From NCBI RefSeq assembly GCF_003668575.1, contig NZ_RCVZ01000014.1:1-64000 (forward strand): a stretch of DNA of 64,000 bases, written 5' to 3'. The notes under the pieces were generated by a model, which did no database searches, had not been told where the DNA came from, and saw only the letters and a program-made list of their open reading frames with translations. The position numbers and the translations under genes are program-made. Below, piece by piece: positions 1-64,000 of this stretch (position 1 is the stretch's first letter; every line of letters begins with the position of its first letter). The DNA comes from Falsibacillus albus (lineage in GTDB: Bacteria > Bacillota > Bacilli > Bacillales > DSM-25281).

Positions 1-25
1 TTTGGAAAGTTAGTTACAACAAAAA

Positions 26-93
26 AGCTTGTAGAGAAGAAATACCTCTTTCTCTACAAGCTGGGCATGCAGGATTTCCTGCATGCTTTTATT
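26..93 (+). terminator. Double hairpin terminator
   Basis: Two hairpins stand back to back. AGCTTGTAGAGAA (26-38) pairs exactly with 50-62. GCATGCAGGA (65-74) pairs with 77-86 and is followed by TTTTATT. They probably end transcription from a gene that lies left of the window. Both stems are near-perfect, so termination may work in both directions. Confidence 0.75.
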
Positions 94-109
94 ATGGATT
101 TTCACACAG

Positions 110-330
110 TTACTGTTTTAACTTTGGGGTGGCGGCAATAGCCAGGGAAGCATCAGGCGGATGATCGATTAAGTTCGGCACTTCCTCGAAATATGCTAGG
201 AACTTTTCTTCGTGCGGTGTGCTGCTGCATACGTTTCCTTGTCCTGTGCCAACATCGAGCGACCTAACTTCCTGTATGGCCCGCGGAAAGTGAAGAATGA
301 CACGGAAATCAACAGCATTGTTTATCATAG
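110..330. repeat. Diverged family A repeat with expanded inner loop
   Basis: This gene-free stretch carries the inner family A module, ATTAAGTTCGGCAC ... GTGCCAACATCG, followed by CGACCTAACTTCCTGT and a degenerate TTTCCGCGGG-like arm. In other copies the two halves of the inner module sit a few bases apart. Here about 60 nt separate them. The 72-codon open frame on the minus strand is a by-product of the repeat. Confidence 0.6.
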
Positions 331-418
331 CCTAAAAAAATATAGGTGAATTGTTCAATTTTCTGGCAGATCGAAGGGGAAACATGATTCAGGGGTGACT
401 GGACGGCGCGGGCATAAC

Positions 419-511
419 TAATATCAGCCGAATTTTCAGATATATCGGCCGGCTTTCGGATATATCAGCCAAAATGATGACTATATCAGCCGATTTTTCA
501 AATATATCGGC
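419..511. repeat. Short tandem array of GGCYGATATATC units (copy 1)
   Basis: About five units of 20-22 nt read, on the minus strand, (T/C)(C/T)GGC(C/T)GATATATC followed by 6-9 variable bases. One end is CGATCGACACCA. A second array at 56409-56530 has the same unit and the same GGTGTCGAT edge in the opposite orientation. Rest of the gap 330-704: nothing else recognised. Confidence 0.75.
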
Positions 512-704
512 CGATCGACACCACGCGACATATTCCGCGGCTGCACCATTCGCAAAGCCATCATTAATAAGGGTAATTCCTCAGTTCAAAAATATTTTCA
601 TACTAGTGGTAGGATGGGCGAATAATAGGGTAAAGCGGTAATGCTGGATGATTCAAGCCGATGGCGTCAAGCTGGATTCGGAAAGAAAGTCGTGGAGGGT
701 GCCT

Positions 705-1703
705 ATGTCGCTGCAATTGATCGAAGCATATATTCCAAATAAATACCTTGAGCAGGTCGATGAAAAAGTCCAATCCTTTGATCATGTTTCCTATTGGAAA
801 GGAGATCGTGCAGACGACAGAGTCCTGATAAGGCTGCTGGTCAACTCCCAGCAAACTGAGGAAATACTCGATTATTTAGAGAGTGTATCCAACCTCATTG
901 ACGGCTTCGAAGTGATTTTATTTCCTGTCCAAGCCTATATCACCAGGGAAACGGCAGAGAAAAAAGAAGAGGAAGAGGAAGATAAAAGCAAGGTAGAGAG
1001 GGCGAGCAGGCAAGAGTTGTATACGAAGATCGAAGCGAACTCCCATGTGGACATCGGTTATTCCATCTTTGTGGCCATTTCTGCCGTGGTCGTCACCATC
1101 GGACTGATTAAGAACAGTTCAGCGATCGTCATTGGGGGAATGGTGATTGCCCCGCTTTTGGGTCCAGTCATCGGAGTGGCATTCGCTTCTATTTTGGGAG
1201 ATTTCAAACTGCTCCGAAGTGCCTTATTGACCGTCTTGACCGGGGTGATTTTATCCTTGATCGTTTCGATCGGGCTCGGCCTGTTCTTTGGAATCCCCAC
1301 TCACAGCCAGGAGTTCATGTCGCGTACGAAGGTGTCGATCGAAGATATTGTCCTTGCCCTTGCATCCGGTGCTGCGGGCTCCCTGTCTACATTAAGGAAA
1401 TTTCCAAGTGCCCTTGTGGGAGTGATGGTGGCGGTTGCCCTATTGCCGCCGATTGCAGTGATGGGGATGTCAGGGGCAGCGTTTCTATGGCCAGAAGCGA
1501 TTCATGCCACATTGCTTCTTCTTGTCAATATCAGCTCCATCTTATTGTCTGCCGTGGTTGTATTTTCGCTGACAGGAATCCGGCCGCTTAAATACGATGA
1601 AGTTCAAAAGGCAAACAATTCACGGAAATATTCATTGATCTTTGTAAGCCTGATCGTCCTGTTGCTTTTAGTGGCAGTGATTTATAGCAACCATCTCTTG
1701 TAA
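705..1703 (+). CDS. DUF389 / TIGR00341 family membrane protein
   Basis: Predicted integral membrane protein of 332 residues in the DUF389 family. The function is not established. The N-terminal ~100 residues are soluble and end in a Glu/Lys-rich stretch. Five to six hydrophobic segments follow, including the family-typical Gly-rich segment with VIGGMVIAPLLGPVIG. An upstream in-frame start at 648 exists, but ATG 705 is preceded at 7 nt by GGAGG, and the protein then begins with MSLQLIEAYIP, as usual for the family. It stands alone, with a repeat array upstream and the kbl leader downstream. Confidence 0.85.
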   Translation: MSLQLIEAYIPNKYLEQVDEKVQSFDHVSYWKGDRADDRVLIRLLVNSQQTEEILDYLESVSNLIDGFEVILFPVQAYITRETAEKKEEEEEDKSKVERASRQELYTKIEANSHVDIGYSIFVAISAVVVTIGLIKNSSAIVIGGMVIAPLLGPVIGVAFASILGDFKLLRSALLTVLTGVILSLIVSIGLGLFFGIPTHSQEFMSRTKVSIEDIVLALASGAAGSLSTLRKFPSALVGVMVAVALLPPIAVMGMSGAAFLWPEAIHATLLLLVNISSILLSAVVVFSLTGIRPLKYDEVQKANNSRKYSLIFVSLIVLLLLVAVIYSNHLL

Positions 1704-1844
1704 CTGTCCATTTAGTATAAACAACTTCAAAAAAATATGTTACATTAGTTGTATATAAAGGTTTTATAAATAACCATTGTCTTTCTCGGGAGGACAATTG
1801 TTTTTCAAACATTTTTATAAAAAATTAATCTGGAGGGATCAAAC

Positions 1845-3035
1845 ATGTCAAGTAAAGCATTAGATCAGTTTTTGAATGAGAATTTGAATGATTTAAAAGA
1901 AAGAGGACTTTACAACGAAATCGATCCTGTTGAATCACCAAATGGCCCTGTCATCAAGATCGGCGGGAAAGAATTGGTGAACCTATCTTCAAATAACTAT
2001 CTTGGTCTTGCCACCAACGAGAGATTGAAGGAAGCTGCTGTGGAAGCAGTGAAAGAATGGGGAGTTGGTGCTGGCGCTGTCCGGACAATCAACGGTACCC
2101 TTGCATTACATACAAGACTGGAAGAAAAAATTGCAAAGTTTAAGTCCACCGAAGCTGCAATTGCCTTTCAATCAGGCTTCAACTGTAACATGGGTGCGAT
2201 TTCAGCTGTCATGAACAAGCATGATGCGATTCTTTCCGATGAACTGAACCATGCATCCATCATTGACGGATGCCGCTTATCAAAAGCTAAGATCATCCGT
2301 TTCAACCATTCGGATATGGAAGACCTTCGTCAAAAGGCAAAGGAAGCGAAAGAATCAGGACAATACAATAAAATCATGGTCATCACAGATGGCGTCTTCT
2401 CAATGGATGGAGATGTCGCGAAGCTTCCTGAAATCGTGGAGATCGCAGAAGAATTCGATTTGATCACATATGTTGACGATGCACATGGTTCAGGTGTCCT
2501 TGGAAAAGGCGCAGGAACGGTCAAGCATTTCGGTCTTTCCGATCGTGTCGATATGCAGATGGGGACATTGTCCAAAGCGATCGGCGTAGTGGGAGGATAT
2601 GTCGCAGGCAAACAAAACCTGGTTGACTGGCTGAAGGTCGCTGCCCGTCCATTCTTATTCTCTACTTCCTTGACACCTGCTGATGTGACAGCTTGTACAG
2701 AAGCTTTGAATATCCTTATGGAAAGCACAGAGCTTCATGATCGCCTTTGGGAAAATGGGAACTACCTGAAAAAAGGCTTAAAGGAGCTTGGTTTTGATAT
2801 CGGTGACAGTGAAACACCAATCACGCCATGCATCATCGGCGAAGAAAAAACAACACAAAAATTCAGTAAGCGCCTATATGAAGAAGGCGTATATGCAAAA
2901 TCCATCGTATTCCCGACAGTTCCAAGAGGGACAGGGCGTGTGAGAAATATGCCGACGGCTGCCCATACTAAGGAAATGCTTGATAGAGCGATTGCCATTT
3001 ATGAAAAAGTAGGCAAGGAAATGGGCATTATCTAA
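1845..3035 (+). CDS. kbl: Glycine C-acetyltransferase (2-amino-3-ketobutyrate CoA ligase)
   Basis: PLP enzyme of the alpha-oxoamine synthase family. It cleaves 2-amino-3-ketobutyrate with CoA to glycine and acetyl-CoA, the second step of threonine breakdown. At 396 residues it has the usual length. Visible landmarks are the DDAHGSG motif near residues 211-217 and the Schiff-base lysine in TLSKA (K244). GGAGGG lies 9 nt before the ATG. The dehydrogenase that makes its substrate follows after 46 nt, so kbl-tdh is probably one operon. The gene could be confused with BioF, but the tdh partner and the family-typical C terminus favour Kbl. Confidence 0.93.
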
Positions 3036-3081
3036 TTTTGTAACAGCATGAACGGTTTTTTAATACAGGAGGAAAAATGAA

Positions 3082-4023
3082 ATGAAGAAAATTTTAGTGA
3101 CCGGAGCACTTGGCCAAATCGGATCCGAATTGGTCATGAAATTGCGCGGAGTCTACGGCTCCGATAATGTATTGGCGACAGATATCAGGGAGACCGACAG
3201 TGATGTTGTCAAAAGCGGCCCTTTCGAAATTTTGGACGTAACGGATGCTGAAAGAATGCATGCATTGGCAAAGCAGTATGAAGTCGATTCCATTATCCAT
3301 TTGGCTGCGCTTTTGTCCGCAACAGCGGAAGCAAAACCACTGCTTGCGTGGAATTTAAACATGGGTGGCTTGGTGAATGCACTCGAAACAGCACGTGAAT
3401 TGAATTGCCAATTCTTCACACCGAGCTCGATCGGCGCCTTTGGACCGTCTACCCCGAAAAATAATACACCACAGGACACGATTCAGCGTCCTACAACGAT
3501 GTACGGTGTGAATAAAGTATCTGGCGAGCTGTTGTGCGATTATTATTATCAAAAGTTCGGCGTCGATACGCGCGGCCTTCGTTTTCCTGGGCTTATCTCT
3601 TATGTAGCACCTCCTGGAGGCGGTACGACGGACTATGCAGTAGAAATTTATTATGAAGCGATTAAGAAGGGAAGCTATTCCTCATACATTGATAAAGGGA
3701 CATATATGGATATGATGTACATGCCGGATGCCCTTAATGCGATCGTGGATTTAATGGAGGCAGATCCCGCCAAGCTCAAGCACCGCAATTCCTTTAACGT
3801 AACAGCGATGAGCTTTGAACCTGAAGAAATTGCACAGGCAATCAGAAAGCATATCCCATCTTTTGAAATGAGTTACGATGTCGATCCGATCAGGCAGGCA
3901 ATCGCCGACAGCTGGCCGGATTCCATTGATGCATCGGCAGCCAAGGAAGAATGGGGATTCCGAACGGATTTCGATTTGGCAAAAATGACAGCAGATATGC
4001 TTGAAAAATTGAAAGCGAAGTAA
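3082..4023 (+). CDS. tdh: L-threonine 3-dehydrogenase, SDR/epimerase type
   Basis: NAD-dependent short-chain-type oxidoreductase of 313 residues. It is inferred to oxidise threonine to 2-amino-3-ketobutyrate for Kbl. The N terminus shows the Rossmann motif GALGQIG (residues 8-14), and the active-site pair appears in YGVNKVSGE near residue 142. The sequence is of the extended SDR (GalE-like) class, not the zinc-dependent medium-chain Tdh of E. coli. AGGAGG precedes the ATG at 3082. An earlier ATG at 3077 reads Met-Lys-stop and is not used. The assignment to threonine rests on family resemblance plus the kbl neighbour. Confidence 0.88.
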
Positions 4024-4109
4024 TAGGGAAGCCACCTTGTTTTGGTTTGTAGACAAAAGGGATCGAGAGAATGTCGTCTTCGATTCCTTTTGTCATTTTT
4101 TTAGCTCTC

Positions 4110-4161
4110 TTCTCAAAGATTGTTGTTTTTATCAGTTTTTCTTTGAAGCATCCTGCAGCGG
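4110..4161. repeat. Fragment of family A repeat
   Basis: This fragment has the outer 5' arm TCTCAAAGATTGTTGTTTTT joined directly to a core end GCATCCTGCAGCGGA. All the middle modules are missing. It lies in the 614-nt gap between tdh and qoxA. The open frames here (4037-4291) are AT-rich and have no homology that I recognise. Confidence 0.6.
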
Positions 4162-4516
4162 ACATTATGTTATATCGTTCTTTGGCATATTTCGACATAT
4201 CTTATACAACAGAAGAGCTGGTTATTTTGAAATTTATTACCCGGAAAATGTGGTGGGCAATCCTTTTTTATTTCCGTTGCCGATAGGTTAAATAATTTTT
4301 CAGAATAATAAATAAAAATATTATCCATTGAACTAAAGTGTAACCTTACTTACAATGATAAATGTGGCTAATGTATGCACGATTTTATTTCAGTATTTCA
4401 ATATACCTTATCTAGGGCGAGGAAGGATATTTGCCTAGCAAACCCTTTTCATTCCAATTTAGTGACGAATTAATGAAATATATGTGTCGAATTAGTGAGA
4501 ATTTGATGATAAACCT

Positions 4517-4546
4517 TTGACACTTTTGTGAGATGCGTCACATAAA
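4517..4546 (+). promoter_or_regulatory. qoxA promoter candidate with a Rex/Fnr-like operator in the spacer
   Basis: TTGACA (4517-4522) and CATAAA (4541-4546) are separated by 18 nt. The palindrome TTGTGA-N6-TCACAT (4526-4543) fills the spacer. This fits the published Rex box (TTGTGAA-N4-TTCACAA) and also the Fnr half-sites TGTGA-N6-TCACA. The position between -35 and -10 suggests repression. A downstream start near TATAGT (4570) cannot be excluded. Confidence 0.5.
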
Positions 4547-4637
4547 GTTTGTCCTCTGCTAGTATGGGTATAGTCGAAATAAAAAAGTATTTCACTCATT
4601 ACTTATTTATATACAAACAAAAAGGTAGGTGACAAAA

Positions 4638-5528
4638 TTGAGAAAGTTAGTCAAGCCTTTGGTGCTGCTTTCTATACTCATCACATCGGTATTCCTAGGC
4701 GGATGCAGCAAGATGACAATGTTCAATCCACAGGGACCGGTTGCAGAACAGCAGAAAGATCTTATCTTTTGGTCAATCGGCTTTATGCTTTTCATTGTTG
4801 CAGTCGTATTTATTCTCTTCTCAATTATCATCGTGAGGTATCGCGAGCGTAAACAACCGGAGGGCTATGAGCCGCCGGACGATCACGGAAATACGTTCTT
4901 GGAAATCATCTGGACCGTCATTCCGATCATCATCGTCATTGCACTTTCTGTGCCTACGGTGAAAACCATATATTCTTTGGAAAAACCTCCGAAGGCCACG
5001 GCTCACAAGAAGCCATTGGTTGTCAACGTAACTTCCGTTGATTGGAAATGGATCTTCAGCTATCCAGAGCAAAATATTGAAACGGTTAACCAATTGATCA
5101 TTCCTGAAGATCGCCCTGTCAAATTCAAATTGACTTCTGCCGATTCCATGGCAGCATTTTGGGTTCCGGCACTTGGCGGCCAAGAATATAACATGGCAGG
5201 AATGCAGACTGACCTATATTTACAGGCTGACCACCCTGGCGTTTATAAAGGGCGGAATGCCAACTTTAATGGTGAAGGCTTCGCTGACCAGAAGTTTGAC
5301 GTGAAAGCCGAAACTCAGGAGGATTTCGACCAATGGGTAAAAGATACTCAGAAATCGGCTCCGAAGCTTACCAAAAAACAATATGATCAATTAATGCTTG
5401 CAGGACATAGTAAACCAATGACGTTCTCTTCCACTCATTTACAATGGGTTGACCATGCGAAGATGAGTAATTCTGACTACGCAGAAAAAATAAGAGAACA
5501 AAACAAACAATCAAACGAGGCTAACTAG
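4638..5528 (+). CDS. qoxA: Cytochrome aa3 quinol oxidase subunit II
   Basis: Subunit II of the menaquinol oxidase. It is a membrane-anchored lipoprotein with two transmembrane helices and an outer cupredoxin-like domain. The lipobox LGGC follows a hydrophobic signal. The second part keeps the family sequence [12 protein letters not shown], but there is no CuA cysteine pair, as expected for a quinol rather than a cytochrome c oxidase. TTG 4638 is preferred: a GTG frame opens at 4629 but lies inside the AGGTAGGTGA ribosome site. It is the first gene of qoxABCD, with 16 nt to qoxB. Confidence 0.93.
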
Positions 5529-5544
5529 GGAGGAGGCACACAGC

Positions 5545-7482
5545 ATGACTTGGGACAAATTTTTTGTCACTGGCGATCCATTGATCTATGGTGCGGATGT
5601 ATCGATCATCATGACGAGCATCGCCATTGTGGCAGGCTTGACCTATTTCAAAAAATGGAAGTGGCTATGGACGAACTGGCTTACGACCGTTGACCATAAA
5701 CGTTTAGGCGTCATGTACATTATTGCGGCAATATTGATGCTATTCCGCGGCGGTGTAGATGCGCTTCTTATGAGAGCCCAGCTCACTGTGCCGGGTTCGA
5801 AATTTCTTGAATCACAGCATTATAACGAAATTTTCACTACACACGGAACGATCATGATCATTTTCATGGCGATGCCGTTCTTAATCGGATTGATGAACGT
5901 TGTCGTACCTTTGCAAATCGGAGCGCGCGACGTTGCATTCCCATATTTGAATGCGTTGAGCTTCTGGACGTTCTTCTTCGGAGCGATGTTATTCAATATT
6001 TCCTTCGTTATCGGGGGATCCCCTTCAGCAGGATGGACGAGCTATGTGCCGCTTGCGGGTAACGACATGAGTCCTGGACCGGGGCAGAACTATTATTTAT
6101 TAGGCTTGCAGATTGCAGGTATTGGAACATTGATGACGGGAATCAACTTTACCGTCACCATCTTGAAAATGCGTGCCAAAGGCATGGGCCTTATGAAGAT
6201 GCCGATGTTCACATGGTCAACATTGATCACATGTGTCATCATCATCTTTGCATTCCCTGTCTTGACAGTTGCACTTGCTTTAATGACATTTGACCGTTTA
6301 TTCGGAACACACTTCTTTACACTTGCAGATGGCGGAATGCCGATGCTTTGGGCAAACCTGTTCTGGGTCTGGGGACATCCGGAAGTGTATATCGTTATTT
6401 TGCCGGCGTTTGGTATCTTTTCGGAAATCATCAGTACATTTGCAAGAAAAACGCTGTTTGGATATAAAGCAATGGTCTATTCCATGATTGCCATTGCCGG
6501 ACTTAGCTTCGTCGTTTGGGTCCATCACTTCTTTACGATGGGGGCGGGAGCAGCAGTAAACTCCTTCTTCTCCATTACAACGATGGCGATTGCAGTTCCA
6601 ACCGGAGTCAAAATATTCAACTGGCTCTTCACCCTTTATAAGGGCCGAATACAGCTTACGACACCAATGCTCTGGTCGCTTGCATTCATTCCGAACTTCG
6701 TCATCGGCGGGGTAACAGGGGTCATGCTTGCAATGGCAGCAGCGGATTATCAATATCACAATACGTACTTCCTGGTGGCGCATTTCCACTACGTATTGAT
6801 CTCTGGTACAGTTTTCGCTTGTTTTGCCGGATTCTATTTCTGGTATCCGAAAATGTTCGGACACAAGTTGAACGAAAAATTAGGGAAAATTTCATTCTGG
6901 CTATTCGTAGTCGGATTCAATGTATGTTTCTTCCCTCAATTCTTCTTAGGATTTGAAGGAATGCCGCGCCGTATCTTCACTTATGGTACTGACGACGGCT
7001 GGTTTAATTTAAATGTTGTTTCTTCTGTTGGAGCGGCCCTCATGGGACTTGGATTCCTCGTGATGGTTTACAGCATTTACTACAGCTACCGCTATGCTGA
7101 GCGTGAGAAAACAGGCGATTCTTGGGACGGACGTTCCCTTGAATGGGCTACTCATACACCGGTTCCACATTATAACTTCGCCGTTATTCCAGAAGTGACA
7201 GGTCTTGATTCATTCTGGAAAATGAAGAAGGAAGCAAAAGCGGAACAGAAAGAAAAAATCGAATACAAACCGATCCATATGCCAAGCAACTCAGGCAGGC
7301 CATTCATTATGTCAGCCATCTTCTTCTTTGCCGGCTTTGGACTTGTCTTCCAATGGTATTGGATGGGCATCGTCGGATTGATTGGAATCTTCCTTGGCTT
7401 GGCTCTGCGTTCATTTGAATACGATGACGGCTATTATGTGCCGGTCAGTGAAATAGAAGAAACGGAAAAAATTTCAGGGTAA
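5545..7482 (+). CDS. qoxB: Cytochrome aa3 quinol oxidase subunit I
   Basis: Catalytic haem-copper subunit of 645 residues with about 14-15 membrane helices. It reduces oxygen to water and pumps protons. The CuB ligand and cross-linked tyrosine appear in HPEVY (H278, Y282). The second CuB histidine pair is in WVHHFFTMG (H327, H328), and the haem ligands lie in HFHYVLISG. Helix K/D-type residues and overall length match B. subtilis QoxB (649 residues). GGGAGGAGG precedes ATG 5545. Confidence 0.96.
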
Positions 7483-7498
7483 AGGAGGCTCGAACAGA

Positions 7499-8119
7499 AT
7501 GGAAATGGTACAAAATCACGACCCAAACACTCCACTGGAGTATCAGTCAGAGACTGGTCGTTTAAATATTCTGGGTTTCTGGGTCTTCCTTGGAGCTGAG
7601 ATTGCCCTGTTCGGTACACTCTTTGCAACTTATTTTGCATTAATGTACCGGACGGGGAACGGTCCCACACCCGGAGAATTATTTGAAATAAAGGGAGTCA
7701 TGATTGAGACTTTCTTGCTTCTTACATCAAGTTTCACATGCGGCATTGCCGTTCATGAAATGAGAAGGCACAACAAAAAAGGATTGATGATCTGGATGAT
7801 CATCACCTTGCTGCTTGGTCTTGGATTCATAGGATTCGAGGTTTCCGAGTTCATCTCATATGTCCATGAAGGAGCAACCTTGAAAACAAGTGCCTTCTGG
7901 TCAGGACTGTTCGTTCTCGTCGGAACGCACGGTGCCCACGTTTCAGTCGGTATCCTATGGGTAAGTGCCGTGCTTATCCAAGTCGCTCGACGCGGGCTTG
8001 TACCTGCAACGGCCAAAAAAGTATTTATCACAAGCTTATATTGGCACTTCTTGGACGTTGTTTGGATTTTCATTTTCACAGGGGTTTATTTAACAAGGAT
8101 GGTGATCAGTCATGGCTAG
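7499..8119 (+). CDS. qoxC: Cytochrome aa3 quinol oxidase subunit III
   Basis: Haem-copper oxidase subunit III of 206 residues with five hydrophobic helices. It contains the family sequence GTHGAHVSVG and the C-terminal SLYWHFLDVVWIFIF. It has no metal ligands and stabilises the complex. AAAGGAGG lies 8-9 nt before the ATG. The last 8 nt overlap qoxD. Confidence 0.95.
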   Translation: MEMVQNHDPNTPLEYQSETGRLNILGFWVFLGAEIALFGTLFATYFALMYRTGNGPTPGELFEIKGVMIETFLLLTSSFTCGIAVHEMRRHNKKGLMIWMIITLLLGLGFIGFEVSEFISYVHEGATLKTSAFWSGLFVLVGTHGAHVSVGILWVSAVLIQVARRGLVPATAKKVFITSLYWHFLDVVWIFIFTGVYLTRMVISHG

Positions 8120-8507
8120 CCATTCAGAAAGTAGATTTCCTTGGAAGCATTTAGTCGGATTCATTTTTTCAATCGTTTTGACGTTGATTGCTTTGTGGGT
8201 GGGGCTGTACAGCGGCTTCTCCACTAAAATGATCATTACATTCATTGTCATCCTGGCGATCCTTCAAGCTATCATTCAGCTTTTCATGTTCATGCACGTA
8301 ACGGAAAGCGAAAATGGCAAATGGCAAACAGGAACGATGCTATATGCGGCATTTATTGCCGTGGCAATCGTTGCAGGGACTATCTGGGTCATGTCGTTCG
8401 GTATGGGCTACATGGATCATAAAGATATGAAGGACATGAAAGGCCATGACAAAATGGAAATGAAGCATGATGACAGCGGCAATATGGATAACATGGATAT
8501 GAATTAA
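8112..8507 (+). CDS. qoxD: Cytochrome aa3 quinol oxidase subunit IV
   Basis: Small subunit IV of 131 residues with three membrane helices, ending in FMHVTESENG and a final helix near residue 100. The family usually ends shortly after the third helix with a His-rich tail. Here the last ~33 residues form a hydrophilic tail very rich in Met, Asp, Lys and His (repeats of DMK, MEMK, NMD). It overlaps qoxC by 8 nt and ends at a strong terminator. Confidence 0.92.
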   Translation: MASHSESRFPWKHLVGFIFSIVLTLIALWVGLYSGFSTKMIITFIVILAILQAIIQLFMFMHVTESENGKWQTGTMLYAAFIAVAIVAGTIWVMSFGMGYMDHKDMKDMKGHDKMEMKHDDSGNMDNMDMN

Positions 8508-8516
8508 TCGATATTT

Positions 8517-8559
8517 AAAAAGGATCCCGCCTACAGATGATGAGGTGGGATCCTTTTTA
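8517..8559 (+). terminator. Terminator of qoxABCD
   Basis: AGGATCCCGCC (8521-8531) pairs with GGTGGGATCCT (8544-8554), with one G-T pair, and is followed by TTTTT. Confidence 0.9.
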
Positions 8560-8637
8560 ATGTTTACAATTCTATTAGATGATTGATTTACGCAGGGGAG
8601 TGCGGACTTTCCTCTTCAATCAACATAACCCCATATA

Positions 8638-8666
8638 AAAAACCCAGTTTCAATGAACTGGGTTTT
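8638..8666 (-). terminator. Terminator of ywcE
   Basis: AACCCAGTT (8641-8649) pairs with AACTGGGTT (8656-8664). Read on the minus strand it follows the ywcE stop and is trailed by a T run. Confidence 0.85.
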
Positions 8667-8672
8667 TGAATG

Positions 8673-8957
8673 TTATTCGATTGTAGGCATAGGATCCTTT
8701 ATTCGTTGGCTCCGTAAGAATGGAGCAGCGTACAAATAGATGGCAGCAACATGTGCATATAGGAAGTTTGCGATAAATAGCGACCAAAGTACAATATGTC
8801 CAAGCATTCCCATTTCAGGAACAGCAATGTAATAAATGAAGGAAATCCATAAGGCTAGCACGAAGGGTGAGTGGATGATTGCCCACTTTTTATGCTCGGC
8901 CCATAAGAACAGTGGAGTAGCGGTTGCAACAAAGAGATACACCATAAAAACATCCAT
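8673..8957 (-). CDS. ywcE: Spore morphogenesis/germination protein YwcE
   Basis: Small membrane protein of 94 residues with three hydrophobic segments. It starts MDVFMVYLFVATATPLF, which matches the B. subtilis YwcE pattern. There the protein is holin-like and needed for normal spore coat structure and outgrowth. It is convergent with qoxABCD, the same neighbourhood as in B. subtilis. AAAGGAG precedes the ATG. Its leader (8978-9002) carries a cre-like sequence and a Spo0A-box sequence. Confidence 0.88.
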   Translation of the reverse strand: MDVFMVYLFVATATPLFLWAEHKKWAIIHSPFVLALWISFIYYIAVPEMGMLGHIVLWSLFIANFLYAHVAAIYLYAAPFLRSQRIKDPMPTIE

Positions 8958-8977
8958 TACGTTTCACTCCTTTTAAA

Positions 8978-9002
8978 ATAAAGCGTTTACAATTTTGTCG
9001 AA
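8978..9002. promoter_or_regulatory. cre-like site and Spo0A box upstream of ywcE
   Basis: On the minus strand TGTAAACGCTTTAT (8978-8991) matches the CcpA cre consensus at 12 of 14 positions. On the plus strand TTTTGTCGAA (8993-9002) is an exact Spo0A box (TGTCGAA core). A TATAAT on the minus strand lies further upstream (near 9040), so both sites would be downstream of that promoter, in a roadblock position. Confidence 0.4.
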
Positions 9003-9224
9003 AAAAAGAACAATTTGTGAACGTTTTGTTACAATTTATTATAACACATTTAATAAAAATTACCAGAGGAAAATACAAAGATAATTCTGAAAATTAAATT
9101 CAGGAATTTTGTACCATGTTTCATAGCTGGAATTGAGAAATTATTCAAACCCGTGATGGGATAAACTCGATAAAAATGATATGATAAGGGGGATTAGGTA
9201 CAGATTAGATGGGGGATGTATCTT

Positions 9225-10469
9225 ATGCTGACAAAGAAAAAATGGCAATTATTAAGTTGTATCATCCTAATATTATGGATCAGTCAATTAATCTTAGGGA
9301 GCATCTCCTATAAAAGTTCATTTTTGACGACTACTTATTTGACACTTTCTATTTCATCCATTTTGATTGCTGGCTATATGATTTGGTCGGGCTATCAGTT
9401 CTTTATGAAATATCAGAAACTTGAGTGGGAAGAAAAAAGGCTTTCAACCTTGATTAATTCGATGCCGGATTTCGTTTGCTTTAAGGATGGAGAAGGAAGA
9501 TGGCTAAAGGTAAACCAGTTCGGCATCGATTTATATGAACTGCATGGGATAGATTATAGAAGTAAAACAGACATCGAAATCGGTGAATTGACACCGTTCT
9601 TCAAAGATGCTTTTCATTACTGTGTAGAGTCTGACGAAGAAGCATGGCAATCGAGAACATTGACACGGACCGAAGAGTCATTCGTCATTCCTTCCGGAGA
9701 AGAAAAGACGTTTGACGTCATCAAGGTGCCATTGTTCCATAGGAGTGGGAAGAGAAAAGCATTGGTGACAATCGGAAGGGACATTTCGCAGCAAAAAAGC
9801 GCTGAAGCTATGCTGCTTAAGAAAGAAAAACTGTCCGTAGTGGGAGAGATTGCAGCAGGCATTGCGCATGAGATCAGGAACCCGCTCACAAGTCTGAGGG
9901 GTTTCATCCAATTAATGTATGAAACAAAGAGTGTGACAAAGGATTATTTGGAAATCATGTCTTCTGAAATCGATCGGATCAATCAAATTGTCAGTGAGCT
10001 GTTAGTCTTGGCTAAACCACAAAGCAAATCAAACGCTTTGTTTAACTTTCATGACGCACTGGATTATGTGCTGAATGTGATGAGGCACGAAGCGATGCTG
10101 AAGGGGATTGAATTAAAGCTCGAATCCAGCCAGGATGCACAAATTTTTGGCGATAAGAATCAAATCATCCAAGTGTTGATCAATATTGTCAAAAATGGCA
10201 TAGATGCCATGGATAACGGCGGAACGATAGCCATCCAGGAGGAAATCGTCGGTAATGAATTAAAGGTGGTCATCATTGACGAAGGAATCGGCATACCGGA
10301 AGATCGGCTGAATCGATTGGGAGAACCTTTCTTTACCTTGAAGGAAAAGGGCATGGGGCTTGGATTGACAATCAGCAACAAAATCATCCATGACCATAAG
10401 GGCACTCTCGACATCAACAGCTGTCTGGGAGAAGGAACGACCGTGCAACTCTCACTTCCTGTATCATAA
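9225..10469 (+). CDS. Membrane PAS-domain sensor histidine kinase (sporulation-kinase type)
   Basis: Orphan sensor kinase of 414 residues. Two N-terminal membrane helices (about 8-30 and 38-60) are followed by a PAS domain (about 70-190). Next come a HisKA domain with the phosphorylated histidine in AHEIRNPLTSL (H215) and a HATPase domain with NIVKNGIDAM, DEGIGIP and GMGLGLTIS. ATG 9225 is chosen because GGGGGA ends 8 nt before it; the earlier ATG 9216 has no spacing. No response regulator is adjacent. That arrangement and the Kin-like HEIRNPLTSLRGFIQLM motif suggest a feeder of the Spo0F phosphorelay. This role is inferred. Confidence 0.85.
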   Translation: MLTKKKWQLLSCIILILWISQLILGSISYKSSFLTTTYLTLSISSILIAGYMIWSGYQFFMKYQKLEWEEKRLSTLINSMPDFVCFKDGEGRWLKVNQFGIDLYELHGIDYRSKTDIEIGELTPFFKDAFHYCVESDEEAWQSRTLTRTEESFVIPSGEEKTFDVIKVPLFHRSGKRKALVTIGRDISQQKSAEAMLLKKEKLSVVGEIAAGIAHEIRNPLTSLRGFIQLMYETKSVTKDYLEIMSSEIDRINQIVSELLVLAKPQSKSNALFNFHDALDYVLNVMRHEAMLKGIELKLESSQDAQIFGDKNQIIQVLINIVKNGIDAMDNGGTIAIQEEIVGNELKVVIIDEGIGIPEDRLNRLGEPFFTLKEKGMGLGLTISNKIIHDHKGTLDINSCLGEGTTVQLSLPVS

Positions 10470-10490
10470 AGTTAATAGGAAAGTCGTAAT

Positions 10491-10518
10491 GAAAGGCGCC
10501 TCTGTGCGTCTTTTTTTA
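10491..10518 (+). terminator. Terminator after the sensor kinase
   Basis: AAAGGCGC pairs with GCGTCTTT (one G-T pair) around a short CTCTGT loop, then TTTTT. Confidence 0.75.
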
Positions 10519-10613
10519 TTTTCGCAAATATCCCTACATTCTAAAAAATCTTTCAATTTGACTATATTTAAGCTAAAATTGGAAACAGATTGTCAGTATT
10601 TAGGGGGATGCAA

Positions 10614-11486
10614 ATGAGAAAAGTACTAGACGTTGCCATACGGTTTGTCCTTTCCTGTACAGGGATTATCCTCATAGGTGCATTGCCGCCTTTTTTAGCT
10701 GGGCTGCAGCGGAAAACGCTGGATTGGGGGATTTATTGGGCATCTTTGAAAGAGATAGTATATTCCATCGTTCATGTGCAGGATGTGACCTATATGTACT
10801 TGCAGACGGAGAAGCCATTATTCCCTTTTATGCTTGAACCTGTAATGTATTCCTTGTCGGTGATGCTCGGCGCCTTTGTCCTTGCCTGCACGGCCGCTTT
10901 ATTGATGACCATCATCACGATTTTGTTCAACTACCGCGTAAGAAGGTTCATAAAAATCATTTTCTACATATTTGAGTCGATTCCTGATATTTTGATCATT
11001 TTCATTGCCCAACTGTCTGTCATTTTTATCTTTCAAAAAAGCGGCATCCTGCTGATGGACATTGCGGCACTGGATAAACAGAAGATTTACTTGCTTCCGA
11101 TCGTCTGCCTGTCGATTTTACCGACCGTTCAGCTATTCCGCCTGAGCATGATCGTTTTTGAAGAAGAGTTGAATAAAGACTATGTCCTGTTGGCAAGATC
11201 TATCGGATTAAAAAAACTTTTCATTGTCATTGTTCATATTTTCCGGAATGCAGTCATCAGCGTCTTCTTTCAATCCAAGAAGACTGTTTGGTTCATGCTT
11301 TCCAATCTATTTATCTTAGAGTATCTATTCAATATGGGGGGAGTCACCCTTTTCATGATGGAAAGCTTAAATCCAAAGATATTCACGATAACGTTGATTG
11401 CGTTCTTTATCCCTATATTCATCTTTTATACAGTCGGAGAGTGGCTCATTAAACGAAAAATAACAGGTGGTGAATCAATTTCATGA
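10614..11486 (+). CDS. ABC transporter permease, Opp/Dpp B-type
   Basis: Inner-membrane subunit of 290 residues from the peptide/nickel permease family, with about six hydrophobic segments. The EAA loop that docks the ATPase is readable as NKDYVLLARSIGLKKL. ATG 10614 has AGGGGG 6 nt upstream; starts at 10590 and 10608 are less well placed. It overlaps the next permease by ATGA. The sequence is divergent for the family and the substrate is unknown. No ATPase or binding-protein gene is near, so partners must be encoded elsewhere. Confidence 0.8.
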   Translation: MRKVLDVAIRFVLSCTGIILIGALPPFLAGLQRKTLDWGIYWASLKEIVYSIVHVQDVTYMYLQTEKPLFPFMLEPVMYSLSVMLGAFVLACTAALLMTIITILFNYRVRRFIKIIFYIFESIPDILIIFIAQLSVIFIFQKSGILLMDIAALDKQKIYLLPIVCLSILPTVQLFRLSMIVFEEELNKDYVLLARSIGLKKLFIVIVHIFRNAVISVFFQSKKTVWFMLSNLFILEYLFNMGGVTLFMMESLNPKIFTITLIAFFIPIFIFYTVGEWLIKRKITGGESIS

Positions 11487-12502
11487 AAAGTGTATGGAAA
11501 AATCCATTTTTCTTGATAGGCTTCATTTTTATTGCCGGGGTATTGATTGCCAGCTTTATTTACTCAGGTATTACCAATGACCATATTCCTAAATATCGAT
11601 TTATTTATGATGATAATGGGAAGATCATTGGCGGTTCTCCGCAGCCTCCAAGCTGGAAGTCGCCATTCGGCACCGACAAGGGCGGCTATGACATGTTTGC
11701 CAAAGCAATCGTGGGAGCGAAATACACGATTCTTTCTGCATTGGCGGTCGGTGTCGTCCGCATGGTCCTTGCTGTCCCGATAGGCTTATTCTTAGGCGTT
11801 TTCCTTAGAAGGAAGAAGAAATATATCAATGGGTTTGTGGATTCGTTCCATTATATCCCGTTGACCATCCTGGCTGTCTACTTATTGCGGCCGATCCTGC
11901 TGGAACCACAAGGGGGATTCACGACGACCATCTTTGAACGCATAGCGATGGAGGTAGTCATATTGGCAATCTTAACTGTGCCGATCATAGTGGTTGTCAT
12001 CGGTAATGAAACAGGCAGGGTGGCTGAGCAGGAATTTGTACTCTGTTCCAAAACGCTTGGTGCTGGAAAGCTGCGGATTATCAGAAAGCATATCTTTCCG
12101 GCACTAAGGGAGAAGATATTCGTCATATTCGGTCAGCAAATGATGCAGACATTGATTGTCTTTTCCCATTTAGGCCTGCTCCAGATTTTCCTGGGTGGCA
12201 CGCATATCAGCTATGATCCGTGGATGCCGGATCCGCCGCAGTCGATCACTTACGAATGGTCCGGCTTGATCGGCAATACGTATAAACTGCTGCAATGGAT
12301 TCCATGGGTGCCGCTGACCCCGATCATCTGCTTTGCGTTGACGATGATTGCCGTTTCTTTCATGATAGAAGGCTATGTGCAAGCGACCACCGGGTATTCG
12401 CATTATTTTAAAAAAGGCAAAGGGAAAAAGCAGAAGGTGAAAGAATTGCCGAAGTTGGAACCTAGCCCGGAAGAATTTCATTTATATCAAAAATCAAGCT
12501 GA
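11483..12502 (+). CDS. ABC transporter permease, Opp/Dpp C-type
   Basis: Second permease subunit, 339 residues. An N-terminal helix is followed by an outer segment with FGTDKGGYDMFAKAI, the OppC-type signature resembling GTDxxGRD. Membrane helices follow, with the EAA loop QEFVLCSKTLGAGKL. A Lys-rich cytoplasmic tail closes the protein. It is translationally coupled to the first permease through a 4-nt overlap. A good terminator follows, so the unit holds permeases only. Import of oligopeptides is the family default but is not shown here. Confidence 0.82.
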   Translation: MKSVWKNPFFLIGFIFIAGVLIASFIYSGITNDHIPKYRFIYDDNGKIIGGSPQPPSWKSPFGTDKGGYDMFAKAIVGAKYTILSALAVGVVRMVLAVPIGLFLGVFLRRKKKYINGFVDSFHYIPLTILAVYLLRPILLEPQGGFTTTIFERIAMEVVILAILTVPIIVVVIGNETGRVAEQEFVLCSKTLGAGKLRIIRKHIFPALREKIFVIFGQQMMQTLIVFSHLGLLQIFLGGTHISYDPWMPDPPQSITYEWSGLIGNTYKLLQWIPWVPLTPIICFALTMIAVSFMIEGYVQATTGYSHYFKKGKGKKQKVKELPKLEPSPEEFHLYQKSS

Positions 12503-12509
12503 ACCTTAA

Positions 12510-12545
12510 AAAATCCCAACCTGTTTTGTCAGGCTGGGATTTTAT
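12510..12545 (+). terminator. Terminator of the permease pair
   Basis: AAATCCCAACCTG pairs with CAGGCTGGGATTT around TTTTGT, with a trailing T-rich tail. Confidence 0.85.
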
Positions 12546-12577
12546 TGTCTTTAATATGAATAGCGGAGAGAGATGCT

Positions 12578-12750
12578 TTCAAAGATTGTTATTTTTAACA
12601 GTTTATCTGAAAAAATTCATCTTAGGGGGTTGATTGAAGCGGAATGTGCGAGACTCCAGAGGGCTCACCGCCCGCCCCTCGGAAAGCGAGGATCCTTCAG
12701 CAGAAATCACCTTATACAATTTTTGATGAGTAGCAACAAGCTTTACGAAA
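12578..12750. repeat. Family A repeat, short complete copy
   Basis: The outer arms TTCAAAGATTGTT and CAACAAGCTTTACGAAA enclose the middle arms TTGATTGAAGCGG and CAGAAATCACC. The centre reads GTGCGAGACTCC ... CTCGGAAAGCGAGG. The inner TTCGAT module is absent. Confidence 0.8.
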
Positions 12751-12802
12751 TGGACCTTTAAAAAAGACGGTGCAATGCACTTTTAACCAGCGTCGACTAT
12801 GT

Positions 12803-12855
12803 TTTTACACTTGAAAAGACAGTCTCTTCAGCCTGTTTTTTCTGATGTTTACACG
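12803..12855. promoter_or_regulatory. DnaA-box-like sequences upstream of sda
   Basis: TTTTACACT (12803-12811) and GTTTACACG (12847-12855) match the DnaA box TTWTNCACA at 8 and 7 of 9 positions. In B. subtilis, sda is controlled by DnaA through boxes in its promoter, so the placement is suggestive. The matches alone are weak. Confidence 0.35.
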
Positions 12856-12948
12856 AAATGAATACGGGTAAACCAAAAAAATAAGATTTCAAAGAAGAGT
12901 ACATACGAGAAACGCTGAAAGTGGGATGCACCATCTAGGAGGAACAAA

Positions 12949-13104
12949 ATGAATTCTATCTATTTATTGTCGGACTCACAGCTGCTGAAGGCATACAAAC
13001 AAGCGAAAAAAGAGCGCTTATCTGATGAATTTATCCGCATCCTGGAAAAGGAAATCAACAAGAGAGACCTGGACATTAAACAGGATGGGCAACCTGAATC
13101 GTAA
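12949..13104 (+). CDS. sda: Sporulation checkpoint kinase inhibitor Sda
   Basis: A 51-codon gene, shorter than usual ORF cutoffs. AGGAGG precedes ATG 12949 by about 7 nt. The product has two amphipathic helices joined by a turn, in the Sda pattern: LSDSQLLKAYKQAKKERL then DEFIRILEKEINKRDL. B. subtilis Sda reads LSDELLIESYFKA ... RDFIELIENEIKRRSL. Sda binds the dimerisation helices of sporulation kinases and blocks autophosphorylation when replication is disturbed. It could be a paralogue rather than the main sda. A PAS sensor kinase is encoded 2.5 kb upstream. Confidence 0.85.
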   Translation: MNSIYLLSDSQLLKAYKQAKKERLSDEFIRILEKEINKRDLDIKQDGQPES

Positions 13105-13105
13105 A

Positions 13106-14515
13106 TTAGGATCTTGATGTCTTTTGATGAGAAGAATATAGATGCTTTACCCCATAGCCAGCAAAGATGATGGCAACCATCATGACACTGATCAGCAGTC
13201 CGATCCGCTGGTTTTTATGAAGAAGACCGCCAGAAATGGTCAATACAATCATTGCAATCCCCAGATAAGAAGTAAATGGGTATCCGAACATCAGAAAGCT
13301 TGCTTTATTCTCGTAGTGCGTCCTGTTTTTGATTTGGGAAGAAAGGATCATCACCCAGTTCAAGATCAGCATCACACCAGCTGACGTCACTAAATATTCA
13401 TACACCTGATGCGGGAGGAAATAAGAAACAAGGATAAGGGCCGCTAAACCAGCAGCACTGAGTAAAAGCGATGCGAGAGGGACACCTTTTTGATTTCTTG
13501 CAGTGAATTTGCTTGGGGCATCCCCATCCTCGGCCAATGACACAAGGACATTCGTAATTGAAAAAAGTGCACCGACCATCGTCGAAAATGCGGCGCTGAT
13601 GATAATGATATTAAAAATGGAATCCAAGTAAGGGATGCGAAAGGATGTTAAGGCTGTCACAAATGGACTTTCACTTTCATTGATGTCCTTCCAATTTACT
13701 AGCTTCATGGCAAGAAATATGGAACTTACATAGATAGCAAGTAAAACAAGCAGCATCATGTTTCCTGCTTTCGTAATGTCGCTCTTGTTCTTCAATTCGG
13801 TTGCCGCCACCCCCATTACAGCAATACCGCCAAAGGAAAAAAGAACAAAAATCAAAGATGCCCAAAGGCCAAGCCATCCATTTGCGAAAAAGGGAATGAT
13901 GGATGCAGTTGAAGCAGCTGAGTGGATACTCAACGATTTTGGAATCAAGCCAAGCAAAACTGCCAGGCCGAAGAGAATGAAGATGACAAGCGTCGATAAT
14001 TTGATCACCCCGAACATCGACTCGATTCTCCCGAAGTTGCTTGCACCAAGCAGGATGATCCCGATGCCAAGCAGCGAATAAATAATGGAGAACACCCATA
14101 AAGGAACATGCGGAAACCAAAATTGGGTGAAAATGGATAGGGCGGTGATTTCACTCGACATGATCAAAAGTCCTGCGACCCAATACATCCAGCCGCTCAT
14201 AAAACCAAATAAAGGGCCGAATGCTTTTTTCGCATAGGTGCGAAACGACCCTGGCTGCGGATCGTGAACAGTCATTTCCGATAACGCCATAAAAACTAAA
14301 TACGATGTAATGCCCCCAAAGAGATAGCCGATTAAAACTGCCGGTCCGGCCGTATGTATGGAAAGTCCCGTACCAAGAAAGAACCCCGCTCCGATAACGG
14401 AACCTATCCCGATCAGAGACAAGTTCCACCAGTTTAAAGCTCCGTCTTTCCCTTTTTTCATTTTTTGCTGCTGCGTATGTTTCACATGCTGTTTGACAGG
14501 ATGATGCGGCTTCAT
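13106..14515 (-). CDS. APC-family amino acid permease
   Basis: Secondary transporter of 469 residues with 12 predicted helices. The first helix carries the APC signature GIGSVIGAGFFLGTG, near residues 35-49. A His/Lys/Gln-rich cytoplasmic leader precedes it. ATG 14515 is preferred: AAGGAG lies 9 nt upstream, whereas the longer TTG frame at 14536 has no ribosome site. It resembles the YdgF/AapA group of amino acid permeases, but the substrate cannot be told. It converges on sda with only 1 nt between the two stop codons. Confidence 0.88.
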   Translation of the reverse strand: MKPHHPVKQHVKHTQQQKMKKGKDGALNWWNLSLIGIGSVIGAGFFLGTGLSIHTAGPAVLIGYLFGGITSYLVFMALSEMTVHDPQPGSFRTYAKKAFGPLFGFMSGWMYWVAGLLIMSSEITALSIFTQFWFPHVPLWVFSIIYSLLGIGIILLGASNFGRIESMFGVIKLSTLVIFILFGLAVLLGLIPKSLSIHSAASTASIIPFFANGWLGLWASLIFVLFSFGGIAVMGVAATELKNKSDITKAGNMMLLVLLAIYVSSIFLAMKLVNWKDINESESPFVTALTSFRIPYLDSIFNIIIISAAFSTMVGALFSITNVLVSLAEDGDAPSKFTARNQKGVPLASLLLSAAGLAALILVSYFLPHQVYEYLVTSAGVMLILNWVMILSSQIKNRTHYENKASFLMFGYPFTSYLGIAMIVLTISGGLLHKNQRIGLLISVMMVAIIFAGYGVKHLYSSHQKTSRS

Positions 14516-14596
14516 TGGAATCAGCTCCTTGTCCAATTATTAATCATAGTGTTTGTCTAAACCCTTCTTTTTTATGTCGGCTGCATTCATAACGCT

Positions 14597-14813
14597 CTTT
14601 TCGTACAGTTACAGGTTGTGTAAGGTTGAATTCCGCTGCAGGATGCTCGCTTTCCGAGGGGCCTTACAGGATGTGAGGTCGTTCGATGTTGGCACACGAC
14701 GTGCCGAACTTAATCGAACATCCGAACATCCGCCTTACTCGCCTCGCTTCTCTGCGGGGTCTCACCTGGCCCGCAGATCCCACCGGAGTCTCGCACCTTC
14801 CGCTCCAATCAAC
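14597..14813. repeat. Family A repeat, long copy in reverse orientation
   Basis: On the plus strand it reads GGTTGAATTCCGCTGCAGG, then CGCTTTCCGAGGGGCC, then the inner module TCGTTCGATGTTGGCACAC ... GTGCCGAACTTAATCGAAC, then GCGGGGTCTCACC, and ends TTCCGCTCCAATCAAC. It contains every module of the family. It fills the gap between two minus-strand transporter genes; no gene is seen there. Confidence 0.85.
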
Positions 14814-14891
14814 ATTAATTGGTAAACAAGACGTTGAACTTAAATAGCAGCTGCCATCAACAAAGCGAGGAGGACAGCTGCTTTACAATTG

Positions 14892-16217
14892 CTACAAAAA
14901 TAATAATCCGAGCGAAATGACGATTCCGCTGACCACTAAAATGATGCAGCAAAATCCCATAATATCTTTTGCTTTCAGCCCGGCGATCGCTAATGCCGGA
15001 AGGGCCCAGAATGGCTGGATAAGGTTGGTCCAGGCATCTCCCCATGCAACAGACATAGCGGTTTTGGGGATGGAAGCACCCAATGACTGAGCGGCTTCAA
15101 GTACGATCGGGGCTTGAACGGCCCACTGCCCGCCACCGGATGGAACAAAAAAGTTGACCAGCCCAGCGCTTAAGAACGTAAAGAAGTAAAAGGTAAAATC
15201 ATTGGAAACAGACACGAATGCCTGTGACATCACTGCTGCCAGTCCGGAAGCTGTCATCATTCCCATGATCCCAGCATAGAAAGGGAATTGGATGATGATG
15301 CCGCTTGCCCCTTTGACTGCGGTGTTGACTGCGTGCAAAAAGCGCTTTGGCGTCCCATGGAAAAGGATTCCCAAAAACAAGAAGGCAAAGTTGACGATAT
15401 TCAAGTTTAAATCAAATCCGCTTTGATAGAAATAATAGCTTAGAAATGCGAGACCGAGAAGGCCGGCAATCATGGAAACGATGAAACTGTTTTCGAGCCG
15501 GTCGGCAGGGGTGATTTGCCCCTCTTCGACGGCAGCAGCCTGGAAAGAGGATTCATCCTGCAATAATGCCGGATCGACAATGACGGTCTGCTCCTTTGCC
15601 GGCATCATAAATCGGTTTAAAATCGGCAGGATGATCAATAATGCCAGGACGATGATCAAGTTGAAAGGAGCGAAGATCGTTTCGCTCGTTGGGATGATGC
15701 CGATTTTATCCTGAAACGGATGCCCGGAAGTCGCGATGGACAATGGGATCGATCCCGACACACCGCCATGCCAGACGATGAACCCTCCGTAAGCGCTTGC
15801 AATCAATAGCCGATAATCAACTTGCTTAACTTTTTTGGCTAATTCCTTGGCAAATAAAGCGCCGATGACAAGACCGAATCCCCAGTTGACCCAAGAAGCC
15901 ACGATGGAGACGATCGAAACAAGGACAATGGCAGCCCCTGGTGACTTTGCCAGGGAAGCCAATCCGCCCAGAATCTTTTTAAAGACCGGGCTGCTGGCAA
16001 GCACATGCCCTGTGACGAGCACGAGAACCATTTGCATGGAAAAAGCCAGCAATGCCCAAAATCCATCACCCCAAAAATGGACCATATCAATCGTGCTGCT
16101 GTCAGTAAAGATCAGCCCCAATCCAAACACGACAAAGGTAAGAATGATGACAAACAAGAATGGATCAGGCAAAAAACGCTGCATAACATGATTGGAAAAT
16201 CTAATTAAACCTTTCAC
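14892..16217 (-). CDS. atoE: Short-chain fatty acid transporter, AtoE/TIGR00366 family
   Basis: Integral membrane carrier of 441 residues with about 12 hydrophobic segments. It belongs to the AtoE family associated with uptake of short-chain fatty acids such as acetoacetate or butyrate. Family-typical stretches include WGDGFWALLAFSMQM, VIWHGGVSGSIPL-like sequence (FIVWHGGVSGSIPLSIA) and FFVPSGGGQWAVQAP. GGGG precedes the ATG. Transcription from marR upstream would meet the hairpin at 16319-16365, so it probably has its own promoter. A link to the acyl-CoA genes at 52-64 kb is plausible but unproven. Confidence 0.88.
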   Translation of the reverse strand: MKGLIRFSNHVMQRFLPDPFLFVIILTFVVFGLGLIFTDSSTIDMVHFWGDGFWALLAFSMQMVLVLVTGHVLASSPVFKKILGGLASLAKSPGAAIVLVSIVSIVASWVNWGFGLVIGALFAKELAKKVKQVDYRLLIASAYGGFIVWHGGVSGSIPLSIATSGHPFQDKIGIIPTSETIFAPFNLIIVLALLIILPILNRFMMPAKEQTVIVDPALLQDESSFQAAAVEEGQITPADRLENSFIVSMIAGLLGLAFLSYYFYQSGFDLNLNIVNFAFLFLGILFHGTPKRFLHAVNTAVKGASGIIIQFPFYAGIMGMMTASGLAAVMSQAFVSVSNDFTFYFFTFLSAGLVNFFVPSGGGQWAVQAPIVLEAAQSLGASIPKTAMSVAWGDAWTNLIQPFWALPALAIAGLKAKDIMGFCCIILVVSGIVISLGLLFL

Positions 16218-16318
16218 ATAATTTCCCCCTTATAAAAATTCCCCTATAAATGTAAGACCATTATTAACTTTCGCCAATGATTTTCCAATTCCTCCCCAAA
16301 AATGTCGCCAACATTGAA

Positions 16319-16365
16319 AATAGGCTATGGACCTTGGTGCCTGGCACCTTGGTACATAGCCTATT
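16319..16365 (-). terminator. Terminator of marR overlapping its stop codon
   Basis: AATAGGCTATG (16319-16329) pairs with CATAGCCTATT (16355-16365). The top of the stem carries GGTGCC-TGGCACC, a variant of the recurrent terminator tip. The stem includes the marR stop codon. Confidence 0.75.
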
Positions 16366-16786
16366 TGGATTCCAGTTGATTGCTTAATTGATGGAGGTCG
16401 ATGGATAGCTGGTCGCCGACTTCTTTTCCAAGAATGTCTGAATACCGGATATAGAGCACCTTCCAGCATTTTTTTATGTCTGGCAAAAGCTGTTCTCCTT
16501 TTTCGGTCGGGGAGATATAAACGAGTTTTCCCTCTTGTCGGCGGTCCACCAATTGCTTGACGATAAGTTTATCGACAAATCTTGTACACGTAGACGGAGC
16601 AATATGAAGCTTTTCGCTTAACTGCTTCTGTGTCATTCCCGGCTGGTCGATCACCGCCATGATTAAAAAAGCATACGTAGGTGAAAGTCCGATCGGGGCA
16701 AAAGCTTCTTCCGCCATTTTATTCATGATTCTTGAGAATCGATTGGCCGTAAAGTATAAACAGTTTGTAAAATAGGAATCCAGCAT
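16361..16786 (-). CDS. MarR family transcriptional regulator
   Basis: Winged-helix regulator of 141 residues. The recognition region reads LSEKLHIAPSTCTRFVDKL, followed by a wing with DRRQEGKLVYISPTEKG. Dimerisation helices flank it. ATG 16786 has AGAGGTG 7 nt upstream; a GTG at 16795 lies inside that site. A perfect palindrome (16808-16821) sits just upstream and is the likely autoregulatory operator. Targets could include itself, atoE downstream or alkD, which is divergent. The ligand is unknown. Confidence 0.88.
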   Translation of the reverse strand: MLDSYFTNCLYFTANRFSRIMNKMAEEAFAPIGLSPTYAFLIMAVIDQPGMTQKQLSEKLHIAPSTCTRFVDKLIVKQLVDRRQEGKLVYISPTEKGEQLLPDIKKCWKVLYIRYSDILGKEVGDQLSIDLHQLSNQLESK

Positions 16787-16807
16787 CTTTATCACCTCTC
16801 ATAAATG

Positions 16808-16821
16808 ATTGTACGTACAAT
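16808..16821. promoter_or_regulatory. Palindromic operator between marR and alkD
   Basis: ATTGTACGTACAAT is a perfect 14-nt palindrome, embedded in AATG ... TGATT. It lies 22 nt before the marR start. MarR-type operators often have this TTGTA-TACAA form. Confidence 0.65.
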
Positions 16822-16930
16822 GATTATAAGGCCTCTCCTAAAAAAACACAATTTCACAGGGCATATGAAAGGAAATAGCGACCGTTGATTTGATATGATG
16901 AGTAACAAGAAATGCAAAGGAGGTTGGATG

Positions 16931-17587
16931 ATGTCATTGCCATTGCTTGAAAAAAAGTTAATAGAACAGGCTAATACAGAGAATGCCCCTGGAATGGAGA
17001 AATATATGAAAAACCATTTCCCTTTCCTTGGAATCAAAACACCTGAGAGGAAACAGATCTTAAAAGATTTCTGGAAGGAAACAGAGATTCACAAAGCTCC
17101 ATTTGACCGGGATTTCCTTATTGCCATGTGGGAAAAAGATGAAAGAGAATATCAGTATATCGCGTTGGATTATTACGGAAAATACATAAAGAAAAGACCG
17201 AAGACGGATATAGACCTCATCAAATACTTATTGACGCATAAATCTTGGTGGGATACGGTCGATCCTCTTGCATCAAACTTTGCAGGACCGCTTGCAAAAA
17301 ATCACCCCGATCTTAAGGAAACTTTAAAAGAATGGGCCAAGGACGACAATATGTGGCTTAGGCGAACGGCCATCTTGTTTCAACTGCGGTATAAATCGGA
17401 AACCGATGAAAAGTTTTTATATGAAACGATTTTAAAAAACAATCAATCTAAAGAGTTTTTTATTCAAAAGGCCATCGGGTGGGCTCTGAGGGAGTATTCA
17501 AAAACCAATCCGGATTCTGTCCGCTCCTTTATCGAGGGGCATCCCCTTGCTAATCTAAGCGTCCGCGAAGGCAGCAAATATATTTAA
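16931..17587 (+). CDS. DNA alkylation repair protein (AlkD-type DNA glycosylase)
   Basis: HEAT-repeat DNA glycosylase of 218 residues in the AlkC/AlkD family, which removes N3- and N7-alkylpurines. The region KSWWDTVDPLASNF holds the Trp/Asp pair used for catalysis in AlkD, and MWLRRTAILFQLRYK is the next conserved helix. Starts at 16895 and 16928 are possible. ATG 16931 gives the best spacing (7 nt) to AAGGAGG and the usual MSLPLLEKKL opening. It is a single gene. Confidence 0.9.
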   Translation: MSLPLLEKKLIEQANTENAPGMEKYMKNHFPFLGIKTPERKQILKDFWKETEIHKAPFDRDFLIAMWEKDEREYQYIALDYYGKYIKKRPKTDIDLIKYLLTHKSWWDTVDPLASNFAGPLAKNHPDLKETLKEWAKDDNMWLRRTAILFQLRYKSETDEKFLYETILKNNQSKEFFIQKAIGWALREYSKTNPDSVRSFIEGHPLANLSVREGSKYI

Positions 17588-17656
17588 GTGCCAGAGCTTT
17601 AATTGATTTAAAGAGAACGAATATCCAGCCAAACTAAAGAAGAAGGTGTGTGCAGC

Positions 17657-18526
17657 ATGAAAATTCATTGTATCGCAACAGACATGGATGGAACCCTGTT
17701 AAACTCTAAGCAAAAAGTGAGCGAAGCAAATAAACGTGCGATCATGGAAGCGAAAGAAAAAGGAATTCAAGTAATCGTTGCAACGGGAAGGTCTTATTCG
17801 GAAGCCCGTTTTCCTCTTGATGAAGCAGAAATAGAGTGTCCGATCATCTGCGTCAATGGAGCAGAGATACGGGATGAAAAAGGCGGCATCACCCATACAA
17901 CCGGAATGGATTCTGCCATTTCTGCAGAAGTGGCCAATAAACTGCGGGATAAAGGGATCTATTTCGAAGTTTATACGAATCAAGGAACTTATACAGAGGA
18001 TTATGAAAAAGGGATTGATATCATCATCGACATCTTTCAATCATCCAATCCACAGGTAAGTGAACATAAAATCAGGGAAGCGGCCAAAGAACGGTTTTCT
18101 AAAGGGCACATTAGCGTCATTGAGGATTATGAACAAATCTTCCATGAATCTTCCATGATTATATATAAGTTTTTGGCCTTTTCCTTTGATGACGATGCCT
18201 TGAGCTCTGCAAAGGAATTGCTGGATCAGGTGGAAGGCATTGCGGTCAGCTCTTCGGGTAGGGAGAACTTGGAAATCACCAATGTCCATGCCCAAAAAGG
18301 AATCGCCCTGGAACAGTTTACAAAAGAACAAGGCCTGGATATGTCTAAAACAATGGCCATTGGAGATAACTTTAATGATCTATCGATGATGAAAAAAGTC
18401 GGCCGTCCAGTTGCCATGGGGAATGCAGCTGAAGGAATAAAAGAATTCTGTGAATTCCATTCGGCGACCAATGAAGAAGATGGAGTAGCGAAAGCCATAT
18501 TCGAAGTCTTGAAAATCAACGTATAA
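17657..18526 (+). CDS. HAD superfamily Cof-type phosphatase
   Basis: Cytoplasmic hydrolase of 289 residues in the HAD-IIB (Cof) group. Motif I is DMDGTLLNS (nucleophile Asp near residue 9). Motif II is the Thr in VATGRS, and motif IV is IGDNFNDLSMM. The cap domain lies in the middle. ATG 17657 follows GAAGAAGGTG. Family members act on sugar phosphates, FMN or PLP; the substrate cannot be read here. Confidence 0.88.
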   Translation: MKIHCIATDMDGTLLNSKQKVSEANKRAIMEAKEKGIQVIVATGRSYSEARFPLDEAEIECPIICVNGAEIRDEKGGITHTTGMDSAISAEVANKLRDKGIYFEVYTNQGTYTEDYEKGIDIIIDIFQSSNPQVSEHKIREAAKERFSKGHISVIEDYEQIFHESSMIIYKFLAFSFDDDALSSAKELLDQVEGIAVSSSGRENLEITNVHAQKGIALEQFTKEQGLDMSKTMAIGDNFNDLSMMKKVGRPVAMGNAAEGIKEFCEFHSATNEEDGVAKAIFEVLKINV

Positions 18527-18552
18527 AAAGAGAGTGAAAGGTCGTTATTCAT

Positions 18553-19650
18553 GTGCAAAAAAATCTCCTTCCTATGACATTGGCGGTCATTCTACTGTAC
18601 AGCTGCAGTCAGCAATCTGACCCGGATCATAAGATTCCTGCCAAAGTAGTAAGCAGGATTACGGAGGTCAAAAGTGAAGTCATAGCAGATCATTTATCGA
18701 CTCCATGGTCGATCGACAACACCGATGGAATATTTTATATTTCCGAAAGGACCGGTTCGATTGCCAGAATAGAGAATGGACAAGTCCGGCACGAGCAGGT
18801 GAATATGGAAAAAAAGCTGTCCAATTCTCCGGAAGCAGGATTGCTTGGGTTTGTCCTTCACCCGAAATTTCTAAAAAATGGCCAGGCATATGCTTATTAT
18901 ACGTATGCCGAACCAAATGGGACAGAATATAACAGAATTGTGCTCCTGCAGCATGACGGTCGATCATGGAAGGAGAGCAAGGTGCTCGTCGACCGCATAC
19001 CAAGCGGGACCTATCACCATGGTGGCAGGCTGAAAATCGGTCCTGATGGAAAGATATATGCGACGGTAGGGGATGCGACCATTCCTGAATTGGCCCAAGA
19101 AAAAACATCTTTAGCAGGAAAGATCCTCAGGTTGAATCTCGATGGAACGATTCCTGCTGATAATCCGGATCCACGATCCTATATGTATTCTTACGGCCAC
19201 CGGAATCCTCAAGGTTTGGCATGGGATGAAAAAGGGGATTTATTCAGCACGGAGCATGGCCCCCAAGGACATGATGAAATCAATTCTATCCGAAAAGGCC
19301 AAAATTACGGGTGGCCAGTCATTGTCGGCAAGGAAAAGAGGGAAGGGCTGATTTCTCCTTTATATGAGTCCGGTCCGCCACCTTCCATTGCGCCATCAGG
19401 TGCTGCTTATGCGGAAGACAAATTGTTCTTTGCCACGCTGGCAGGAGAAAGCATCAAAATGTATAACATAGATACGGGGGAGGTCACGACTGTTTTAACA
19501 GGGTTTGGCCGTATCCGTGATGTTTGGATTGATAAAGATCAGCTTTATTTCGTTACGAACAATACAGATGGGAGAGGCAGCCCCGCTCCAGATGATGATA
19601 AGCTCGTCCGTGTACCGTTTGCGGCATTGATCGAACAGGAAGCGAAATAG
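18553..19650 (+). CDS. PQQ-dependent sugar dehydrogenase family lipoprotein
   Basis: Predicted beta-propeller protein of 365 residues in the glucose/sorbosone dehydrogenase family. The leader MQKNLLPMTLAVILLYSC ends in a lipobox-like LYSC (C18), so it is probably an outer-face lipoprotein. The motifs STPWSID, HHGGRLKIGPDGKIY and GHRNPQGLAWD are typical. The start is GTG 18553; the ATG two bases upstream runs into a stop after eight codons. Cofactor and sugar are inferred from the family only. Confidence 0.87.
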   Translation: MQKNLLPMTLAVILLYSCSQQSDPDHKIPAKVVSRITEVKSEVIADHLSTPWSIDNTDGIFYISERTGSIARIENGQVRHEQVNMEKKLSNSPEAGLLGFVLHPKFLKNGQAYAYYTYAEPNGTEYNRIVLLQHDGRSWKESKVLVDRIPSGTYHHGGRLKIGPDGKIYATVGDATIPELAQEKTSLAGKILRLNLDGTIPADNPDPRSYMYSYGHRNPQGLAWDEKGDLFSTEHGPQGHDEINSIRKGQNYGWPVIVGKEKREGLISPLYESGPPPSIAPSGAAYAEDKLFFATLAGESIKMYNIDTGEVTTVLTGFGRIRDVWIDKDQLYFVTNNTDGRGSPAPDDDKLVRVPFAALIEQEAK

Positions 19651-19769
19651 TGTAGAAGACCACTGAGTATGAAAAGTGAGAAGTAGGGAGGCTCACTTTC
19701 AAGGGGTGTTTGCTCGAAGCAGACATGACTGTATTTTTGGGGGATTGGTCATCAAACGATGTCATTGAT

Positions 19770-20060
19770 GCCCGATATGGCCGTATTTTGAAGAAAGCGG
19801 TCACCAATCTGCGCCATTGGAGCCCGATATGGCCGTATTCCGAGGAAAGCGGTCACCAATCTGCGCCATTGGTGCCCGGCATGGCCGTATTCCGAGGAAA
19901 GCGGTCACCAATCTGCGCCATTGGAGCCCGATATGGCCGTATTCCGAGGAAAGTGGTCACCAATCTGCGCCATTGGAGCCCGACATGACCATATTTAGAA
20001 GGAAGTGGTCACCAACCTGCGCCATTGGAGCCCGACATGGCCGTATCTCAATGAAAGCGA
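19770..20060. repeat. Tandem array, six units of 52 nt
   Basis: Units begin at 19770, 19822, 19874, 19926, 19978 and 20030 (the last is partial), with an exact 52-nt period. Each carries GGTCACCA followed by a small hairpin CCAAT-N7-ATTGG. Because 52 is not a multiple of 3 and the units contain no stops, an open frame (19710-19988) runs across them by chance. It sits in the 497-nt gap between convergent genes. Confidence 0.9.
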
Positions 20061-20098
20061 GCAACTTGCAGCGGAAACCAATATTACTCAAATATCAA

Positions 20099-20148
20099 AA
20101 AAAGAGCCGTTCCATCAAGTGCCAGGCACTGAAGGAACGGCTCTTTTT
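20099..20148 (-). terminator. Terminator of the tetR gene
   Basis: A stem of AAAAAGAGCCGTTCC with GGAACGGCTCTTTTT has the inner palindrome GTGCC-A-GGCAC near its top. The 3' arm overlaps the tetR stop codon. Confidence 0.88.
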
Positions 20149-20795
20149 TACTCTGCATTGATTCCATTCATGATGAAGGAAATCATGCGGTTGATTTCTT
20201 GCTCATCGTCCCAGTCGAAATCAGGGGCTATCATATACCTGGCCATAAGGTAGCCGATTACGGTCGATCCGATCAATCGAAGGGAAGATTCGGCCGGCAT
20301 CTTTTTGATTTGCCCTTTTGCCTGATAATGTTCGAAGACAATGGTGAAGCGGTCAAAAATTTTCTTTCCGATATTCTTCATGAACTGTTCTTTTAATTCA
20401 GGGTGAAAAGGGATTTCCTGAATTAAAATTTTGATCATGGTCATATTATCCTTTGCAAACTTGCGGCGATTCTCGATGACCGCACGCAAGAAATCTTCAA
20501 ATCTATCATAGTCTGTGTTTAATACTTTGCTGATGTCATTGATGATGAAAGGGGCAATCAGCTTGGTCATCGTCGGTGCTACGATTGAAAGAAGCAGTTC
20601 TTTTTTTGTTTTATAATGGCGGAAGATTGTCCCTTCGGCCACACCTGCTTTTTTGGCGATTTCATTGGTTGATGTTGAGGCATAGCCTTTTTCTGAAAAG
20701 ATCTCGACGGCCGCCTCCAATATTTTCTTTTGCTTCTCTGTGACCTGCTCCTGGTCATCCAATAATAAATCCAATATATTATGATCTTCAGGCAT
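20148..20795 (-). CDS. TetR/AcrR family regulator of the adjacent ABC exporter
   Basis: Regulator of 215 residues. The helix-turn-helix lies near residues 40-65 (TSTNEIAKKAGVAEGTIFRHYKTKKEL), followed by an all-helical ligand domain. It is the last gene of an ATPase-permease-regulator set on one strand, 118 nt after the permease. Two identical operators (22693-22710 and 22742-22759) in front of the ATPase gene are the obvious targets. The inducer is unknown. B. subtilis YhgD is a similar protein. Confidence 0.88.
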   Translation of the reverse strand: MPEDHNILDLLLDDQEQVTEKQKKILEAAVEIFSEKGYASTSTNEIAKKAGVAEGTIFRHYKTKKELLLSIVAPTMTKLIAPFIINDISKVLNTDYDRFEDFLRAVIENRRKFAKDNMTMIKILIQEIPFHPELKEQFMKNIGKKIFDRFTIVFEHYQAKGQIKKMPAESSLRLIGSTVIGYLMARYMIAPDFDWDDEQEINRMISFIMNGINAE

Positions 20796-20913
20796 GTATA
20801 TCTCCTCGTTCTGTTAGGCTGTTTTCACCGCTGTCCTTACACAGGCAGCCTTTTCTACCTTCATTGTACTACATCCTGCACTGCGAACCTAATCCATTCA
20901 TAACGGGATAGTG

Positions 20914-21936
20914 CTACACTTTTCGGTATGTTTTTAAAGCAGCGATATTTAATAAAATGAACAAGATCGAAAAGCCTGCCAATATCAATATGTCGTACGA
21001 AATATCTCCGACAGAGAACCCCCTGATCATAATATTTTTAAGGGCATCTGCTGCATAATAGAGCGGGGTGATTGGCCCGATCCAGCTAAGCCAATCCGAA
21101 ATCGTATCCAGGTTGAACAACCCCGAGAAAAACACTTGGGGAACGACGACCAATGGGATGAACTGCATCATCTGCAATTCATTGCGGGCAAATGCAGAGA
21201 GCAGGATCCCCAATGTCAATGCCGTAAAGGAAAGAAGGAGGATGATGAGCAGCACATTGAAAAAGCTGCCGACCATCATCATCTTCAATACGTAAATCGC
21301 ATACCAAGAAATGAGGGTTGCCTGAACAATCGTAAATACACCGAATCCCAATACATAACTGATGACCATTTCCCATATGCGCAGCGGGCTTGCCAAAAGT
21401 CTTTCAAGAGTTCCTGAAGTCCGTTCACGAAGGAAAGACACCCCACTGATCAAAAACACGAAGAAAAAGCAAAAAAATCCGAGAAGTACGGGACCAAATG
21501 AATCAAACTGTCCCATATCCTTGCTTCCATATACATAGTCGATCTTCAGCTTAGGTGCTGCAGCTGTGCCGCTTTGGGATGAAGCGAGCGCTTCTTGTGC
21601 TTTTTTCATCACGAGCTGATTGACCGTTGGATCGCTTCCTTCCACGACAAGCTTCGGTTTTTGATCAAGTTGCACAAAGCCATCCAGCTTTCCATCTTTC
21701 ACAGCCTTTCGAGCTTTTGCTTCAGAATCATATACCTTGAAGTCATCATGCTTTATCATCTTTTCCTGCTGGGGCTGGGAAAAGACCATTCCAACCTTCG
21801 GATCATACTTATCGCTGTCAAAAACAAGCCATAACATGGTTAATATCAATAGCGGCGCCAATAGGATCAGTGCCAGGGTTCTTTTATCCCGGATGACTTG
21901 TTGGATGATCCTCAATACAAATGCACTAATTCTCAA
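20914..21936 (-). CDS. ABC-2 type exporter permease
   Basis: Membrane subunit of 340 residues. It has one N-terminal helix, a large outer domain (about 45-165) and five to six C-terminal helices. The ABC-2 signature region LRERTSGTLERLLASPLR is near residue 200. TTG 21936 is chosen because GGAGG lies 8 nt before it; the gene then overlaps the ATPase end by 11 nt, typical of coupling. The TTG at 21951 is inside the ribosome site. It likely exports a drug or lipophilic compound. Confidence 0.85.
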   Translation of the reverse strand: MRISAFVLRIIQQVIRDKRTLALILLAPLLILTMLWLVFDSDKYDPKVGMVFSQPQQEKMIKHDDFKVYDSEAKARKAVKDGKLDGFVQLDQKPKLVVEGSDPTVNQLVMKKAQEALASSQSGTAAAPKLKIDYVYGSKDMGQFDSFGPVLLGFFCFFFVFLISGVSFLRERTSGTLERLLASPLRIWEMVISYVLGFGVFTIVQATLISWYAIYVLKMMMVGSFFNVLLIILLLSFTALTLGILLSAFARNELQMMQFIPLVVVPQVFFSGLFNLDTISDWLSWIGPITPLYYAADALKNIMIRGFSVGDISYDILILAGFSILFILLNIAALKTYRKV

Positions 21937-22657
21937 TTTGAACACCTCCAACTGTTAAGAAGACTTCTTCAATTGAAGCAACTCCATGTTTTTCTTTGAT
22001 ATTACGGGGTGAATCGTTGGCGATCAGCAGCCCATCCCGAATCAACCCCAATTTATCACAGCGTTCAGCCTCATCCATGACATGGGTCGTGACGAAAATC
22101 GCCGTGCCTTCTTTTTTCAATTGCTGGAATTGATCCCAGATGCTTTTGCGAAGGACGGGATCGATTCCTACTGTAGGTTCATCAAGAATCAGCAGTTTTG
22201 GCTGATGCAGCAGGGCGATGGCCAATGATAGTCTTCTTTTCATGCCGCCGGAGTATTGCAGGATTGTCTTGTGGAGATCGTTTTGCAAACCGACAATTTC
22301 CATGACAGATTGGATCCGGTCCTTTTTCGCTTTACCTTTTAATCCATATAGGGCAGCAAAAAATTCTAAGTTTTCCTTAGCGGTCAAATCGGTATAAAGC
22401 GCATCTGATTGTGCCATATAACCGATGTCGATGAGCGGAGTGATGGATGGCATTTGAGTGTTGTTCACAATCATTTCGCCGGAGGCTGCCTTTTCAAGCC
22501 CCATCATCATTTTGACCAGCGTTGTTTTTCCCGATCCAGATGGCCCAAGAAGACCGTAGATTTCACCTTCCTGGACCTCAAGCGAAATGTCTTTCAACAC
22601 CTCATGCGATCCAAAGCTTTTGGAAACGTTTTTTGCATTCACTCTAATTTGCTTCAT
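21926..22657 (-). CDS. ABC exporter ATP-binding protein
   Basis: ATPase of 243 residues. The Walker A motif GPSGSGKTTLVKM is near residue 40, the signature YSGGMKRRLSLA is near 135, and Walker B LLILDEPTVGIDP follows. ATG 22657 follows GTAGGAG by about 10 nt and gives MKQIRVNAKNVSKSFG. A longer frame reaches 22705 but enters the operator. It is the first gene of the TetR-controlled operon. Confidence 0.9.
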   Translation of the reverse strand: MKQIRVNAKNVSKSFGSHEVLKDISLEVQEGEIYGLLGPSGSGKTTLVKMMMGLEKAASGEMIVNNTQMPSITPLIDIGYMAQSDALYTDLTAKENLEFFAALYGLKGKAKKDRIQSVMEIVGLQNDLHKTILQYSGGMKRRLSLAIALLHQPKLLILDEPTVGIDPVLRKSIWDQFQQLKKEGTAIFVTTHVMDEAERCDKLGLIRDGLLIANDSPRNIKEKHGVASIEEVFLTVGGVQIEN

Positions 22658-22692
22658 AGATTTCACGCTCCTACGTGAATGAGATTTTAAGT

Positions 22693-22759
22693 AGTGAGTA
22701 ATCACTCATTTTTAGGATAACGGTTCTGGGTGCATTTGTAAAGTGAGTAATCACTCATT
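22693..22759 (-). promoter_or_regulatory. Promoter with twin TetR operators
   Basis: The identical 18-mer AGTGAGTAATCACTCATT occurs at 22693-22710 and 22742-22759; its arms TGAGT and ACTCA are palindromic. Between them, on the minus strand, are TTTACA (22737-22742) and TATCCT (22714-22719) with a 17-nt spacer. The operators therefore bracket the promoter of the ATPase gene. Confidence 0.8.
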
Positions 22760-22808
22760 AATTCGACAAAATAAAGGGAGCTTACAAAAGCAAGCTCCAC
22801 AGTCTGGT

Positions 22809-23492
22809 TTATTTTACTTGATCGTTTTCCCATTGATAGTCCCAGAAGCGTTCATATTGGAACCTTTTCATCACTTCGGGATCTTTTTTGAGCCATTTTT
22901 CTTCCATTTCCGCAAGCATCCATGCTGTTTGCGAGTTATGGGCTTTCATGGCATCCAGCTTCGTGTCCAACACATGGCTGATGTCATTCACGACGTTCGG
23001 TGCGCCCAATTCTTCTTCACAGCCTTTGGAAAATGCGACGCAGTGAAGCTTTGGCCGTTTGTCTTCTTGTATTTTCCTGACGGCTCTAACGACTGCACGG
23101 GCGGTCGCTTCATGGTCAGGATGGACGGAATAGTTGGGATAGAAGGTGATGACGAGTGATGGATCAAGCTCTTCAATCATATCGGACACCATGTTGGTCA
23201 ACTTTTCATCATCTTCGAATTCGACTGTCTTGTCGCGCAGTCCCATCATGCGGAGATCTTGGATACCCATGACCTCAGCTGCCTTCAATAATTCTTTCTT
23301 TCTGATTTTCGGAAGGGATTCCCTTGTGGCGAAAGGGGGATTGCCCAAATTCCTTCCCATCTCTCCCAGGGTCAAACAAGCATATGTGACAGGCGTTCCG
23401 TGTTTCACATGCGTGGCAATCGTCCCGGACACTCCGAAGGCTTCATCATCGGGGTGGGGGAAAACGACTAGTACTTGACGTTCTTTCTCCAT
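22809..23492 (-). CDS. bshB2: Bacillithiol biosynthesis deacetylase BshB2
   Basis: Zinc-dependent deacetylase of 227 residues in the PIG-L/LmbE family. It removes acetyl from GlcNAc-malate during bacillithiol synthesis, overlapping with BshB1. The zinc motif PHPDDEAFG is at residues 12-20 and HPDH lies near 123. ATG 23492 follows AAAGGAG. The usual partner yojF is upstream on the same strand, but 607 nt of repeats now separate them. Confidence 0.92.
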   Translation of the reverse strand: MEKERQVLVVFPHPDDEAFGVSGTIATHVKHGTPVTYACLTLGEMGRNLGNPPFATRESLPKIRKKELLKAAEVMGIQDLRMMGLRDKTVEFEDDEKLTNMVSDMIEELDPSLVITFYPNYSVHPDHEATARAVVRAVRKIQEDKRPKLHCVAFSKGCEEELGAPNVVNDISHVLDTKLDAMKAHNSQTAWMLAEMEEKWLKKDPEVMKRFQYERFWDYQWENDQVK

Positions 23493-23526
23493 AACATCTT
23501 GCTCCTTTCTGATTGTATTATTTTTT

Positions 23527-23572
23527 GTTGATTTCCGGTGCGTAGGAACTCACACCTTACGCTCCATCAAAA
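23527..23572. repeat. Minimal family A copy
   Basis: Only the two middle arms remain: GTTGATTTCCG and ACGCTCCATCAA, with about 22 nt between them. Confidence 0.55.
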
Positions 23573-23609
23573 CATTAATCGCTTATCATTTTTATTAAAA
23601 AGACGGCTG

Positions 23610-23870
23610 TTTTTGTAAATTCATTGCTATTCATCAAAGGTTGTGTAAGGTTGATTTTCACTGCAGGATGAGCGCTTTCCGAGGGGCCTCATACGAAGTG
23701 AGGTCGTTCGATGTTGACACACGACGAGCCGAACTTAATCGAAAAAATCCGCCTTACCTCTCCTCGCTTCGCTGCGGGGTCTCACTTGTCTAGCCCCTAG
23801 GCAAAGCCCTGCAGCCTTTCCACCTGGCCCGCTGTCCCTCGGGAGTCTCGCACCTTCCGCTCCAATCAAC
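23610..23870. repeat. Family A repeat, long copy in reverse orientation
   Basis: Contains the outer arm GTAAATTCATTGCTATTCAT, the middle arm GGTTGATTTTCACTGCAGG, the inner TCGTTCGATGTTG ... GAACTTAATCGAA module, GCGGGGTCTCAC, and an extra insert of about 45 nt before ACCTGGCCCGC. It ends TTCCGCTCCAATCAAC. Confidence 0.8.
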
Positions 23871-23904
23871 AACATAGAAAGGATGGTTGATAAAAACCAA
23901 CAAT

Positions 23905-24103
23905 CTTTTTTCGAATCGGCTCTGATCCAGCCGGTTCCGCTTTTCTATTGTCCATCTCCACCGGCTAGAGGCTGTGAGATTTCCCTCAGCACGCTTACGA
24001 TAAGTCATCCTCGGTTCGCCTGAGGCTCATCGTGATTCCTTTATCTCGCGGTGCTTCAGTCCAATCTCTTCTCCTCTGATCCAGCCGGTTCCGCTTTTCT
24101 TAT
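23905..24103. repeat. Family B hairpin repeat
   Basis: On the minus strand, GAAAAGCGGAACCGGCTG opens the unit and CCTCTAGCCGGTGGAG closes it. Inside are GATAAAGGAA and GACTTATCGTA. The CCGGCT and AGCCGG arms pair, giving a long hairpin. It is close to the unit at 59348-59560. Together with the family A copies it fills the bshB2-yojF gap. Confidence 0.75.
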
Positions 24104-24447
24104 TCAAAAGGGGTTTGGCTGATTTCCAATGCTACGGCCAGTTTGCCGTCAAATCCGTGGCCAGCAAGTAGGAGGCGACCTTCTTCGTCTTCTTCAAAGT
24201 GGGTGAGGCCCTCTGCATAGATCCAGCCGATTTCAAGCTTCAATCCTGCCCGGAAAGGTCCATCGCCTACGATTTTTCCGTGCTCATAAGTAACCTGTGC
24301 GTTGCGAATATAGGCTCCTGCAGAGAAAAATTCTTCATTGAAGTGGGATGCATAAGCTCCGTTTGTCGTTTCCAAATGTATATAAACAGGTTTGCCTGCG
24401 AAACGGTCGATGTATGGTTGGACAGCGTCGATCGTAATTGGTTCCAT
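24100..24447 (-). CDS. yojF: YojF family protein (DUF1806)
   Basis: Cytoplasmic protein of 115 residues, matching the YojF family in length and in stretches such as GAYIRNAQVTYEHGKI and GPFRAGLKLEIGW. Its gene normally sits directly before bshB2, and a role linked to bacillithiol is inferred from that. ATG 24447 follows AAGGAGG; a longer frame to 24468 has no ribosome site. The end of the gene touches the family B repeat, which may provide the last codons. Confidence 0.85.
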   Translation of the reverse strand: MEPITIDAVQPYIDRFAGKPVYIHLETTNGAYASHFNEEFFSAGAYIRNAQVTYEHGKIVGDGPFRAGLKLEIGWIYAEGLTHFEEDEEGRLLLAGHGFDGKLAVALEISQTPFE

Positions 24448-24556
24448 CTGTTGTTCCTCCTTTATCAAACGAAATCATATCGAATTTATAATATATCTTA
24501 CTAAACTTCACATCTGATTGCTAAAAGTATGTTTTGGATCGGCAGAATTCATAAAT

Positions 24557-24590
24557 AAAAGGCTGTCCCATTCCTTCAGGACAACCTTTT
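24557..24590 (-). terminator. Terminator of pdxK
   Basis: AAAAGGCTGTCC pairs with GGACAACCTTTT with one mismatch. Read on the minus strand it follows the pdxK stop. Confidence 0.7.
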
Positions 24591-24616
24591 GGATGTTATT
24601 TATCTTTCCCCAATTG

Positions 24617-25426
24617 CTATTCTTGCATGCGGTTGTATGCGCCGTGCATGACTGGACCTACATATTCATTCAATGGAAACCCATGTTGGATGGCAGCCGT
24701 AACAAAATTTTTCGCTTCTTTGACAGCGCCGTCAACAGTCAGGCCATTTGCCAAGTTGGCTGTAATGGCAGCTGCAAACGTACATCCTGCACCATGGTTG
24801 TTGGATGTATCCACTTTCTCTGCTTCCAAGATCGTGAATTCCTGTCCATCAAAGAATAAATCGATGGCCATATCATGCTGTAGCTGTTTACCGCCTTTGA
24901 TGACAACATTTTTGGCGCCAAGTTCGTGTATTTTTTTCGCTGCGGTTTTCATGTCGTCAATCGTTTTCAGGGGACCGTTTTGAGCCAATTGGCCAGCCTC
25001 GAATAAATTCGGTGTGACCACAAGTGCTCTCGGCAATAAAAATTCCCTCATCGCATCCGTTGTTTCAGGATGAAGGACTTCATTCTCACCTTTGCAGACC
25101 ATGACTGGATCGATGACGACTTTCTTCAGTCCGAATTCATCGATTTTGCGTGCGGCAAGTTCAATGATTTCAACCGTTCCGAGCATTCCCGTCTTCATCG
25201 CATCGATGTCAACGGAGAGAATCGTTTCCAATTGCGCTTCGACTGTGCTTGTTTCTTGTGGGAATACGTTATGATGCCAATGATTCTTTGGATCCATGGA
25301 AACAATGGTGGTCAATGCGGACATCCCGTAAACACCATGTTCCTGGAAGGTTTTTAAATCAGCTTGGATTCCCGCGCCTCCGCTTGAATCAGATCCTGCA
25401 ATCGTTAACACTTTTTTCATACTCAT
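24617..25426 (-). CDS. pdxK: Pyridoxal/pyridoxine kinase (ThiD-like)
   Basis: Ribokinase-fold kinase of 269 residues that phosphorylates pyridoxine, pyridoxal and pyridoxamine. The opening [21 protein letters not shown] is diagnostic for the ThiD/PdxK group. The anion-hole motif [10 protein letters not shown] lies near residue 212. The protein aligns by eye along its length with B. subtilis PdxK rather than ThiD, which is why the vitamin B6 role is preferred. GGAGG precedes ATG 25426 by 8 nt. It is a single gene. Confidence 0.9.
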
Positions 25427-25554
25427 TTAAGTATCCTCCTTTATATGACTGTACATCTATCGGCAATTGTTTATCATTAGTATAAGCTCTTTTTTAAGGA
25501 TATCCGATTCCATAAATAATGACAAATCTTATATGAGTTTAGGAGGTGTTCCGT

Positions 25555-26208
25555 GTGAAGTTGTCAATGGTGATTACGGCAGGGGGGCAATCATCCAGGA
25601 TGGGAAGCAGGAAGGATCAGCTGTCCTTTCGTGGGAAATGCTTGCTGGATTTGTTAATTGATCGGTTTAAAAGTATTAGTTCCGAACTCATCATTGTGGC
25701 AAATGAACCGGTTGTAATGTTCGAGCCGATGATCAAGGTCATTGAGGATGTGGAATGTTTTAAAGGAAAAGGTCCACTGGCGGGCTTGTACAGCGGGATG
25801 ACGGAGGCTGTGAATGATTATATTGGTCTGATTGCCTGTGACATGCCATTTGCCTCAGCGGAGCTTGTTCAATTCATGGCAGCGAAAATGGAGGAGGAAC
25901 AGTTGGATGCGGTCGTTCCATCTTTCCAAAATAGGCTCCATCCACTGTTGGCGGTCTACCATCGAAGGATTGCAGAAAAAATCGAACAACTATTAAAAGA
26001 AGATCAACGCAGTATCAAGGCGCTACTGGCAGAGATCCACTATAAAAAAATTTCCCCTGATGAGCTTCCTGACTCGATTTCTCGAGAGATTGCGTCTATT
26101 CTATTTAATATGAACACGCCGGAGGATTATCACATGGCTAAAATGATGATGCAGAAAAAGGGGGATGAGCATGAATTATGTGATCACGACGGAACCAATC
26201 AGCATTGA
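25555..26208 (+). CDS. mobA: Molybdenum cofactor guanylyltransferase
   Basis: Nucleotidyltransferase of 217 residues that attaches GMP to molybdopterin. The GTP-binding motif ITAGGQSSRMGSRKD is at the N terminus, and KGPLAGLYSGM and ACDMPFAS follow. The start is GTG 25555, 6 nt after AGGAGGTG; the upstream ATG 25546 is inside that site. It overlaps moaE by 38 nt. First gene of a mobA-moaE-moaD unit. Confidence 0.9.
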   Translation: MKLSMVITAGGQSSRMGSRKDQLSFRGKCLLDLLIDRFKSISSELIIVANEPVVMFEPMIKVIEDVECFKGKGPLAGLYSGMTEAVNDYIGLIACDMPFASAELVQFMAAKMEEEQLDAVVPSFQNRLHPLLAVYHRRIAEKIEQLLKEDQRSIKALLAEIHYKKISPDELPDSISREIASILFNMNTPEDYHMAKMMMQKKGDEHELCDHDGTNQH

Positions 26209-26635
26209 AACGGTTGTTCAAAAAGTGGTTCGTCCTGAAGCAGGGGCCATTACGACTTTCATCGGCACTGTACGGGAAATGACGGCAGGAAAAAGGACAC
26301 TTTATTTGGAATATCAAGCGTATGCAGCGATGGCTGAAAAAATGCTGAGGCAAATTGGCGAAGAAATCAGCGATAAGTGGCCGGATGCGCGGACAGCCAT
26401 TTCGCACCGAATCGGCAGATTGGATATCACCGATATCGCGGTGGCAATTGCCATATCGACTCCGCATCGTGCCAGCGCGTATGAGGCAAACCGTTATGCA
26501 ATTGAAAGAATAAAAGAAATCGTCCCCATTTGGAAAAAGGAGCATTGGGAAAATGGAGAGGAATGGATCGGCAATCAACAAGGAACAAAAAGATATGAAT
26601 CTGGAAAACCTGAGGTGAACGAAGATGGAAATTAA
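26171..26635 (+). CDS. moaE: Molybdopterin synthase catalytic subunit
   Basis: Large subunit of molybdopterin synthase, 154 residues. With MoaD it adds two sulfurs to precursor Z. Family stretches are GAITTFIGTVREMTAGK, LEYQAYAAMAEKML and VAIAISTPHRASAYEA, and the catalytic lysine lies in the C-terminal part (KKEHWENGEEW). ATG 26171 is 6 nt from GGGGG; ATG 26165 abuts it. It overlaps mobA upstream and moaD downstream (11 nt). Confidence 0.93.
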   Translation: MNYVITTEPISIETVVQKVVRPEAGAITTFIGTVREMTAGKRTLYLEYQAYAAMAEKMLRQIGEEISDKWPDARTAISHRIGRLDITDIAVAIAISTPHRASAYEANRYAIERIKEIVPIWKKEHWENGEEWIGNQQGTKRYESGKPEVNEDGN

Positions 26636-26861
26636 AGTATTATTGTTTGCCCATCTACAGGAAGAAGCAGGGCAGGCAGAGCTAATTGTCGACTTGGACG
26701 GATCATCGGTGCAGGACTTATTGCAGCAATTGGGAGCTGTCTTTGAATTTTCTGGACTTTCACAAGCCATGGTCGCAGTCAACGAAGAATTTGCGGATGA
26801 CGCCACAATTTTGAATTCTGGCGACGTTGTGGCCCTTCTCCCACCTGTAAGCGGCGGATGA
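26625..26861 (+). CDS. moaD: Molybdopterin synthase sulfur carrier subunit
   Basis: Ubiquitin-like sulfur carrier of 78 residues. It ends in the required Gly-Gly (PPVSGG), which is adenylated by MoeB and then thiocarboxylated. It overlaps moaE by 11 nt. A family A repeat half begins right at its stop codon, so the stop may have been fixed by that insertion, but the Gly-Gly end is intact. Confidence 0.93.
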   Translation: MEIKVLLFAHLQEEAGQAELIVDLDGSSVQDLLQQLGAVFEFSGLSQAMVAVNEEFADDATILNSGDVVALLPPVSGG

Positions 26862-26924
26862 GGCGAGCATCCTGCAGCGGAAATCAACTTTTTACACCAC
26901 TTGATGAATGGAAGCAAACTTTGA
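26862..26924. repeat. Family A repeat, 3' half only
   Basis: GGCGAGCATCCTGCAGCGG, AAATCAAC and the outer arm GAAGCAAACTTTGACC are present; the 5' half is missing. It fills the moaD-moeB gap and provides an in-frame 16-codon extension upstream of moeB that is not translated by the best ribosome site. Confidence 0.7.
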
Positions 26925-26955
26925 CCAAAAAAAAACGATGAAGGAGGGAATCAAG

Positions 26956-27972
26956 GTGGATAGGTATTCCAGACAAATCCGCTTCAGGCCGATCGGAGAG
27001 TCCGGTCAGCAGCAGCTTGCAGAGAAGCATATCCTTATCGTCGGGGCTGGCGCACTCGGTTCGAGCACTGCAGAAATGATGGTGCGCAGCGGGATCGGGA
27101 AAATTACGATCATTGACCGTGATTACGTTGAGGAAAGCAACCTTCAACGGCAGCAGCTTTTCTCGGAGGAAGACGTGGAAATGAAGTGGCCAAAGGCGGC
27201 AGCTGCAGAAAAAAGACTGAAGGAAATCAATGGTTGGGTCGACATCGATTCCATCGTTGGGGAAGCTGACAGCATGATGTTACAAAACCTAGTCGCAGGC
27301 GTCGATTTGATCATTGATGGAACGGATAATTTTGAAACGAGATTCATCATCAATGACATTGCCTTTAAAAACGATATACCATGGATCTATGGCGGATGTG
27401 TAGGAAGCTATGGCATGTCTTTTGTCATGATCCCGGGAAAGACGCCATGCCTGCAATGCTTGCTGCGGAAAGTTCCCACACAGAACCAAACGTGTGAGAC
27501 AGCCGGAGTCATCGCGCCAATCGTACAGATGGTCGCTGCTCATCAGGCTGCAGAAGCGTTGAAGATCCTTACGGGGAATACGGAAGACATCTCTTTAGGA
27601 TACAGGACATTTGATTTGTGGCGGGGCCAATATATGAATATTAAAACAGACACCATGCACAATGAACATTGTGCAACATGCGGTGTTGATGCCTCATATC
27701 CATTCCTGCAAAAGGAGAATCAGACGAAAACGACTGTATTGTGCGGAAGGAGTACGGTGCAGGTCCGTCCACACGAGAAGAAAACCATATCCCTGCAGGA
27801 ACTGGCGCTGCAGGCGAAAAAAGCCGGGATCACCGTCAGTGGAAATCCTTATCTTTTATCCTTTGAACTGGACGACCAAAGGATGGTCATATTCCATGAT
27901 GGGCGTGCGCTTGTCCATGGAACATCGGATGAAGCTCTTGCAAAGAAGCTTTATCAGTCCATTTTGGGATAA
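26956..27972 (+). CDS. moeB: MoaD-activating adenylyltransferase, ThiF/MoeB family
   Basis: E1-like enzyme of 338 residues that adenylates the MoaD C terminus. The nucleotide motif GAGALGSS is near residue 30, the Arg finger region is SNLQRQQLF, and DGTDNFETR follows. Zinc cysteines occur in CLQC and CATC, and the candidate catalytic Cys is in QTCETAGV. The C-terminal ~70 residues resemble a rhodanese-like appendage without an obvious active Cys. The start is GTG 26956, 8 nt after AAGGAGG. ThiF function for thiazole synthesis is the alternative; the mo neighbours favour MoeB. Confidence 0.88.
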   Translation: MDRYSRQIRFRPIGESGQQQLAEKHILIVGAGALGSSTAEMMVRSGIGKITIIDRDYVEESNLQRQQLFSEEDVEMKWPKAAAAEKRLKEINGWVDIDSIVGEADSMMLQNLVAGVDLIIDGTDNFETRFIINDIAFKNDIPWIYGGCVGSYGMSFVMIPGKTPCLQCLLRKVPTQNQTCETAGVIAPIVQMVAAHQAAEALKILTGNTEDISLGYRTFDLWRGQYMNIKTDTMHNEHCATCGVDASYPFLQKENQTKTTVLCGRSTVQVRPHEKKTISLQELALQAKKAGITVSGNPYLLSFELDDQRMVIFHDGRALVHGTSDEALAKKLYQSILG

Positions 27973-27973
27973 G

Positions 27974-28019
27974 AAAAAAGCTGCCTATCAACCAGAAATC
28001 GTTGTTGGGCAGCTTTTTT
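27974..28019. terminator. Bidirectional terminator between moeB and yflT
   Basis: AAAAAAGCTGCC (27974-27985) pairs with GGCAGCTTTTTT (28008-28019). It serves both convergent genes. Confidence 0.88.
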
Positions 28020-28037
28020 ACCATGAATGCTGATGCA

Positions 28038-28391
28038 TCAATAGGTTTTCGTATTATTCATTTCGTGCGCTTCCTTCGTGGCGACAAGGACTAAATGTCC
28101 TTTATCCAGCTCGGCTTCATATTTATCCGCTTCGACCTGTGTTAAGCCAAGAGATCTCATTTTTGAACGAAGCTCATCGCCTCTGGATTTGAATAGATTT
28201 CCGAAGGATTCAAAGATGCCTTGTTCCCTCATCCCGATTTCACCTGTATCGGTTGCTTCGGACATGTCCTCAGATCGATCGCGGTTATGGGCAAAGATAA
28301 AGATTTCTTCCTGTCCGTAGCCTTCACTTTTAAACGCCTCCACCAAGTTCACTGCTTCGACTCCATTTTGGACGACTTCTACTTTATACAT
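28038..28391 (-). CDS. yflT: General stress protein 17M family (YflT)
   Basis: Soluble protein of 117 residues with a YflT-type domain: MYKVEVVQNGVEAVNLVEAFKSEGY, then an IFIFAHNRDRSEDM strand. An acidic and basic C-terminal half follows. Members are general stress proteins without known chemistry. GAGGAGG lies 9 nt before the ATG. A sigma-B-like promoter (28453-28478) is positioned upstream, which matches the B. subtilis stress regulon. Confidence 0.82.
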   Translation of the reverse strand: MYKVEVVQNGVEAVNLVEAFKSEGYGQEEIFIFAHNRDRSEDMSEATDTGEIGMREQGIFESFGNLFKSRGDELRSKMRSLGLTQVEADKYEAELDKGHLVLVATKEAHEMNNTKTY

Positions 28392-28452
28392 ATGATTAAA
28401 TCCTCCTCATCATCTTTCGTTGGTATATTATTGGAAAATCTTATTACATATA

Positions 28453-28478
28453 TAACCCAATGTATCGACAGCTAAAAC
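28453..28478 (-). promoter_or_regulatory. Sigma-B-like promoter of yflT
   Basis: On the minus strand GTTTTA (28473-28478), a 14-nt spacer and GGGTTA (28453-28458) match the sigma-B pattern GTTTWW-N13-15-GGGWAW with one mismatch. Confidence 0.6.
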
Positions 28479-28610
28479 GTGAAATGGAATAATAGTAGCG
28501 GAATGAGCATTTTGACACAGTCCATCGAAAAACAGAAAAATAGCCTTTTGGAATCAACAAACAACGGCAAACGTGGTATGGTAGTGAAAGAATATTTTAC
28601 AGAGGCTGAG

Positions 28611-28876
28611 GTTGCTTGGAGCACCCTGCAGCGGAAATCAACTTTACACAACCTATAATGAATAGCAACAAACTTTATGAAAGGCTCTTTTCCCAAACTT
28701 TGTTGCTTTAACAACTAAAATAGGATGGTCCATTGAATTTTTTATCTTTAAAATGGCATCACAAGCGAGAAATGAGCCGGGATCCTATATATCAACGCGC
28801 TAAACATCTATTTACACGTTAAAATCGGCAGTAAGATTTTAACAACAATCTTTACGAATCAGCCTTACGAAAAGAG
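28611..28876. repeat. Family A fragments upstream of ung
   Basis: A 3' half (28611-28690: CCTGCAGCGGAAATCAAC, then ATGAATAGCAACAAACTTT) is followed about 150 nt later by a second outer arm, AACAACAATCTTTACGAATC (28850-28860 region). The rest of the 511-nt gap shows no gene. Confidence 0.6.
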
Positions 28877-28902
28877 TATGACAAAAAAGGGGAGACGCAT
28901 TG

Positions 28903-29589
28903 ATGAAAAAAATCCTCCATAATGACTGGCAGCCTCTTCTGGAAGAGGAATTTCAAAAAGAATACTATTTACAGCTAAGAGCGTTTTTAAAGAGTGAATA
29001 TTCCAATGAAATCATCTATCCGCAGCCAAAGGATATTTTTAATGCCCTTCATTTCACCCCTTACGAGAATGTCAAAGTGGTCCTCCTGGGGCAGGATCCC
29101 TATCATGGACCGAATCAGGCGCATGGACTCAGCTTCTCCGTTCAGCCTGGAGTCGCTGTACCGCCTTCGTTGAGAAATATTTACAAGGAATTGAACGATG
29201 ATTTGGGCTGTGAAATTCCGGATCATGGTTATTTGAAAAAATGGGCAGATCAAGGTGTTTTGCTATTGAACACAGTTTTGACCGTTAGGGAGGGACAAGC
29301 CCATTCCCACCGCAAAAAAGGGTGGGAACGATTTACAGACCGGGTGATTTCCATCTTGAATGATAGGGAAGAGCCGCTCGTATTTTTGCTTTGGGGGCGT
29401 CCTGCGCAGCAAAAACTGAAATTAATAGATTCACAGAAACATTTTATTGTTCAGTCTGTCCACCCAAGTCCACTCTCTGCCAACAGGGGGTTTTTTGGAA
29501 GCCGGCCATTTTCCAAAATCAATGATTATTTGGCAGGAAAGGGACAGGAACCGATAGATTGGGAGGTACCAATGCTAAACACCTTTTGA
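28903..29589 (+). CDS. ung: Uracil-DNA glycosylase
   Basis: Base-excision enzyme of 228 residues that removes uracil from DNA. Motifs: the water-activating [18 protein letters not shown] (Asp and His of family 1), [12 protein letters not shown], and the leucine-loop [16 protein letters not shown] 28903 is 8 nt from GGGGAG; a TTG sits just before it. It is followed by a parS site and then a small Cys-rich gene. Confidence 0.97.
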
Positions 29590-29601
29590 CAAATCCATCC
29601 A

Positions 29602-29617
29602 TGTTTCACGTGAAACA
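29602..29617. promoter_or_regulatory. parS chromosome partition site
   Basis: TGTTTCACGTGAAACA is a perfect 16-nt palindrome and an exact fit to the ParB/Spo0J site TGTTNCACGTGAAACA. It lies in the short gap between ung and the next gene. ParB loads here and recruits SMC; in Bacillus these sites cluster around oriC. Confidence 0.93.
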
Positions 29618-29644
29618 TGTCGATGATTAAACGGGGGAAAATGA

Positions 29645-29833
29645 GTGAGGGAAGAAAAGGTCAACTGTTTCCAATGTCGATATTTTTTCGTTACATGGGA
29701 TCCTAAAACACCGAGGGGATGCAAGGCCTATGGGTTCAAGACTGCACAGCTTCCATCAAGGGTAGTGGAGCAGTCTTCCGGACAGGCATGCTTGAAATAT
29801 GAAAAAAAATCAGTTAGAAAAACCGACTTTTAG
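29645..29833 (+). CDS. Small cysteine-rich protein next to ung, function unknown
   Basis: A 62-residue basic protein with four cysteines: C8 and C11 as CFQC, one in PRGCKAYGF, and one in SGQACLKYE. The set could hold zinc or an iron-sulfur cluster. The conserved-looking core is FFVTWDPKTPRGCKAYGFKT. The start is GTG 29645, 7 nt after GGGGG. I recall similar small proteins beside ung in other Bacillales, but no function. It may be co-transcribed with ung across the parS site. Confidence 0.75.
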   Translation: MREEKVNCFQCRYFFVTWDPKTPRGCKAYGFKTAQLPSRVVEQSSGQACLKYEKKSVRKTDF

Positions 29834-29933
29834 GAAAGAATGGTTTGTACACGAATATGAACAATTCATGGCATCTTCGCCATTCTTCAATCATAAAGAA
29901 AATAAAATTGTATAATAGTGGAGTGAAAAGACG

Positions 29934-30224
29934 ATGAGTATTTCTTATCCGGCTCTTTTGAAAAAACTCGAACAAGAGCTTTATTCAGCCAAAGAATCAC
30001 AAGGTTCGCCGCAAATGCGCGAACACATCTATTCGATGAAGACGTTGTGCGAGGTGATTCTTGAGGAAGGACAGGAAGTCCAATACAACAAAAAGCCAAT
30101 GTCTCAGCCAATGCCAAATCAAATGCAGGCTCAGCAGCAGCCGTCCAGGAGCGTCCAAGTCGATCAGTCAGAGCCGATAAAAACTGACGACGGTGCAAAT
30201 GGTGATTCGATTTTTGATTTTTAA
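29934..30224 (+). CDS. ywdI: YwdI family protein (DUF5327)
   Basis: Soluble protein of 96 residues. The N-terminal ~45 residues are helical (SYPALLKKLEQELYSAKES ... MKTLCEVIL), and a Gln/Pro/Met-rich low-complexity linker and an acidic end DSIFDF follow. Matches YwdI in position between ung and ywdK. The function is unknown. A TATAAT at 29911 lies just upstream; GGAG precedes the ATG. Confidence 0.82.
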   Translation: MSISYPALLKKLEQELYSAKESQGSPQMREHIYSMKTLCEVILEEGQEVQYNKKPMSQPMPNQMQAQQQPSRSVQVDQSEPIKTDDGANGDSIFDF

Positions 30225-30264
30225 TAGGATGTTGCTGACGTGAAAAGGGGGGTAGAACTAAAAA

Positions 30265-30639
30265 ATGATCAAGGCCTTTATTATCATTGGTGCGATTAAT
30301 GCATTTTTATCCGTCGCGCTTGGTGCGTTTGGAGCACACGGACTCGAAGGGAAATTATCACAAAAGTATATGGATATTTGGCATACAGCAGTCCAATATC
30401 AAATGTTCCATGCCTTGGGAATCATCGCAGTGGGTGTAATCGCCGGCAGCGTCCCTGCAAGTTCATTGCTTTCATGGTCCGGTTGGATGATGGTGATTGG
30501 CATTATCCTATTCTCAGGCAGCTTGTACGTACTTAGTTTGACAAAAATAAGCGTCCTGGGGGCCATCACTCCACTTGGAGGATTGGGATTCCTCGCAGGA
30601 TGGGTATTGTTGATCGTATTTGCAGCAAAGACATTGTAA
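30265..30639 (+). CDS. ywdK: DUF423 family membrane protein YwdK
   Basis: Small membrane protein of 124 residues with four hydrophobic helices. DUF423 signatures are LGAFGAHGLEGKL near the N terminus, WHTAVQYQMFHALG, and a final GGLGFLAGWVLL. The function is unknown. GGGGGG precedes the ATG. It converges on gerQ and shares its terminator. Confidence 0.88.
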   Translation: MIKAFIIIGAINAFLSVALGAFGAHGLEGKLSQKYMDIWHTAVQYQMFHALGIIAVGVIAGSVPASSLLSWSGWMMVIGIILFSGSLYVLSLTKISVLGAITPLGGLGFLAGWVLLIVFAAKTL

Positions 30640-30669
30640 TAAAACGCATTGCTAAACAAAGTAAGCATA

Positions 30670-30702
30670 AAAAAGAAGCAGGTGAACAGCCTGCTTTTTT
30701 TC
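30670..30702. terminator. Bidirectional terminator between ywdK and gerQ
   Basis: AAAAGAAGCAGG and CCTGCTTTTTTT enclose TGAACAG. T runs are present on both strands. Confidence 0.85.
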
Positions 30703-30710
30703 GTGGGTTT

Positions 30711-31175
30711 TTATCGAGGCGAATATGAAGACATTCCCCCGCCTCCGCCAAACGGATATTGGTATTCAATCTCTTCATCAAAGGTGATGTAGTCAAGATA
30801 AATCATCGGAAGGAGGTAGCGTGTGCCGGTCTGGGGGTCGCTGATGATCAAATGGTCGCGCCCTGCAGCTTCGATGATCCCTTTGAATGTTTTTTCTTTT
30901 TTGTTCTCAAAGGTCATATAAACGGTTGCAAGTTTCCCTTTGTTGAGTCGGAGGATGTTCTCAATGTAGGACTCCTCCACAGGAAGCATGCCAGGGACAT
31001 TTTGGCTTTTGGACGGAGCATTCGTTGGCATTGGAACCTGCATTTGCTGTTGGCCACCGTAGCCCTGAGGATAGGATCCTCCATAATAAGGCTGCTGTGA
31101 ATAACCTGATTGGCCGGACTGCGGACTTCTCACATCGTACCCATACAAATTTGGGTTGTAGTTTTGTTGGCTCAA
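30711..31175 (-). CDS. gerQ: Spore coat protein GerQ
   Basis: Inner spore coat protein of 154 residues, needed to place the cortex hydrolase CwlJ and cross-linked by transglutaminase. The N-terminal half is low-complexity, rich in Gln, Gly, Pro and Tyr. The conserved C-terminal domain contains EESYIENILRLNKGKLATVYMTFE-type sequence (from about residue 68). The start is TTG 31175: AGGAGGG lies 6 nt before it. A longer frame to 31244 has no site. It lies downstream of cwlJ on the same strand, with a family A repeat between. Confidence 0.92.
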   Translation of the reverse strand: MSQQNYNPNLYGYDVRSPQSGQSGYSQQPYYGGSYPQGYGGQQQMQVPMPTNAPSKSQNVPGMLPVEESYIENILRLNKGKLATVYMTFENKKEKTFKGIIEAAGRDHLIISDPQTGTRYLLPMIYLDYITFDEEIEYQYPFGGGGGMSSYSPR

Positions 31176-31253
31176 ATGAATCCCTCCTAAATGAATGGAT
31201 AGCTTTTCTCTGAAAGCGGTTTTCGAAAGTGGTGTTGTTTTCAAACGTATAAA

Positions 31254-31375
31254 GTTGATTGGAGCAGAAGGTGCGAGAGTAAGGAGGGCTCACCACCCGC
31301 CTCTCGGAAAGCGAGCATCCTTCCGTGAAAATCAACCGTACTCAATCTTAAGAAAAGCAACAAGCTTTACGAAAA
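31254..31375. repeat. Family A repeat between cwlJ and gerQ
   Basis: Middle arms GTTGATTGGAGCAG and GTGAAAATCAAC flank GGTGCGAG and TCTCGGAAAGCGAGC; the outer 3' arm CAACAAGCTTTACGAAAAC follows. The inner TTCGAT module is absent. Confidence 0.8.
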
Positions 31376-31430
31376 CAGCAATTTTGAAAAAAATATTTCG
31401 CTGCTTCAGCAGCAAGATTTCGGAACGTCT

Positions 31431-31853
31431 TTAAAAAACACTCGGACAATTTCCTTGGGTCGGTTGAAAGAAACAATGAGATTTATATTGTCCTGAATTT
31501 GGCTGATTGTACCATTGCGCGGGACACCCTCCAGAAGGTTTGAAGAACCATAAAGAGTAGGTAGCGGGATTGTAGCGGGAACCGTTGATCGTTTTCCTGG
31601 CCAAAGAAATCTCCTTACCTCGGGCACGCTGATAAAAATATCCTTTCTGGGTAGACTCAAAGCCTCCAGGACTTTGATAAACCATTTTTTGAATGCTTGT
31701 TATATCCTTGAAATCCAAACAGTCTGCCATGACGCGATTGACCCCTACATTTCCCACCATCAGCTCCCCAAGCTTGCCATCACCTTCAGCTTCGGCCCGC
31801 ATCAGCCTTGCCAAAAGCTTTACTTCTGCTTCCGTAAAGGGAATGACAGCCAT
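31431..31853 (-). CDS. cwlJ: Spore cortex-lytic cell wall hydrolase CwlJ
   Basis: Cortex hydrolase of 140 residues acting in germination (SleB/CwlJ family, one domain, no signal peptide). Landmarks: ARLMRAEAEGDGKLGELMVGN-type N terminus with the catalytic Glu, YQSPGGFES, GYFYQRAR and a C-terminal CPAQWYNQP. The B. subtilis protein has 142 residues. ATG 31853 is 6 nt from AGGTGG; a preceding ATG at 31856 is possible. A strong sigma-E promoter lies upstream, and gerQ, its partner, follows. Confidence 0.93.
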   Translation of the reverse strand: MAVIPFTEAEVKLLARLMRAEAEGDGKLGELMVGNVGVNRVMADCLDFKDITSIQKMVYQSPGGFESTQKGYFYQRARGKEISLARKTINGSRYNPATYSLWFFKPSGGCPAQWYNQPNSGQYKSHCFFQPTQGNCPSVF

Positions 31854-31902
31854 CATCCCACCTCTCTCTTTCGTGGTGCATTGGCTAGTTTTCACTATTT
31901 CA

Positions 31903-31931
31903 TGTGTATGTACCTTTGCGAAAAGATATGC
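31903..31931 (-). promoter_or_regulatory. Sigma-E promoter of cwlJ
   Basis: On the minus strand GCATATC (31925-31931), a 14-nt spacer and CATACACA (31903-31910) match the mother-cell sigma-E consensus KMATATT-N14-CATACAMT closely. It fits the known sigma-E control of cwlJ. Confidence 0.78.
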
Positions 31932-32045
31932 CAATAAATGAAGAAGCCTATTATTAGTTGGAAAAGGGACCATTGCATTTTGTTGATCGGAGTGGAAGGT
32001 GATTCTTTGATTAATGGCAGAAAACTCTATGAAAAGTGCAAAAAA

Positions 32046-32069
32046 AACAGTCCGGCAATGGCCGGACTG
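32046..32069 (-). terminator. Terminator of hemQ
   Basis: CAGTCCGGC pairs with GCCGGACTG; on the minus strand it is followed by eight T. Confidence 0.92.
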
Positions 32070-32080
32070 AGGAAGGCGAT

Positions 32081-32824
32081 TTATACGTGCAGGAATGAAG
32101 CAATTTTATCTTCATTCAAAATGTTTCCGACGAAGAAGGTTCCGAACTCACCGTAGCGGGCGCTTACTTCATCAAAACGCATTTCATATACAAGCTTTTT
32201 AAATTGGAGAACGTCATCTGCGAAGAGTGTGACGCCCCACTCGTAATCATCAAATCCGACGGAGCCGGTAATCACTTGCTTCACTTTGCCGGCATATTGG
32301 CGGCCGATCATCCCGTGGCTTCTCATCATGCTCCTTCTTTCCTCCATCGGGAGCATGTACCAATTATCGTTTCCTTGCCTTCGCTTATCCATCGGGTAGA
32401 AGCAGACATGGTTTGCCTTTGGAAGGATAGGATAGAGACGGGAACGCACATGAGGGTTCTCATATGGATCTTCGTCGGATGGCAAGTAGTTGCTTAATTC
32501 TACAACAGAAACATAGGAATAAGCAGGGATTGTATATTCAGCAATTTTCAGCTTGTTGAATTCATTTTCCAGCACATTCAACTCTTCCATTGTCGGACGA
32601 AGGATCATCAGCATAAAGTCAGCTTTTTGACCGACAATCGAGTACAGGGCATGGCTGCCTTTCTCATTGTCCTGAACTTCATTCAACTTATCAAGGTAAC
32701 GATGGAATTCCACGATTGCTGCTTGTCGCTCATCGCTTGAGAGCGTTTTCCAAACGGCCCAGTCCATCGTACGAAAATCATGAAGGGAATACCAACCGTC
32801 TAACGTTTGAGCTGCTTCGCTCAT
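32081..32824 (-). CDS. hemQ: Coproheme decarboxylase
   Basis: Haem synthesis enzyme of 247 residues that converts coprohaem III to haem b with hydrogen peroxide (Gram-positive pathway). The catalytic Tyr is in [19 protein letters not shown], and the axial His is in [15 protein letters not shown] 32824 follows GGAGTG; a GTG at 32833 overlaps that site. It is divergent from pta, as in B. subtilis ywfI-pta. Confidence 0.95.
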
Positions 32825-33016
32825 TGAAATCACTCCAATTCTGTTCTAAAAGATTCCATTTTCACTATATCATAGTTTGGCCAAGGATATTATGTACAAA
32901 ACCCGAATGTTTCACATCCGATGGAAATCGAAGAATAGTGCACATGAAACAGGAGAAGATAGGGTAATAGGATAGAAGGAAGTGGAGTAATATTTCGAAA
33001 AAAAAGACTTTTTATA

Positions 33017-33071
33017 TGGAAGCGGTAACAGCTTGGCTTAACCTTGAAATTTGGTTGCAGTCGGTTATGCT
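33017..33071 (+). promoter_or_regulatory. pta promoter with upstream CcpA cre site
   Basis: TGGAAGCGGTAACA (33017-33030) fits the cre consensus TGWAANCGNTNWCA at 13 of 14 positions. TTGAAA (33044-33049) and TATGCT (33066-33071) follow with a 16-nt spacer. The cre centre would lie about 54 nt before the start of transcription, the place used for activation of B. subtilis pta. Confidence 0.78.
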
Positions 33072-33105
33072 AAATGAAGAATGTGATTGAAGGAGGATGT
33101 CAACA

Positions 33106-34077
33106 GTGAGTGATTTATTTACTGGCTTAAAAAATAAAGTATCTGATAAAGATGTCAAAATCGTATTTCCTGAAGGGTTGGACGAACGCATCCTGACTGC
33201 TGCAGGACGTTTGGCTTCAGAAGGGATATTAACCCCGATCCTGATCGGCAATAAAGAAGATGTCCTTAACAAGGCTTCCGAATTGAACGTAACTATGGAC
33301 GGAGTCGAAATCTATGATCCAAGCAACTATGAAAAAATGGACGAGCTTGTCGCGGCATTCGTTGAGCGCCGCAAAGGGAAAGCGACGGAAGAAGATGCCC
33401 GAAAAATCCTTTTGGACGAAAATTACTTCGGCACAATGCTTGTGTACAACAAGCTTGCTGACGGATTGGTGAGCGGCGCTGCCCATTCTACGGCAGATAC
33501 TGTCCGCCCTGCACTGCAGATCATCAAAACAAAAGAGGGTGTCAAGAAAACCTCTGGCGTATTCATCATGGTGCGCGAAGATGAAAAATACGTGTTTGCC
33601 GATTGTGCCATCAATATTTCACCAGACAGCCAGGACCTTGCAGAAATCGCAGCGGAAAGCGCCAAAACTGCAGAAATGTTCGATATCGAACCGCGCGTGG
33701 CTATGCTGAGCTTCTCAACGATGGGCTCTGCAAAATCACCTGAGACAGAAAAGGTTGTCAATGCGGTGCAAATCGTTAAAGAAAGCAATCCAAACATTGT
33801 TGTGGATGGAGAGCTTCAATTCGACGCAGCATTCGTTCCATCTGTCGGAAAGAAAAAAGCGCCAAACTCTGTCCTTCAAGGCGATGCAAACGTATTTGTA
33901 TTCCCTAGCTTGGAAGCAGGGAATATCGGCTACAAGATTGCACAGCGTCTAGGGAACTTTGAAGCAGTCGGCCCGATCCTTCAGGGATTGAACGCCCCTG
34001 TGAACGATCTGTCCCGCGGATGCAACGAAGAAGATGTTTACAAGCTTGCTTTGATCACAGCAGCTCAATCTTTATAA
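33106..34077 (+). CDS. pta: Phosphate acetyltransferase
   Basis: Enzyme of overflow metabolism, 323 residues: acetyl-CoA plus phosphate gives acetyl phosphate. The sequence follows B. subtilis Pta along its length (KIVFPEGLDERIL, GTMLVYNKLADGLVSGAAHS, NVFVFPSLEAGNIGYKIAQR). The start is GTG 33106: AGGAGG ends 9 nt before it, and it gives MSDLFTGLKNKV at the family's exact length. ATG 33097 touches the ribosome site. Single gene ending at a terminator. Confidence 0.97.
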   Translation: MSDLFTGLKNKVSDKDVKIVFPEGLDERILTAAGRLASEGILTPILIGNKEDVLNKASELNVTMDGVEIYDPSNYEKMDELVAAFVERRKGKATEEDARKILLDENYFGTMLVYNKLADGLVSGAAHSTADTVRPALQIIKTKEGVKKTSGVFIMVREDEKYVFADCAINISPDSQDLAEIAAESAKTAEMFDIEPRVAMLSFSTMGSAKSPETEKVVNAVQIVKESNPNIVVDGELQFDAAFVPSVGKKKAPNSVLQGDANVFVFPSLEAGNIGYKIAQRLGNFEAVGPILQGLNAPVNDLSRGCNEEDVYKLALITAAQSL

Positions 34078-34090
34078 ATATAAACTTAGG

Positions 34091-34133
34091 GGAAGAACGA
34101 ATTGGCTGTGGCCGTTGCGTTCTTCCTTTTTTT
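34091..34133 (+). terminator. Terminator of pta
   Basis: GGAAGAACG (34091-34099) pairs with CGTTCTTCC (34118-34126), followed by seven T. Confidence 0.9.
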
Positions 34134-34146
34134 AATGTCGCATGTT

Positions 34147-34471
34147 TCTCAAAGGTTTTTGCTTTATCAGGTGATCACAGGAATGAACCTCTAATTGTTG
34201 TCGGTTGGAGCGGAAAGGAACGGCCCCTATTTTCAGCCTACCATTCATCCGTTGATGAATATTTTCTTTTTCCGGAAGTTGCGCAAAGCCAGTGGGCGAG
34301 ACCCCGCAGCGAAGCGAGGAGTGATTAGGCGGATGTTCGATTAAGTTCGGCACGTCGTGTGCCAACATCGAACGACCTCACTTCGAGTGAGGCCCCTCGG
34401 AAAGCGAGCATCCTGAAGCGGAAATCAACTATATACAACCTTTAATGAAAAGCGATAAACTGTGCGAAAAG
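34147..34471. repeat. Family A repeat, long forward copy with insert
   Basis: TCTCAAAGGTTTTTGC and AAAGCGATAAACTGTGCGAAAAG are the outer arms. CGGTTGGAGCGG and GCGGAAATCAAC are the middle arms. GAGACCCCGCAGCGAAGCGAG, the inner TTCGATTAAGTTCGGCAC / GTGCCAACATCGAA palindrome and CCCCTCGGAAAGCGAGCATCC follow. About 90 nt of unrelated sequence sits after the first middle arm. It fills the pta-lipL gap. Confidence 0.85.
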
Positions 34472-34590
34472 ATACGAAAAGAGCCAAATCACAGAAGAGT
34501 TTGCTTAAAGGATTTAAACCACACCATGAATTAAGTGGATGTGTTATCGATATCTGCGAAAATGCCATTTTTCTTGCGGCCAACCGATTA

Positions 34591-34599
34591 TGCTATAAT
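34591..34599 (+). promoter_or_regulatory. Extended -10 promoter of lipL
   Basis: TGCTATAAT forms an extended -10 element (TGN-TATAAT) 48 nt before the lipL start. No good -35 is visible. Confidence 0.6.
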
Positions 34600-34646
34600 A
34601 GTGGGACTGAATTGAATTAGACAGGAACATAAAGGAGAACAACAGA

Positions 34647-35504
34647 ATGAATGCGATATCCCTACTCAAACAGAAAGAATGGAGAATCATTGACCAATCA
34701 AGCCTGGGGCCATTGTTCGGCGCCCTGCAATCCTTTGCGATGGATGATACATTATGCACCTCCGTCGGGGGAGCGAATTCGCCATCCGTTGCACGATCTT
34801 GGGTCCACCATCGAACGGTCGTACTTGGCATCCAAGATACGCGGCTTCCATTCTTACAGGAGGGATTGGATCATTTGAAAAGCAGGGGCTTCCGTTACAT
34901 CGTTCGGAACTCCGGCGGCCTGGCGGTGGTGCTTGACGCAGGTGTGTTGAACATTTCTCTGATTTTCAAGGATTCTGATAAAGGAATTGATATCAATAGG
35001 GGCTATGACGCGATGTGGGAGCTGATCCAGCACATGTTTGCCGATTTCCCCCAAACCATCGAGGCAAAGGAAATCGTCGGCTCCTACTGTCCGGGCAGCT
35101 ATGATCTCAGCATAAACGGTAAAAAGTTTGCGGGCATCTCGCAGCGGCGTTTGCGCAACGGGGTCGCAGTCCAAATCTATTTATGCGTGAATGGAAGCGG
35201 ACAAGAGCGGGCAAAAGTCATAAAGGATTTTTATGATTTGGCAAAAAAAGGCGAGCAGACAAAATTCGAATATCCCTTAGTAGAACCGGAAGTGATGGCT
35301 TCCCTATCGGAATTGTACGGAGTCGAGCTGTCCGTACCGGATGTCATGCTCCGCTTTTTGAATACGCTGAAGGGATTGAGTGATAATATTTATGCAAGCC
35401 AGCTTGCCGGAAAAGAACTCGATTGGTACGAAGGATATTATCAAAGGGTCATTGCAAGGAACGAAAAAGTACTCGACGACGAATCAGCTGGAAGTGTGAT
35501 CTAA
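34647..35504 (+). CDS. lipL: Octanoyl-[GcvH]:protein N-octanoyltransferase
   Basis: Amidotransferase of 285 residues that moves octanoyl from GcvH to the E2 subunits in the Bacillus lipoate pathway. The acyl-thioester cysteine is C148 in [17 protein letters not shown], with the substrate-binding lysine in [15 protein letters not shown] precedes ATG 34647. It follows pta as in B. subtilis (ywfL). Confidence 0.95.
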
Positions 35505-35559
35505 CCATACGGGAGAATAGCTGATAGGACGGAAATCTGTCCGATTTCAGCTGACAATC

Positions 35560-35675
35560 GGTCGAGCCGCCTCGCTTCGCTGCGGGGTCTCGACTCGACC
35601 GTTAGGAGTCTACCAGGTTTCCATCTAATCAACGCCCACCCCTCGGAAAGCGGGCATCCTGCAGCGGAAATCAAC
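35560..35675. repeat. Mosaic family A copy
   Basis: A reverse-orientation half (CCTCGCTTCGCTGCGGGGTCT ... CATCTAATCAAC) is joined head to head with a forward half (CCCCTCGGAAAGCGGGCATCC, CAGCGGAAATCAAC). Both ends therefore end in AATCAAC. Confidence 0.7.
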
Positions 35676-35683
35676 AATCGGAT

Positions 35684-35727
35684 AAAAAATGGAGTACAGA
35701 CTTCAAGAGTCCGTACTCCATTTTTGT
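35684..35727 (-). terminator. Terminator of rsfA
   Basis: AAAAATGGAGTAC and GTACTCCATTTTT enclose the partly paired AGACTTC/GAGTCC middle. T run on both strands. Confidence 0.9.
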
Positions 35728-35736
35728 TTCTATTTG

Positions 35737-36510
35737 TTATTCTGCAACCTTTTCCAAATTGCCATTGCGATCCATTTTGAATTTCGTCTGCGGACGTTCT
35801 TCTTCTTCGAACAGAACAAGCTTCCTTGCCCGATTCATGATCTTCATCAATGTTTCATAATCTTCCTGCATCGTGACCGAATTGTTTTCAAGGTCGTCTA
35901 TTTTATCTTCTAACTCACTGTTTCTCCTCATCAGTTCGGCGTTTTCACGCTTCAATCTCTCATTCTCATTTTTAAGAATATCGGACTGGTAGTTCGAGAC
36001 AGTCATTTGCTGTAAATACGCAATGACTTTTTCCAGTGACAGGGTACCAGGGGCCGATGCTGCTGGTGCAGGTGCCTTTGCCTGATAACTCATCATAGGA
36101 GCCTGTGGAGCTGGTGCTGCAGTCTCCTTGGCTTCGTATTGCGGTTCCGCAATAGGTGTTCCCTCCAATAAAATTTCCTCTGCTTCCTCTGATTCCAAAT
36201 CTATTTGGTCGAGTACCTCCATGGATGGGGTCGGAGGTTGATAGAGTAGTTTTTTCTTGCCGCTTTGTTCCTTGCCCAGCAAGCGATGACGCTGCTTTCG
36301 CTGTTTTTTGGCCAATTGCAGGGCTTTCTCATATTGATGGCGAACAACTGCATTCCAGCGGAATCCGCAGGCTGCCGAGGTGCGGTTCAACTTATCCCCT
36401 ACCTCTTCGAATGCATTTAACTGGGTGCTTCCTTCACGCACGTGGCGCAACACGGTCTCTGCCAATAGTAAATCATTTTCTTCTGTCCAGGCGTCTTGAC
36501 GTGTTTTCAT
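35737..36510 (-). CDS. rsfA: Prespore-specific regulator RsfA
   Basis: DNA-binding protein of 257 residues (258 in B. subtilis) that tunes sigma-F-dependent genes in the prespore. A Myb/SANT-like N-terminal domain reads [21 protein letters not shown] ... [15 protein letters not shown] Pro/Ala-rich linker follows, and a coiled coil is predicted near residues 185-225 ([16 protein letters not shown]). The start is ATG 36510 after GAGGGAG; the open frame extends 98 codons further but without support. Confidence 0.92.
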
Positions 36511-36554
36511 ATTCTCAACTCCCTCATTCAATATCAAACTTGCTTTCTTAAGAA

Positions 36555-36584
36555 AAGTTTGGACAATTTTGATTCGTTTTATAC
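36555..36584 (-). promoter_or_regulatory. Sigma-F/G-like promoter of rsfA
   Basis: On the minus strand GTATA (36580-36584), 15 nt, then GTCCAAACTT (36555-36564). The -35 fits GYATA exactly; the -10 agrees with GGNRANAHTR in most of its fixed positions. The B. subtilis gene is read in the prespore. Confidence 0.45.
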
Positions 36585-36768
36585 CAATATGGGAAAAAAG
36601 ATGATAGTTTCCCAATGTGAATTTGTCTGACGGCGGTGCATCAATATGGGTATGGGACTTGGTGAGGAATAGGATGAAGCTGGAAGAGGGAATCCCTTGC
36701 AAACCCGTCCGTTTGAATGTAAAATACCCCTTAGCAATTAGAATTAAGGACGAAAGGATTGTCGGACA

Positions 36769-36993
36769 ATGGCAAACGAATTTCGAGTTTGCGATGACTG
36801 TCAAGCAGTGAATTTGAAGACACTTATTCCTAAATTAAAGAAAATCGATCCGGATGCAAATATAGATGTCGGCTGCCAATCCTATTGTGGCCCCGGCCGC
36901 AAGAAGACCTTTGCATTTGTAAACAATCGCCCCTTGGCAGCATTAACCGAAGAAGAACTTATGGAAAAAGTGAAGAATAAGCTGAAAAAGTGA
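36769..36993 (+). CDS. DUF1450 family protein
   Basis: Small soluble protein of 74 residues. It has CDDC near the N terminus and [21 protein letters not shown] in the middle (four cysteines in all), the DUF1450 pattern also seen in YuzB. A thioredoxin-like or metal-binding fold is possible, but the function is unknown. AAAGGA precedes the ATG. It stands between rsfA and ywfO and has its own terminator. Confidence 0.82.
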
Positions 36994-37000
36994 GATGAAG

Positions 37001-37032
37001 TCGCCTTATCCGAAAAGGGAAGGTGATTTTTT
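37001..37032 (+). terminator. Terminator of the DUF1450 gene
   Basis: TCGCCTT (37001-37007) pairs with AAGGTGA (37020-37026, one G-T pair), then TTTTTT. Confidence 0.75.
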
Positions 37033-37209
37033 ATTGACCCTGGGAAGCTGATAAAACACCATATATCTGAAAATATTTTTTATTCAGAAAAATACGCGTC
37101 GTTGTTAGATATTTGTCGGCTCCCCTCATTTTTTGCCAGAATTTGAGATGCCCTCAATGGGAAAACTTTGTATAATAGAAACACACGCTGATTAGGAAGA
37201 GGGTAAAAT

Positions 37210-38511
37210 ATGCAATATTCCAAACAAAAACTAAGCGAGGAAAAGGTATTTAAAGACCCTGTTCATCGATACATACATGTACGTGATCAAGTCATATGGG
37301 ATTTGATCGGGACAAAGGAGTTCCAAAGGCTGAGACGGATCAAACAGCTCGGAACGACCTATTTGACCTTTCATGGTGCAGAACATAGCCGGTTCAATCA
37401 TTCTTTGGGAGTTTATGAGATTATTCGCCGGATTGTCGATGATGTGTTCGAAGGGCGTCCGGAATGGAATGACGATGAACGGCTTTTATCACTTTGTGCC
37501 GCATTGCTTCATGATTTGGGGCATGGGCCATTTTCCCATTCCTTTGAAAAGGTCTTCCACCTTGACCATGAACATTTCACACAGCAGATCATCCTCGGGG
37601 ATACGGAAGTAAATGGAGTTTTGATGAAAGTGCACAAAAGCTTTCCGAAAAAAGTGGCGGAAGTCATTGCAAAAACATATGAAAATAAGCTCGTCGTCAG
37701 CTTGATATCAAGCCAGATCGATGCGGACCGGATGGATTACCTGCAACGGGATGCCTACTTCACAGGGGTGAGCTATGGACACTTCGATATGGAGCGGATC
37801 CTGCGCGTCATGCGTCCCCGTGAAGATCAAGTGGTCATCAAGTACAGCGGGATGCACGCGGTCGAGGATTACATCATGAGCCGCTATCAAATGTACTGGC
37901 AGATTTATTTCCATCCCGTCACACGGAGTGCGGAGGTCATTTTAACGAAGATCCTTCATCGTGCAAAGGATCTATATCATACCGGCTATAAGTTTAAGCA
38001 TGAGCCGATCCACTTTTATTCATTGTTCAAGGAGCAAGTGACGCTAGAGGATTATTTGAAGCTGGATGAAGCGGTCATCATGTTTTATTTTCAGATTTGG
38101 CAAGAGGAGGAAGATCCGATCCTGCGTGATTTGAGTGAGCGGTTCATGAATCGCAATCTCTTTAAATATGCCGAATTCGACCCTGCCAAGGAATATAAGA
38201 AGCATAGCGAACTAGAGGCATTATTCAAAAAAGCGGGCATCGATCCTGAATATTATTTGGTGGTCGATTCGTCTTCAGATTTGCCGTATGACTTTTACCG
38301 TCCGGGGGAGGAAGAGGAGCGCCTGCCGATCCACCTGCTGATGAAAAACCAGGAATTAAGGGAGCTTTCCCGGGAATCCGATGTCGTCGATTCCATATCG
38401 GGTAAACGAAGGACAGACCATAAGTTGTATTATCCAGCGGATTTGCTGTTCGATGATTCCACGAAAAGAAACACGAAGAAGCAAATTCGATCCATACTTG
38501 AATTATCATAA
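37210..38511 (+). CDS. ywfO: HD-domain phosphohydrolase YwfO
   Basis: Predicted metal-dependent dNTP triphosphohydrolase-like protein, 433 residues. The HD metal site is readable as HSRFNHSLGVYE, then LLHDLGHGPFSHSFE, and later SSQIDADRMDYLQRD. The family (COG1078) includes dGTPase-like enzymes. GAAGAGGG precedes ATG 37210, and a TATAAT at 37171 may be its -10 element. Neighbours rsfA and ywgA are as in B. subtilis. Confidence 0.9.
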   Translation: MQYSKQKLSEEKVFKDPVHRYIHVRDQVIWDLIGTKEFQRLRRIKQLGTTYLTFHGAEHSRFNHSLGVYEIIRRIVDDVFEGRPEWNDDERLLSLCAALLHDLGHGPFSHSFEKVFHLDHEHFTQQIILGDTEVNGVLMKVHKSFPKKVAEVIAKTYENKLVVSLISSQIDADRMDYLQRDAYFTGVSYGHFDMERILRVMRPREDQVVIKYSGMHAVEDYIMSRYQMYWQIYFHPVTRSAEVILTKILHRAKDLYHTGYKFKHEPIHFYSLFKEQVTLEDYLKLDEAVIMFYFQIWQEEEDPILRDLSERFMNRNLFKYAEFDPAKEYKKHSELEALFKKAGIDPEYYLVVDSSSDLPYDFYRPGEEEERLPIHLLMKNQELRELSRESDVVDSISGKRRTDHKLYYPADLLFDDSTKRNTKKQIRSILELS

Positions 38512-38575
38512 AGGATTTAAATGACAACAAGACGGATTCTACAGTGTAATTTTAGGAGTAGGAGATGACGTAACA

Positions 38576-39088
38576 TTGTTGAAAGAACACGCTAAATTAA
38601 TGAGTGCATTTGCGGCTTCAGGGGAAATCATCGGACGGAAAAAGCTGCAGAAAATGATTTTCATTGCCAAGAAGATTGCCTTTCCTTTTCAGGAAAAATT
38701 CCAATTTCATTTCTATGGGCCATATTCCGAGGAGTTGACGCTAAGGATCGAGGAATTGTGCAATATGGGCTTCATCCATGAAGTAAAGGAAAAAAAGGGC
38801 GGCTATTATCAATATAAATATTCCGTAACGGAAGAAGGAACGGATTTTTTGAAGATGTATGAGCTTGAAATGCCTAAGCTCGAATCGGTGTTATTGAACA
38901 TGAATGAACAGAATGCGAGATTTTTAGAATTGGTGTCGACGGTGCTGTATTTCAATGATCTTTCCAAGGAAGAAGTACAGGAAAAGGTATTCACGTTGAA
39001 ACGGAAGCAGCGCTATACAGAAGAAGAAATCGATCAGGCATATCAATACATCCAGCAGCTCGCGCAAATCGCACAGCCTGTGCATTGA
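38576..39088 (+). CDS. ywgA: YwgA family protein
   Basis: Protein of 170 residues with the YwgA opening (EHAKLMSAFAASGEIIGRKKLQKMIF) and FHFYGPYSEELTLRIEELCNMGF-type helices. It resembles winged-helix or Panacea-like proteins. The function is unknown. The start is a TTG (38576 or 38579), preceded by AGGAG at a long distance; no ATG fits. It probably follows ywfO in one transcript (64-nt gap). Confidence 0.85.
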   Translation: MLKEHAKLMSAFAASGEIIGRKKLQKMIFIAKKIAFPFQEKFQFHFYGPYSEELTLRIEELCNMGFIHEVKEKKGGYYQYKYSVTEEGTDFLKMYELEMPKLESVLLNMNEQNARFLELVSTVLYFNDLSKEEVQEKVFTLKRKQRYTEEEIDQAYQYIQQLAQIAQPVH

Positions 39089-39093
39089 GATAG

Positions 39094-39140
39094 GCCCTGT
39101 ACCCCTGGTGACAGGCACCAGGGGGCAGGGCTGTTTTTTT
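39094..39140. terminator. Bidirectional terminator with conserved GGTG-ACAGG-CACC tip
   Basis: GCCCTG ... CCCCTGGTG, loop ACAGG, CACCAGGGG ... CAGGGC, then TGTTTTTTTT. It lies between convergent ywgA and ywhB. Confidence 0.92.
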
Positions 39141-39328
39141 TATTCTGCGTCGCTCAGGCGTTTGCCGCCTACCCCGTAATGGCTTTTGCTCATTTCTTCA
39201 ATGAAGACGACGATTTTTTCTTTAGAAGCACCTGTCGTGTCGCTTACGGCATCGGTCACTTTTTCGACTAAGGCTTTTTTCTGCTCATCTGAGCGGCCTT
39301 CGAGCATTTTGACTGTTACGTATGGCAT
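39140..39328 (-). CDS. ywhB: 4-oxalocrotonate tautomerase family protein YwhB
   Basis: Tautomerase of 62 residues. The mature N-terminal proline (MPYVTVKMLEGR) is the catalytic base; Arg11 and the C-terminal GKRLSD region fit the family. It interconverts enol and keto acids, and the physiological substrate is unknown. ATG 39328 follows AGGAG. In-frame codons further upstream are not used. Confidence 0.92.
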   Translation of the reverse strand: MPYVTVKMLEGRSDEQKKALVEKVTDAVSDTTGASKEKIVVFIEEMSKSHYGVGGKRLSDAE

Positions 39329-39579
39329 AGGGAATCTCCTCTCTTTCATATCAAGTTCATGAAAAGTGTATTCCTTTTCACTCGGTCAGGCAAGTGAACA
39401 TTTTTTAGGATATACAAGGTGTATAGAAACGTTTAAAGAGACATACTTATTTAATGAGATTCGGTTCACGTGATGAAAGGCGCTTTCTTTTGTATACTAG
39501 AACACAGAGGTGCAAAGATTGCGTGTGTGGACACGTTGATTTTCGTATTTTACTATAGGGTAAAAAGGAGCTTACATTA

Positions 39580-40230
39580 GTGGGATTATTTTCTCTATCA
39601 ATCCAAGACATTTCAATATTAGCAGCGGTTTTGCTGATCGCTTTTACAGTGCATGAATTTGCACATGCGTTCACAGCCTATAAATTTGGCGACATGACGG
39701 CGAAAAAACAGGGCCGCCTGACGTTGAACCCCATCAGCCATTTAGATCCGCTCGGGACGATCTTCATGTTCATCGCCGGTTTCGGATGGGCAAGGCCGGT
39801 GCCGGTCAACCGACACTTCTTTAAACAGCCCCGGCTGGCCAGCATCATTGTCGCACTGATGGGGCCATTGAGCAACTTCCTCATGGCGCTGATCGGATAT
39901 GCCATCTTATATTTTATTGTCATCAACGGACACGCCATGCAGCTGCCGAGCCTGGTCATGAATTTTTTCCAGCAGTTCATCAGGATCAATTTGGTCTTAT
40001 TTGTGTTCAATCTGCTCCCATTCCCTCCATTGGACGGGTATCGGATCGTGGAAGATTTAGTATCGCCTAGCTTCAGGCCAAAGCTGACGCAATACGAACA
40101 GTATGGAGGCTTAATATTTTTGGTCCTTGTCCTCATTCCGCCGTTGAATGCAGTGACGATTTCACCGATCATCCATGTCGTGCCAAACTATTTCATCCAA
40201 AGCTTCCAAACATTATTTTCATTATTTTAG
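39580..40230 (+). CDS. ywhC: Site-2 protease family membrane metalloprotease YwhC
   Basis: Polytopic zinc protease of 216 residues in the M50 family. The zinc motif HEFAH is in FTVHEFAHAFTAYKFGD near residue 24, and the second metal motif is FNLLPFPPLDGYRIVED near 145. It has about five helices. The substrate is unknown. The start is GTG 39580, 9 nt after AAGGAG. Confidence 0.9.
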   Translation: MGLFSLSIQDISILAAVLLIAFTVHEFAHAFTAYKFGDMTAKKQGRLTLNPISHLDPLGTIFMFIAGFGWARPVPVNRHFFKQPRLASIIVALMGPLSNFLMALIGYAILYFIVINGHAMQLPSLVMNFFQQFIRINLVLFVFNLLPFPPLDGYRIVEDLVSPSFRPKLTQYEQYGGLIFLVLVLIPPLNAVTISPIIHVVPNYFIQSFQTLFSLF

Positions 40231-40277
40231 TGGAAGTGGCTTTATTAAAGAATATGGTTGATTTAAGTCATTTCGGG

Positions 40278-40362
40278 TGTTGATTGGAATGGAAGGTGCG
40301 AGGCTCCGGAGGGATCAGCGGGCATTTAGCGGAAATCACCCTTGCACGAATTTTTACGAATA
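40278..40362. repeat. Family A repeat, short copy between ywhC and ywhD
   Basis: TGTTGATTGGAATGGAAGG and TAGCGGAAATCACC with GTGCGAGGCTCC and a short centre; the AAAGCGAG module is lost. Confidence 0.7.
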
Positions 40363-40415
40363 AAAGTCTTTAAAATAAGCAGCAATAGGATAATGCCGAA
40401 AGGAGACGTTCATTC

Positions 40416-40922
40416 ATGGAACAAGGAAAGAAAAAGAAGGTCGGTTTCAATATTATTAAAAATGATCCGACAGACGGCCATAAGGGCTATGGAATCGGCG
40501 CCCTGAGCCTGGAGAACGTATCGCCGGTGATCATCGACGTTGAAGAAGGGGACGCCCACGTCGATATTGGGGCCATGCACGCAAGGAGTGCAGTTGAAAA
40601 AGGAATCAAATTCACGCCGAATAAAGAGGATTCCCCTGGTGCCAAACCGTATTGGCTCGTTTGGGTGACGATTGACCGCAAGGAAGAGGGTCCATATTAT
40701 GCCGGGGTCACCGCTTGCGAAATGACTGTAAACCGGGAAATCCGCCGAGGCTATAAATCCCTTCCCGAACATGTGAATTTAATGGATAAGTCATTGAAGC
40801 GAAAGATCGTGGTCGATCACATGGATCAAAGGTCAAAAGGCATTTTGAAGGAATTCTTAAGCAAGCATGATGAAAACATCTGGATCAACTCCAGTGAAGA
40901 ACTGAAAATGGGCTTGGAATAG
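40416..40922 (+). CDS. ywhD: YwhD family protein
   Basis: Soluble protein of 168 residues recognised as YwhD by its Lys-rich start and KPYWLVWVTIDRKEEGPYYAG stretch. The function is unknown. AAAGGAGA precedes ATG 40416. It follows ywhC as in B. subtilis, but with a repeat in the gap. Confidence 0.87.
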   Translation: MEQGKKKKVGFNIIKNDPTDGHKGYGIGALSLENVSPVIIDVEEGDAHVDIGAMHARSAVEKGIKFTPNKEDSPGAKPYWLVWVTIDRKEEGPYYAGVTACEMTVNREIRRGYKSLPEHVNLMDKSLKRKIVVDHMDQRSKGILKEFLSKHDENIWINSSEELKMGLE

Positions 40923-41065
40923 AAAGCTGTCAATTCAAAATGACAAATTCTCACAATAATATGTACGAATTGTGACAGTTTTTTGAATTTACTTTGTACA
41001 TCTTGCTGTTAGCCGGGAAAAAAAGTAAAATTTTAAGTACAGTTCGCACAAGTAAAATTAGGACA

Positions 41066-41123
41066 CGAAAAACCTCGAGGCCGCACACCTCGAGGTTTTT
41101 CATATTTGGTGCCTGTCACCAAA
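41066..41123 (-). terminator. Terminators of pbpG (two hairpins)
   Basis: AAAAACCTCGAGG and CCTCGAGGTTTTT (41067-41100) form a strong symmetric hairpin usable for ywhD as well. Next to it TTTGGTG-CCTGT-CACCAAA (41105-41123) repeats the conserved tip. Confidence 0.88.
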
Positions 41124-41131
41124 GGACAGGG

Positions 41132-43201
41132 CTACCATGGAAAAATTCGTTTGTACCATGGTTTTTTCTTTTTTGGAGCAGGTTTGTGCTGGTGTTTCTC
41201 TTCAATCGGTTTGCCTGTATGGACATCGCAGTATTCCGTCGGCTCCGTGCCTTCCTTGAAATAGGTCAGCCTCGATACCGGACAATCTTTCGTCGCAAGC
41301 TTCCCATTATCAGGGTCTACTTGGACGGCTACGACCCCTTTAGGCGGCTTGAAGGCTTGGATCGGTTCGTCTTTCAGCGCCCTCTCCATAAACCTGATCC
41401 AGATGTTCTTTGCATAAAGCTTGTCGGCAGTGAGCGTGATCGGATTCCCTTTGTCATAGCCGGTCCATACTCCAGCGGTCAGCTGCGGGGCGAACCCGAT
41501 CATCCAGCTATCTGAGTCGGTCGTTCCGGATTTCCCGGCATACGGCCTGGACATTTGGCTGATGATGCTGGTGCCTGTGACACTGGCATAATCATTTAAT
41601 TTAGGATCGAACATGCCGGTCATCATTTGCGAAAGCACAAAGTCCGTATCCTTCTCGAGCACCTGATCATGTGCCTGCTCGTCTGAATAGATGACATTTC
41701 CTTTATAATCCTCGACTCTGGTAATGAAGGTAGGTTCAACCTTCTTGCCCCCATTTGAGATCATGCTGTAGGCACCGACCATTTCATCCACTCTTACCCC
41801 TGAAGTACCGAGCGCCAAGGATGGTACTTTTGCCAGCTTTGTTGTAATCCCGAATTGCTTCGCGGTATCGACAAGCGTACCTTCTCCCAGAAAAATGTTT
41901 GTCTTCACTGCAAACACGTTATCCGACAGGGCAAGTGCCTGGGCCAACGTTATTTCATCATTGGCATAGTTGTTATTGAAGTTATGCGGCGTATAGTCTG
42001 GCCTGCCGTCGTCGAATCGGAATGTGGTCACTTCACTGCGCATCGTGGTGGAAGGAGTGAATCCTTTTTGCAAGGCAGCATAATAGAGCAAAGGCTTCAT
42101 CGTTGATCCTGGCTGCCGGACGGCTTGAACCGCCCGATTATATGGGCTTTTTTCATAATCCCTTCCACCAATGAGGGCCGTCACGTATCCATTGGTCGGG
42201 TCCATCGCGACAAATCCGAGTTGAATGTCCGATTGATCGGAAATGGTTTCCTTCATTACTTCCTCGGCGATCTGCTGCTGTTTCTTGTCCAAGGTAGTGT
42301 ATACCCGCAAGCCCCCAAGTTCGATGGTTCGCTCATCCAATCCAACTTTGGTTTTGAGTTCATGCTTGACCACATCATTAAAATAAGGCGCAATGGCAGC
42401 GTGCTGTGCAGGGAATTTACCGTAAAACTGTAAATGCTCCTGTGCAGCGGCATGCAACTGGGATTTCGTGATGTAGCCAAGCTTGTTCATCGTTTGCAGT
42501 ATGATTGCCTGCCTCTTTTTCGCTTTATCAAAGGAAATGAAAGGCGAGTAGATGCTTGGGCCTTTAGGGATTCCGGCCAGCATGGCAGATTCCCCTAAGG
42601 TGAGGTCCTTGGCATCTTTATTGAAATAATAGCGGCTGGCCGCCTCCACTCCATATGCGCCATGGCCGTAATAAATTGTATTTAGATAGCCTTCGAGAAT
42701 TTTATTTTTTGAATAGTTCATTTCCAGGCGAAGTGTATAGAAGGCTTCCGTCAATTTCCTGTTCCACGTTTTATCGCGGGTAAGATATAAATTCCGGGCA
42801 TACTGCTGGGAAATCGTGCTCGCACCCTCCACCTTCGACATCGCTTTTACATCAGCGAGAGCGGCGCCTGCGATGCGTTTGAAATCAAATCCATGATGCT
42901 CATAGAAATTCTTATCTTCAATGGCAATCGTGGCGTCCCTTAAATAAGGGGAGATGTTTTCATACCTCACCCAATACCGCTTCTGTCCATTATTGCTTTC
43001 GCCGATGACCGAGCCATCATTCGCGTAGTACAGGGACGACTGAGGTACCGAGAGTGGTGGGGGCCCCTGGATTTTGGCGAACATCAGCACGCCGGCGACC
43101 AGAATCAAGCCCACCGCGGTGAAAAATCCCCCGATTATGATAAATGCCCTCAAATACTTCATCGTCTTCCGAAACCTTATTCGAGCGATCTCCAAACCCA
43201 C
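41132..43201 (-). CDS. pbpG: Class A penicillin-binding protein 2D
   Basis: Bifunctional peptidoglycan synthase of 689 residues. One N-terminal membrane helix (about 16-42) is followed by a glycosyltransferase domain with the catalytic Glu in IAIEDKNFYEHHG (E95) and EGASTISQQYARNL. The transpeptidase domain has SxxK in PGSTMKP (S366, K369), SDN in ALSDNV and KSGTT. A Lys/Pro/Trp tail ends it. B. subtilis PbpG acts in the spore. The start is uncertain: GTG 43201 is annotated, and ATG 43162 would also keep the helix. Confidence 0.93.
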   Translation of the reverse strand: MGLEIARIRFRKTMKYLRAFIIIGGFFTAVGLILVAGVLMFAKIQGPPPLSVPQSSLYYANDGSVIGESNNGQKRYWVRYENISPYLRDATIAIEDKNFYEHHGFDFKRIAGAALADVKAMSKVEGASTISQQYARNLYLTRDKTWNRKLTEAFYTLRLEMNYSKNKILEGYLNTIYYGHGAYGVEAASRYYFNKDAKDLTLGESAMLAGIPKGPSIYSPFISFDKAKKRQAIILQTMNKLGYITKSQLHAAAQEHLQFYGKFPAQHAAIAPYFNDVVKHELKTKVGLDERTIELGGLRVYTTLDKKQQQIAEEVMKETISDQSDIQLGFVAMDPTNGYVTALIGGRDYEKSPYNRAVQAVRQPGSTMKPLLYYAALQKGFTPSTTMRSEVTTFRFDDGRPDYTPHNFNNNYANDEITLAQALALSDNVFAVKTNIFLGEGTLVDTAKQFGITTKLAKVPSLALGTSGVRVDEMVGAYSMISNGGKKVEPTFITRVEDYKGNVIYSDEQAHDQVLEKDTDFVLSQMMTGMFDPKLNDYASVTGTSIISQMSRPYAGKSGTTDSDSWMIGFAPQLTAGVWTGYDKGNPITLTADKLYAKNIWIRFMERALKDEPIQAFKPPKGVVAVQVDPDNGKLATKDCPVSRLTYFKEGTEPTEYCDVHTGKPIEEKHQHKPAPKKKKPWYKRIFPW

Positions 43202-43234
43202 TCACCCCGCTTTTTGTATTTTTAGGCCCAGCCC

Positions 43235-43255
43235 CTTTGGTGACAGGCACCAAAG
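43235..43255. repeat. GGTG-ACAGG-CACC hairpin upstream of pbpG
   Basis: CTTTGGTG, loop ACAGG, CACCAAAG. Unlike the other copies, this one lies between divergent genes, about 35 nt before the pbpG start, and so would be in its leader. Confidence 0.75.
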
Positions 43256-43339
43256 CGCACAGCCGTCTCCGCGTTTCTACTAGTATGTTTATTTCGGTTT
43301 GCTTTTAAACGCGTTTCTATGAAAAAATAAGGCTGATTT

Positions 43340-43480
43340 CTTAAAGATTGTTGTTTTTAATAGTTTTTCTGATGAAAATTCATCATAGGGTGTTGATTGG
43401 AGCTGGAGGCTCAAAGCCCGCCCCTTGGAAAGCGAGCCTCCTGCAGCGGAAATCAACCTTGTACATACTTTACGAAAAGA
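43340..43480. repeat. Family A repeat upstream of speE
   Basis: The outer arm TTAAAGATTGTTGTTTTTAA, middle arms GTTGATTGGAGCTGG and CAGCGGAAATCAACC, CTTGGAAAGCGAGCCTCC, and outer arm ACTTTACGAAAAG. The inner module is absent. Confidence 0.8.
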
Positions 43481-43649
43481 GCTGAAAATAAAAATTTTTT
43501 CTTGCAATTTTGCTAGATTCAACTATACTTTTTGTGATGTTTGTATTTATGATGTTAGGGAAGGATAACAGTAAATGTCGTGTGCGCTCGCACAGGATAT
43601 TTCATATACAGAAGCCTGACGATACTGAAGTGAAAGGAAGAGGATAAAA

Positions 43650-44480
43650 ATGAGCGGAATTTGGTTTACAGAGAAGCAAACGAAAGATTTTGGCATTACG
43701 ATGAAAGTGAATCGCACTTTACATACAGAGCAAACGGATTTTCAAAAGCTGGACATGGTTGAAACAGCAGAGTGGGGGAATATGCTCCTTTTGGATGACA
43801 TGGTCATGACCTCCAAGGTTGATGAGTTCGTCTACCATGAAATGGTGGCGCACGTTCCATTGTTCTCACATCCAAACCCGGAAAACGTCCTTGTCGTTGG
43901 CGGGGGAGACGGCGGTGTCATCCGTGAAGTCCTTAAGCACCCAAGCGTGAAGAAAGCAACGCTTGTTGAAATAGACGGGAAGGTAATCGAATACTCGAAA
44001 AAGTATCTTCCGGAAATTGCCGGCGATTTAGAAGATGAAAGAGTGGAAGTAAAAGTCGATGACGGATTCTTGCACATCGCCCAAAGCGAAAACGAATATG
44101 ATGTCATCATGGTTGATTCCACAGAGCCGGTTGGTCCTGCCGTGAACCTTTTCACGAAAGGCTTCTATGCGGGGATTTCAAAAGCGTTGAAAGAAGATGG
44201 AATCTTCGTGGCACAGACGGACAACCCTTGGTTCAAAGCGGATTTGATCCGCGAAGTGCAGCGTGATGTAAAAGAGATCTTCCCGATCACAAGATTGTAT
44301 ATTGCCAACATACCGACCTACCCAAGCGGCATGTGGACGTTCACAGTCGGGTCCAAAAAGCATGATCCACTTGAAGTAAGCGACGACCGCTTCCATGAAA
44401 TCGAAACAAAGTACTATACAAAAGAACTTCACAAAGCGGCATTTGCCCTTCCTAAATTTGTGAAGGACCTTACAGTATAA
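43650..44480 (+). CDS. speE: Spermidine synthase (polyamine aminopropyltransferase)
   Basis: Enzyme of 276 residues that transfers aminopropyl from decarboxylated SAM to putrescine. Motifs: [16 protein letters not shown] (near 80), [25 protein letters not shown], and [17 protein letters not shown] precedes the ATG. It is followed by speB, as in B. subtilis, but a palindromic terminator lies between. Confidence 0.96.
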
Positions 44481-44494
44481 TCGCTTTATATTGA

Positions 44495-44520
44495 AGGGGT
44501 CAGACCCGGGTCTGGCCCCT
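44495..44520 (+). terminator. Terminator after speE
   Basis: AGGGGTCAGACCC and GGGTCTGGCCCCT form a near-perfect 26-nt palindrome, followed by ATTATTTG. The T run is poor, so it may be partial and allow read-through into speB. Confidence 0.65.
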
Positions 44521-44556
44521 ATTATTTGACCAAAAACTATAAAAAGGATGATATAA

Positions 44557-45429
44557 ATGCGTTTTGACGAAGCATATTCAGGCAATGTGTTCATTCGAAG
44601 CCATAAAAATTACGAAGACAGCCAGGCGGTACTTTACGGAATGCCGATGGATTGGACGGTCAGCTATCGTCCGGGATCCCGTTTCGGCCCGACCCGCATC
44701 CGCGAAGTGTCGATCGGTCTTGAGGAATACAGTGCTTACCTGGACCGGGAGCTTGAGGAAGTCCGCTATTTCGACGCAGGCGATATCCCGCTGCCATTCG
44801 GCAACGCCCAGCGCAGTCTGGACATGATCGAAGAGTTTGTCGAAAAATTATTAAACGACAATAAGTTTCCGCTTGGCATGGGCGGCGAACACCTTGTTTC
44901 TTGGCCAGTCATGAAAGCTGTATCAAAGAAGTACAAGGATTTGGCGATCATCCATATGGATGCCCATACCGATCTGCGCGAGGAGTATGAAGGGGAGCCG
45001 TTGTCCCATTCAACACCGATCAGAAAGATTGCCGAGCACATCGGACCGGAAAATGTCTACTCATTCGGAATTCGTTCAGGAATGAAGGAAGAGTTCCAAT
45101 GGGCAAAAGAAAACGGCATGCACATCTCCAAATTTGAAGTGCTTGAACCGTTGAAAGAAATTCTTCCTAAACTTGCAGGCAGACCGGTCTATGTCACGAT
45201 CGATATCGACGTCCTTGACCCTGCACATGCACCTGGGACGGGAACGGTTGACTGCGGAGGAATCACGTCCAAGGAACTATTGGCTTCCATCCATGAAATC
45301 GCACGTTCACAAGTCAATGTCGTCGGTGCTGATTTAGTCGAAGTGGCGCCGATCTACGACACGTCTGAACAGACAGCCAATACAGCCAGCAAGCTCATCC
45401 GCGAAATGATCCTTGGCTGGATTAAATAA
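44557..45429 (+). CDS. speB: Agmatinase
   Basis: Manganese ureohydrolase of 290 residues: agmatine to putrescine and urea, giving the substrate for SpeE. Metal motifs are GGEHLVSWPV, HMDAHTDLREEY and DIDVLDPAHAPGTGT. AAAAGGATG precedes ATG 44557. SpeB and SpeE together supply spermidine through the agmatine route. Confidence 0.96.
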   Translation: MRFDEAYSGNVFIRSHKNYEDSQAVLYGMPMDWTVSYRPGSRFGPTRIREVSIGLEEYSAYLDRELEEVRYFDAGDIPLPFGNAQRSLDMIEEFVEKLLNDNKFPLGMGGEHLVSWPVMKAVSKKYKDLAIIHMDAHTDLREEYEGEPLSHSTPIRKIAEHIGPENVYSFGIRSGMKEEFQWAKENGMHISKFEVLEPLKEILPKLAGRPVYVTIDIDVLDPAHAPGTGTVDCGGITSKELLASIHEIARSQVNVVGADLVEVAPIYDTSEQTANTASKLIREMILGWIK

Positions 45430-45443
45430 TATTTTTTATAAGA

Positions 45444-45486
45444 GGGTGACAGGCACCATCCAGAAAATGGATGGTGCCTGTCACCC
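45444..45486 (+). terminator. Terminator of speB
   Basis: GGGTGACAGGCACCATCCA pairs over all 19 bases with 45468-45486 around GAAAA. Both arms carry the GGTGACAGGCACC word, one on each strand. Confidence 0.88.
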
Positions 45487-45544
45487 ATTGCATTTTCGTG
45501 AAATTATTTTTATACTTATTAAGTTATACAAGTCGTAAAAGGAT

Positions 45545-46006
45545 GTGGATGCTTTGGCAGCAGCGAGAGCAGAACAAATACCTATTAAAATCGAGCTGAC
45601 GACGAAAATTCAGCATGATAATGAACAAGAAACCTATGAACTGACCGCGTTTGGTCAATACTACCAAAAAGACAATGCGGTTTATTTAAAATATGATGAG
45701 GTCCAGGAAGAAGGAACGGTCCATACGATCGTGAAAATTTCTGGGAATGAAGCCGTCATTCTGCGCAGCGGAGCCCTCAAGATGAGGCTGAGCTTCCTGA
45801 ATGGGAAACCGAAGAACGGATCTTATGAAAGCCCTTATGGAACGTTGATGCTTATTTCGAAAACGAGTGAGCTCAAGCACTCTCAAGAAAAAGAGAAGGC
45901 AGTCGACGGTCGGTTCCAATTAAAATACCAGCTGATTCTGCAAGGATCATCTGTAGGTGTATACGAAATGAACATCGATTACAAGGAGGAACAAGAACGG
46001 TTATGA
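45545..46006 (+). CDS. ywiB: DUF1934 family protein YwiB
   Basis: Beta-barrel-like protein of 153 residues in the YwiB/DUF1934 family (calycin-like). Recognisable strands are [36 protein letters not shown] and [11 protein letters not shown]. The function is unknown. Start GTG 45545 or TTG 45554; both have weak sites. The stop overlaps the argS start (ATGA), so the two are translationally coupled, as in B. subtilis. Confidence 0.85.
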
Positions 46007-47673
46007 ACATAGTAGAGCAGGTTCAGGAATTATTGAAAGACGAAATCAAGGCTGCAGTCTTGAAGGCAGAATTGGCGACAGAGGAACAGATCCCGGAAGT
46101 TATCTTGGAAACGCCGAAGGAAAAAACGCATGGGGATTATTCCACGAACATGGCAATGCAGCTGGCGAGAGTGGCAAAGAAAGCTCCCCGTATGATTGCG
46201 GAAGATATCGTCAATCACTTTGATCTTTCAAAGGCATCCATCGAAAAAATCGAAATCGCAGGTCCAGGGTTTATCAACTTTTACATGAACAATAGCTATT
46301 TGACGAACTTGATTCCTACCGTTCTCCGTTCAGGCGATGATTATGGCCGGTCTGACGCTGGGAAAGGCCAAAAAATCCAGGTCGAATTCGTTTCGGCAAA
46401 CCCGACGGGAGACCTTCACTTGGGACATGCCCGCGGAGCGGCTGTCGGAGATTCCCTATGCAACGTGCTTGAAAAAGCAGGATATGATGTAACGCGTGAA
46501 TATTACATCAATGATGCCGGCAATCAAATCCACAATCTTGCTGTTTCCGTTGAAGCCCGCTACTTCCAGGCGCTTGGCCTTGAGAAGGACATGCCGGAAG
46601 ACGGATATCATGGAGCGGATATCATCGAAATCGGCAAGACTTTGGCACAAGAACACGGAGACAGATTTGTCCACACGGATGAAAAAGAACGCTATGAATT
46701 TTTCCGTGAATATGGATTGAAATATGAGCTTGCCAAGCTGCAAGATGACTTGGAAGATTTCCGTGTGCCATTTGATGTATGGTATTCCGAAACGTCCCTT
46801 TATAAAAATGGGAAGATCGACGATGCCCTCAAGACGCTTCGCGAAAATGGCCATGTGTTCGAGGAGGGCGGTGCTACATGGTTCCGCTCCACGACCTTCA
46901 ATGATGACAAGGATCGCGTCCTGATCAAGAACGATGGCTCCTATACGTATTTAACGCCGGACATTGCGTACCATAAAGACAAATTCAACCGCGGCTACGA
47001 CAAGGTCATCAACATTTGGGGAGCCGACCACCACGGCTACATCCCTCGTATGAAGGCGGCAATCGAAGCACTTGGTTTCAATCCTGATAACCTGGAAGTT
47101 GAAATCATTCAAATGGTGCAATTGTATAAAGACGGCGAGAAAATGAAGATGAGCAAACGGACAGGAAAAGCTGTCACCTTGCGTGAATTGGTCGAGGAAG
47201 TTGGCCTCGATGCAGTCCGCTACTTCTTCGCAATGCGCAGCGGCGACACGCACCTGGACTTCGATTTGGATCTGGCCGTTTCCCAATCCAATGAAAATCC
47301 AGTCTACTATGCACAATATGCACATGCGCGCATCTGCAGCATCTTGCGCCAAGGCGAAGAAGCGGGCTTTACCGCTTCAGACGATGCAGACTTCAGCTAC
47401 ATTAAGGCTGAAAAAGAAATGGAAGTACTGAAAAAAATGGGTGAATTCCCACAGGTAACGGCAGAAGCGGCTGAAAAACGCATTCCGCACCGCATTGCCA
47501 ATTATATCAATGATTTGGCTGCTGCGTTCCACAGCTTTTACAACGCGGAAAAGGTCCTTGATCCAGAACAACCGGAACAAACAAAGGCCCGCTTGGCATT
47601 GATCAAAGCTGTGCAGATCACCCTTAAGAATGCACTTGCATTAATCGGGGTTGCAGCACCGGAAAAAATGTAA
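46003..47673 (+). CDS. argS: Arginyl-tRNA synthetase
   Basis: Class I synthetase of 556 residues. The HIGH motif appears as [19 protein letters not shown] occurs as [12 protein letters not shown], and the C-terminal DALR anticodon domain follows. It also has the N-terminal Arg-S domain. GGAGG precedes ATG 46003, within the ywiB end. Ends at a strong terminator. Confidence 0.97.
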
Positions 47674-47685
47674 TATGTTCATACG

Positions 47686-47719
47686 AAAACCGGAATCCTT
47701 CAGGGGATTCCGGTTTTTT
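47686..47719 (+). terminator. Terminator of argS
   Basis: AAAACCGGAATCC pairs with GGATTCCGGTTTT around TTCAGG, then TT. Confidence 0.93.
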
Positions 47720-47746
47720 ATATGAGATTTATATAAAAATACTCGA

Positions 47747-47985
47747 GTTTACCAGGTCCGAAAACAGATGCCCATCAAATTGATTGTTGCTGGCGACGGT
47801 CACCAGCTCCGAAATCTGATTCCCGTCAATATGATTTTTGCTCGTTATGGTCACCAGAACCACAATCTGGTTCCCCTCAAAACGATTTTCGCTCGGGATG
47901 GTCACCAGAACCACAATCTGGTTCCCCTCAAAACGATTTTCGCTTGTGACGGTCATCAGAACCACAATCTGGTTCCATGAAAAAC
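47747..47985. repeat. Tandem array, about five units of 51 nt
   Basis: Units start at 47747 (degenerate), 47798, 47849, 47900 and 47951 (partial), exactly 51 nt apart. Each begins GGTCACCA and forms CCAGA-N7-TCTGG, then CCCTCAAAACGATTTTCGCT. Open frames cross it on both strands because the period is a multiple of three. No ribosome site or known protein supports a gene. The remaining gap to 48186 holds only a promoter candidate. Confidence 0.88.
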
Positions 47986-48109
47986 ATGTAAAAATGCTTT
48001 TATCGATTATTCGACACTTTCCGACTAAGTTCGTCACCCTCTCTTCAGCACTGAATAATCATCCTAAGTATGATTCCCGATGGATGCTTGAAAATAAGGA
48101 GAGCAAAGT

Positions 48110-48137
48110 TGATAATAATATGGAAAACTTTAGAATA
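48110..48137 (+). promoter_or_regulatory. Promoter candidate of the XapX gene
   Basis: TTGATA (48110-48115), 16 nt, TAGAAT (48132-48137); about 50 nt before ATG 48187. Confidence 0.5.
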
Positions 48138-48186
48138 AATTCAAGGAACAACACCGTAATTTCACGATTAAAAGGGGAATGATGAA

Positions 48187-48366
48187 ATGAAAGTTGTAGC
48201 TCTTGCCTTGCTGACCGGCTTTATCGTCGGCTTCATTTTTGCCGTATTCCGGCTGCCGATCCCGGCTCCACCTGCACTGGCGGGGATTACGGGCATCGTC
48301 GGCATTTATTTGGGATTTAAAGTATATGAGTGGATTTTGCCCATGATCCAGGATCTGCTGAAATAA
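48187..48366 (+). CDS. XapX domain small membrane protein
   Basis: A 59-residue protein, under many ORF cutoffs. It has two hydrophobic helices: VVALALLTGFIVGFIFAVF, then ALAGITGIVGIYLGFKVYE. The linking PIPAPPA motif is diagnostic of the XapX/DUF1427 family. Function unknown. GGGGAA precedes ATG 48187; an ATG at 48182 stops after two codons. Confidence 0.82.
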   Translation: MKVVALALLTGFIVGFIFAVFRLPIPAPPALAGITGIVGIYLGFKVYEWILPMIQDLLK

Positions 48367-48368
48367 AT

Positions 48369-48410
48369 AAGGTATGCCCCTTGGTGCCTGTCACCAAAGG
48401 GGCATACCTT
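48369..48410. terminator. Bidirectional terminator with conserved tip
   Basis: AAGGTATGCCCCTTGGTG, loop CCTGT, CACCAA(A)GGGGCATACCTT with one bulged A, T-rich on both sides. It lies between the convergent XapX gene and the PP-loop gene. Confidence 0.88.
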
Positions 48411-48413
48411 GTT

Positions 48414-49073
48414 TTAATATAGTTCTGCATAGTGGAAGCGGTCGAATTTTATGTATGAGCCTTTTACATCAAAGGAAACGGGTGTATCAAATAGGGGGCC
48501 GTCATAGACAAATGTATGGAATTCCCCGTTTTCACCGCATGGATCGACTTGGTCGGGGAGGGAGTCCAAGAAGGCTTGATTGTACTCGGCGCCGGTAAAA
48601 GAAGGATCAAGCTGATCACTGTCGACGCAAATGATGGTTGCTTTAAAGCCGGCATTCAAAAAGGCCTGGCTGCTTACCTCACTCGTCATCCCCCAAAGTG
48701 GGAAAATCGGCTGCAGACCTGTATCGGCAAGATTCTTTTCACGGTACTTCCTGATATCTTCAAGAAATAGGTCGCCGAATGCCATATATTCATGGCCGGA
48801 TTGGACAAGGTTCTGAATCTCATTTTTCATCACTTTTTCATACACATCATTGGAGACTTTTTCGTCGAACCAAATCTCTTTTAGTGGAATCCCCAAAGAA
48901 GAAACCTGCTTCTGCAGCAGATGATGGGGGATGTCATGCATCAATACCTTTTCACTCTTGGCATTCAGTGTCGTTAAAAGTGAGGAAACATTGAATTCGC
49001 CGCTCTTCAGCAGGTTATACAGCATCAATGTGCTGTCGCGGCCGCCGCTCCAAGAAACACAAACTTTTTTCAT
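48414..49073 (-). CDS. Dph6-related PP-loop ATP pyrophosphatase
   Basis: Protein of 219 residues. The PP-loop SWSGGRDSTL (residues 6-15) is that of N-type ATP pyrophosphatases. The EYMAFGDLFLEDIRKYREK and PIFPLWG motifs are those of the DUF71/diphthine-ammonia ligase family (COG2102). Bacteria have no diphthamide, so the target is something else. The start is ATG 49073 or 49082, both after AAGGAG. Single gene next to uvsE. Confidence 0.85.
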   Translation of the reverse strand: MKKVCVSWSGGRDSTLMLYNLLKSGEFNVSSLLTTLNAKSEKVLMHDIPHHLLQKQVSSLGIPLKEIWFDEKVSNDVYEKVMKNEIQNLVQSGHEYMAFGDLFLEDIRKYREKNLADTGLQPIFPLWGMTSEVSSQAFLNAGFKATIICVDSDQLDPSFTGAEYNQAFLDSLPDQVDPCGENGEFHTFVYDGPLFDTPVSFDVKGSYIKFDRFHYAELY

Positions 49074-49126
49074 TATGGCCATCGCTCCTTTTCTGCAAGT
49101 TTACCATACAGAAAGAACCGAATCCC

Positions 49127-50080
49127 TCACCATTTTAAAACCGAGCCAGTCAGACGCTTGACACCTCGGATTCCTGCGACATCCTCAATCAATTTCAGCA
49201 TGGCCAAATCCTTGTTTTTAGCCTCGATCATAATATCGAAATCCTTGCCATATTCCTTGGCCATTGTTAAAAATGGACGGACGAAATCAAGAGAAACATT
49301 GTCCGCATGGGAGCGGAATGTTTTTTCAGATTTTGGGGAAGAAAAGTGGACCTTCGGAACAGTTGCTTTCTGACTCCATGTATCATAGATCCTCGGCCAA
49401 AGAAGTGAAAGCTCTTCCTCGCAAGGGTTGGCGAGGTGATGATGATAATCGAGTATCATGGGAATGCCCTGTTTTTCACATGCCAGCAGCGTCTCTTCGG
49501 CATTATATGTTTTATCGTCATTTTCTAGGGTCATGATTTTCTTGATTTTGTCGGGGATCCTGGTCAGATTTTCATGAAAGCGGACGAGGGTCGTTTCTTT
49601 ATCCCCGTATGTCCCGCCGATATGGATATTGATGATGCCTTGGTCGGCGACATCCATCGCTTCAAGCATCCGGTAGTGGTAGTCCATATCCTTCAACGCA
49701 TTCTCCGTCACCTCATCCCGCGGGCTTGTAAACAAAGTGAACTGGTTCGGATGGAAGCTCACTCTTATGTCAAAAGCCTTGATCAGCTGCCCGAGTTCCT
49801 TCCACTCCTTTTGGAAGGGAGTGATGAAATCCCACATCACTTCAGGGTGTGTGGCCAATGGAACCAGTGAACTTGAAAGGCGGTAGAGGGATACTTGGTG
49901 GGCGGCATTGTAAAATAGGATCCGCTTTGTATTGTGAAGATTTTCTGCGGTCACTGCCAATAACTTTTCTTTCCGCTCGGATTCAGGAAGCTTTTGATAA
50001 CGTGCAAAGGTTAATGTTTTTGACGGACTGGCGTTCCAGAGAGCCAAAGCATTTGCTACATAGCCAAATCGAATCTGCAC
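49127..50080 (-). CDS. uvsE: UV DNA damage endonuclease
   Basis: TIM-barrel metal endonuclease of 317 residues that nicks 5' of UV photoproducts and abasic sites. Motifs: RFGYVANAL, RVSFHPNQFTLF, NIHIGGTYGDKE, TLENDDKTYN, PMILDYHHH and KVHFSSP. The start is GTG 50080, 6 nt after AGGAGG; the frame runs 19 codons further upstream without support. B. subtilis YwjD is the counterpart. Confidence 0.94.
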   Translation of the reverse strand: MQIRFGYVANALALWNASPSKTLTFARYQKLPESERKEKLLAVTAENLHNTKRILFYNAAHQVSLYRLSSSLVPLATHPEVMWDFITPFQKEWKELGQLIKAFDIRVSFHPNQFTLFTSPRDEVTENALKDMDYHYRMLEAMDVADQGIINIHIGGTYGDKETTLVRFHENLTRIPDKIKKIMTLENDDKTYNAEETLLACEKQGIPMILDYHHHLANPCEEELSLLWPRIYDTWSQKATVPKVHFSSPKSEKTFRSHADNVSLDFVRPFLTMAKEYGKDFDIMIEAKNKDLAMLKLIEDVAGIRGVKRLTGSVLKW

Positions 50081-50108
50081 AACAGACCTCCTATTAAAAA
50101 AGAGTAGT

Positions 50109-50138
50109 AGATTTTCACTCCAGGATGCTCGCTTCAAT
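50109..50138. repeat. Family A repeat fragment
   Basis: GATTTTCACTCCAGGATGCTC, GCTTCAATTAG only; half of one middle arm and a core end. Confidence 0.5.
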
Positions 50139-50194
50139 TAGTTATTTCAATAATGAGTTGGAAGATATTTTTAGAAAACAGCCTGAAAAAAATC

Positions 50195-51406
50195 CTAAAG
50201 CAGTGTTTGGATGGACTTTGCAAGAGCTTCTTTCAAGACGGCTTTTTTTCGCAGCTGCTTGAGCTCATCAAAGGTCAACTGGTGGGAATCGCCCATGTCC
50301 TTATCCATCACTTCCATTACCCGTCCAATGAATACTGGATCATAAATAAAACAGTTCATTTCATTATTTAATAAAAAGCTTCGGCGATCAAAGTTTGCCG
50401 TGCCGATGTCACACATTTTCCCGTCAATGATCAATACTTTAGCGTGATAAAATCCATTCAGAAACTGATGGACCAAAGCCCCGCGCTTGATGACCTCCCA
50501 TAGATAGGGATAGGAAGCTTCCTTTACTAGCGGATGATCGGCCTTTTCAGGAACGATGACCTTTAGTGTCACGCCGCGGTCCATCGCAGACAGCACTTCT
50601 TTGAATACCTTCTTGGTCGGGATGAAATACGGCGTCCCGATATAAAGCGATTGCTTGGTCTCGCGAAGCAATCGGCAAAGCTCTTCCTCCATTCGGACAC
50701 CCTCTGAAGGGAAATGCATATGTTCGGTGCTCCCTTTGGGCATTACGCTGAAATCAGGATGTCGATAATCATCCTTTTGCTTGGAAGAACGCTTCCAATC
50801 GATGAGGAACTCTTGATGGAGGTCTTCCACACCTTCCCCCTCCATTCGCAAATGATAATCGCGCCAAGGGGATAGCTTTGGCTTATCATCGATGTATTCC
50901 TTCCCGACATTGTAGCCGCCAAGGTAGCCGATCTTCCCGTCAATGACGGTGATTTTGCGGTGGTTGCGCTGTTGGAGAGAAAAAAAGAAGTAGGGGAAAT
51001 AGGGTCTGTTGCAGAATTCGAATCGTACCCCTGCATCCTGTGCTTTTTTTAGCGCACCTTTATCGATTTTGTGTCCCCCGATGTAGTCCACGAGCAATTT
51101 GACTTCCAGGCCCTGTTTCGCTTTTTGTTCGAGCAGTGCCAGGAAAGAGCGGCTGAAATCATCGTCCTTGACGATGTAAAAAAGAGTATAGATCTGTGTC
51201 GTGGCTGCTTTGATATCAGCAAACATCAGTTCAAAAAGCTCCGGTCCGCTCGCAATGATGTCCATGCTGCTGGACCGTTTTGGATAGGTTCTTACTGCGG
51301 CCGTCTTAATGTATTTTTTTAGTCCGAGTTCAAAATCAAGAATCAATAGCAAAATAAGTACGATCAGAATTCCGATTATGATTCCGCTGATTGCTAGCCA
51401 TCCCAT
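50195..51406 (-). CDS. clsB: Cardiolipin synthase family protein YwjE
   Basis: Membrane-anchored phospholipase D superfamily enzyme of 403 residues. One N-terminal helix (about 3-25) is followed by two HKD motifs: HRKITVIDGKIGYLGG and HAKVLIIDGKMCDIG. It is expected to condense two phosphatidylglycerols to cardiolipin. ATG 51406 follows GTGAGG by 8 nt; the longer frame to 51442 lacks a site. The position between uvsE and ywjF matches ywjE in B. subtilis, one of several cls-like genes, so the symbol is tentative. Confidence 0.87.
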   Translation of the reverse strand: MGWLAISGIIIGILIVLILLLILDFELGLKKYIKTAAVRTYPKRSSSMDIIASGPELFELMFADIKAATTQIYTLFYIVKDDDFSRSFLALLEQKAKQGLEVKLLVDYIGGHKIDKGALKKAQDAGVRFEFCNRPYFPYFFFSLQQRNHRKITVIDGKIGYLGGYNVGKEYIDDKPKLSPWRDYHLRMEGEGVEDLHQEFLIDWKRSSKQKDDYRHPDFSVMPKGSTEHMHFPSEGVRMEEELCRLLRETKQSLYIGTPYFIPTKKVFKEVLSAMDRGVTLKVIVPEKADHPLVKEASYPYLWEVIKRGALVHQFLNGFYHAKVLIIDGKMCDIGTANFDRRSFLLNNEMNCFIYDPVFIGRVMEVMDKDMGDSHQLTFDELKQLRKKAVLKEALAKSIQTLL

Positions 51407-51616
51407 GGGCCGAACCTCACTTCTATGTAAAGGTAGTGTCAATTGATTATATTGGCATAGTAAAAAACTTTATTCGTTTAATCCCGCTTGGTATCTGCTG
51501 CGAAACAGTGCGGGATGTAAAACTGTACCTATATTAGAATTCCCCAACAACGAAAGGAACAAACAGAATAATGTCGAATTGTAATAAAAGAATGGGAAAA
51601 CATTTTTAGAAATGTG

Positions 51617-51644
51617 TTGACTGAATGCTCATTCATTATATAAT
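51617..51644 (+). promoter_or_regulatory. fadF promoter with FadR-like operator in the spacer
   Basis: TTGACT (51617-51622), 16 nt, TATAAT (51639-51644). The palindrome TGAATG-CT-CATTCA (51622-51635) lies between them. Its half-sites equal those of the B. subtilis FadR box, though the centre is 4 nt shorter. The rest of the 51407-51740 gap shows nothing else clear. Confidence 0.75.
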
Positions 51645-51740
51645 GGAACTATACAGCGTTATCAGAAAATTTATTTCTTTTTAAAAGTTTGAACAACGGG
51701 GATTTACAGTAAAAATAGCTGAAAGGGGAGATCTACGGAG

Positions 51741-53858
51741 ATGAATGGGCTGCTTTGGGTTAATCTTATTGCATTTCTTCTTGTAACCGCTTACGCAATC
51801 AGTTTGTTTGTGTATGTCGTCAAAACGAGAATCCAATATATCAAACTCGGAAAAAAAGTCGAGTTCGATAACAATGTCAAAGAGCGCTTGAACAAAATCT
51901 GGGTGAATGTGTTCGGCCAGAAGAAATTATTGAAGGATAAAAAGAGCGGATCGATTCATGTCATGTTCTTTTATGGATTTTTACTCGTCCAGTTTGGGGC
52001 GATCGATTTTATTTGGAAGGGGATTAATCCAGGATCGCATCTACCGCTGGGACCGTTGTATCCTGCTTTTACATTCTTCCAGGAAATTGTGACATTGGTC
52101 ATTTTATTCGCGGTTTGCTGGGCGTTTTACCGCCGCTATATCGAAAAGCTTGTCCGTTTGAAGCGCGGATTCAAATCAGGTCTGGTGCTTTTATTCATTG
52201 GAGGGCTTATGCTTTCCGTCTTGATCGGAAACGGGATGAGCATCATTTGGCACGGCGAGGAGCTGTCATGGACTGAGCCCGTGGCGTCCTTGGTCGCGAC
52301 GGTATTCGGAGCGATTGGAAAAACGGCTTCCATCACGATTTTCTATTTTGCCTGGTGGGTGCATTTGACGTTCCTTCTCGGGTTCTTGGTTTACGTACCA
52401 CAGTCCAAGCATGCCCACTTGCTTGCAGGACCTGCGAACGTTTATTTTAATCGCCTTGAAAACGTCGGGAAATTGAAGCCGATCGATTTTGAGGATGAAT
52501 CACAGGAATCGTTCGGTGTCGGCAAGATTGAAGATTTCACGCAGCTTCAGTTGATCGATCTGTACGCATGTGTAGAATGCGGCCGATGCACGAATATGTG
52601 TCCAGCGACCGGAAGCGGAAAAATGCTTTCGCCGATGGACTTGATCGTGAAGCTTCGCGATCATTTGACGAACCACGGTGCGGTTGTCACATCCAAACAG
52701 CCATGGGTGCCGACCTTTGCTTTCTCCAAAACGAAAGGCAATCAATTGGCGCTGGCCAGTGCCGGCCAGGGGGCTGAAGAGGCTGCTGCAGGATTATCCT
52801 ACAGTCCAAGCTTGATCGGCGATGTCATCACGGAAGAAGAGATCTGGGCATGTACGACATGCCGCAACTGTGAAGATCAATGCCCGGTCATGAATGAACA
52901 CGTCGATAAAATCATCGACCTTCGCCGCTATCTTGTACTGACGGAAGGGAAGATGGATGCAGATGCCCAAAGGGCGATGCAGAATATCGAACGTCAAGGA
53001 AACCCGTGGGGATTGAACCGCAAAGAGCGCGAGAATTGGCGCGAAGCACGCGAAGATGTCCATGTGCCGACAGTGAAAGAAATGAAAAAAGCCGATGAAT
53101 CATTTGAATATTTATTCTGGGTAGGCTCCATGGGTTCATTTGATAACCGAAGCCAAAAAATCGCGCTATCGTTTGCCAAGCTGTTGAATGAAGCGGGTGT
53201 GAAGTTCGCGATTCTCGGCAACAAGGAGAAAAACTCAGGAGATACGCCGCGCCGTTTAGGAAATGAATTCTTGTTCCAGGAGCTGGCCACGCAAAATATT
53301 GCGGAGTTTGAAAAGAACGAAGTGAAGAAAATCGTGACGATCGATCCGCATGCCTACAACATCTTTAAAAATGAGTATCCGGATTTCGGACTCGCCGCAG
53401 AAGTTTACCACCATACAGAGCTGCTAGCGAAGCTGGTGGAAGAGGGGCGCCTTAAGCCTAAGTTTGAAGTCAATGAAACGATCACGTTCCATGACTCCTG
53501 TTATTTGGGCAGATATAACGAAGTCTACGATCCGCCGCGTGAAATCCTAAAATCAATCCCTGGCGTGAAATTGATCGAAATGGAGCGCAACCGGGAAAAA
53601 GGAATGTGCTGCGGTGCAGGAGGCGGCTTGATGTGGATGGAAGAAGATACAGGCCACCGCGTCAATGTTGCACGGACGGAGCAGGCTCTCTCCGTCAATC
53701 CATCGGTCATCAGCTCAGGCTGTCCTTACTGCTTGACGATGCTTTCCGACGGAACAAAAGCAAAAGAAGTAGAGGAAAGCGTCAGCACATATGATGTAGC
53801 CGAGCTTCTCGAAAAAGCCGTGTGCGGGGACGGCAGCAAAGAAACCCTCGTATCCTAA
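51741..53858 (+). CDS. fadF: Iron-sulfur electron transfer protein of fatty acid oxidation
   Basis: Membrane-bound protein of 705 residues. Six hydrophobic segments (about 1-240) are followed by two 4Fe-4S motifs, CVECGRCTNMCP (near 277) and CTTCRNCEDQCP (near 371). Two CCG domains come last (DSCYLGR near 585, GMCCGAGGG near 623). It is like heterodisulfide reductase D/E and probably passes electrons from acyl-CoA dehydrogenases/ETF to menaquinone. AAAGGGGAG precedes ATG 51741. Same as ywjF, upstream of acdA in B. subtilis. Confidence 0.92.
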   Translation: MNGLLWVNLIAFLLVTAYAISLFVYVVKTRIQYIKLGKKVEFDNNVKERLNKIWVNVFGQKKLLKDKKSGSIHVMFFYGFLLVQFGAIDFIWKGINPGSHLPLGPLYPAFTFFQEIVTLVILFAVCWAFYRRYIEKLVRLKRGFKSGLVLLFIGGLMLSVLIGNGMSIIWHGEELSWTEPVASLVATVFGAIGKTASITIFYFAWWVHLTFLLGFLVYVPQSKHAHLLAGPANVYFNRLENVGKLKPIDFEDESQESFGVGKIEDFTQLQLIDLYACVECGRCTNMCPATGSGKMLSPMDLIVKLRDHLTNHGAVVTSKQPWVPTFAFSKTKGNQLALASAGQGAEEAAAGLSYSPSLIGDVITEEEIWACTTCRNCEDQCPVMNEHVDKIIDLRRYLVLTEGKMDADAQRAMQNIERQGNPWGLNRKERENWREAREDVHVPTVKEMKKADESFEYLFWVGSMGSFDNRSQKIALSFAKLLNEAGVKFAILGNKEKNSGDTPRRLGNEFLFQELATQNIAEFEKNEVKKIVTIDPHAYNIFKNEYPDFGLAAEVYHHTELLAKLVEEGRLKPKFEVNETITFHDSCYLGRYNEVYDPPREILKSIPGVKLIEMERNREKGMCCGAGGGLMWMEEDTGHRVNVARTEQALSVNPSVISSGCPYCLTMLSDGTKAKEVEESVSTYDVAELLEKAVCGDGSKETLVS

Positions 53859-53865
53859 AAGAAAG

Positions 53866-53911
53866 CCAGCCCTGCCCCTTTGGTGACAGGCACCGGGGGG
53901 TGGGGCTGTCA
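53866..53911 (+). terminator. Terminator of fadF with conserved tip
   Basis: AGCCCTGCCCC ... GGTG, loop ACAGG, CACC ... GGGGTGGGGCTG. The T run is weak (GTCAAAT), so read-through is possible. Confidence 0.65.
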
Positions 53912-54003
53912 AATACAATTGAATGTGTAGTAGGATGTGAAAATGTTTGAATTTTTTATAAAATATTTCAATTCCTACTATTTTTCTTGTAGAATAGAAG
54001 TAT

Positions 54004-54075
54004 ATGAAGCGTTTTCAATATGGGGGCAATTTGTCCCTTTCTTTTTTAACCTATGTCGAGCGAGCGTTCAGTCAA
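54004..54075. promoter_or_regulatory. Operator candidate upstream of the thiolase
   Basis: On the minus strand, 54054-54075 reads TTGACTGAACGCTCGCTCGA..., which shares 16 of 22 positions with the fadF promoter/operator (TTGACTGAATGCTCATTCAT...). TGAAGCGTTTTCA (54005-54017) resembles a cre site with one base lost. No convincing -10 element is seen in the forward direction. Confidence 0.45.
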
Positions 54076-54132
54076 GATTTTGTAAGCGTTTACCTAAAGT
54101 GTGTTTAATGACAGGAAAAGGAGAGATTCTTT

Positions 54133-55323
54133 ATGGGGAAAACAGTCATTATCAGCGGTGCACGTACACCATTCGGAAAGTTGGGGGGCGGCTTGAGTTC
54201 CATGACCGCATCTGAACTGGGCGGCATCACGGTCGCAGAATCATTGAAAAGAGCTGGGGTACAGCCTGATCAAGTGGAGGAAGTCATCTTGGGTTCGGTG
54301 CTCCAAGGCGGCCAGGGACAGATCCCTTCCAGACAGGCTGCGCGCCATGCCGGGTTGCCGTGGGAAGTAAAGACGGAAACGATCAATAAAGTCTGCGCAT
54401 CCGGAATGAGGAGCGTCACATTGGCGGATCAAATCATTCGTGCGGGCGATGGCGAAGTGATCGTGGCAGGCGGAATGGAATCGATGTCCAATGCGCCATA
54501 TGTTCTTCCGAAAGCGAGATGGGGCTTCAGGATGGGTGACTCAACGGTGAAGGATTTAATGATTCACGATGGATTGACTTGCTCATTTAATGGGGTACAT
54601 ATGGGCACCTATGGGAATTCGACGGCAAGAGAGTTTGAGATTACGAGAGAGCAGCAGGACGAATGGGCGCTTAGAAGCCATCAGCGTGCGGTCAAGGCGA
54701 TGGAAGAAGGTGTTTTTGCCGAGGAAATCGTACCTGTCAGCATTCCGCAAAGAAAAGGCGATCCGATTGTCGTAAGCCAGGATGAGGCGCCAAGAAAGGA
54801 TACATCGATTGAAAAGCTTGCGAAGCTTTCATCCGTGTTCGACCACGATGGGACCATCACGGCAGGGAATGCCCCTGGTGTCAATGACGGGGCGGCAGCG
54901 ATGCTGTTGATGAGCGAGGAAAGGGCAGCGAAGGAAGGAAAGACGCCACTAGCGACAATTTTGGCACATACTGCCCTCGCGGTGGAAGCAAAGGACTTCC
55001 CGCAGACCCCAGGACTTGTCATCAATGAGCTTTTGAAGAAAACAGGTAAATCATTGGATGAAATCGATTTGTTTGAAATCAATGAAGCATTTGCAGCGGT
55101 TTCCTTGGCAAGCAGCAAAATTGCCGGGCTTGACCCGGAGAAAGTGAATGTCAATGGCGGGGCAATAGCATTGGGGCATCCGATCGGTGCATCTGGAGCA
55201 CGCATTATATTGACGCTTGCCTATGAGCTGAAAAGACGCGGCGGCGGATTCGGAATCGCAGCGATTTGCAGCGGCGGCGGCCAGGGAGATGCCATCATGA
55301 TTGAGGTTCCGAAGTCGGAGTGA
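54133..55323 (+). CDS. Acetyl-CoA C-acetyltransferase (thiolase)
   Basis: Thiolase of 396 residues catalysing the condensation or cleavage of acetoacetyl-CoA or 3-ketoacyl-CoA. The nucleophile Cys is in [11 protein letters not shown] (near 90). The second active-site region is [11 protein letters not shown], and the third [16 protein letters not shown] precedes ATG 54133. First gene of the cluster thiolase, hbd, two acyl-CoA dehydrogenases, tetR and icmF. This order resembles mmgABC of B. subtilis, so mmgA is a possible name. Confidence 0.93.
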
Positions 55324-55402
55324 GCCTGGATTTTGAATCGAATTTTAATAAATGAGTCTTGCTTGGAAAAAAAGCATGACCAAAGGAAGTTATCGAAAAA
55401 GG

Positions 55403-55443
55403 CGTTGATTGGAGCAGAAGGTGCGAGAGGCGCCGAAATCAAC
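55403..55443. repeat. Minimal family A repeat between thiolase and hbd
   Basis: GTTGATTGGAGCAGAAGG, TGCGAGAGGCGC, CGAAATCAAC: both middle arms and almost nothing between them. Shortest near-complete copy. Confidence 0.7.
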
Positions 55444-55510
55444 CTTGAACAGCCTATATGAAAATAACCTTTGAAAAACGTGTACCACTACCATTGGGGA
55501 GGAAGACAAA

Positions 55511-56362
55511 ATGAATATCAAAAAAGTGATGGTCATCGGTGCCGGTCAAATGGGCTCCGGAATCGCGCAAGTCTGTGCACAGGCCGGCTATTCGGTCATT
55601 TTGAATGATTTAAAAGAGGAATTCCTGGAGCGGGGAATGGGAGTCATTACGAAGAACCTTTCCCGCAGCGTGGAAAAGGGACGCATGACCGAGGATGAAA
55701 AGAATGCCGCAATATCCAATCTGACGAAGTCGACGGATCTGCAGGATGCCGAAAACGTGGATATCGTGATCGAAGCCGCAGTTGAAAACATGGAGATCAA
55801 AACGAAGATCTTCGCACAGCTCGATGAAATAGCACCAGCCCATGCCATCCTTGCATCGAATACATCGTCACTGCCGATCACTGAAATAGCGGCAGCAACC
55901 AAGCGGCAAGAACAAGTCATCGGTATGCACTTCATGAATCCGGTGCCGGTCATGAAGCTTGTCGAAATCATCCGCGGCCTTGCGACGACGGATGAAGTAT
56001 ATCAGGCCATCGAGGACATGACGAAGTCGCTTAAAAAAGTACCTGTGGAAGTGAACGACTTTCCGGGCTTCGTCTCCAACCGCATCTTGATGCCGATGAT
56101 CAACGAAGCCATCTACACGTTGTATGAAGGAGTCGCAACCGTGGAGGCGATCGACGAAGTGATGAAGCTCGGCATGAACCATCCGATGGGGCCGCTCACA
56201 TTGGCTGATTTTATCGGACTCGATACGTGCCTGTACATCATGGAGACGCTTCATGAAGGCTTCGGGGACGACAAATACCGTCCATGCCCGCTCCTGCGCA
56301 AATATGTCAAAGCCGGCTGGATCGGGAAAAAATCGGGCAGAGGATTCTATAGCTACAGCTAA
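55511..56362 (+). CDS. 3-hydroxybutyryl-CoA dehydrogenase
   Basis: NAD-dependent 3-hydroxyacyl-CoA dehydrogenase of 283 residues. The dinucleotide motif [11 protein letters not shown] is at 9-19, the catalytic His in [15 protein letters not shown] and the C-terminal domain signature in [22 protein letters not shown] precedes ATG 55511. It oxidises the product of an enoyl-CoA hydratase, which is not encoded in the window. Named hbd or mmgB in relatives. Confidence 0.94.
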
Positions 56363-56408
56363 GCGTTAGCTGGCGTACGGGTCGTGTAAAGGTGAGTCGA
56401 ATGGTGTC

Positions 56409-56530
56409 GATTGGCCGATATCTACTCCATTTTGGCTGATATATCAAAAAAACGGCTGATATATTATCGAATTTGGCTGATATATTAAAAAATTGACCGA
56501 TAAATCTACTATTTTGGCCGATATCCGAAC
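56409..56530. repeat. Short tandem array of GGCYGATATATC units (copy 2)
   Basis: Six units of 20-22 nt: TTGGCCGATATC, TTGGCTGATATATC, CGGCTGATATAT, TTGGCTGATATAT, TGACCGATAAATC, TTGGCCGATATCC, each with an AT-rich or variable tail. The left edge GGTGTCGATTGGCCGATAT matches the edge of the array at 419-511. It lies between hbd and the first acyl-CoA dehydrogenase. Confidence 0.8.
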
Positions 56531-56679
56531 TCAATCAGATCAATCCAACTTGAAATGGCTGATTTCGAGACTAAAATGAGGATCTTTTCACCAAATTGAT
56601 CCAAGCCCGTTTAAAAAGATAAAAAAACGAACAAAGGGATGTTGCGTCACCAAGCTTGTCAGCAACAGGAGGGAGAAAC

Positions 56680-57816
56680 ATGGATTTACGATTAACAGAA
56701 GAGCAGAACATGATGCGGAAAATGGTCCGTGATTTTGCTGAAACGGAAATAGCTCCATTCGTTGAAAGAATGGAGGCAGGGGAATTTCCGCGGGACATCA
56801 TCAAGAAGATGGCTGGATTGGGCCTGATGGGAATCACGTCGCCTGAAAAATACGGCGGCGCGGAAATGGATTTCCTCTCATACATCATCGCGATCCATGA
56901 ATTGTCAAAAGTCAGTGCGACTGTCGGGGTCATCCTTTCCGTCCACACATCGGTCTGCACGAATCCGATCCTATATTTCGGAACGGAAGAACAGAAGCAA
57001 AAGTATGTCACCAAGCTTGCGTCAGGTGAATATTTAGGGGCATTTTGCCTGACGGAACCGAGCTCGGGATCGGATGCTGCCAGTCTTAAATCAAGGGCAG
57101 TAAAAAAAGATGATCATTATATCATCAACGGCTCGAAGGTGTTCATCACCAATGGGGGAGAAGCCGATGTGTACATCGTGTTCGCTTTGACGAATAGAGA
57201 GGAAGGCAGCAAGGGGATATCCGCATTTATCGTGGAAAAAGGCACCCCGGGACTTGTGATCGGAAAAGATGAGCATAAGATGGGGTTATATGGATCACGT
57301 ACGGTTCAGCTCACCTTTGAAGATATGAAAGTACCAGTGGAAAACCTCCTCGGTAATGAAGGGGAAGGCTTTAGGATCGCGATGGCCAATCTCGATGTCG
57401 GACGGATCGGAATTGCGGCGCAAGCGTTGGGGATCGCGGATGCCGCATTTGAAAAATCCGTTGAATATGCGAAGGAACGCCAGCAATTCGGTAAGCCGAT
57501 CGCTGCCCAACAAGGGATCGGCTTCAAACTCGCGGACATGGCAACGAGCGTGGAAGGGGCAAGACTCTTAGTCTATCAGGCTGCAGAACTTCGGGCAAAA
57601 GGCGAGCCATGCGGCAAGGAAGCTTCGATGGCCAAACTGTTTGCATCAAGGGCGGCTGTCGAGGTATCCACAGAAGCAATCCAGGTGTTTGGAGGCTACG
57701 GATACACGAAGGAATACCCGGTGGAAAGGTACTTCCGGGACGCTAAAATTACGGAAATCTATGAAGGAACAAGTGAGATACAACGGATCGTTGTATCGAA
57801 GCACTTATTGAGATAA
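56680..57816 (+). CDS. Acyl-CoA dehydrogenase (first copy)
   Basis: FAD enzyme of 378 residues oxidising acyl-CoA to 2-enoyl-CoA. Motifs: CLTEPSSGSDAASLKS (substrate and FAD contact), [31 protein letters not shown], and the catalytic Glu in YEGTSEIQRIV near the C terminus. ATG 56680 follows CAGGAGGGAG. It is about 55-60 % alike by eye to the next gene, with a different N-terminal region. Chain-length preference unknown; mmgC-like. Confidence 0.92.
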   Translation: MDLRLTEEQNMMRKMVRDFAETEIAPFVERMEAGEFPRDIIKKMAGLGLMGITSPEKYGGAEMDFLSYIIAIHELSKVSATVGVILSVHTSVCTNPILYFGTEEQKQKYVTKLASGEYLGAFCLTEPSSGSDAASLKSRAVKKDDHYIINGSKVFITNGGEADVYIVFALTNREEGSKGISAFIVEKGTPGLVIGKDEHKMGLYGSRTVQLTFEDMKVPVENLLGNEGEGFRIAMANLDVGRIGIAAQALGIADAAFEKSVEYAKERQQFGKPIAAQQGIGFKLADMATSVEGARLLVYQAAELRAKGEPCGKEASMAKLFASRAAVEVSTEAIQVFGGYGYTKEYPVERYFRDAKITEIYEGTSEIQRIVVSKHLLR

Positions 57817-57820
57817 GCTG

Positions 57821-58000
57821 TTTTCGCAAAGATTGTGATGTTGATTGGAGCAGCAGGTGCGAGACTACTGAGGGATTAGCCGGTCAGGTGAGACCCCGCA
57901 TGCGGAAGCCGAGCAGGCTCACCGCACGCCCCTCGGAAAACGAGCGTCCTGCCGTGGAAATCCAACTTGCCAACCTTGATGAATAGCAACAACTTTATGA
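57821..58000. repeat. Family A repeat between the acyl-CoA dehydrogenases
   Basis: TTCGCAAAGATTGTGATG and ATGAATAGCAACAACTTTATG outer arms; TTGATTGGAGCAGCAGG and GTGGAAATCCAAC middle arms; GTGAGACCCCGC and GCTCACCGCACGCCCCTCGG inside. The TTCGAT module is absent. Confidence 0.85.
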
Positions 58001-58062
58001 ATAGAGCCTTTAAATAAACCAACTGCAAGAATAATAGATTCTAAACATACGGAGGAATGGTC

Positions 58063-59202
58063 ATGAATTTTCGATTATCAGAAGAACACGAAATGCTTAG
58101 AAAAATGGTCCGCGATTTTGCCGTGAATGAAGTGGCACCGACTGCTGCTGAAAGAGATGAAGAAGAACGCTTCGACCGTGAAATCTTTGACAAAATGGCC
58201 GAGCTTGGCTTGACGGGGATTCCTTGGCCGGAAGAATACGGAGGCATCGGCTTTGATTATTTGGCTTACTGCATTGCAGTCGAGGAATTGTCGCGTGTGT
58301 GCGCATCGACAGGAGTGACGCTTTCGGCGCACACTTCCTTAGCGGGGTGGCCGATTTATAAGTTCGGTTCAGAAGAGCAAAAGCAAAAATATTTAAGGCC
58401 GATGGCGCAAGGTGAAAAAATCGGTGCTTACGGATTGACGGAGCCGGGTTCAGGATCGGATGCAGGCGGAATGAGAACAACGGCGCGTGAAGACGGGGAT
58501 CATTACATTTTAAACGGTTCAAAAATCTTCATCACAAATGGCGGAATTGCCGATATTTATGTCGTGTTCGCTTTGACAGATCCATCCCAAAGACAGCGCG
58601 GGACAACAGCATTCATCATTGAAAGCGGCTTTGAAGGATTTTCAGTAGGGAAAAAAGAAAAGAAGCTCGGAATCCGTTCCTCTCCGACAACCGAAATTAT
58701 TTTTGAAGACTGCCGCGTGCCGAAAGAAAACATCTTGGGAGAAGTAGGGGAAGGCTTCAAAATTGCCATGATGACACTGGATGGTGGACGCAACGGCATT
58801 GCAGCCCAAGCGGTCGGCATCGCACAAGGCGCCCTTGATGCATCAGTCAATTATGCCAAGGAACGCCAGCAATTCGGCAAACCGATCGCTGCGAATCAAG
58901 GCATTTCTTTCAAACTGGCTGACATGGCGACAGGCATAGAAGCATCAAGATTATTGACCTACCAAGCAGCGTGGCTTGAATCTGAAGGGCTTCCATACGG
59001 AAAAGAATCGGCGATGTCGAAGCTCCTTGCAGGCGATACAGCCATGAAGGTGACGACAGAAGCCGTTCAAGTATTCGGCGGCTACGGCTATACAAAGGAC
59101 TACCCGGTCGAACGCTTCATGCGAGACGCGAAAATCACGCAAATCTACGAAGGCACACAAGAAATCCAACGCCTGGTCATCTCAAGAATGCTGACGAAAT
59201 AG
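58063..59202 (+). CDS. acdA: Acyl-CoA dehydrogenase (second copy)
   Basis: FAD acyl-CoA dehydrogenase of 379 residues. Motifs: [51 protein letters not shown] and the catalytic Glu in [14 protein letters not shown] 58063 lies 7 nt after GGAGG; a frame two codons longer is possible. Its similarity to the short-chain/butyryl group and its position suggest AcdA. Electrons would go through ETF to FadF. Confidence 0.92.
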
Positions 59203-59597
59203 AAAAGCGGAGGGACCCTTCTTATCGCCGTTTAAGCTGGACTGACCCGAGTGAGATAAAGGAAACACAAAGGCGCTAGCCTTTGATGTTGACTTATCGT
59301 AGACGAGGGGAGGGAAGCTTACTAGGCGATAGGGTCCCGGAGCTAGACAAATAGAAAAGCGGAGCCGGCTTGATCAGAGGCGAAGAGATTAAAAGGAACA
59401 AAGGCTAATTTCGCCACGTCCTGTGGCAACGCCTTTGCTAGTACTTCCTGTACGTCGGAGATAAAGGAAACACGATGAGCGTCAGCGAATCGATGTTGAC
59501 TTATCGTAGACACGATGAGGGAAATCTCACAGCCTCTAGCCGGTGGAGCTAGACAAGTAGAAAAGCGGAGGCAGCTAGCCCAGAGGCGATGATCGAA
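59203..59597. repeat. Tandem family B hairpin repeats
   Basis: Unit 1 (about 59203-59347) opens AGAAAAGCGGAGGGACCC and closes GGGTCCCGGAGCTAGACAA. Unit 2 (about 59348-59560) opens AGAAAAGCGGAGCCGGCTTG and closes GCCTCTAGCCGGTGGAGCTA. A third start follows and runs into a family A copy. Each unit's ends pair with each other, not with the other unit's. GACTTATCGTAGAC is common to both. Confidence 0.85.
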
Positions 59598-59771
59598 GCG
59601 GGAGGTGCGAGATTCCGGAGGGATAAGCGGTCCAGGTGAGACCCCACAGCGAAGCGAGGAAAACTTCGGCGGATGTTCGATTAAGTTCGGCACGTCCCTG
59701 TGCCAACATCGAACGACCTCACTTCCTGTGAGGCCACTCGGAAAGCATGCAACCTGCAGCGGCAATCCACT
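59591..59771. repeat. Family A repeat fused to family B units
   Basis: GATCGAAGCGGGAGGTGCGAG, GTGAGACCCCACAGCGAAGCG, the inner TTCGATTAAGTTCGGCAC / GTGCCAACATCGAAC module, CTCACTTCCTGTGAGG, CTGCAGCGGCAATCCAC. With 59203-59597 it forms a ~570-nt gene-free repeat island between acdA and tetR. Confidence 0.85.
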
Positions 59772-60013
59772 GTCATCAAGTTTTGGCACCTAGCAAAAAA
59801 ACAAAATGAAAAAAGCCTTTCGAAATCAGTCAAAAACAAACAGGGGTATGTTTCGATATATAGATAGCAGCATCGTAAGAACAAAGGGAATGGATGGGAC
59901 GACGAACAAAAAGAAGCTTTTAGATGTTAGTCAAGGTGAACGGATCCGGAGACGAAGTTGGGGGACTTCGTCTTGTCCTGAAGGGAGAAAAGAAAGCAGA
60001 GGCGGTCGATATT

Positions 60014-60667
60014 TTGAATAAAAAACGAGAAGTCCATGCTTCCGTCAAGGATGAACGCCTGGTCATGAAAAGAAGGGATCAGATGATAAGAGGCGCAGTT
60101 TCTCTTTTTAAGAAAAAGGGATTCCACCGCACGACAACAAGAGAAATTGCCCGCGCGGCCGGCTTCAGCATCGGTACTTTATATGAATATATCCGGACGA
60201 AGGAAGATGTGCTTTATTTGGTCTGCGACAGCATCTATGATCAAGTCCGCGACAGGCTGCTCGGGATGGATACGAGCCAGGGGACACTCGAGAGCCTGAA
60301 GCTTGGCATCGCCTACTATTTTAAAATCATGGATGAAATGCAGGATGAAGTGCTCGTCATGTATCAGGAAGTAAAATCGCTGACAAAGGACGCTTTGCCA
60401 TATGTATTGAAGAAAGAGCTGGAAATGGTGGGGATGTTTGAATCACTCATCCGCAATTGTGTAACCAATGGTGAGTTGGAAATTCATCCGAATCATATTC
60501 ATATGCTTGCCCATAACATTTTCGTCCAAGGACAGATGTGGGGCTTTAGGAGATGGGCGCTCCGGAAGGAATGCTCGATTGAACAATATATAACCATTCA
60601 AACAGATTTATTGTTTTCAGGAATAAAGGGGTACCAAAAACCTGTTGGAACAGGAGGAGAACGATGA
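60014..60667 (+). CDS. TetR/AcrR regulator of the acyl-CoA cluster
   Basis: Regulator of 217 residues. The helix-turn-helix reads [30 protein letters not shown] (near 40-68); a helical ligand domain follows, expected to bind an acyl-CoA. The start is uncertain: TTG 60014 gives [17 protein letters not shown], which looks like the family start, while the open frame begins at 59924. Its stop overlaps the icmF start (ATGA), so both are made together. Likely targets are the operators near 51622 and 54054. Confidence 0.83.
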
Positions 60668-63600
60668 GTAACGTAGAGGTATATAAACCAAAGCATCATG
60701 TTCGGTTTGTGACGGCTTCAAGTTTATTCGACGGCCACGATGCATCCATCAACATTATGAGGAGGATCCTGCAGTCAAGCGGTGCAGAAGTCATCCATCT
60801 CGGGCACAACCGGTCTGTCGAAGAGGTTGTCCAGGCTGCGATTCATGAGGATGCCCAAGGGATTGCGATTTCTTCCTATCAAGGCGGTCACGTTGAGTAT
60901 TTTAAATATATGTATGACCTTTTGAAAGAAAAAGGGGCATCCCATATCCGCATATACGGCGGAGGCGGTGGGGTCATCATCCCGCGCGAAATCAAGGAGC
61001 TTCACGATTACGGCATTTCAGGGATCTTTTCGCCTGAGGATGGGAGAAACCTTGGCCTTCAAGGGATGATCAATAAAATGGTGGAGGAGTGCGACTATCC
61101 GACAGTCACAGATGACATCCGCCAGAAAATTGACGACTTGAAGGAGGGCAACGTTCCGACCATATCCAAACTGATTACCTTGGCGGAATATCAAATCGGC
61201 GATAATAAGGAGGCTGCCGCGGCGGCGGAATCCGTTTTTGCCGAAGTCCGTACACTCGCCAAGTCCGTTCCGGTTGTCGGGATTACCGGTACCGGAGGAG
61301 CGGGGAAAAGCTCTTTGACGGATGAGCTGATCCGTCGTTTTATCAACGAAATCCCCGACAAGAAAGTCGCGGTTCTGTCCATCGATCCGACGAAGCAAAA
61401 AACCGGTGGAGCGCTCCTTGGAGACCGGATCCGCATGAACGCCATTTCTTCCCCGCGTATTTACATGCGCAGCTTGGCAACAAGGGGATCGAAATCCGAG
61501 CTGTCGCTTGCGATCAAAGATGCCATCAGTGTCGTGAAAGCAGCTGACTATGATTTGGTCATCGTTGAAACGAGCGGGATCGGCCAGGGCGATGCAGAAA
61601 TCACGGACATCTGCGACCTTTCGATGTATGTGATGACGAGTGAATTCGGTGCACCGTCACAGCTGGAAAAAATCGATATGATCGATTTCGCAGATCTGAT
61701 CGTCATCAATAAGTTTGAACGAAAAGGTTCTGAGGATGCAAAGAGCCAGGTGCAAAAGCAATATCAGCGCAGTCATATGCTGTTCGACAAGGACCTTGGC
61801 GATATGCCGGTATACGGCACGATTGCCAGCCAGTTCAACGATCCGGGGACAAATGCTTTATTTGCAGCCTTGGTGGAAAAAATAAATGAGAAGGTCGGCC
61901 TTGATTGGAATGTCCCTTTCTCTAAAAATGTCAAAGTGGAAAAACAGAATGTCATCATCCCGAACAATAGACGCTACTATTTAAGGGAGATTTCCGATAC
62001 TGTCCGGAACTACCATAAGGATGCCGAGGAGCAAGTACGGCTTGCCCGGAAAATGTTCCAGCTGGAGGGTGCCATTTCTGCAGTAAATGAGAAGGAAACC
62101 AACAGTGAAATCGCGGCTTCGCTTGAGGCGCTGAAAAAAGATGTCCAGGAGAAATTGACGCCACAATCGAAAAAGGTGCTGAGCAGCTGGAAGGAATTAA
62201 AAGAAAAATACAGCGGCAAGGAATTCGTCACGAAAATCCGCGACAAGGAAATCGTGACGGAGCTGACGGTGAAAAGCTTGTCTGGCCTGGATATCCCGAA
62301 AGTATCCCTGCCGAAATATGAAGACTACGGCGAAATTCTTCGCTGGGTCTATAAAGAAAATGTACCGGGCTCATTCCCGTATACAGCAGGCGTATTCCCG
62401 TTCAAGCGCAAAGGAGAAGACCCGAAGCGCCAATTTGCGGGGGAAGGAACGCCGGAAAGGACGAATCGCCGTTTCCATTACTTATCCAAGGACGATGATG
62501 CGAAGCGATTGAGCACGGCGTTTGACTCCGTGACACTGTACGGGGAAGATCCCGATCACCGTCCGGATATTTATGGGAAGGTCGGCGAAAGCGGTGTCAG
62601 CATCTGTACGCTTGAGGATATGAATAAGCTGTACGCCGGATTCGATCTTTGCCATCCGTCGACGTCCGTATCGATGACGATCAATGGACCGGCGCCGATC
62701 ATTCTGGCGATGTTCATGAACACAGCGATTCAGCAGCAAATCGTCAAAAGAGAAGAAGAACTAGGGCGTTCCTTGAATGCCGAAGAGTTTGATGAAGTGA
62801 AGGCGATGACGCTGAAAACGGTCCGCGGCACGGTTCAGGCTGACATTTTAAAAGAAGATCAAGGTCAGAATACGTGCATCTTCTCAACAGAATTTGCGTT
62901 AAGGATGATGGGGGACATCCAGGACTACTTCATTGGAAATCAAGTAAGGAACTACTATTCCGTTTCCATTTCCGGTTACCATATCGCTGAAGCGGGTGCC
63001 AATCCGATTTCCCAATTGGCCTTTACTCTCGCAAATGGCTTTACGTATGTGGAATACTACTTGAGCAGAGGCATGAACATCGATGACTTCGCACCGAACT
63101 TGTCATTCTTCTTCTCAAACGGACTCGATCCGGAATATACCGTGATCGGCCGTGTTGCCAGAAGGATTTGGGCAACCGTCATGAAAAACAAATATGGTGC
63201 GAATGAGCGCAGCCAAAAGCTGAAGTATCATATTCAAACATCAGGGCGCTCACTGCACGCACAGGAAATCGACTTCAATGATATCCGCACGACGCTGCAG
63301 GCGTTGATGGCGCTCCAGGATAATTGCAACTCGCTCCACACGAATGCGTATGATGAAGCGATCACCACCCCGACGGAAGAATCGGTCCGCCGTGCGATGG
63401 CGATTCAAATGATCATTACGAAGGAGCATGGCTTATCGAAAAATGAAAACCCGCTGCAAGGATCATTCATCGTCGAAGAGCTGACAGACTTGGTCGAAGA
63501 AATGGTGCTGCAGGAATTCGAACGGATCAATGACCGCGGCGGTGTATTGGGTGCGATGGAAACGCAGTACCAGCGTGGAAAGATCCAGGAAGAGTCCATG

Positions 63601-63930
63601 TACTACGAAATGAAGAAGCATACGGGCGAACTGCCGATCATCGGGGTCAACACGTACTTGAATCCGAATCCGCCGTCCGAAGATGAAATGAACAGCATGG
63701 AATTGGCGCGTGCCACTAAAGAGGAAAAAGAAACACAAATCGAGAATCTGCGCTCCTTCCAAGAGGCGCATAAGGGCGAAACAGAAGCGGCAATCGCCAA
63801 ACTGAAGCAAACGGCTGTTTCAGGAGGCAATATTTTTGCTGAATTGATGGAAACCGTTAAGGTGGCCAGCCTTGGTCAAATCACCCGTGCCCTGTACGAA
63901 GTTGGGGGACAATACAGAAGGAACATGTAA
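60664..63930 (+). CDS. icmF: Fused isobutyryl-CoA mutase / G-protein chaperone IcmF
   Basis: Coenzyme B12 enzyme of 1088 residues interconverting isobutyryl-CoA and n-butyryl-CoA. Domains: an N-terminal B12-binding domain with FDGHDAS (D23, H25) and GGGGGVI; a MeaB-like GTPase with P-loop GTGGAGKSS (K215); and a mutase barrel from about 550, with [17 protein letters not shown] and [22 protein letters not shown]-type sequence near the substrate site. Full length and in frame. Terminated at 63948-63981. It links valine breakdown or branched-chain fatty acid supply with the butyryl-CoA dehydrogenases upstream. Confidence 0.95.
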
Positions 63931-63947
63931 GATCATTTAATTTGCCG

Positions 63948-63981
63948 GCTTGTGGAGGAATACGCTCCACAAGCTTTTTTT
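63948..63981 (+). terminator. Terminator of icmF
   Basis: GCTTGTGGAG pairs with CTCCACAAGC around GAATACG, followed by seven or more T. Confidence 0.93.
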
Positions 63982-64000
63982 AAGTTGGACTGCATAGTGC

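Follow-up and report, generated by a model that had tools for sequence, protein, structure and literature searches.

What are the hairpins that share one tip in the Falsibacillus albus genome? The window, a stretch of 64,000 nucleotides, contains six hairpins that a preliminary description reported as terminators built on the same tip, with lower stems that differ completely yet pair well. It proposed that the tip might be bound by a protein, or that it might be a small mobile palindrome whose flanks evolve into stems. The evidence assembled here indicates that the hairpins are most likely small palindromes copied around the genome by a small single-strand DNA transposase.

The tip and its three hairpin forms

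The exact tip, GGTGACAGGCACC, is present at all six sites and occurs seven times in the window. A genome-wide list contains 177 exact copies, versus none for the reversed-pattern control. When up to two mismatches were allowed, the window yielded 12 matches, versus a mean of 0.68 and a maximum of 4 in shuffled sequences. The copies are clumped in the genome. They were collected by exact tip, which makes identity of the tip a matter of construction, and 148 of the 177 were read individually.

Three forms can be distinguished. "Form A" is a palindrome found at 49 sites, in which two inverted tips surround ATCCA-N5-TGGAT and the ends are A- and T-rich. Its copies are discrete: the consensus stops about 5 nt beyond, and the loop is oriented one way in 16 cases and the other way in 14. 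The other two, "forms B and C", each consist of one hairpin about 41 bp long, tipped with ACAGG (B) or CC[A/T]GG (C); the form-C word, GGTGCC[A/T]GGCACC, was found at 30 further sites. A conserved unpaired GTAG (GT[AG]G) foot is absent from the form-A consensus, while among 32 B hairpins GTAG or CTAC appears anywhere in 5 and GTGG or CCAC in 11. The features of the window are as follows.

16318 to 16366, minus strand: form-C hairpin, tip GGTGCC-T-GGCACC at 16336-16348
20098 to 20149, minus strand: terminator-like hairpin, shortened tip GTGCC-A-GGCAC at 20119, T-tract on the minus strand
39087 to 39138, plus strand: form-B hairpin, tip 39107-39119, 21 pairs including outer A-U pairs, T-rich tail
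41063 to 41105, minus strand: separate terminator-like hairpin lacking the tip, adjoining the tip at 41108
41108 to 41120, minus strand: exact tip of a degenerate form B with a weak lower stem
43225 to 43264, plus strand: degenerate form-B hairpin, exact tip 43239-43251, between divergent ORFs
45444 to 45486, no strand assigned: REPIN-like form-A palindrome, 19 pairs, inverted tips 45445-45457 (plus) and 45473-45485 (minus)
48365 to 48414, minus strand: form-B hairpin, tip 48383-48395, 22 pairs, A/T-rich ends
53867 to 53908, plus strand: form-B hairpin, tip 53882-53894, 18 pairs, no T-tract

The element at 45444 had been described as one tip on top of a lower stem, and in this it was misread: it consists of two inverted tips, 28 bp apart, flanking ATCCAGAAAATGGAT. 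A related tip had also been reported for the hairpins beside two regulator genes. The full form-C tip is indeed present at 16336, downstream of a minus-strand ORF (16361-16795) that the preliminary description named as a putative marR. The hairpin adjoining ORF 20148-20795, presumably tetR by the same naming, has only the shortened form; it is the weakest member of the family and may be unrelated to it.

Lower stems and position of the copies

The lower stems pair strongly at 39107 (MFE -36.3), 48383 (-31.2) and 53882 (-32.8), as had been claimed, and weakly at 41108 (-12.8) and 43239 (-16.4), where the hairpin's own right arm ranks 32nd and 23rd, respectively, among 32 candidate arms. When arms were swapped among all 32 B copies, and among all 24 C copies read (including one double-tip pair and one A-type pair), own arms outpaired swapped arms in gapped folding; none of 5000 shuffles was as good for either form. 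Ungapped pairing of B arms was not above shuffles (251 of 2000 as good over 14 nt, 193 over 20), and the own arm ranks 13th or worse in 14 of the 32 B copies. The stems covary between copies. No shuffle out of 500 equalled the covariation score of 37 of the 54 B and C hairpins, a set that excludes weak and double-tip copies and so favours pairing; changes on both sides (28 of 500 shuffles as good) and further pair types (14 of 500) are less clear measures. G-T and A-C mismatches numbered 13 and 10 across the 54 hairpins, with strands not oriented by transcription.

The stems do not, however, differ completely. A consensus anchored on the tip extends about 14 nt into the arms, with TG at -9 or -8 in 36 of 64 B arms and 24 of 44 C arms (34 of 60 and 24 of 42 when second-tip arms are removed), and TG at any other position in at most four arms. 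B and C also share C at -4 and -6, and information drops past -14. Because the arms have this common consensus, the lower stems are not unrelated host stems; the arms look like part of the repeat, and the idea that neutral flanks evolved freely into stems falls. The C tip was also read in three other genomes (20 copies in G020, 10 in G029 and 11 in G051), where the flanks are constant, short or of another kind and own-arm pairing is only slightly above that of swapped arms (10, 46 and 33 of 3000 shuffles as good). Strongly variable paired stems distinguish the Falsibacillus albus genome among the four compared.

Position was analysed for 90 elements from the window and 20 further stretches, with ORFs called by length. 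Copies were not commonly found within genes or far from 3' ends: 87 elements lie outside ORFs, and the other three are each within 32 bp of an ORF edge. Elements within 60 bp of a 3' end make up 34 of 46 form-A and 20 of 25 B and C copies, versus 22.5% for random intergenic placement, and 6 of 48 form-A and 2 of 22 form-B copies lie between divergent ORFs. In the window, tips lie 18 bp past the stop of ORF 38576-39088 (39107), 11 bp past that of minus-strand ORF 41132-43201 (41108), 18 bp past that of minus-strand ORF 48414-49082 (48383) and 23 bp past that of ORF 51741-53858 (53882), and the 45444 palindrome is 15 bp past the stop of ORF 44557-45429. The tip at 43239 is 37 bp upstream of a start and so has no 3'-end position.

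The name "terminators" would suit two or three of the six hairpins. By reading, those at 39107 and 48383 resemble intrinsic terminators, that at 45444 does so partly, and those at 41108, 43239 and 53882 do not; a consensus terminator scan that disallows bulges listed only 45444 among the six. T-runs of at least four on the sense side were found in 12 of 32 form-B copies. Form-B stems were no more or less stable close to 3' ends than at a distance from them (p 0.12), and stability was weakly related to T-runs (p 0.04). Judged from its sequence, the hairpin at 39087-39138 is a good candidate for an intrinsic terminator, and the real terminator at the 41108 spot is probably the adjoining hairpin at 41063-41105. 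Some copies behind genes probably act as transcription stop signals. For the tip as a whole, the preferred reading is the constant core of a family of REP/REPIN-like repeats and not a terminator device.

Transposase genes beside the tip

An intact gene for a Y1/HUH transposase of RAYT type (RAYT1, 184 aa; L032, positions 1315-1869) is flanked on both sides by form-A palindromes, at 1273-1313 and 1914-1954. A second transposase gene (RAYT2) has one frameshift and form-B tips at L033 positions 1286 and 1895, and the copy upstream of it has the same arm type as the B and C consensus. PF01797 scores above its cut-off in both transposases (for RAYT1, 53.1 bits versus 23), and Y1_Tnp is the only Pfam domain in RAYT1. 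The best NCBIfam match of RAYT1 is REP_Tyr_transpos (NF047646; E 8e-17); because its 61.4 bits fall below the cut-off of 80, we call the protein "RAYT-type" rather than a member of that family. H60-x-H62 and Y119 are invariant in 21 of 21 aligned homologues, and a profile of these homologues had a sole match in the PDB, TnpAREP (4er8, E 6.7e-8), which shows sequence kinship to the E. coli enzyme. The genome shows several properties of REP/REPIN systems: a repeat-flanked transposase, high copy number (177 exact), intergenic location and inverted pairs (49 sites).

The association extends to other Bacillales: in several genera, transposase genes have the tip beside them. In a sample consisting of the best 80 of at least 547 confirmed RAYT loci, tips with at most one mismatch lie within 250 bp of RAYT on 40 of 160 sides, versus 7 of 158 at 1.7-2 kb. 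Most of these 80 loci lack the tip: the exact form is present at 9 and the general pattern at 14. Tip class requires 11 changes on the RAYT tree, versus at least 13 in all of 300 shuffles, with classes labelled for 34 of 83 and 33 of 81 rows in the tree analyses. Host kinship may contribute to this pattern. Tip copy number is patchy across the order. At least three tips were present in 12 of 13 genomes with a close RAYT (E ≤3e-36), versus 8 of 45 others (Fisher 1.5e-6), in a hand tally of 58 genomes that left out G058-G060 and for which both thresholds were chosen after the tables had been seen. G002 and G051 carry tips with no RAYT match at 1e-10, and in G020 and G045 C tips are numerous and the RAYT is only a distant one.

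In a genome of the same genus, with about 77% identity, the exact tip is missing at eight of eight corresponding spots, those for 48383 and 53882 being placed by offset within aligned blocks. Intergenic DNA seldom aligns letter by letter between the two genomes, and no precise empty site was found there; nor was one found for the joined flanks of 48 form-A copies in 0.48 Mb of the genome's own sequence, so that these two sources revealed no transposition event. The discrete form-A copies with their nearly even loop orientations, the eight spots without the exact tip and the patchy copy number across the order are signs of mobility and, with the flanking of transposase genes and the association of tip with RAYT, support the proposal of a small mobile palindrome. 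The proposal of a protein-bound tip survives in modified form, in that the likely binder would be the RAYT transposase, acting on a hairpin in single-stranded DNA.

Origin of the repeats and comparison with known systems

We consider it likely that the hairpins are non-autonomous REP/REPIN-like repeats spread by RAYT-type single-strand (Y1, HUH) transposases. Where the DNA is single-stranded, as it is, for instance, on the lagging strand, the transposase would recognize the mini-hairpin GGTG-ACAGG-CACC and copy the element that carries it to new places. Form A may be the younger population, served by the intact transposase; since copies were found by exact tip, the label "young" relies on the outer halves and on the transposase gene being intact. 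Form B may belong to the second transposase, and because that gene is broken its copies would have aged and their arms diverged. Insertions would persist mainly right after stop codons, where a stable palindrome, with the T-rich ends of many form-A copies, could serve as a two-way intrinsic terminator. Selection, or replication errors that correct palindromes, would hold the arms complementary as their letters drift.

Three other origins for a fixed tip at gene ends were weighed against this one. Spread by recombination or another transposase, with RAYT loci carrying end copies by chance, would suit the two genomes that have tips and no RAYT match, as well as the majority of sampled RAYT loci that lack the tip. 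It is unlikely, in view of the copies on both flanks of the intact and the broken gene alike, the enrichment near RAYT and a tip variant that tracks the RAYT tree, host kinship possibly contributing. It is distinctly unlikely that only the 13-mer is mobile, and that it entered the loops of terminators the host already had, so that the lower stems would be ordinary terminator stems of the host. Such insertion would yield a fixed tip, lower stems that vary and pair copy by copy, and a 3'-end bias, but the B and C arms align to the tip-anchored consensus, the second transposase is preceded by a copy with arms of the same type, and hairpins with such arms were not seen at the eight same-genus spots. 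The common consensus leads us largely to reject insertion into unrelated terminator loops. A signal in RNA, with the loop read by a dedicated RNA-binding protein or RNA polymerase factor and kept by selection on transcripts, would explain copies right after stop codons and the T-tracts on some of them. We regard it as very unlikely: many copies contain a pair of inverted tips, are palindromic at the DNA level and show no preference for either orientation, and some are located between diverging ORFs. In several genera transposase genes are flanked by the tip, and orthologous genes of the same genus lack it at all eight spots.

A DNA uptake signal resembling the Neisseria DUS also comes to mind, because a short fixed word, inverted pairs and 3'-end placement would be expected of it; the DUS, too, occurs as inverted pairs that form terminators. 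Known uptake words, however, have copy numbers far above 177, and the copies described here are clumped, seldom in genes (3 of 90) and linked to a transposase. For these last three reasons we reject the uptake-signal reading as extremely improbable.

Spread by RAYT-type transposases may have a wider consequence. A Bacillales RAYT lineage might recognize its repeats by a fixed tip, not a GTAG foot, and so seed ready-made two-way terminators behind genes, with arms that drift yet stay complementary; the transposase would then keep renewing the host's terminator stock, which would turn over between species of one genus. We offer this tentatively, as a proposal that may well prove wrong. The REP/RAYT logic is found here in several genera of Bacillales, where it is the tip that stays constant and copies occupy terminator positions. 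An intact and a broken transposase in one genome form a natural set for the study of transposase-borne hairpins becoming regulatory gene ends, and the same set bears on how arms stay paired despite letter changes.

The closest known counterparts are the REP/REPIN and RAYT (TnpAREP) systems of bacteria such as E. coli, Pseudomonas and Stenotrophomonas, which, in the portions of the literature consulted (PMC3116915, PMC3686654, PMC2817692, PMC8266576, PMC8049555), likewise have short high-copy palindromes that occur alone or in inverted pairs; these repeats border their own Y1/HUH transposase gene, and a genome can have more than one transposase-repeat pair. Cutting is influenced by the loop letters in two of the three systems of PMC8266576, according to the sections available. 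The Falsibacillus albus repeats differ in having a fixed inner tip, no conserved GTAG or GTGG foot, and a host in Bacillota. In the cited literature, as far as covered, REP/RAYT systems are mainly proteobacterial and usually GTAG-footed. GTAG repeats are described there from Proteobacteria, Cyanobacteria, Chloroflexi and the PVC group, in text that, where accessible, has no Firmicutes or Gram-positive and names Bacillus twice, both times for the bcr1 element (PMC3733652); repeats of classes 2.6 and 3 also lack GTAG, in the accessible part of PMC6006769. The available text of RepRanger (PMC12306157) counts palindromes broadly, with Bacillus subtilis among those listed, and the word RAYT is absent from it. 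Among the matches listed in a search of open-access titles and abstract beginnings, none described a repeat with this tip linked to RAYT, or a REP-RAYT system in Bacillales.

Low-GC Firmicutes have terminator-like stem-loops that are stable, A-rich on the 5' side and T-rich on the 3' side, located at gene ends and possibly two-way; the accessible account does not describe them as a fixed-tip repeat family or as transposase-linked (PMC1590033). TIRtrons and TIRYT, as partly seen in PMC3733652 and PMC6006769, are a further likeness: RAYT relatives with inverted repeats that lack GTAG, some with small repeat families, and with a TIR motif, GGGGWSAS, close to the (A/G)GGGTGAC at form-A ends. However, most TIRYT belong to subclass 2.1 with a C-terminal HTH in the consulted part of PMC6006769, whereas RAYT1 shows Y1_Tnp alone, and the repeats described here are hairpins with a fixed tip. 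The double-foot REPs of TnpAREP subclass 2.4, in the same partial source, are long single hairpins, possibly an inverted REP pair minus its centre. Forms B and C might arise likewise, by central deletion from pairs such as that at C3 positions 384081 and 384096; unlike double-foot REPs they have no conserved GT[AG]G foot. Seen against these systems, the Falsibacillus albus repeats and their transposases make up a RAYT-REPIN-like system whose host belongs to the Bacillota; it has no conserved GTAG foot and is partly usable as terminators.

Tip copies and the forms they take

The preliminary description had noted a hairpin top GGTG-ACAGG-CACC at six places, and GGTGACAGGCACC is indeed found at all six (39107, 41108, 43239, 45444, 48383 and 53882). 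The window holds 12 tip matches at up to two mismatches (shuffled mean 0.68). Exact copies number 177 across the 4.49 Mb genome, where the reversed word never occurs. A broader pattern, GGTGNCNGGCACC, gives 237 strand hits genome-wide, equivalent to 30 additional palindromic sites, GGTGCC[A/T]GGCACC. The related tip ascribed to the marR and tetR terminators belongs here: the hairpin at 16336 is one such site and that at 20119 is a shortened relative.

The anatomy is based on the proposed genome-wide list, in which 148 of the 177 exact copies were read with flanks. Ninety-eight of these form 49 inverted pairs (form A); the pair measures 41 bp in 48 cases and 37 bp in one. Its sequence is GGTGACAGGCACCATCCA-N5-TGGATGGTGCCTGTCACC, flanked by ends of about 5 nt, one A-rich and the other T-rich, outside which no consensus is visible; loop orientation is near balanced (16 GAAAA and 14 TTTTC, of 49). 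The 50 single copies comprise 18 of form A that are decayed or incomplete and 32 of form B, in which one tip stands on arms of about 14 nt, with a second tip adjoining in a few. Form C (24 of 30 sites read) has a CC[A/T]GG tip on similar arms. In the window, the 45444 pair is form A and the remaining five exact tips are form B. One form-A palindrome (L035:3357 and 3385) has both tips of the C type (GGTGCC...GGCACC), linking the tip variants. Form-A copies are clumped (the end of contig C2, C3:430-468k, C8, C10 and C14), many close to the intact RAYT gene, and none of the 49 listed form-A sites is on C1 or C4-C7.

Transposase genes and the tip across the order

The genome carries three Y1_Tnp (PF01797) genes, on three of the sequence stretches read:

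L032:1315-1869, minus strand: RAYT1, 184 aa, intact
L032:1273-1313: form-A palindrome directly after the RAYT1 stop
L032:1914-1954: form-A palindrome 44 bp before the RAYT1 start
L033: RAYT2, with a frameshift in the first part of the gene
L033:1286 and 1895: form-B tips on both sides of RAYT2
L031:1471-2256: third Y1_Tnp protein, 261 aa

RAYT1 scores above the Pfam cut-off; its best NCBIfam match is REP_Tyr_transpos, yet under that model's cut-off. The HUH and tyrosine residues are invariant across a profile of 21 homologues, which matches one PDB sequence, TnpAREP 4er8. No tip occurs in 3.3 kb around the third gene, whose product has a weak C-terminal HTH_28 match, under the cut-off. This gene lies directly behind an ORF resembling a ComM-type AAA protein.

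Of 299 genomes of the order, 169 have a RAYT1 homologue at E 1e-10. Loci were compared for the best 80, all named, of at least 547 confirmed RAYT loci, including Planococcus, Ureibacillus, Sporosarcina, Lysinibacillus, Alkalihalobacillus, Virgibacillus, Anoxybacillus and others. Among these 80, fragments of the tip head the words enriched beside RAYT, with TTCGACAAA and others next. A tip with no more than one mismatch is found within 250 bp on 40 of 160 sides, versus 7 of 158 at 1.7-2 kb. The tip is present at 9 of the 80 loci by exact word and 14 by the general pattern, and therefore most sampled RAYT loci are without it. Four tip variants require 11 changes on the RAYT tree (33 labelled rows; all 300 shuffles needed at least 13), so that tip variant follows the tree, with shared host ancestry contributing. 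Three or more tips occur in 12 of 13 close-RAYT genomes versus 8 of 45 others (Fisher 1.5e-6; 58 genomes), both thresholds having been chosen after the tables were seen. Copy number is very patchy (0-177 for one tip, 0-113 for the other); G002 and G051 carry tips without a RAYT match at 1e-10, and G020 and G045 many C tips with only distant RAYTs.

TTCGACAAA is near RAYT at 18 loci, with 20 in an eightfold larger far set (L055-L081, L085-L162). It often begins or ends just a few bases away from the tip hairpin, on its outer side, and in other genera may form a second part of the element. In G020 (L207-L224), GGTGCCTGGCACC tips often lie beside GGGAC-N-GTCCC hairpins, another arrangement of the same tip.

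Lower stems, turnover and placement

The lower stems had been described as differing completely yet pairing well. They pair, and they covary. Folded with their own arms rather than arms swapped among copies, all 32 form-B hairpins give -24.2 versus -19.8 kcal/mol and 24 of form C -29.7 versus -19.4 kcal/mol, with 0 of 5000 shuffles as good in either, which bears out the suggested covariation check. In 37 of 54 hairpins, picked because their stems were usable, cells with a change on both sides numbered 113 versus 63.4 in shuffles, and the covariation score was 0.314 versus 0.184 shuffled and no higher than 0.229 when partners were slid. An ungapped pairing count gave no excess over shuffles for form B (251/2000). 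Form B is split: the own arm ranks among the best four in 15 of 32 copies and 13th or worse in 14, among them 41108 and 43239.

The complete difference did not hold, for the stems are related to each other. TG stands at -9 or -8 from the tip in 36 of 64 arms of form B and 24 of 44 of form C (34 of 60 and 24 of 42 without second-tip arms), with at most 4 at any other position, and information in the consensus drops past about -14. Because the arms covary and share a consensus measured from the tip, they look like parts of the repeat that drifted in step; the same consensus argues against unrelated host stems. Complementarity may be held by selection for termination or transposition. Alternatively, copying errors, which can mend imperfect palindromes, may preserve it.

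One same-genus genome shows synteny over most of the window, at about 65-83% identity by block, and the exact tip is missing there at all eight corresponding spots examined. At the 45444 spot that genome carries repeats of its own together with the variant GTGACAGTCACC, and the 39107 and 20119 spots have different hairpins with T-rich tails. The comparison shows turnover, as opposed to a precise empty site; within the genome, no empty sites were found in 0.48 Mb searched. The 45444 counterpart spans about 0.7 kb of direct repeats with the GTGACAGTCACC tip (L183:10135-10856; G001:C6:141135-141856).

Placement was scored for 90 elements in the window and 20 stretches, with ORFs called by length only. 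Copies commonly inside genes or far from 3' ends, which would have told against the original description, were not seen: only 3 of 90 fall inside an ORF, each no more than 32 bp from its edge, and the remaining 87 are outside. Of the copies outside ORFs, 34 of 46 of form A and 20 of 25 of forms B and C are within 60 bp of a 3' end, versus 22.5% for random intergenic positions. TTT occurs within 6 nt of form A on at least one strand in 36 of 48 copies and on both in 26. A sense-side T-run of four or more follows 12 of 32 form-B copies, whose stems are somewhat more stable (p 0.04); form-B stability near and far from 3' ends did not differ significantly (p 0.12). Of the six hairpins presented as terminators, only some resemble them: those at 39107 and 48383 seem good terminator candidates and 45444 a fair one, but 53882 is without a T-tract, 41108 is adjoined by a separate terminator and 43239 is not positioned behind a gene. 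A consensus terminator scan of the window (40 sites; 20.8 in shuffles) recovered only 45444 of the six.

Relation to known repeat systems

These observations are best explained by a RAYT-REPIN-like system in Bacillales in which the hairpin tip is the constant element. The analysis shows the repeats, the transposase genes that they flank, the link between tip and RAYT in several genera, the placement of the copies and the covarying stems. From this we infer that RAYT recognises the tip in single-stranded DNA and copies the repeats, and likewise how old forms A and B are relative to each other and that hairpins are used as terminators.

At 44495-44520 the window has a palindrome, AGGGGTCAGACCCGGGTCTGGCCCCT, that matches the TIRYT motif GGGGWSAS; GGGGTCAGACCC has 10 copies in the genome and none reversed.

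REP, REPIN and TIRYT are known systems (PMC2817692, PMC3733652, PMC6006769, PMC8266576, PMC8049555, PMC3116915, PMC3686654). PMC6006769 describes some classes of repeats that have no GT[AG]G foot, and therefore absence of the foot alone is not new. By word count, PMC3733652 does not mention Firmicutes and names Bacillus twice, both times for the bcr1 element, and the terms tried for the Bacillota phylum are absent from PMC2817692, PMC6006769, PMC8266576 and PMC8049555. The tip string matched no bacterial repeat paper among the matches listed in the open-access literature. We therefore regard the kind of system as known and its tip-based Bacillales variant as new within the open-access literature searched.
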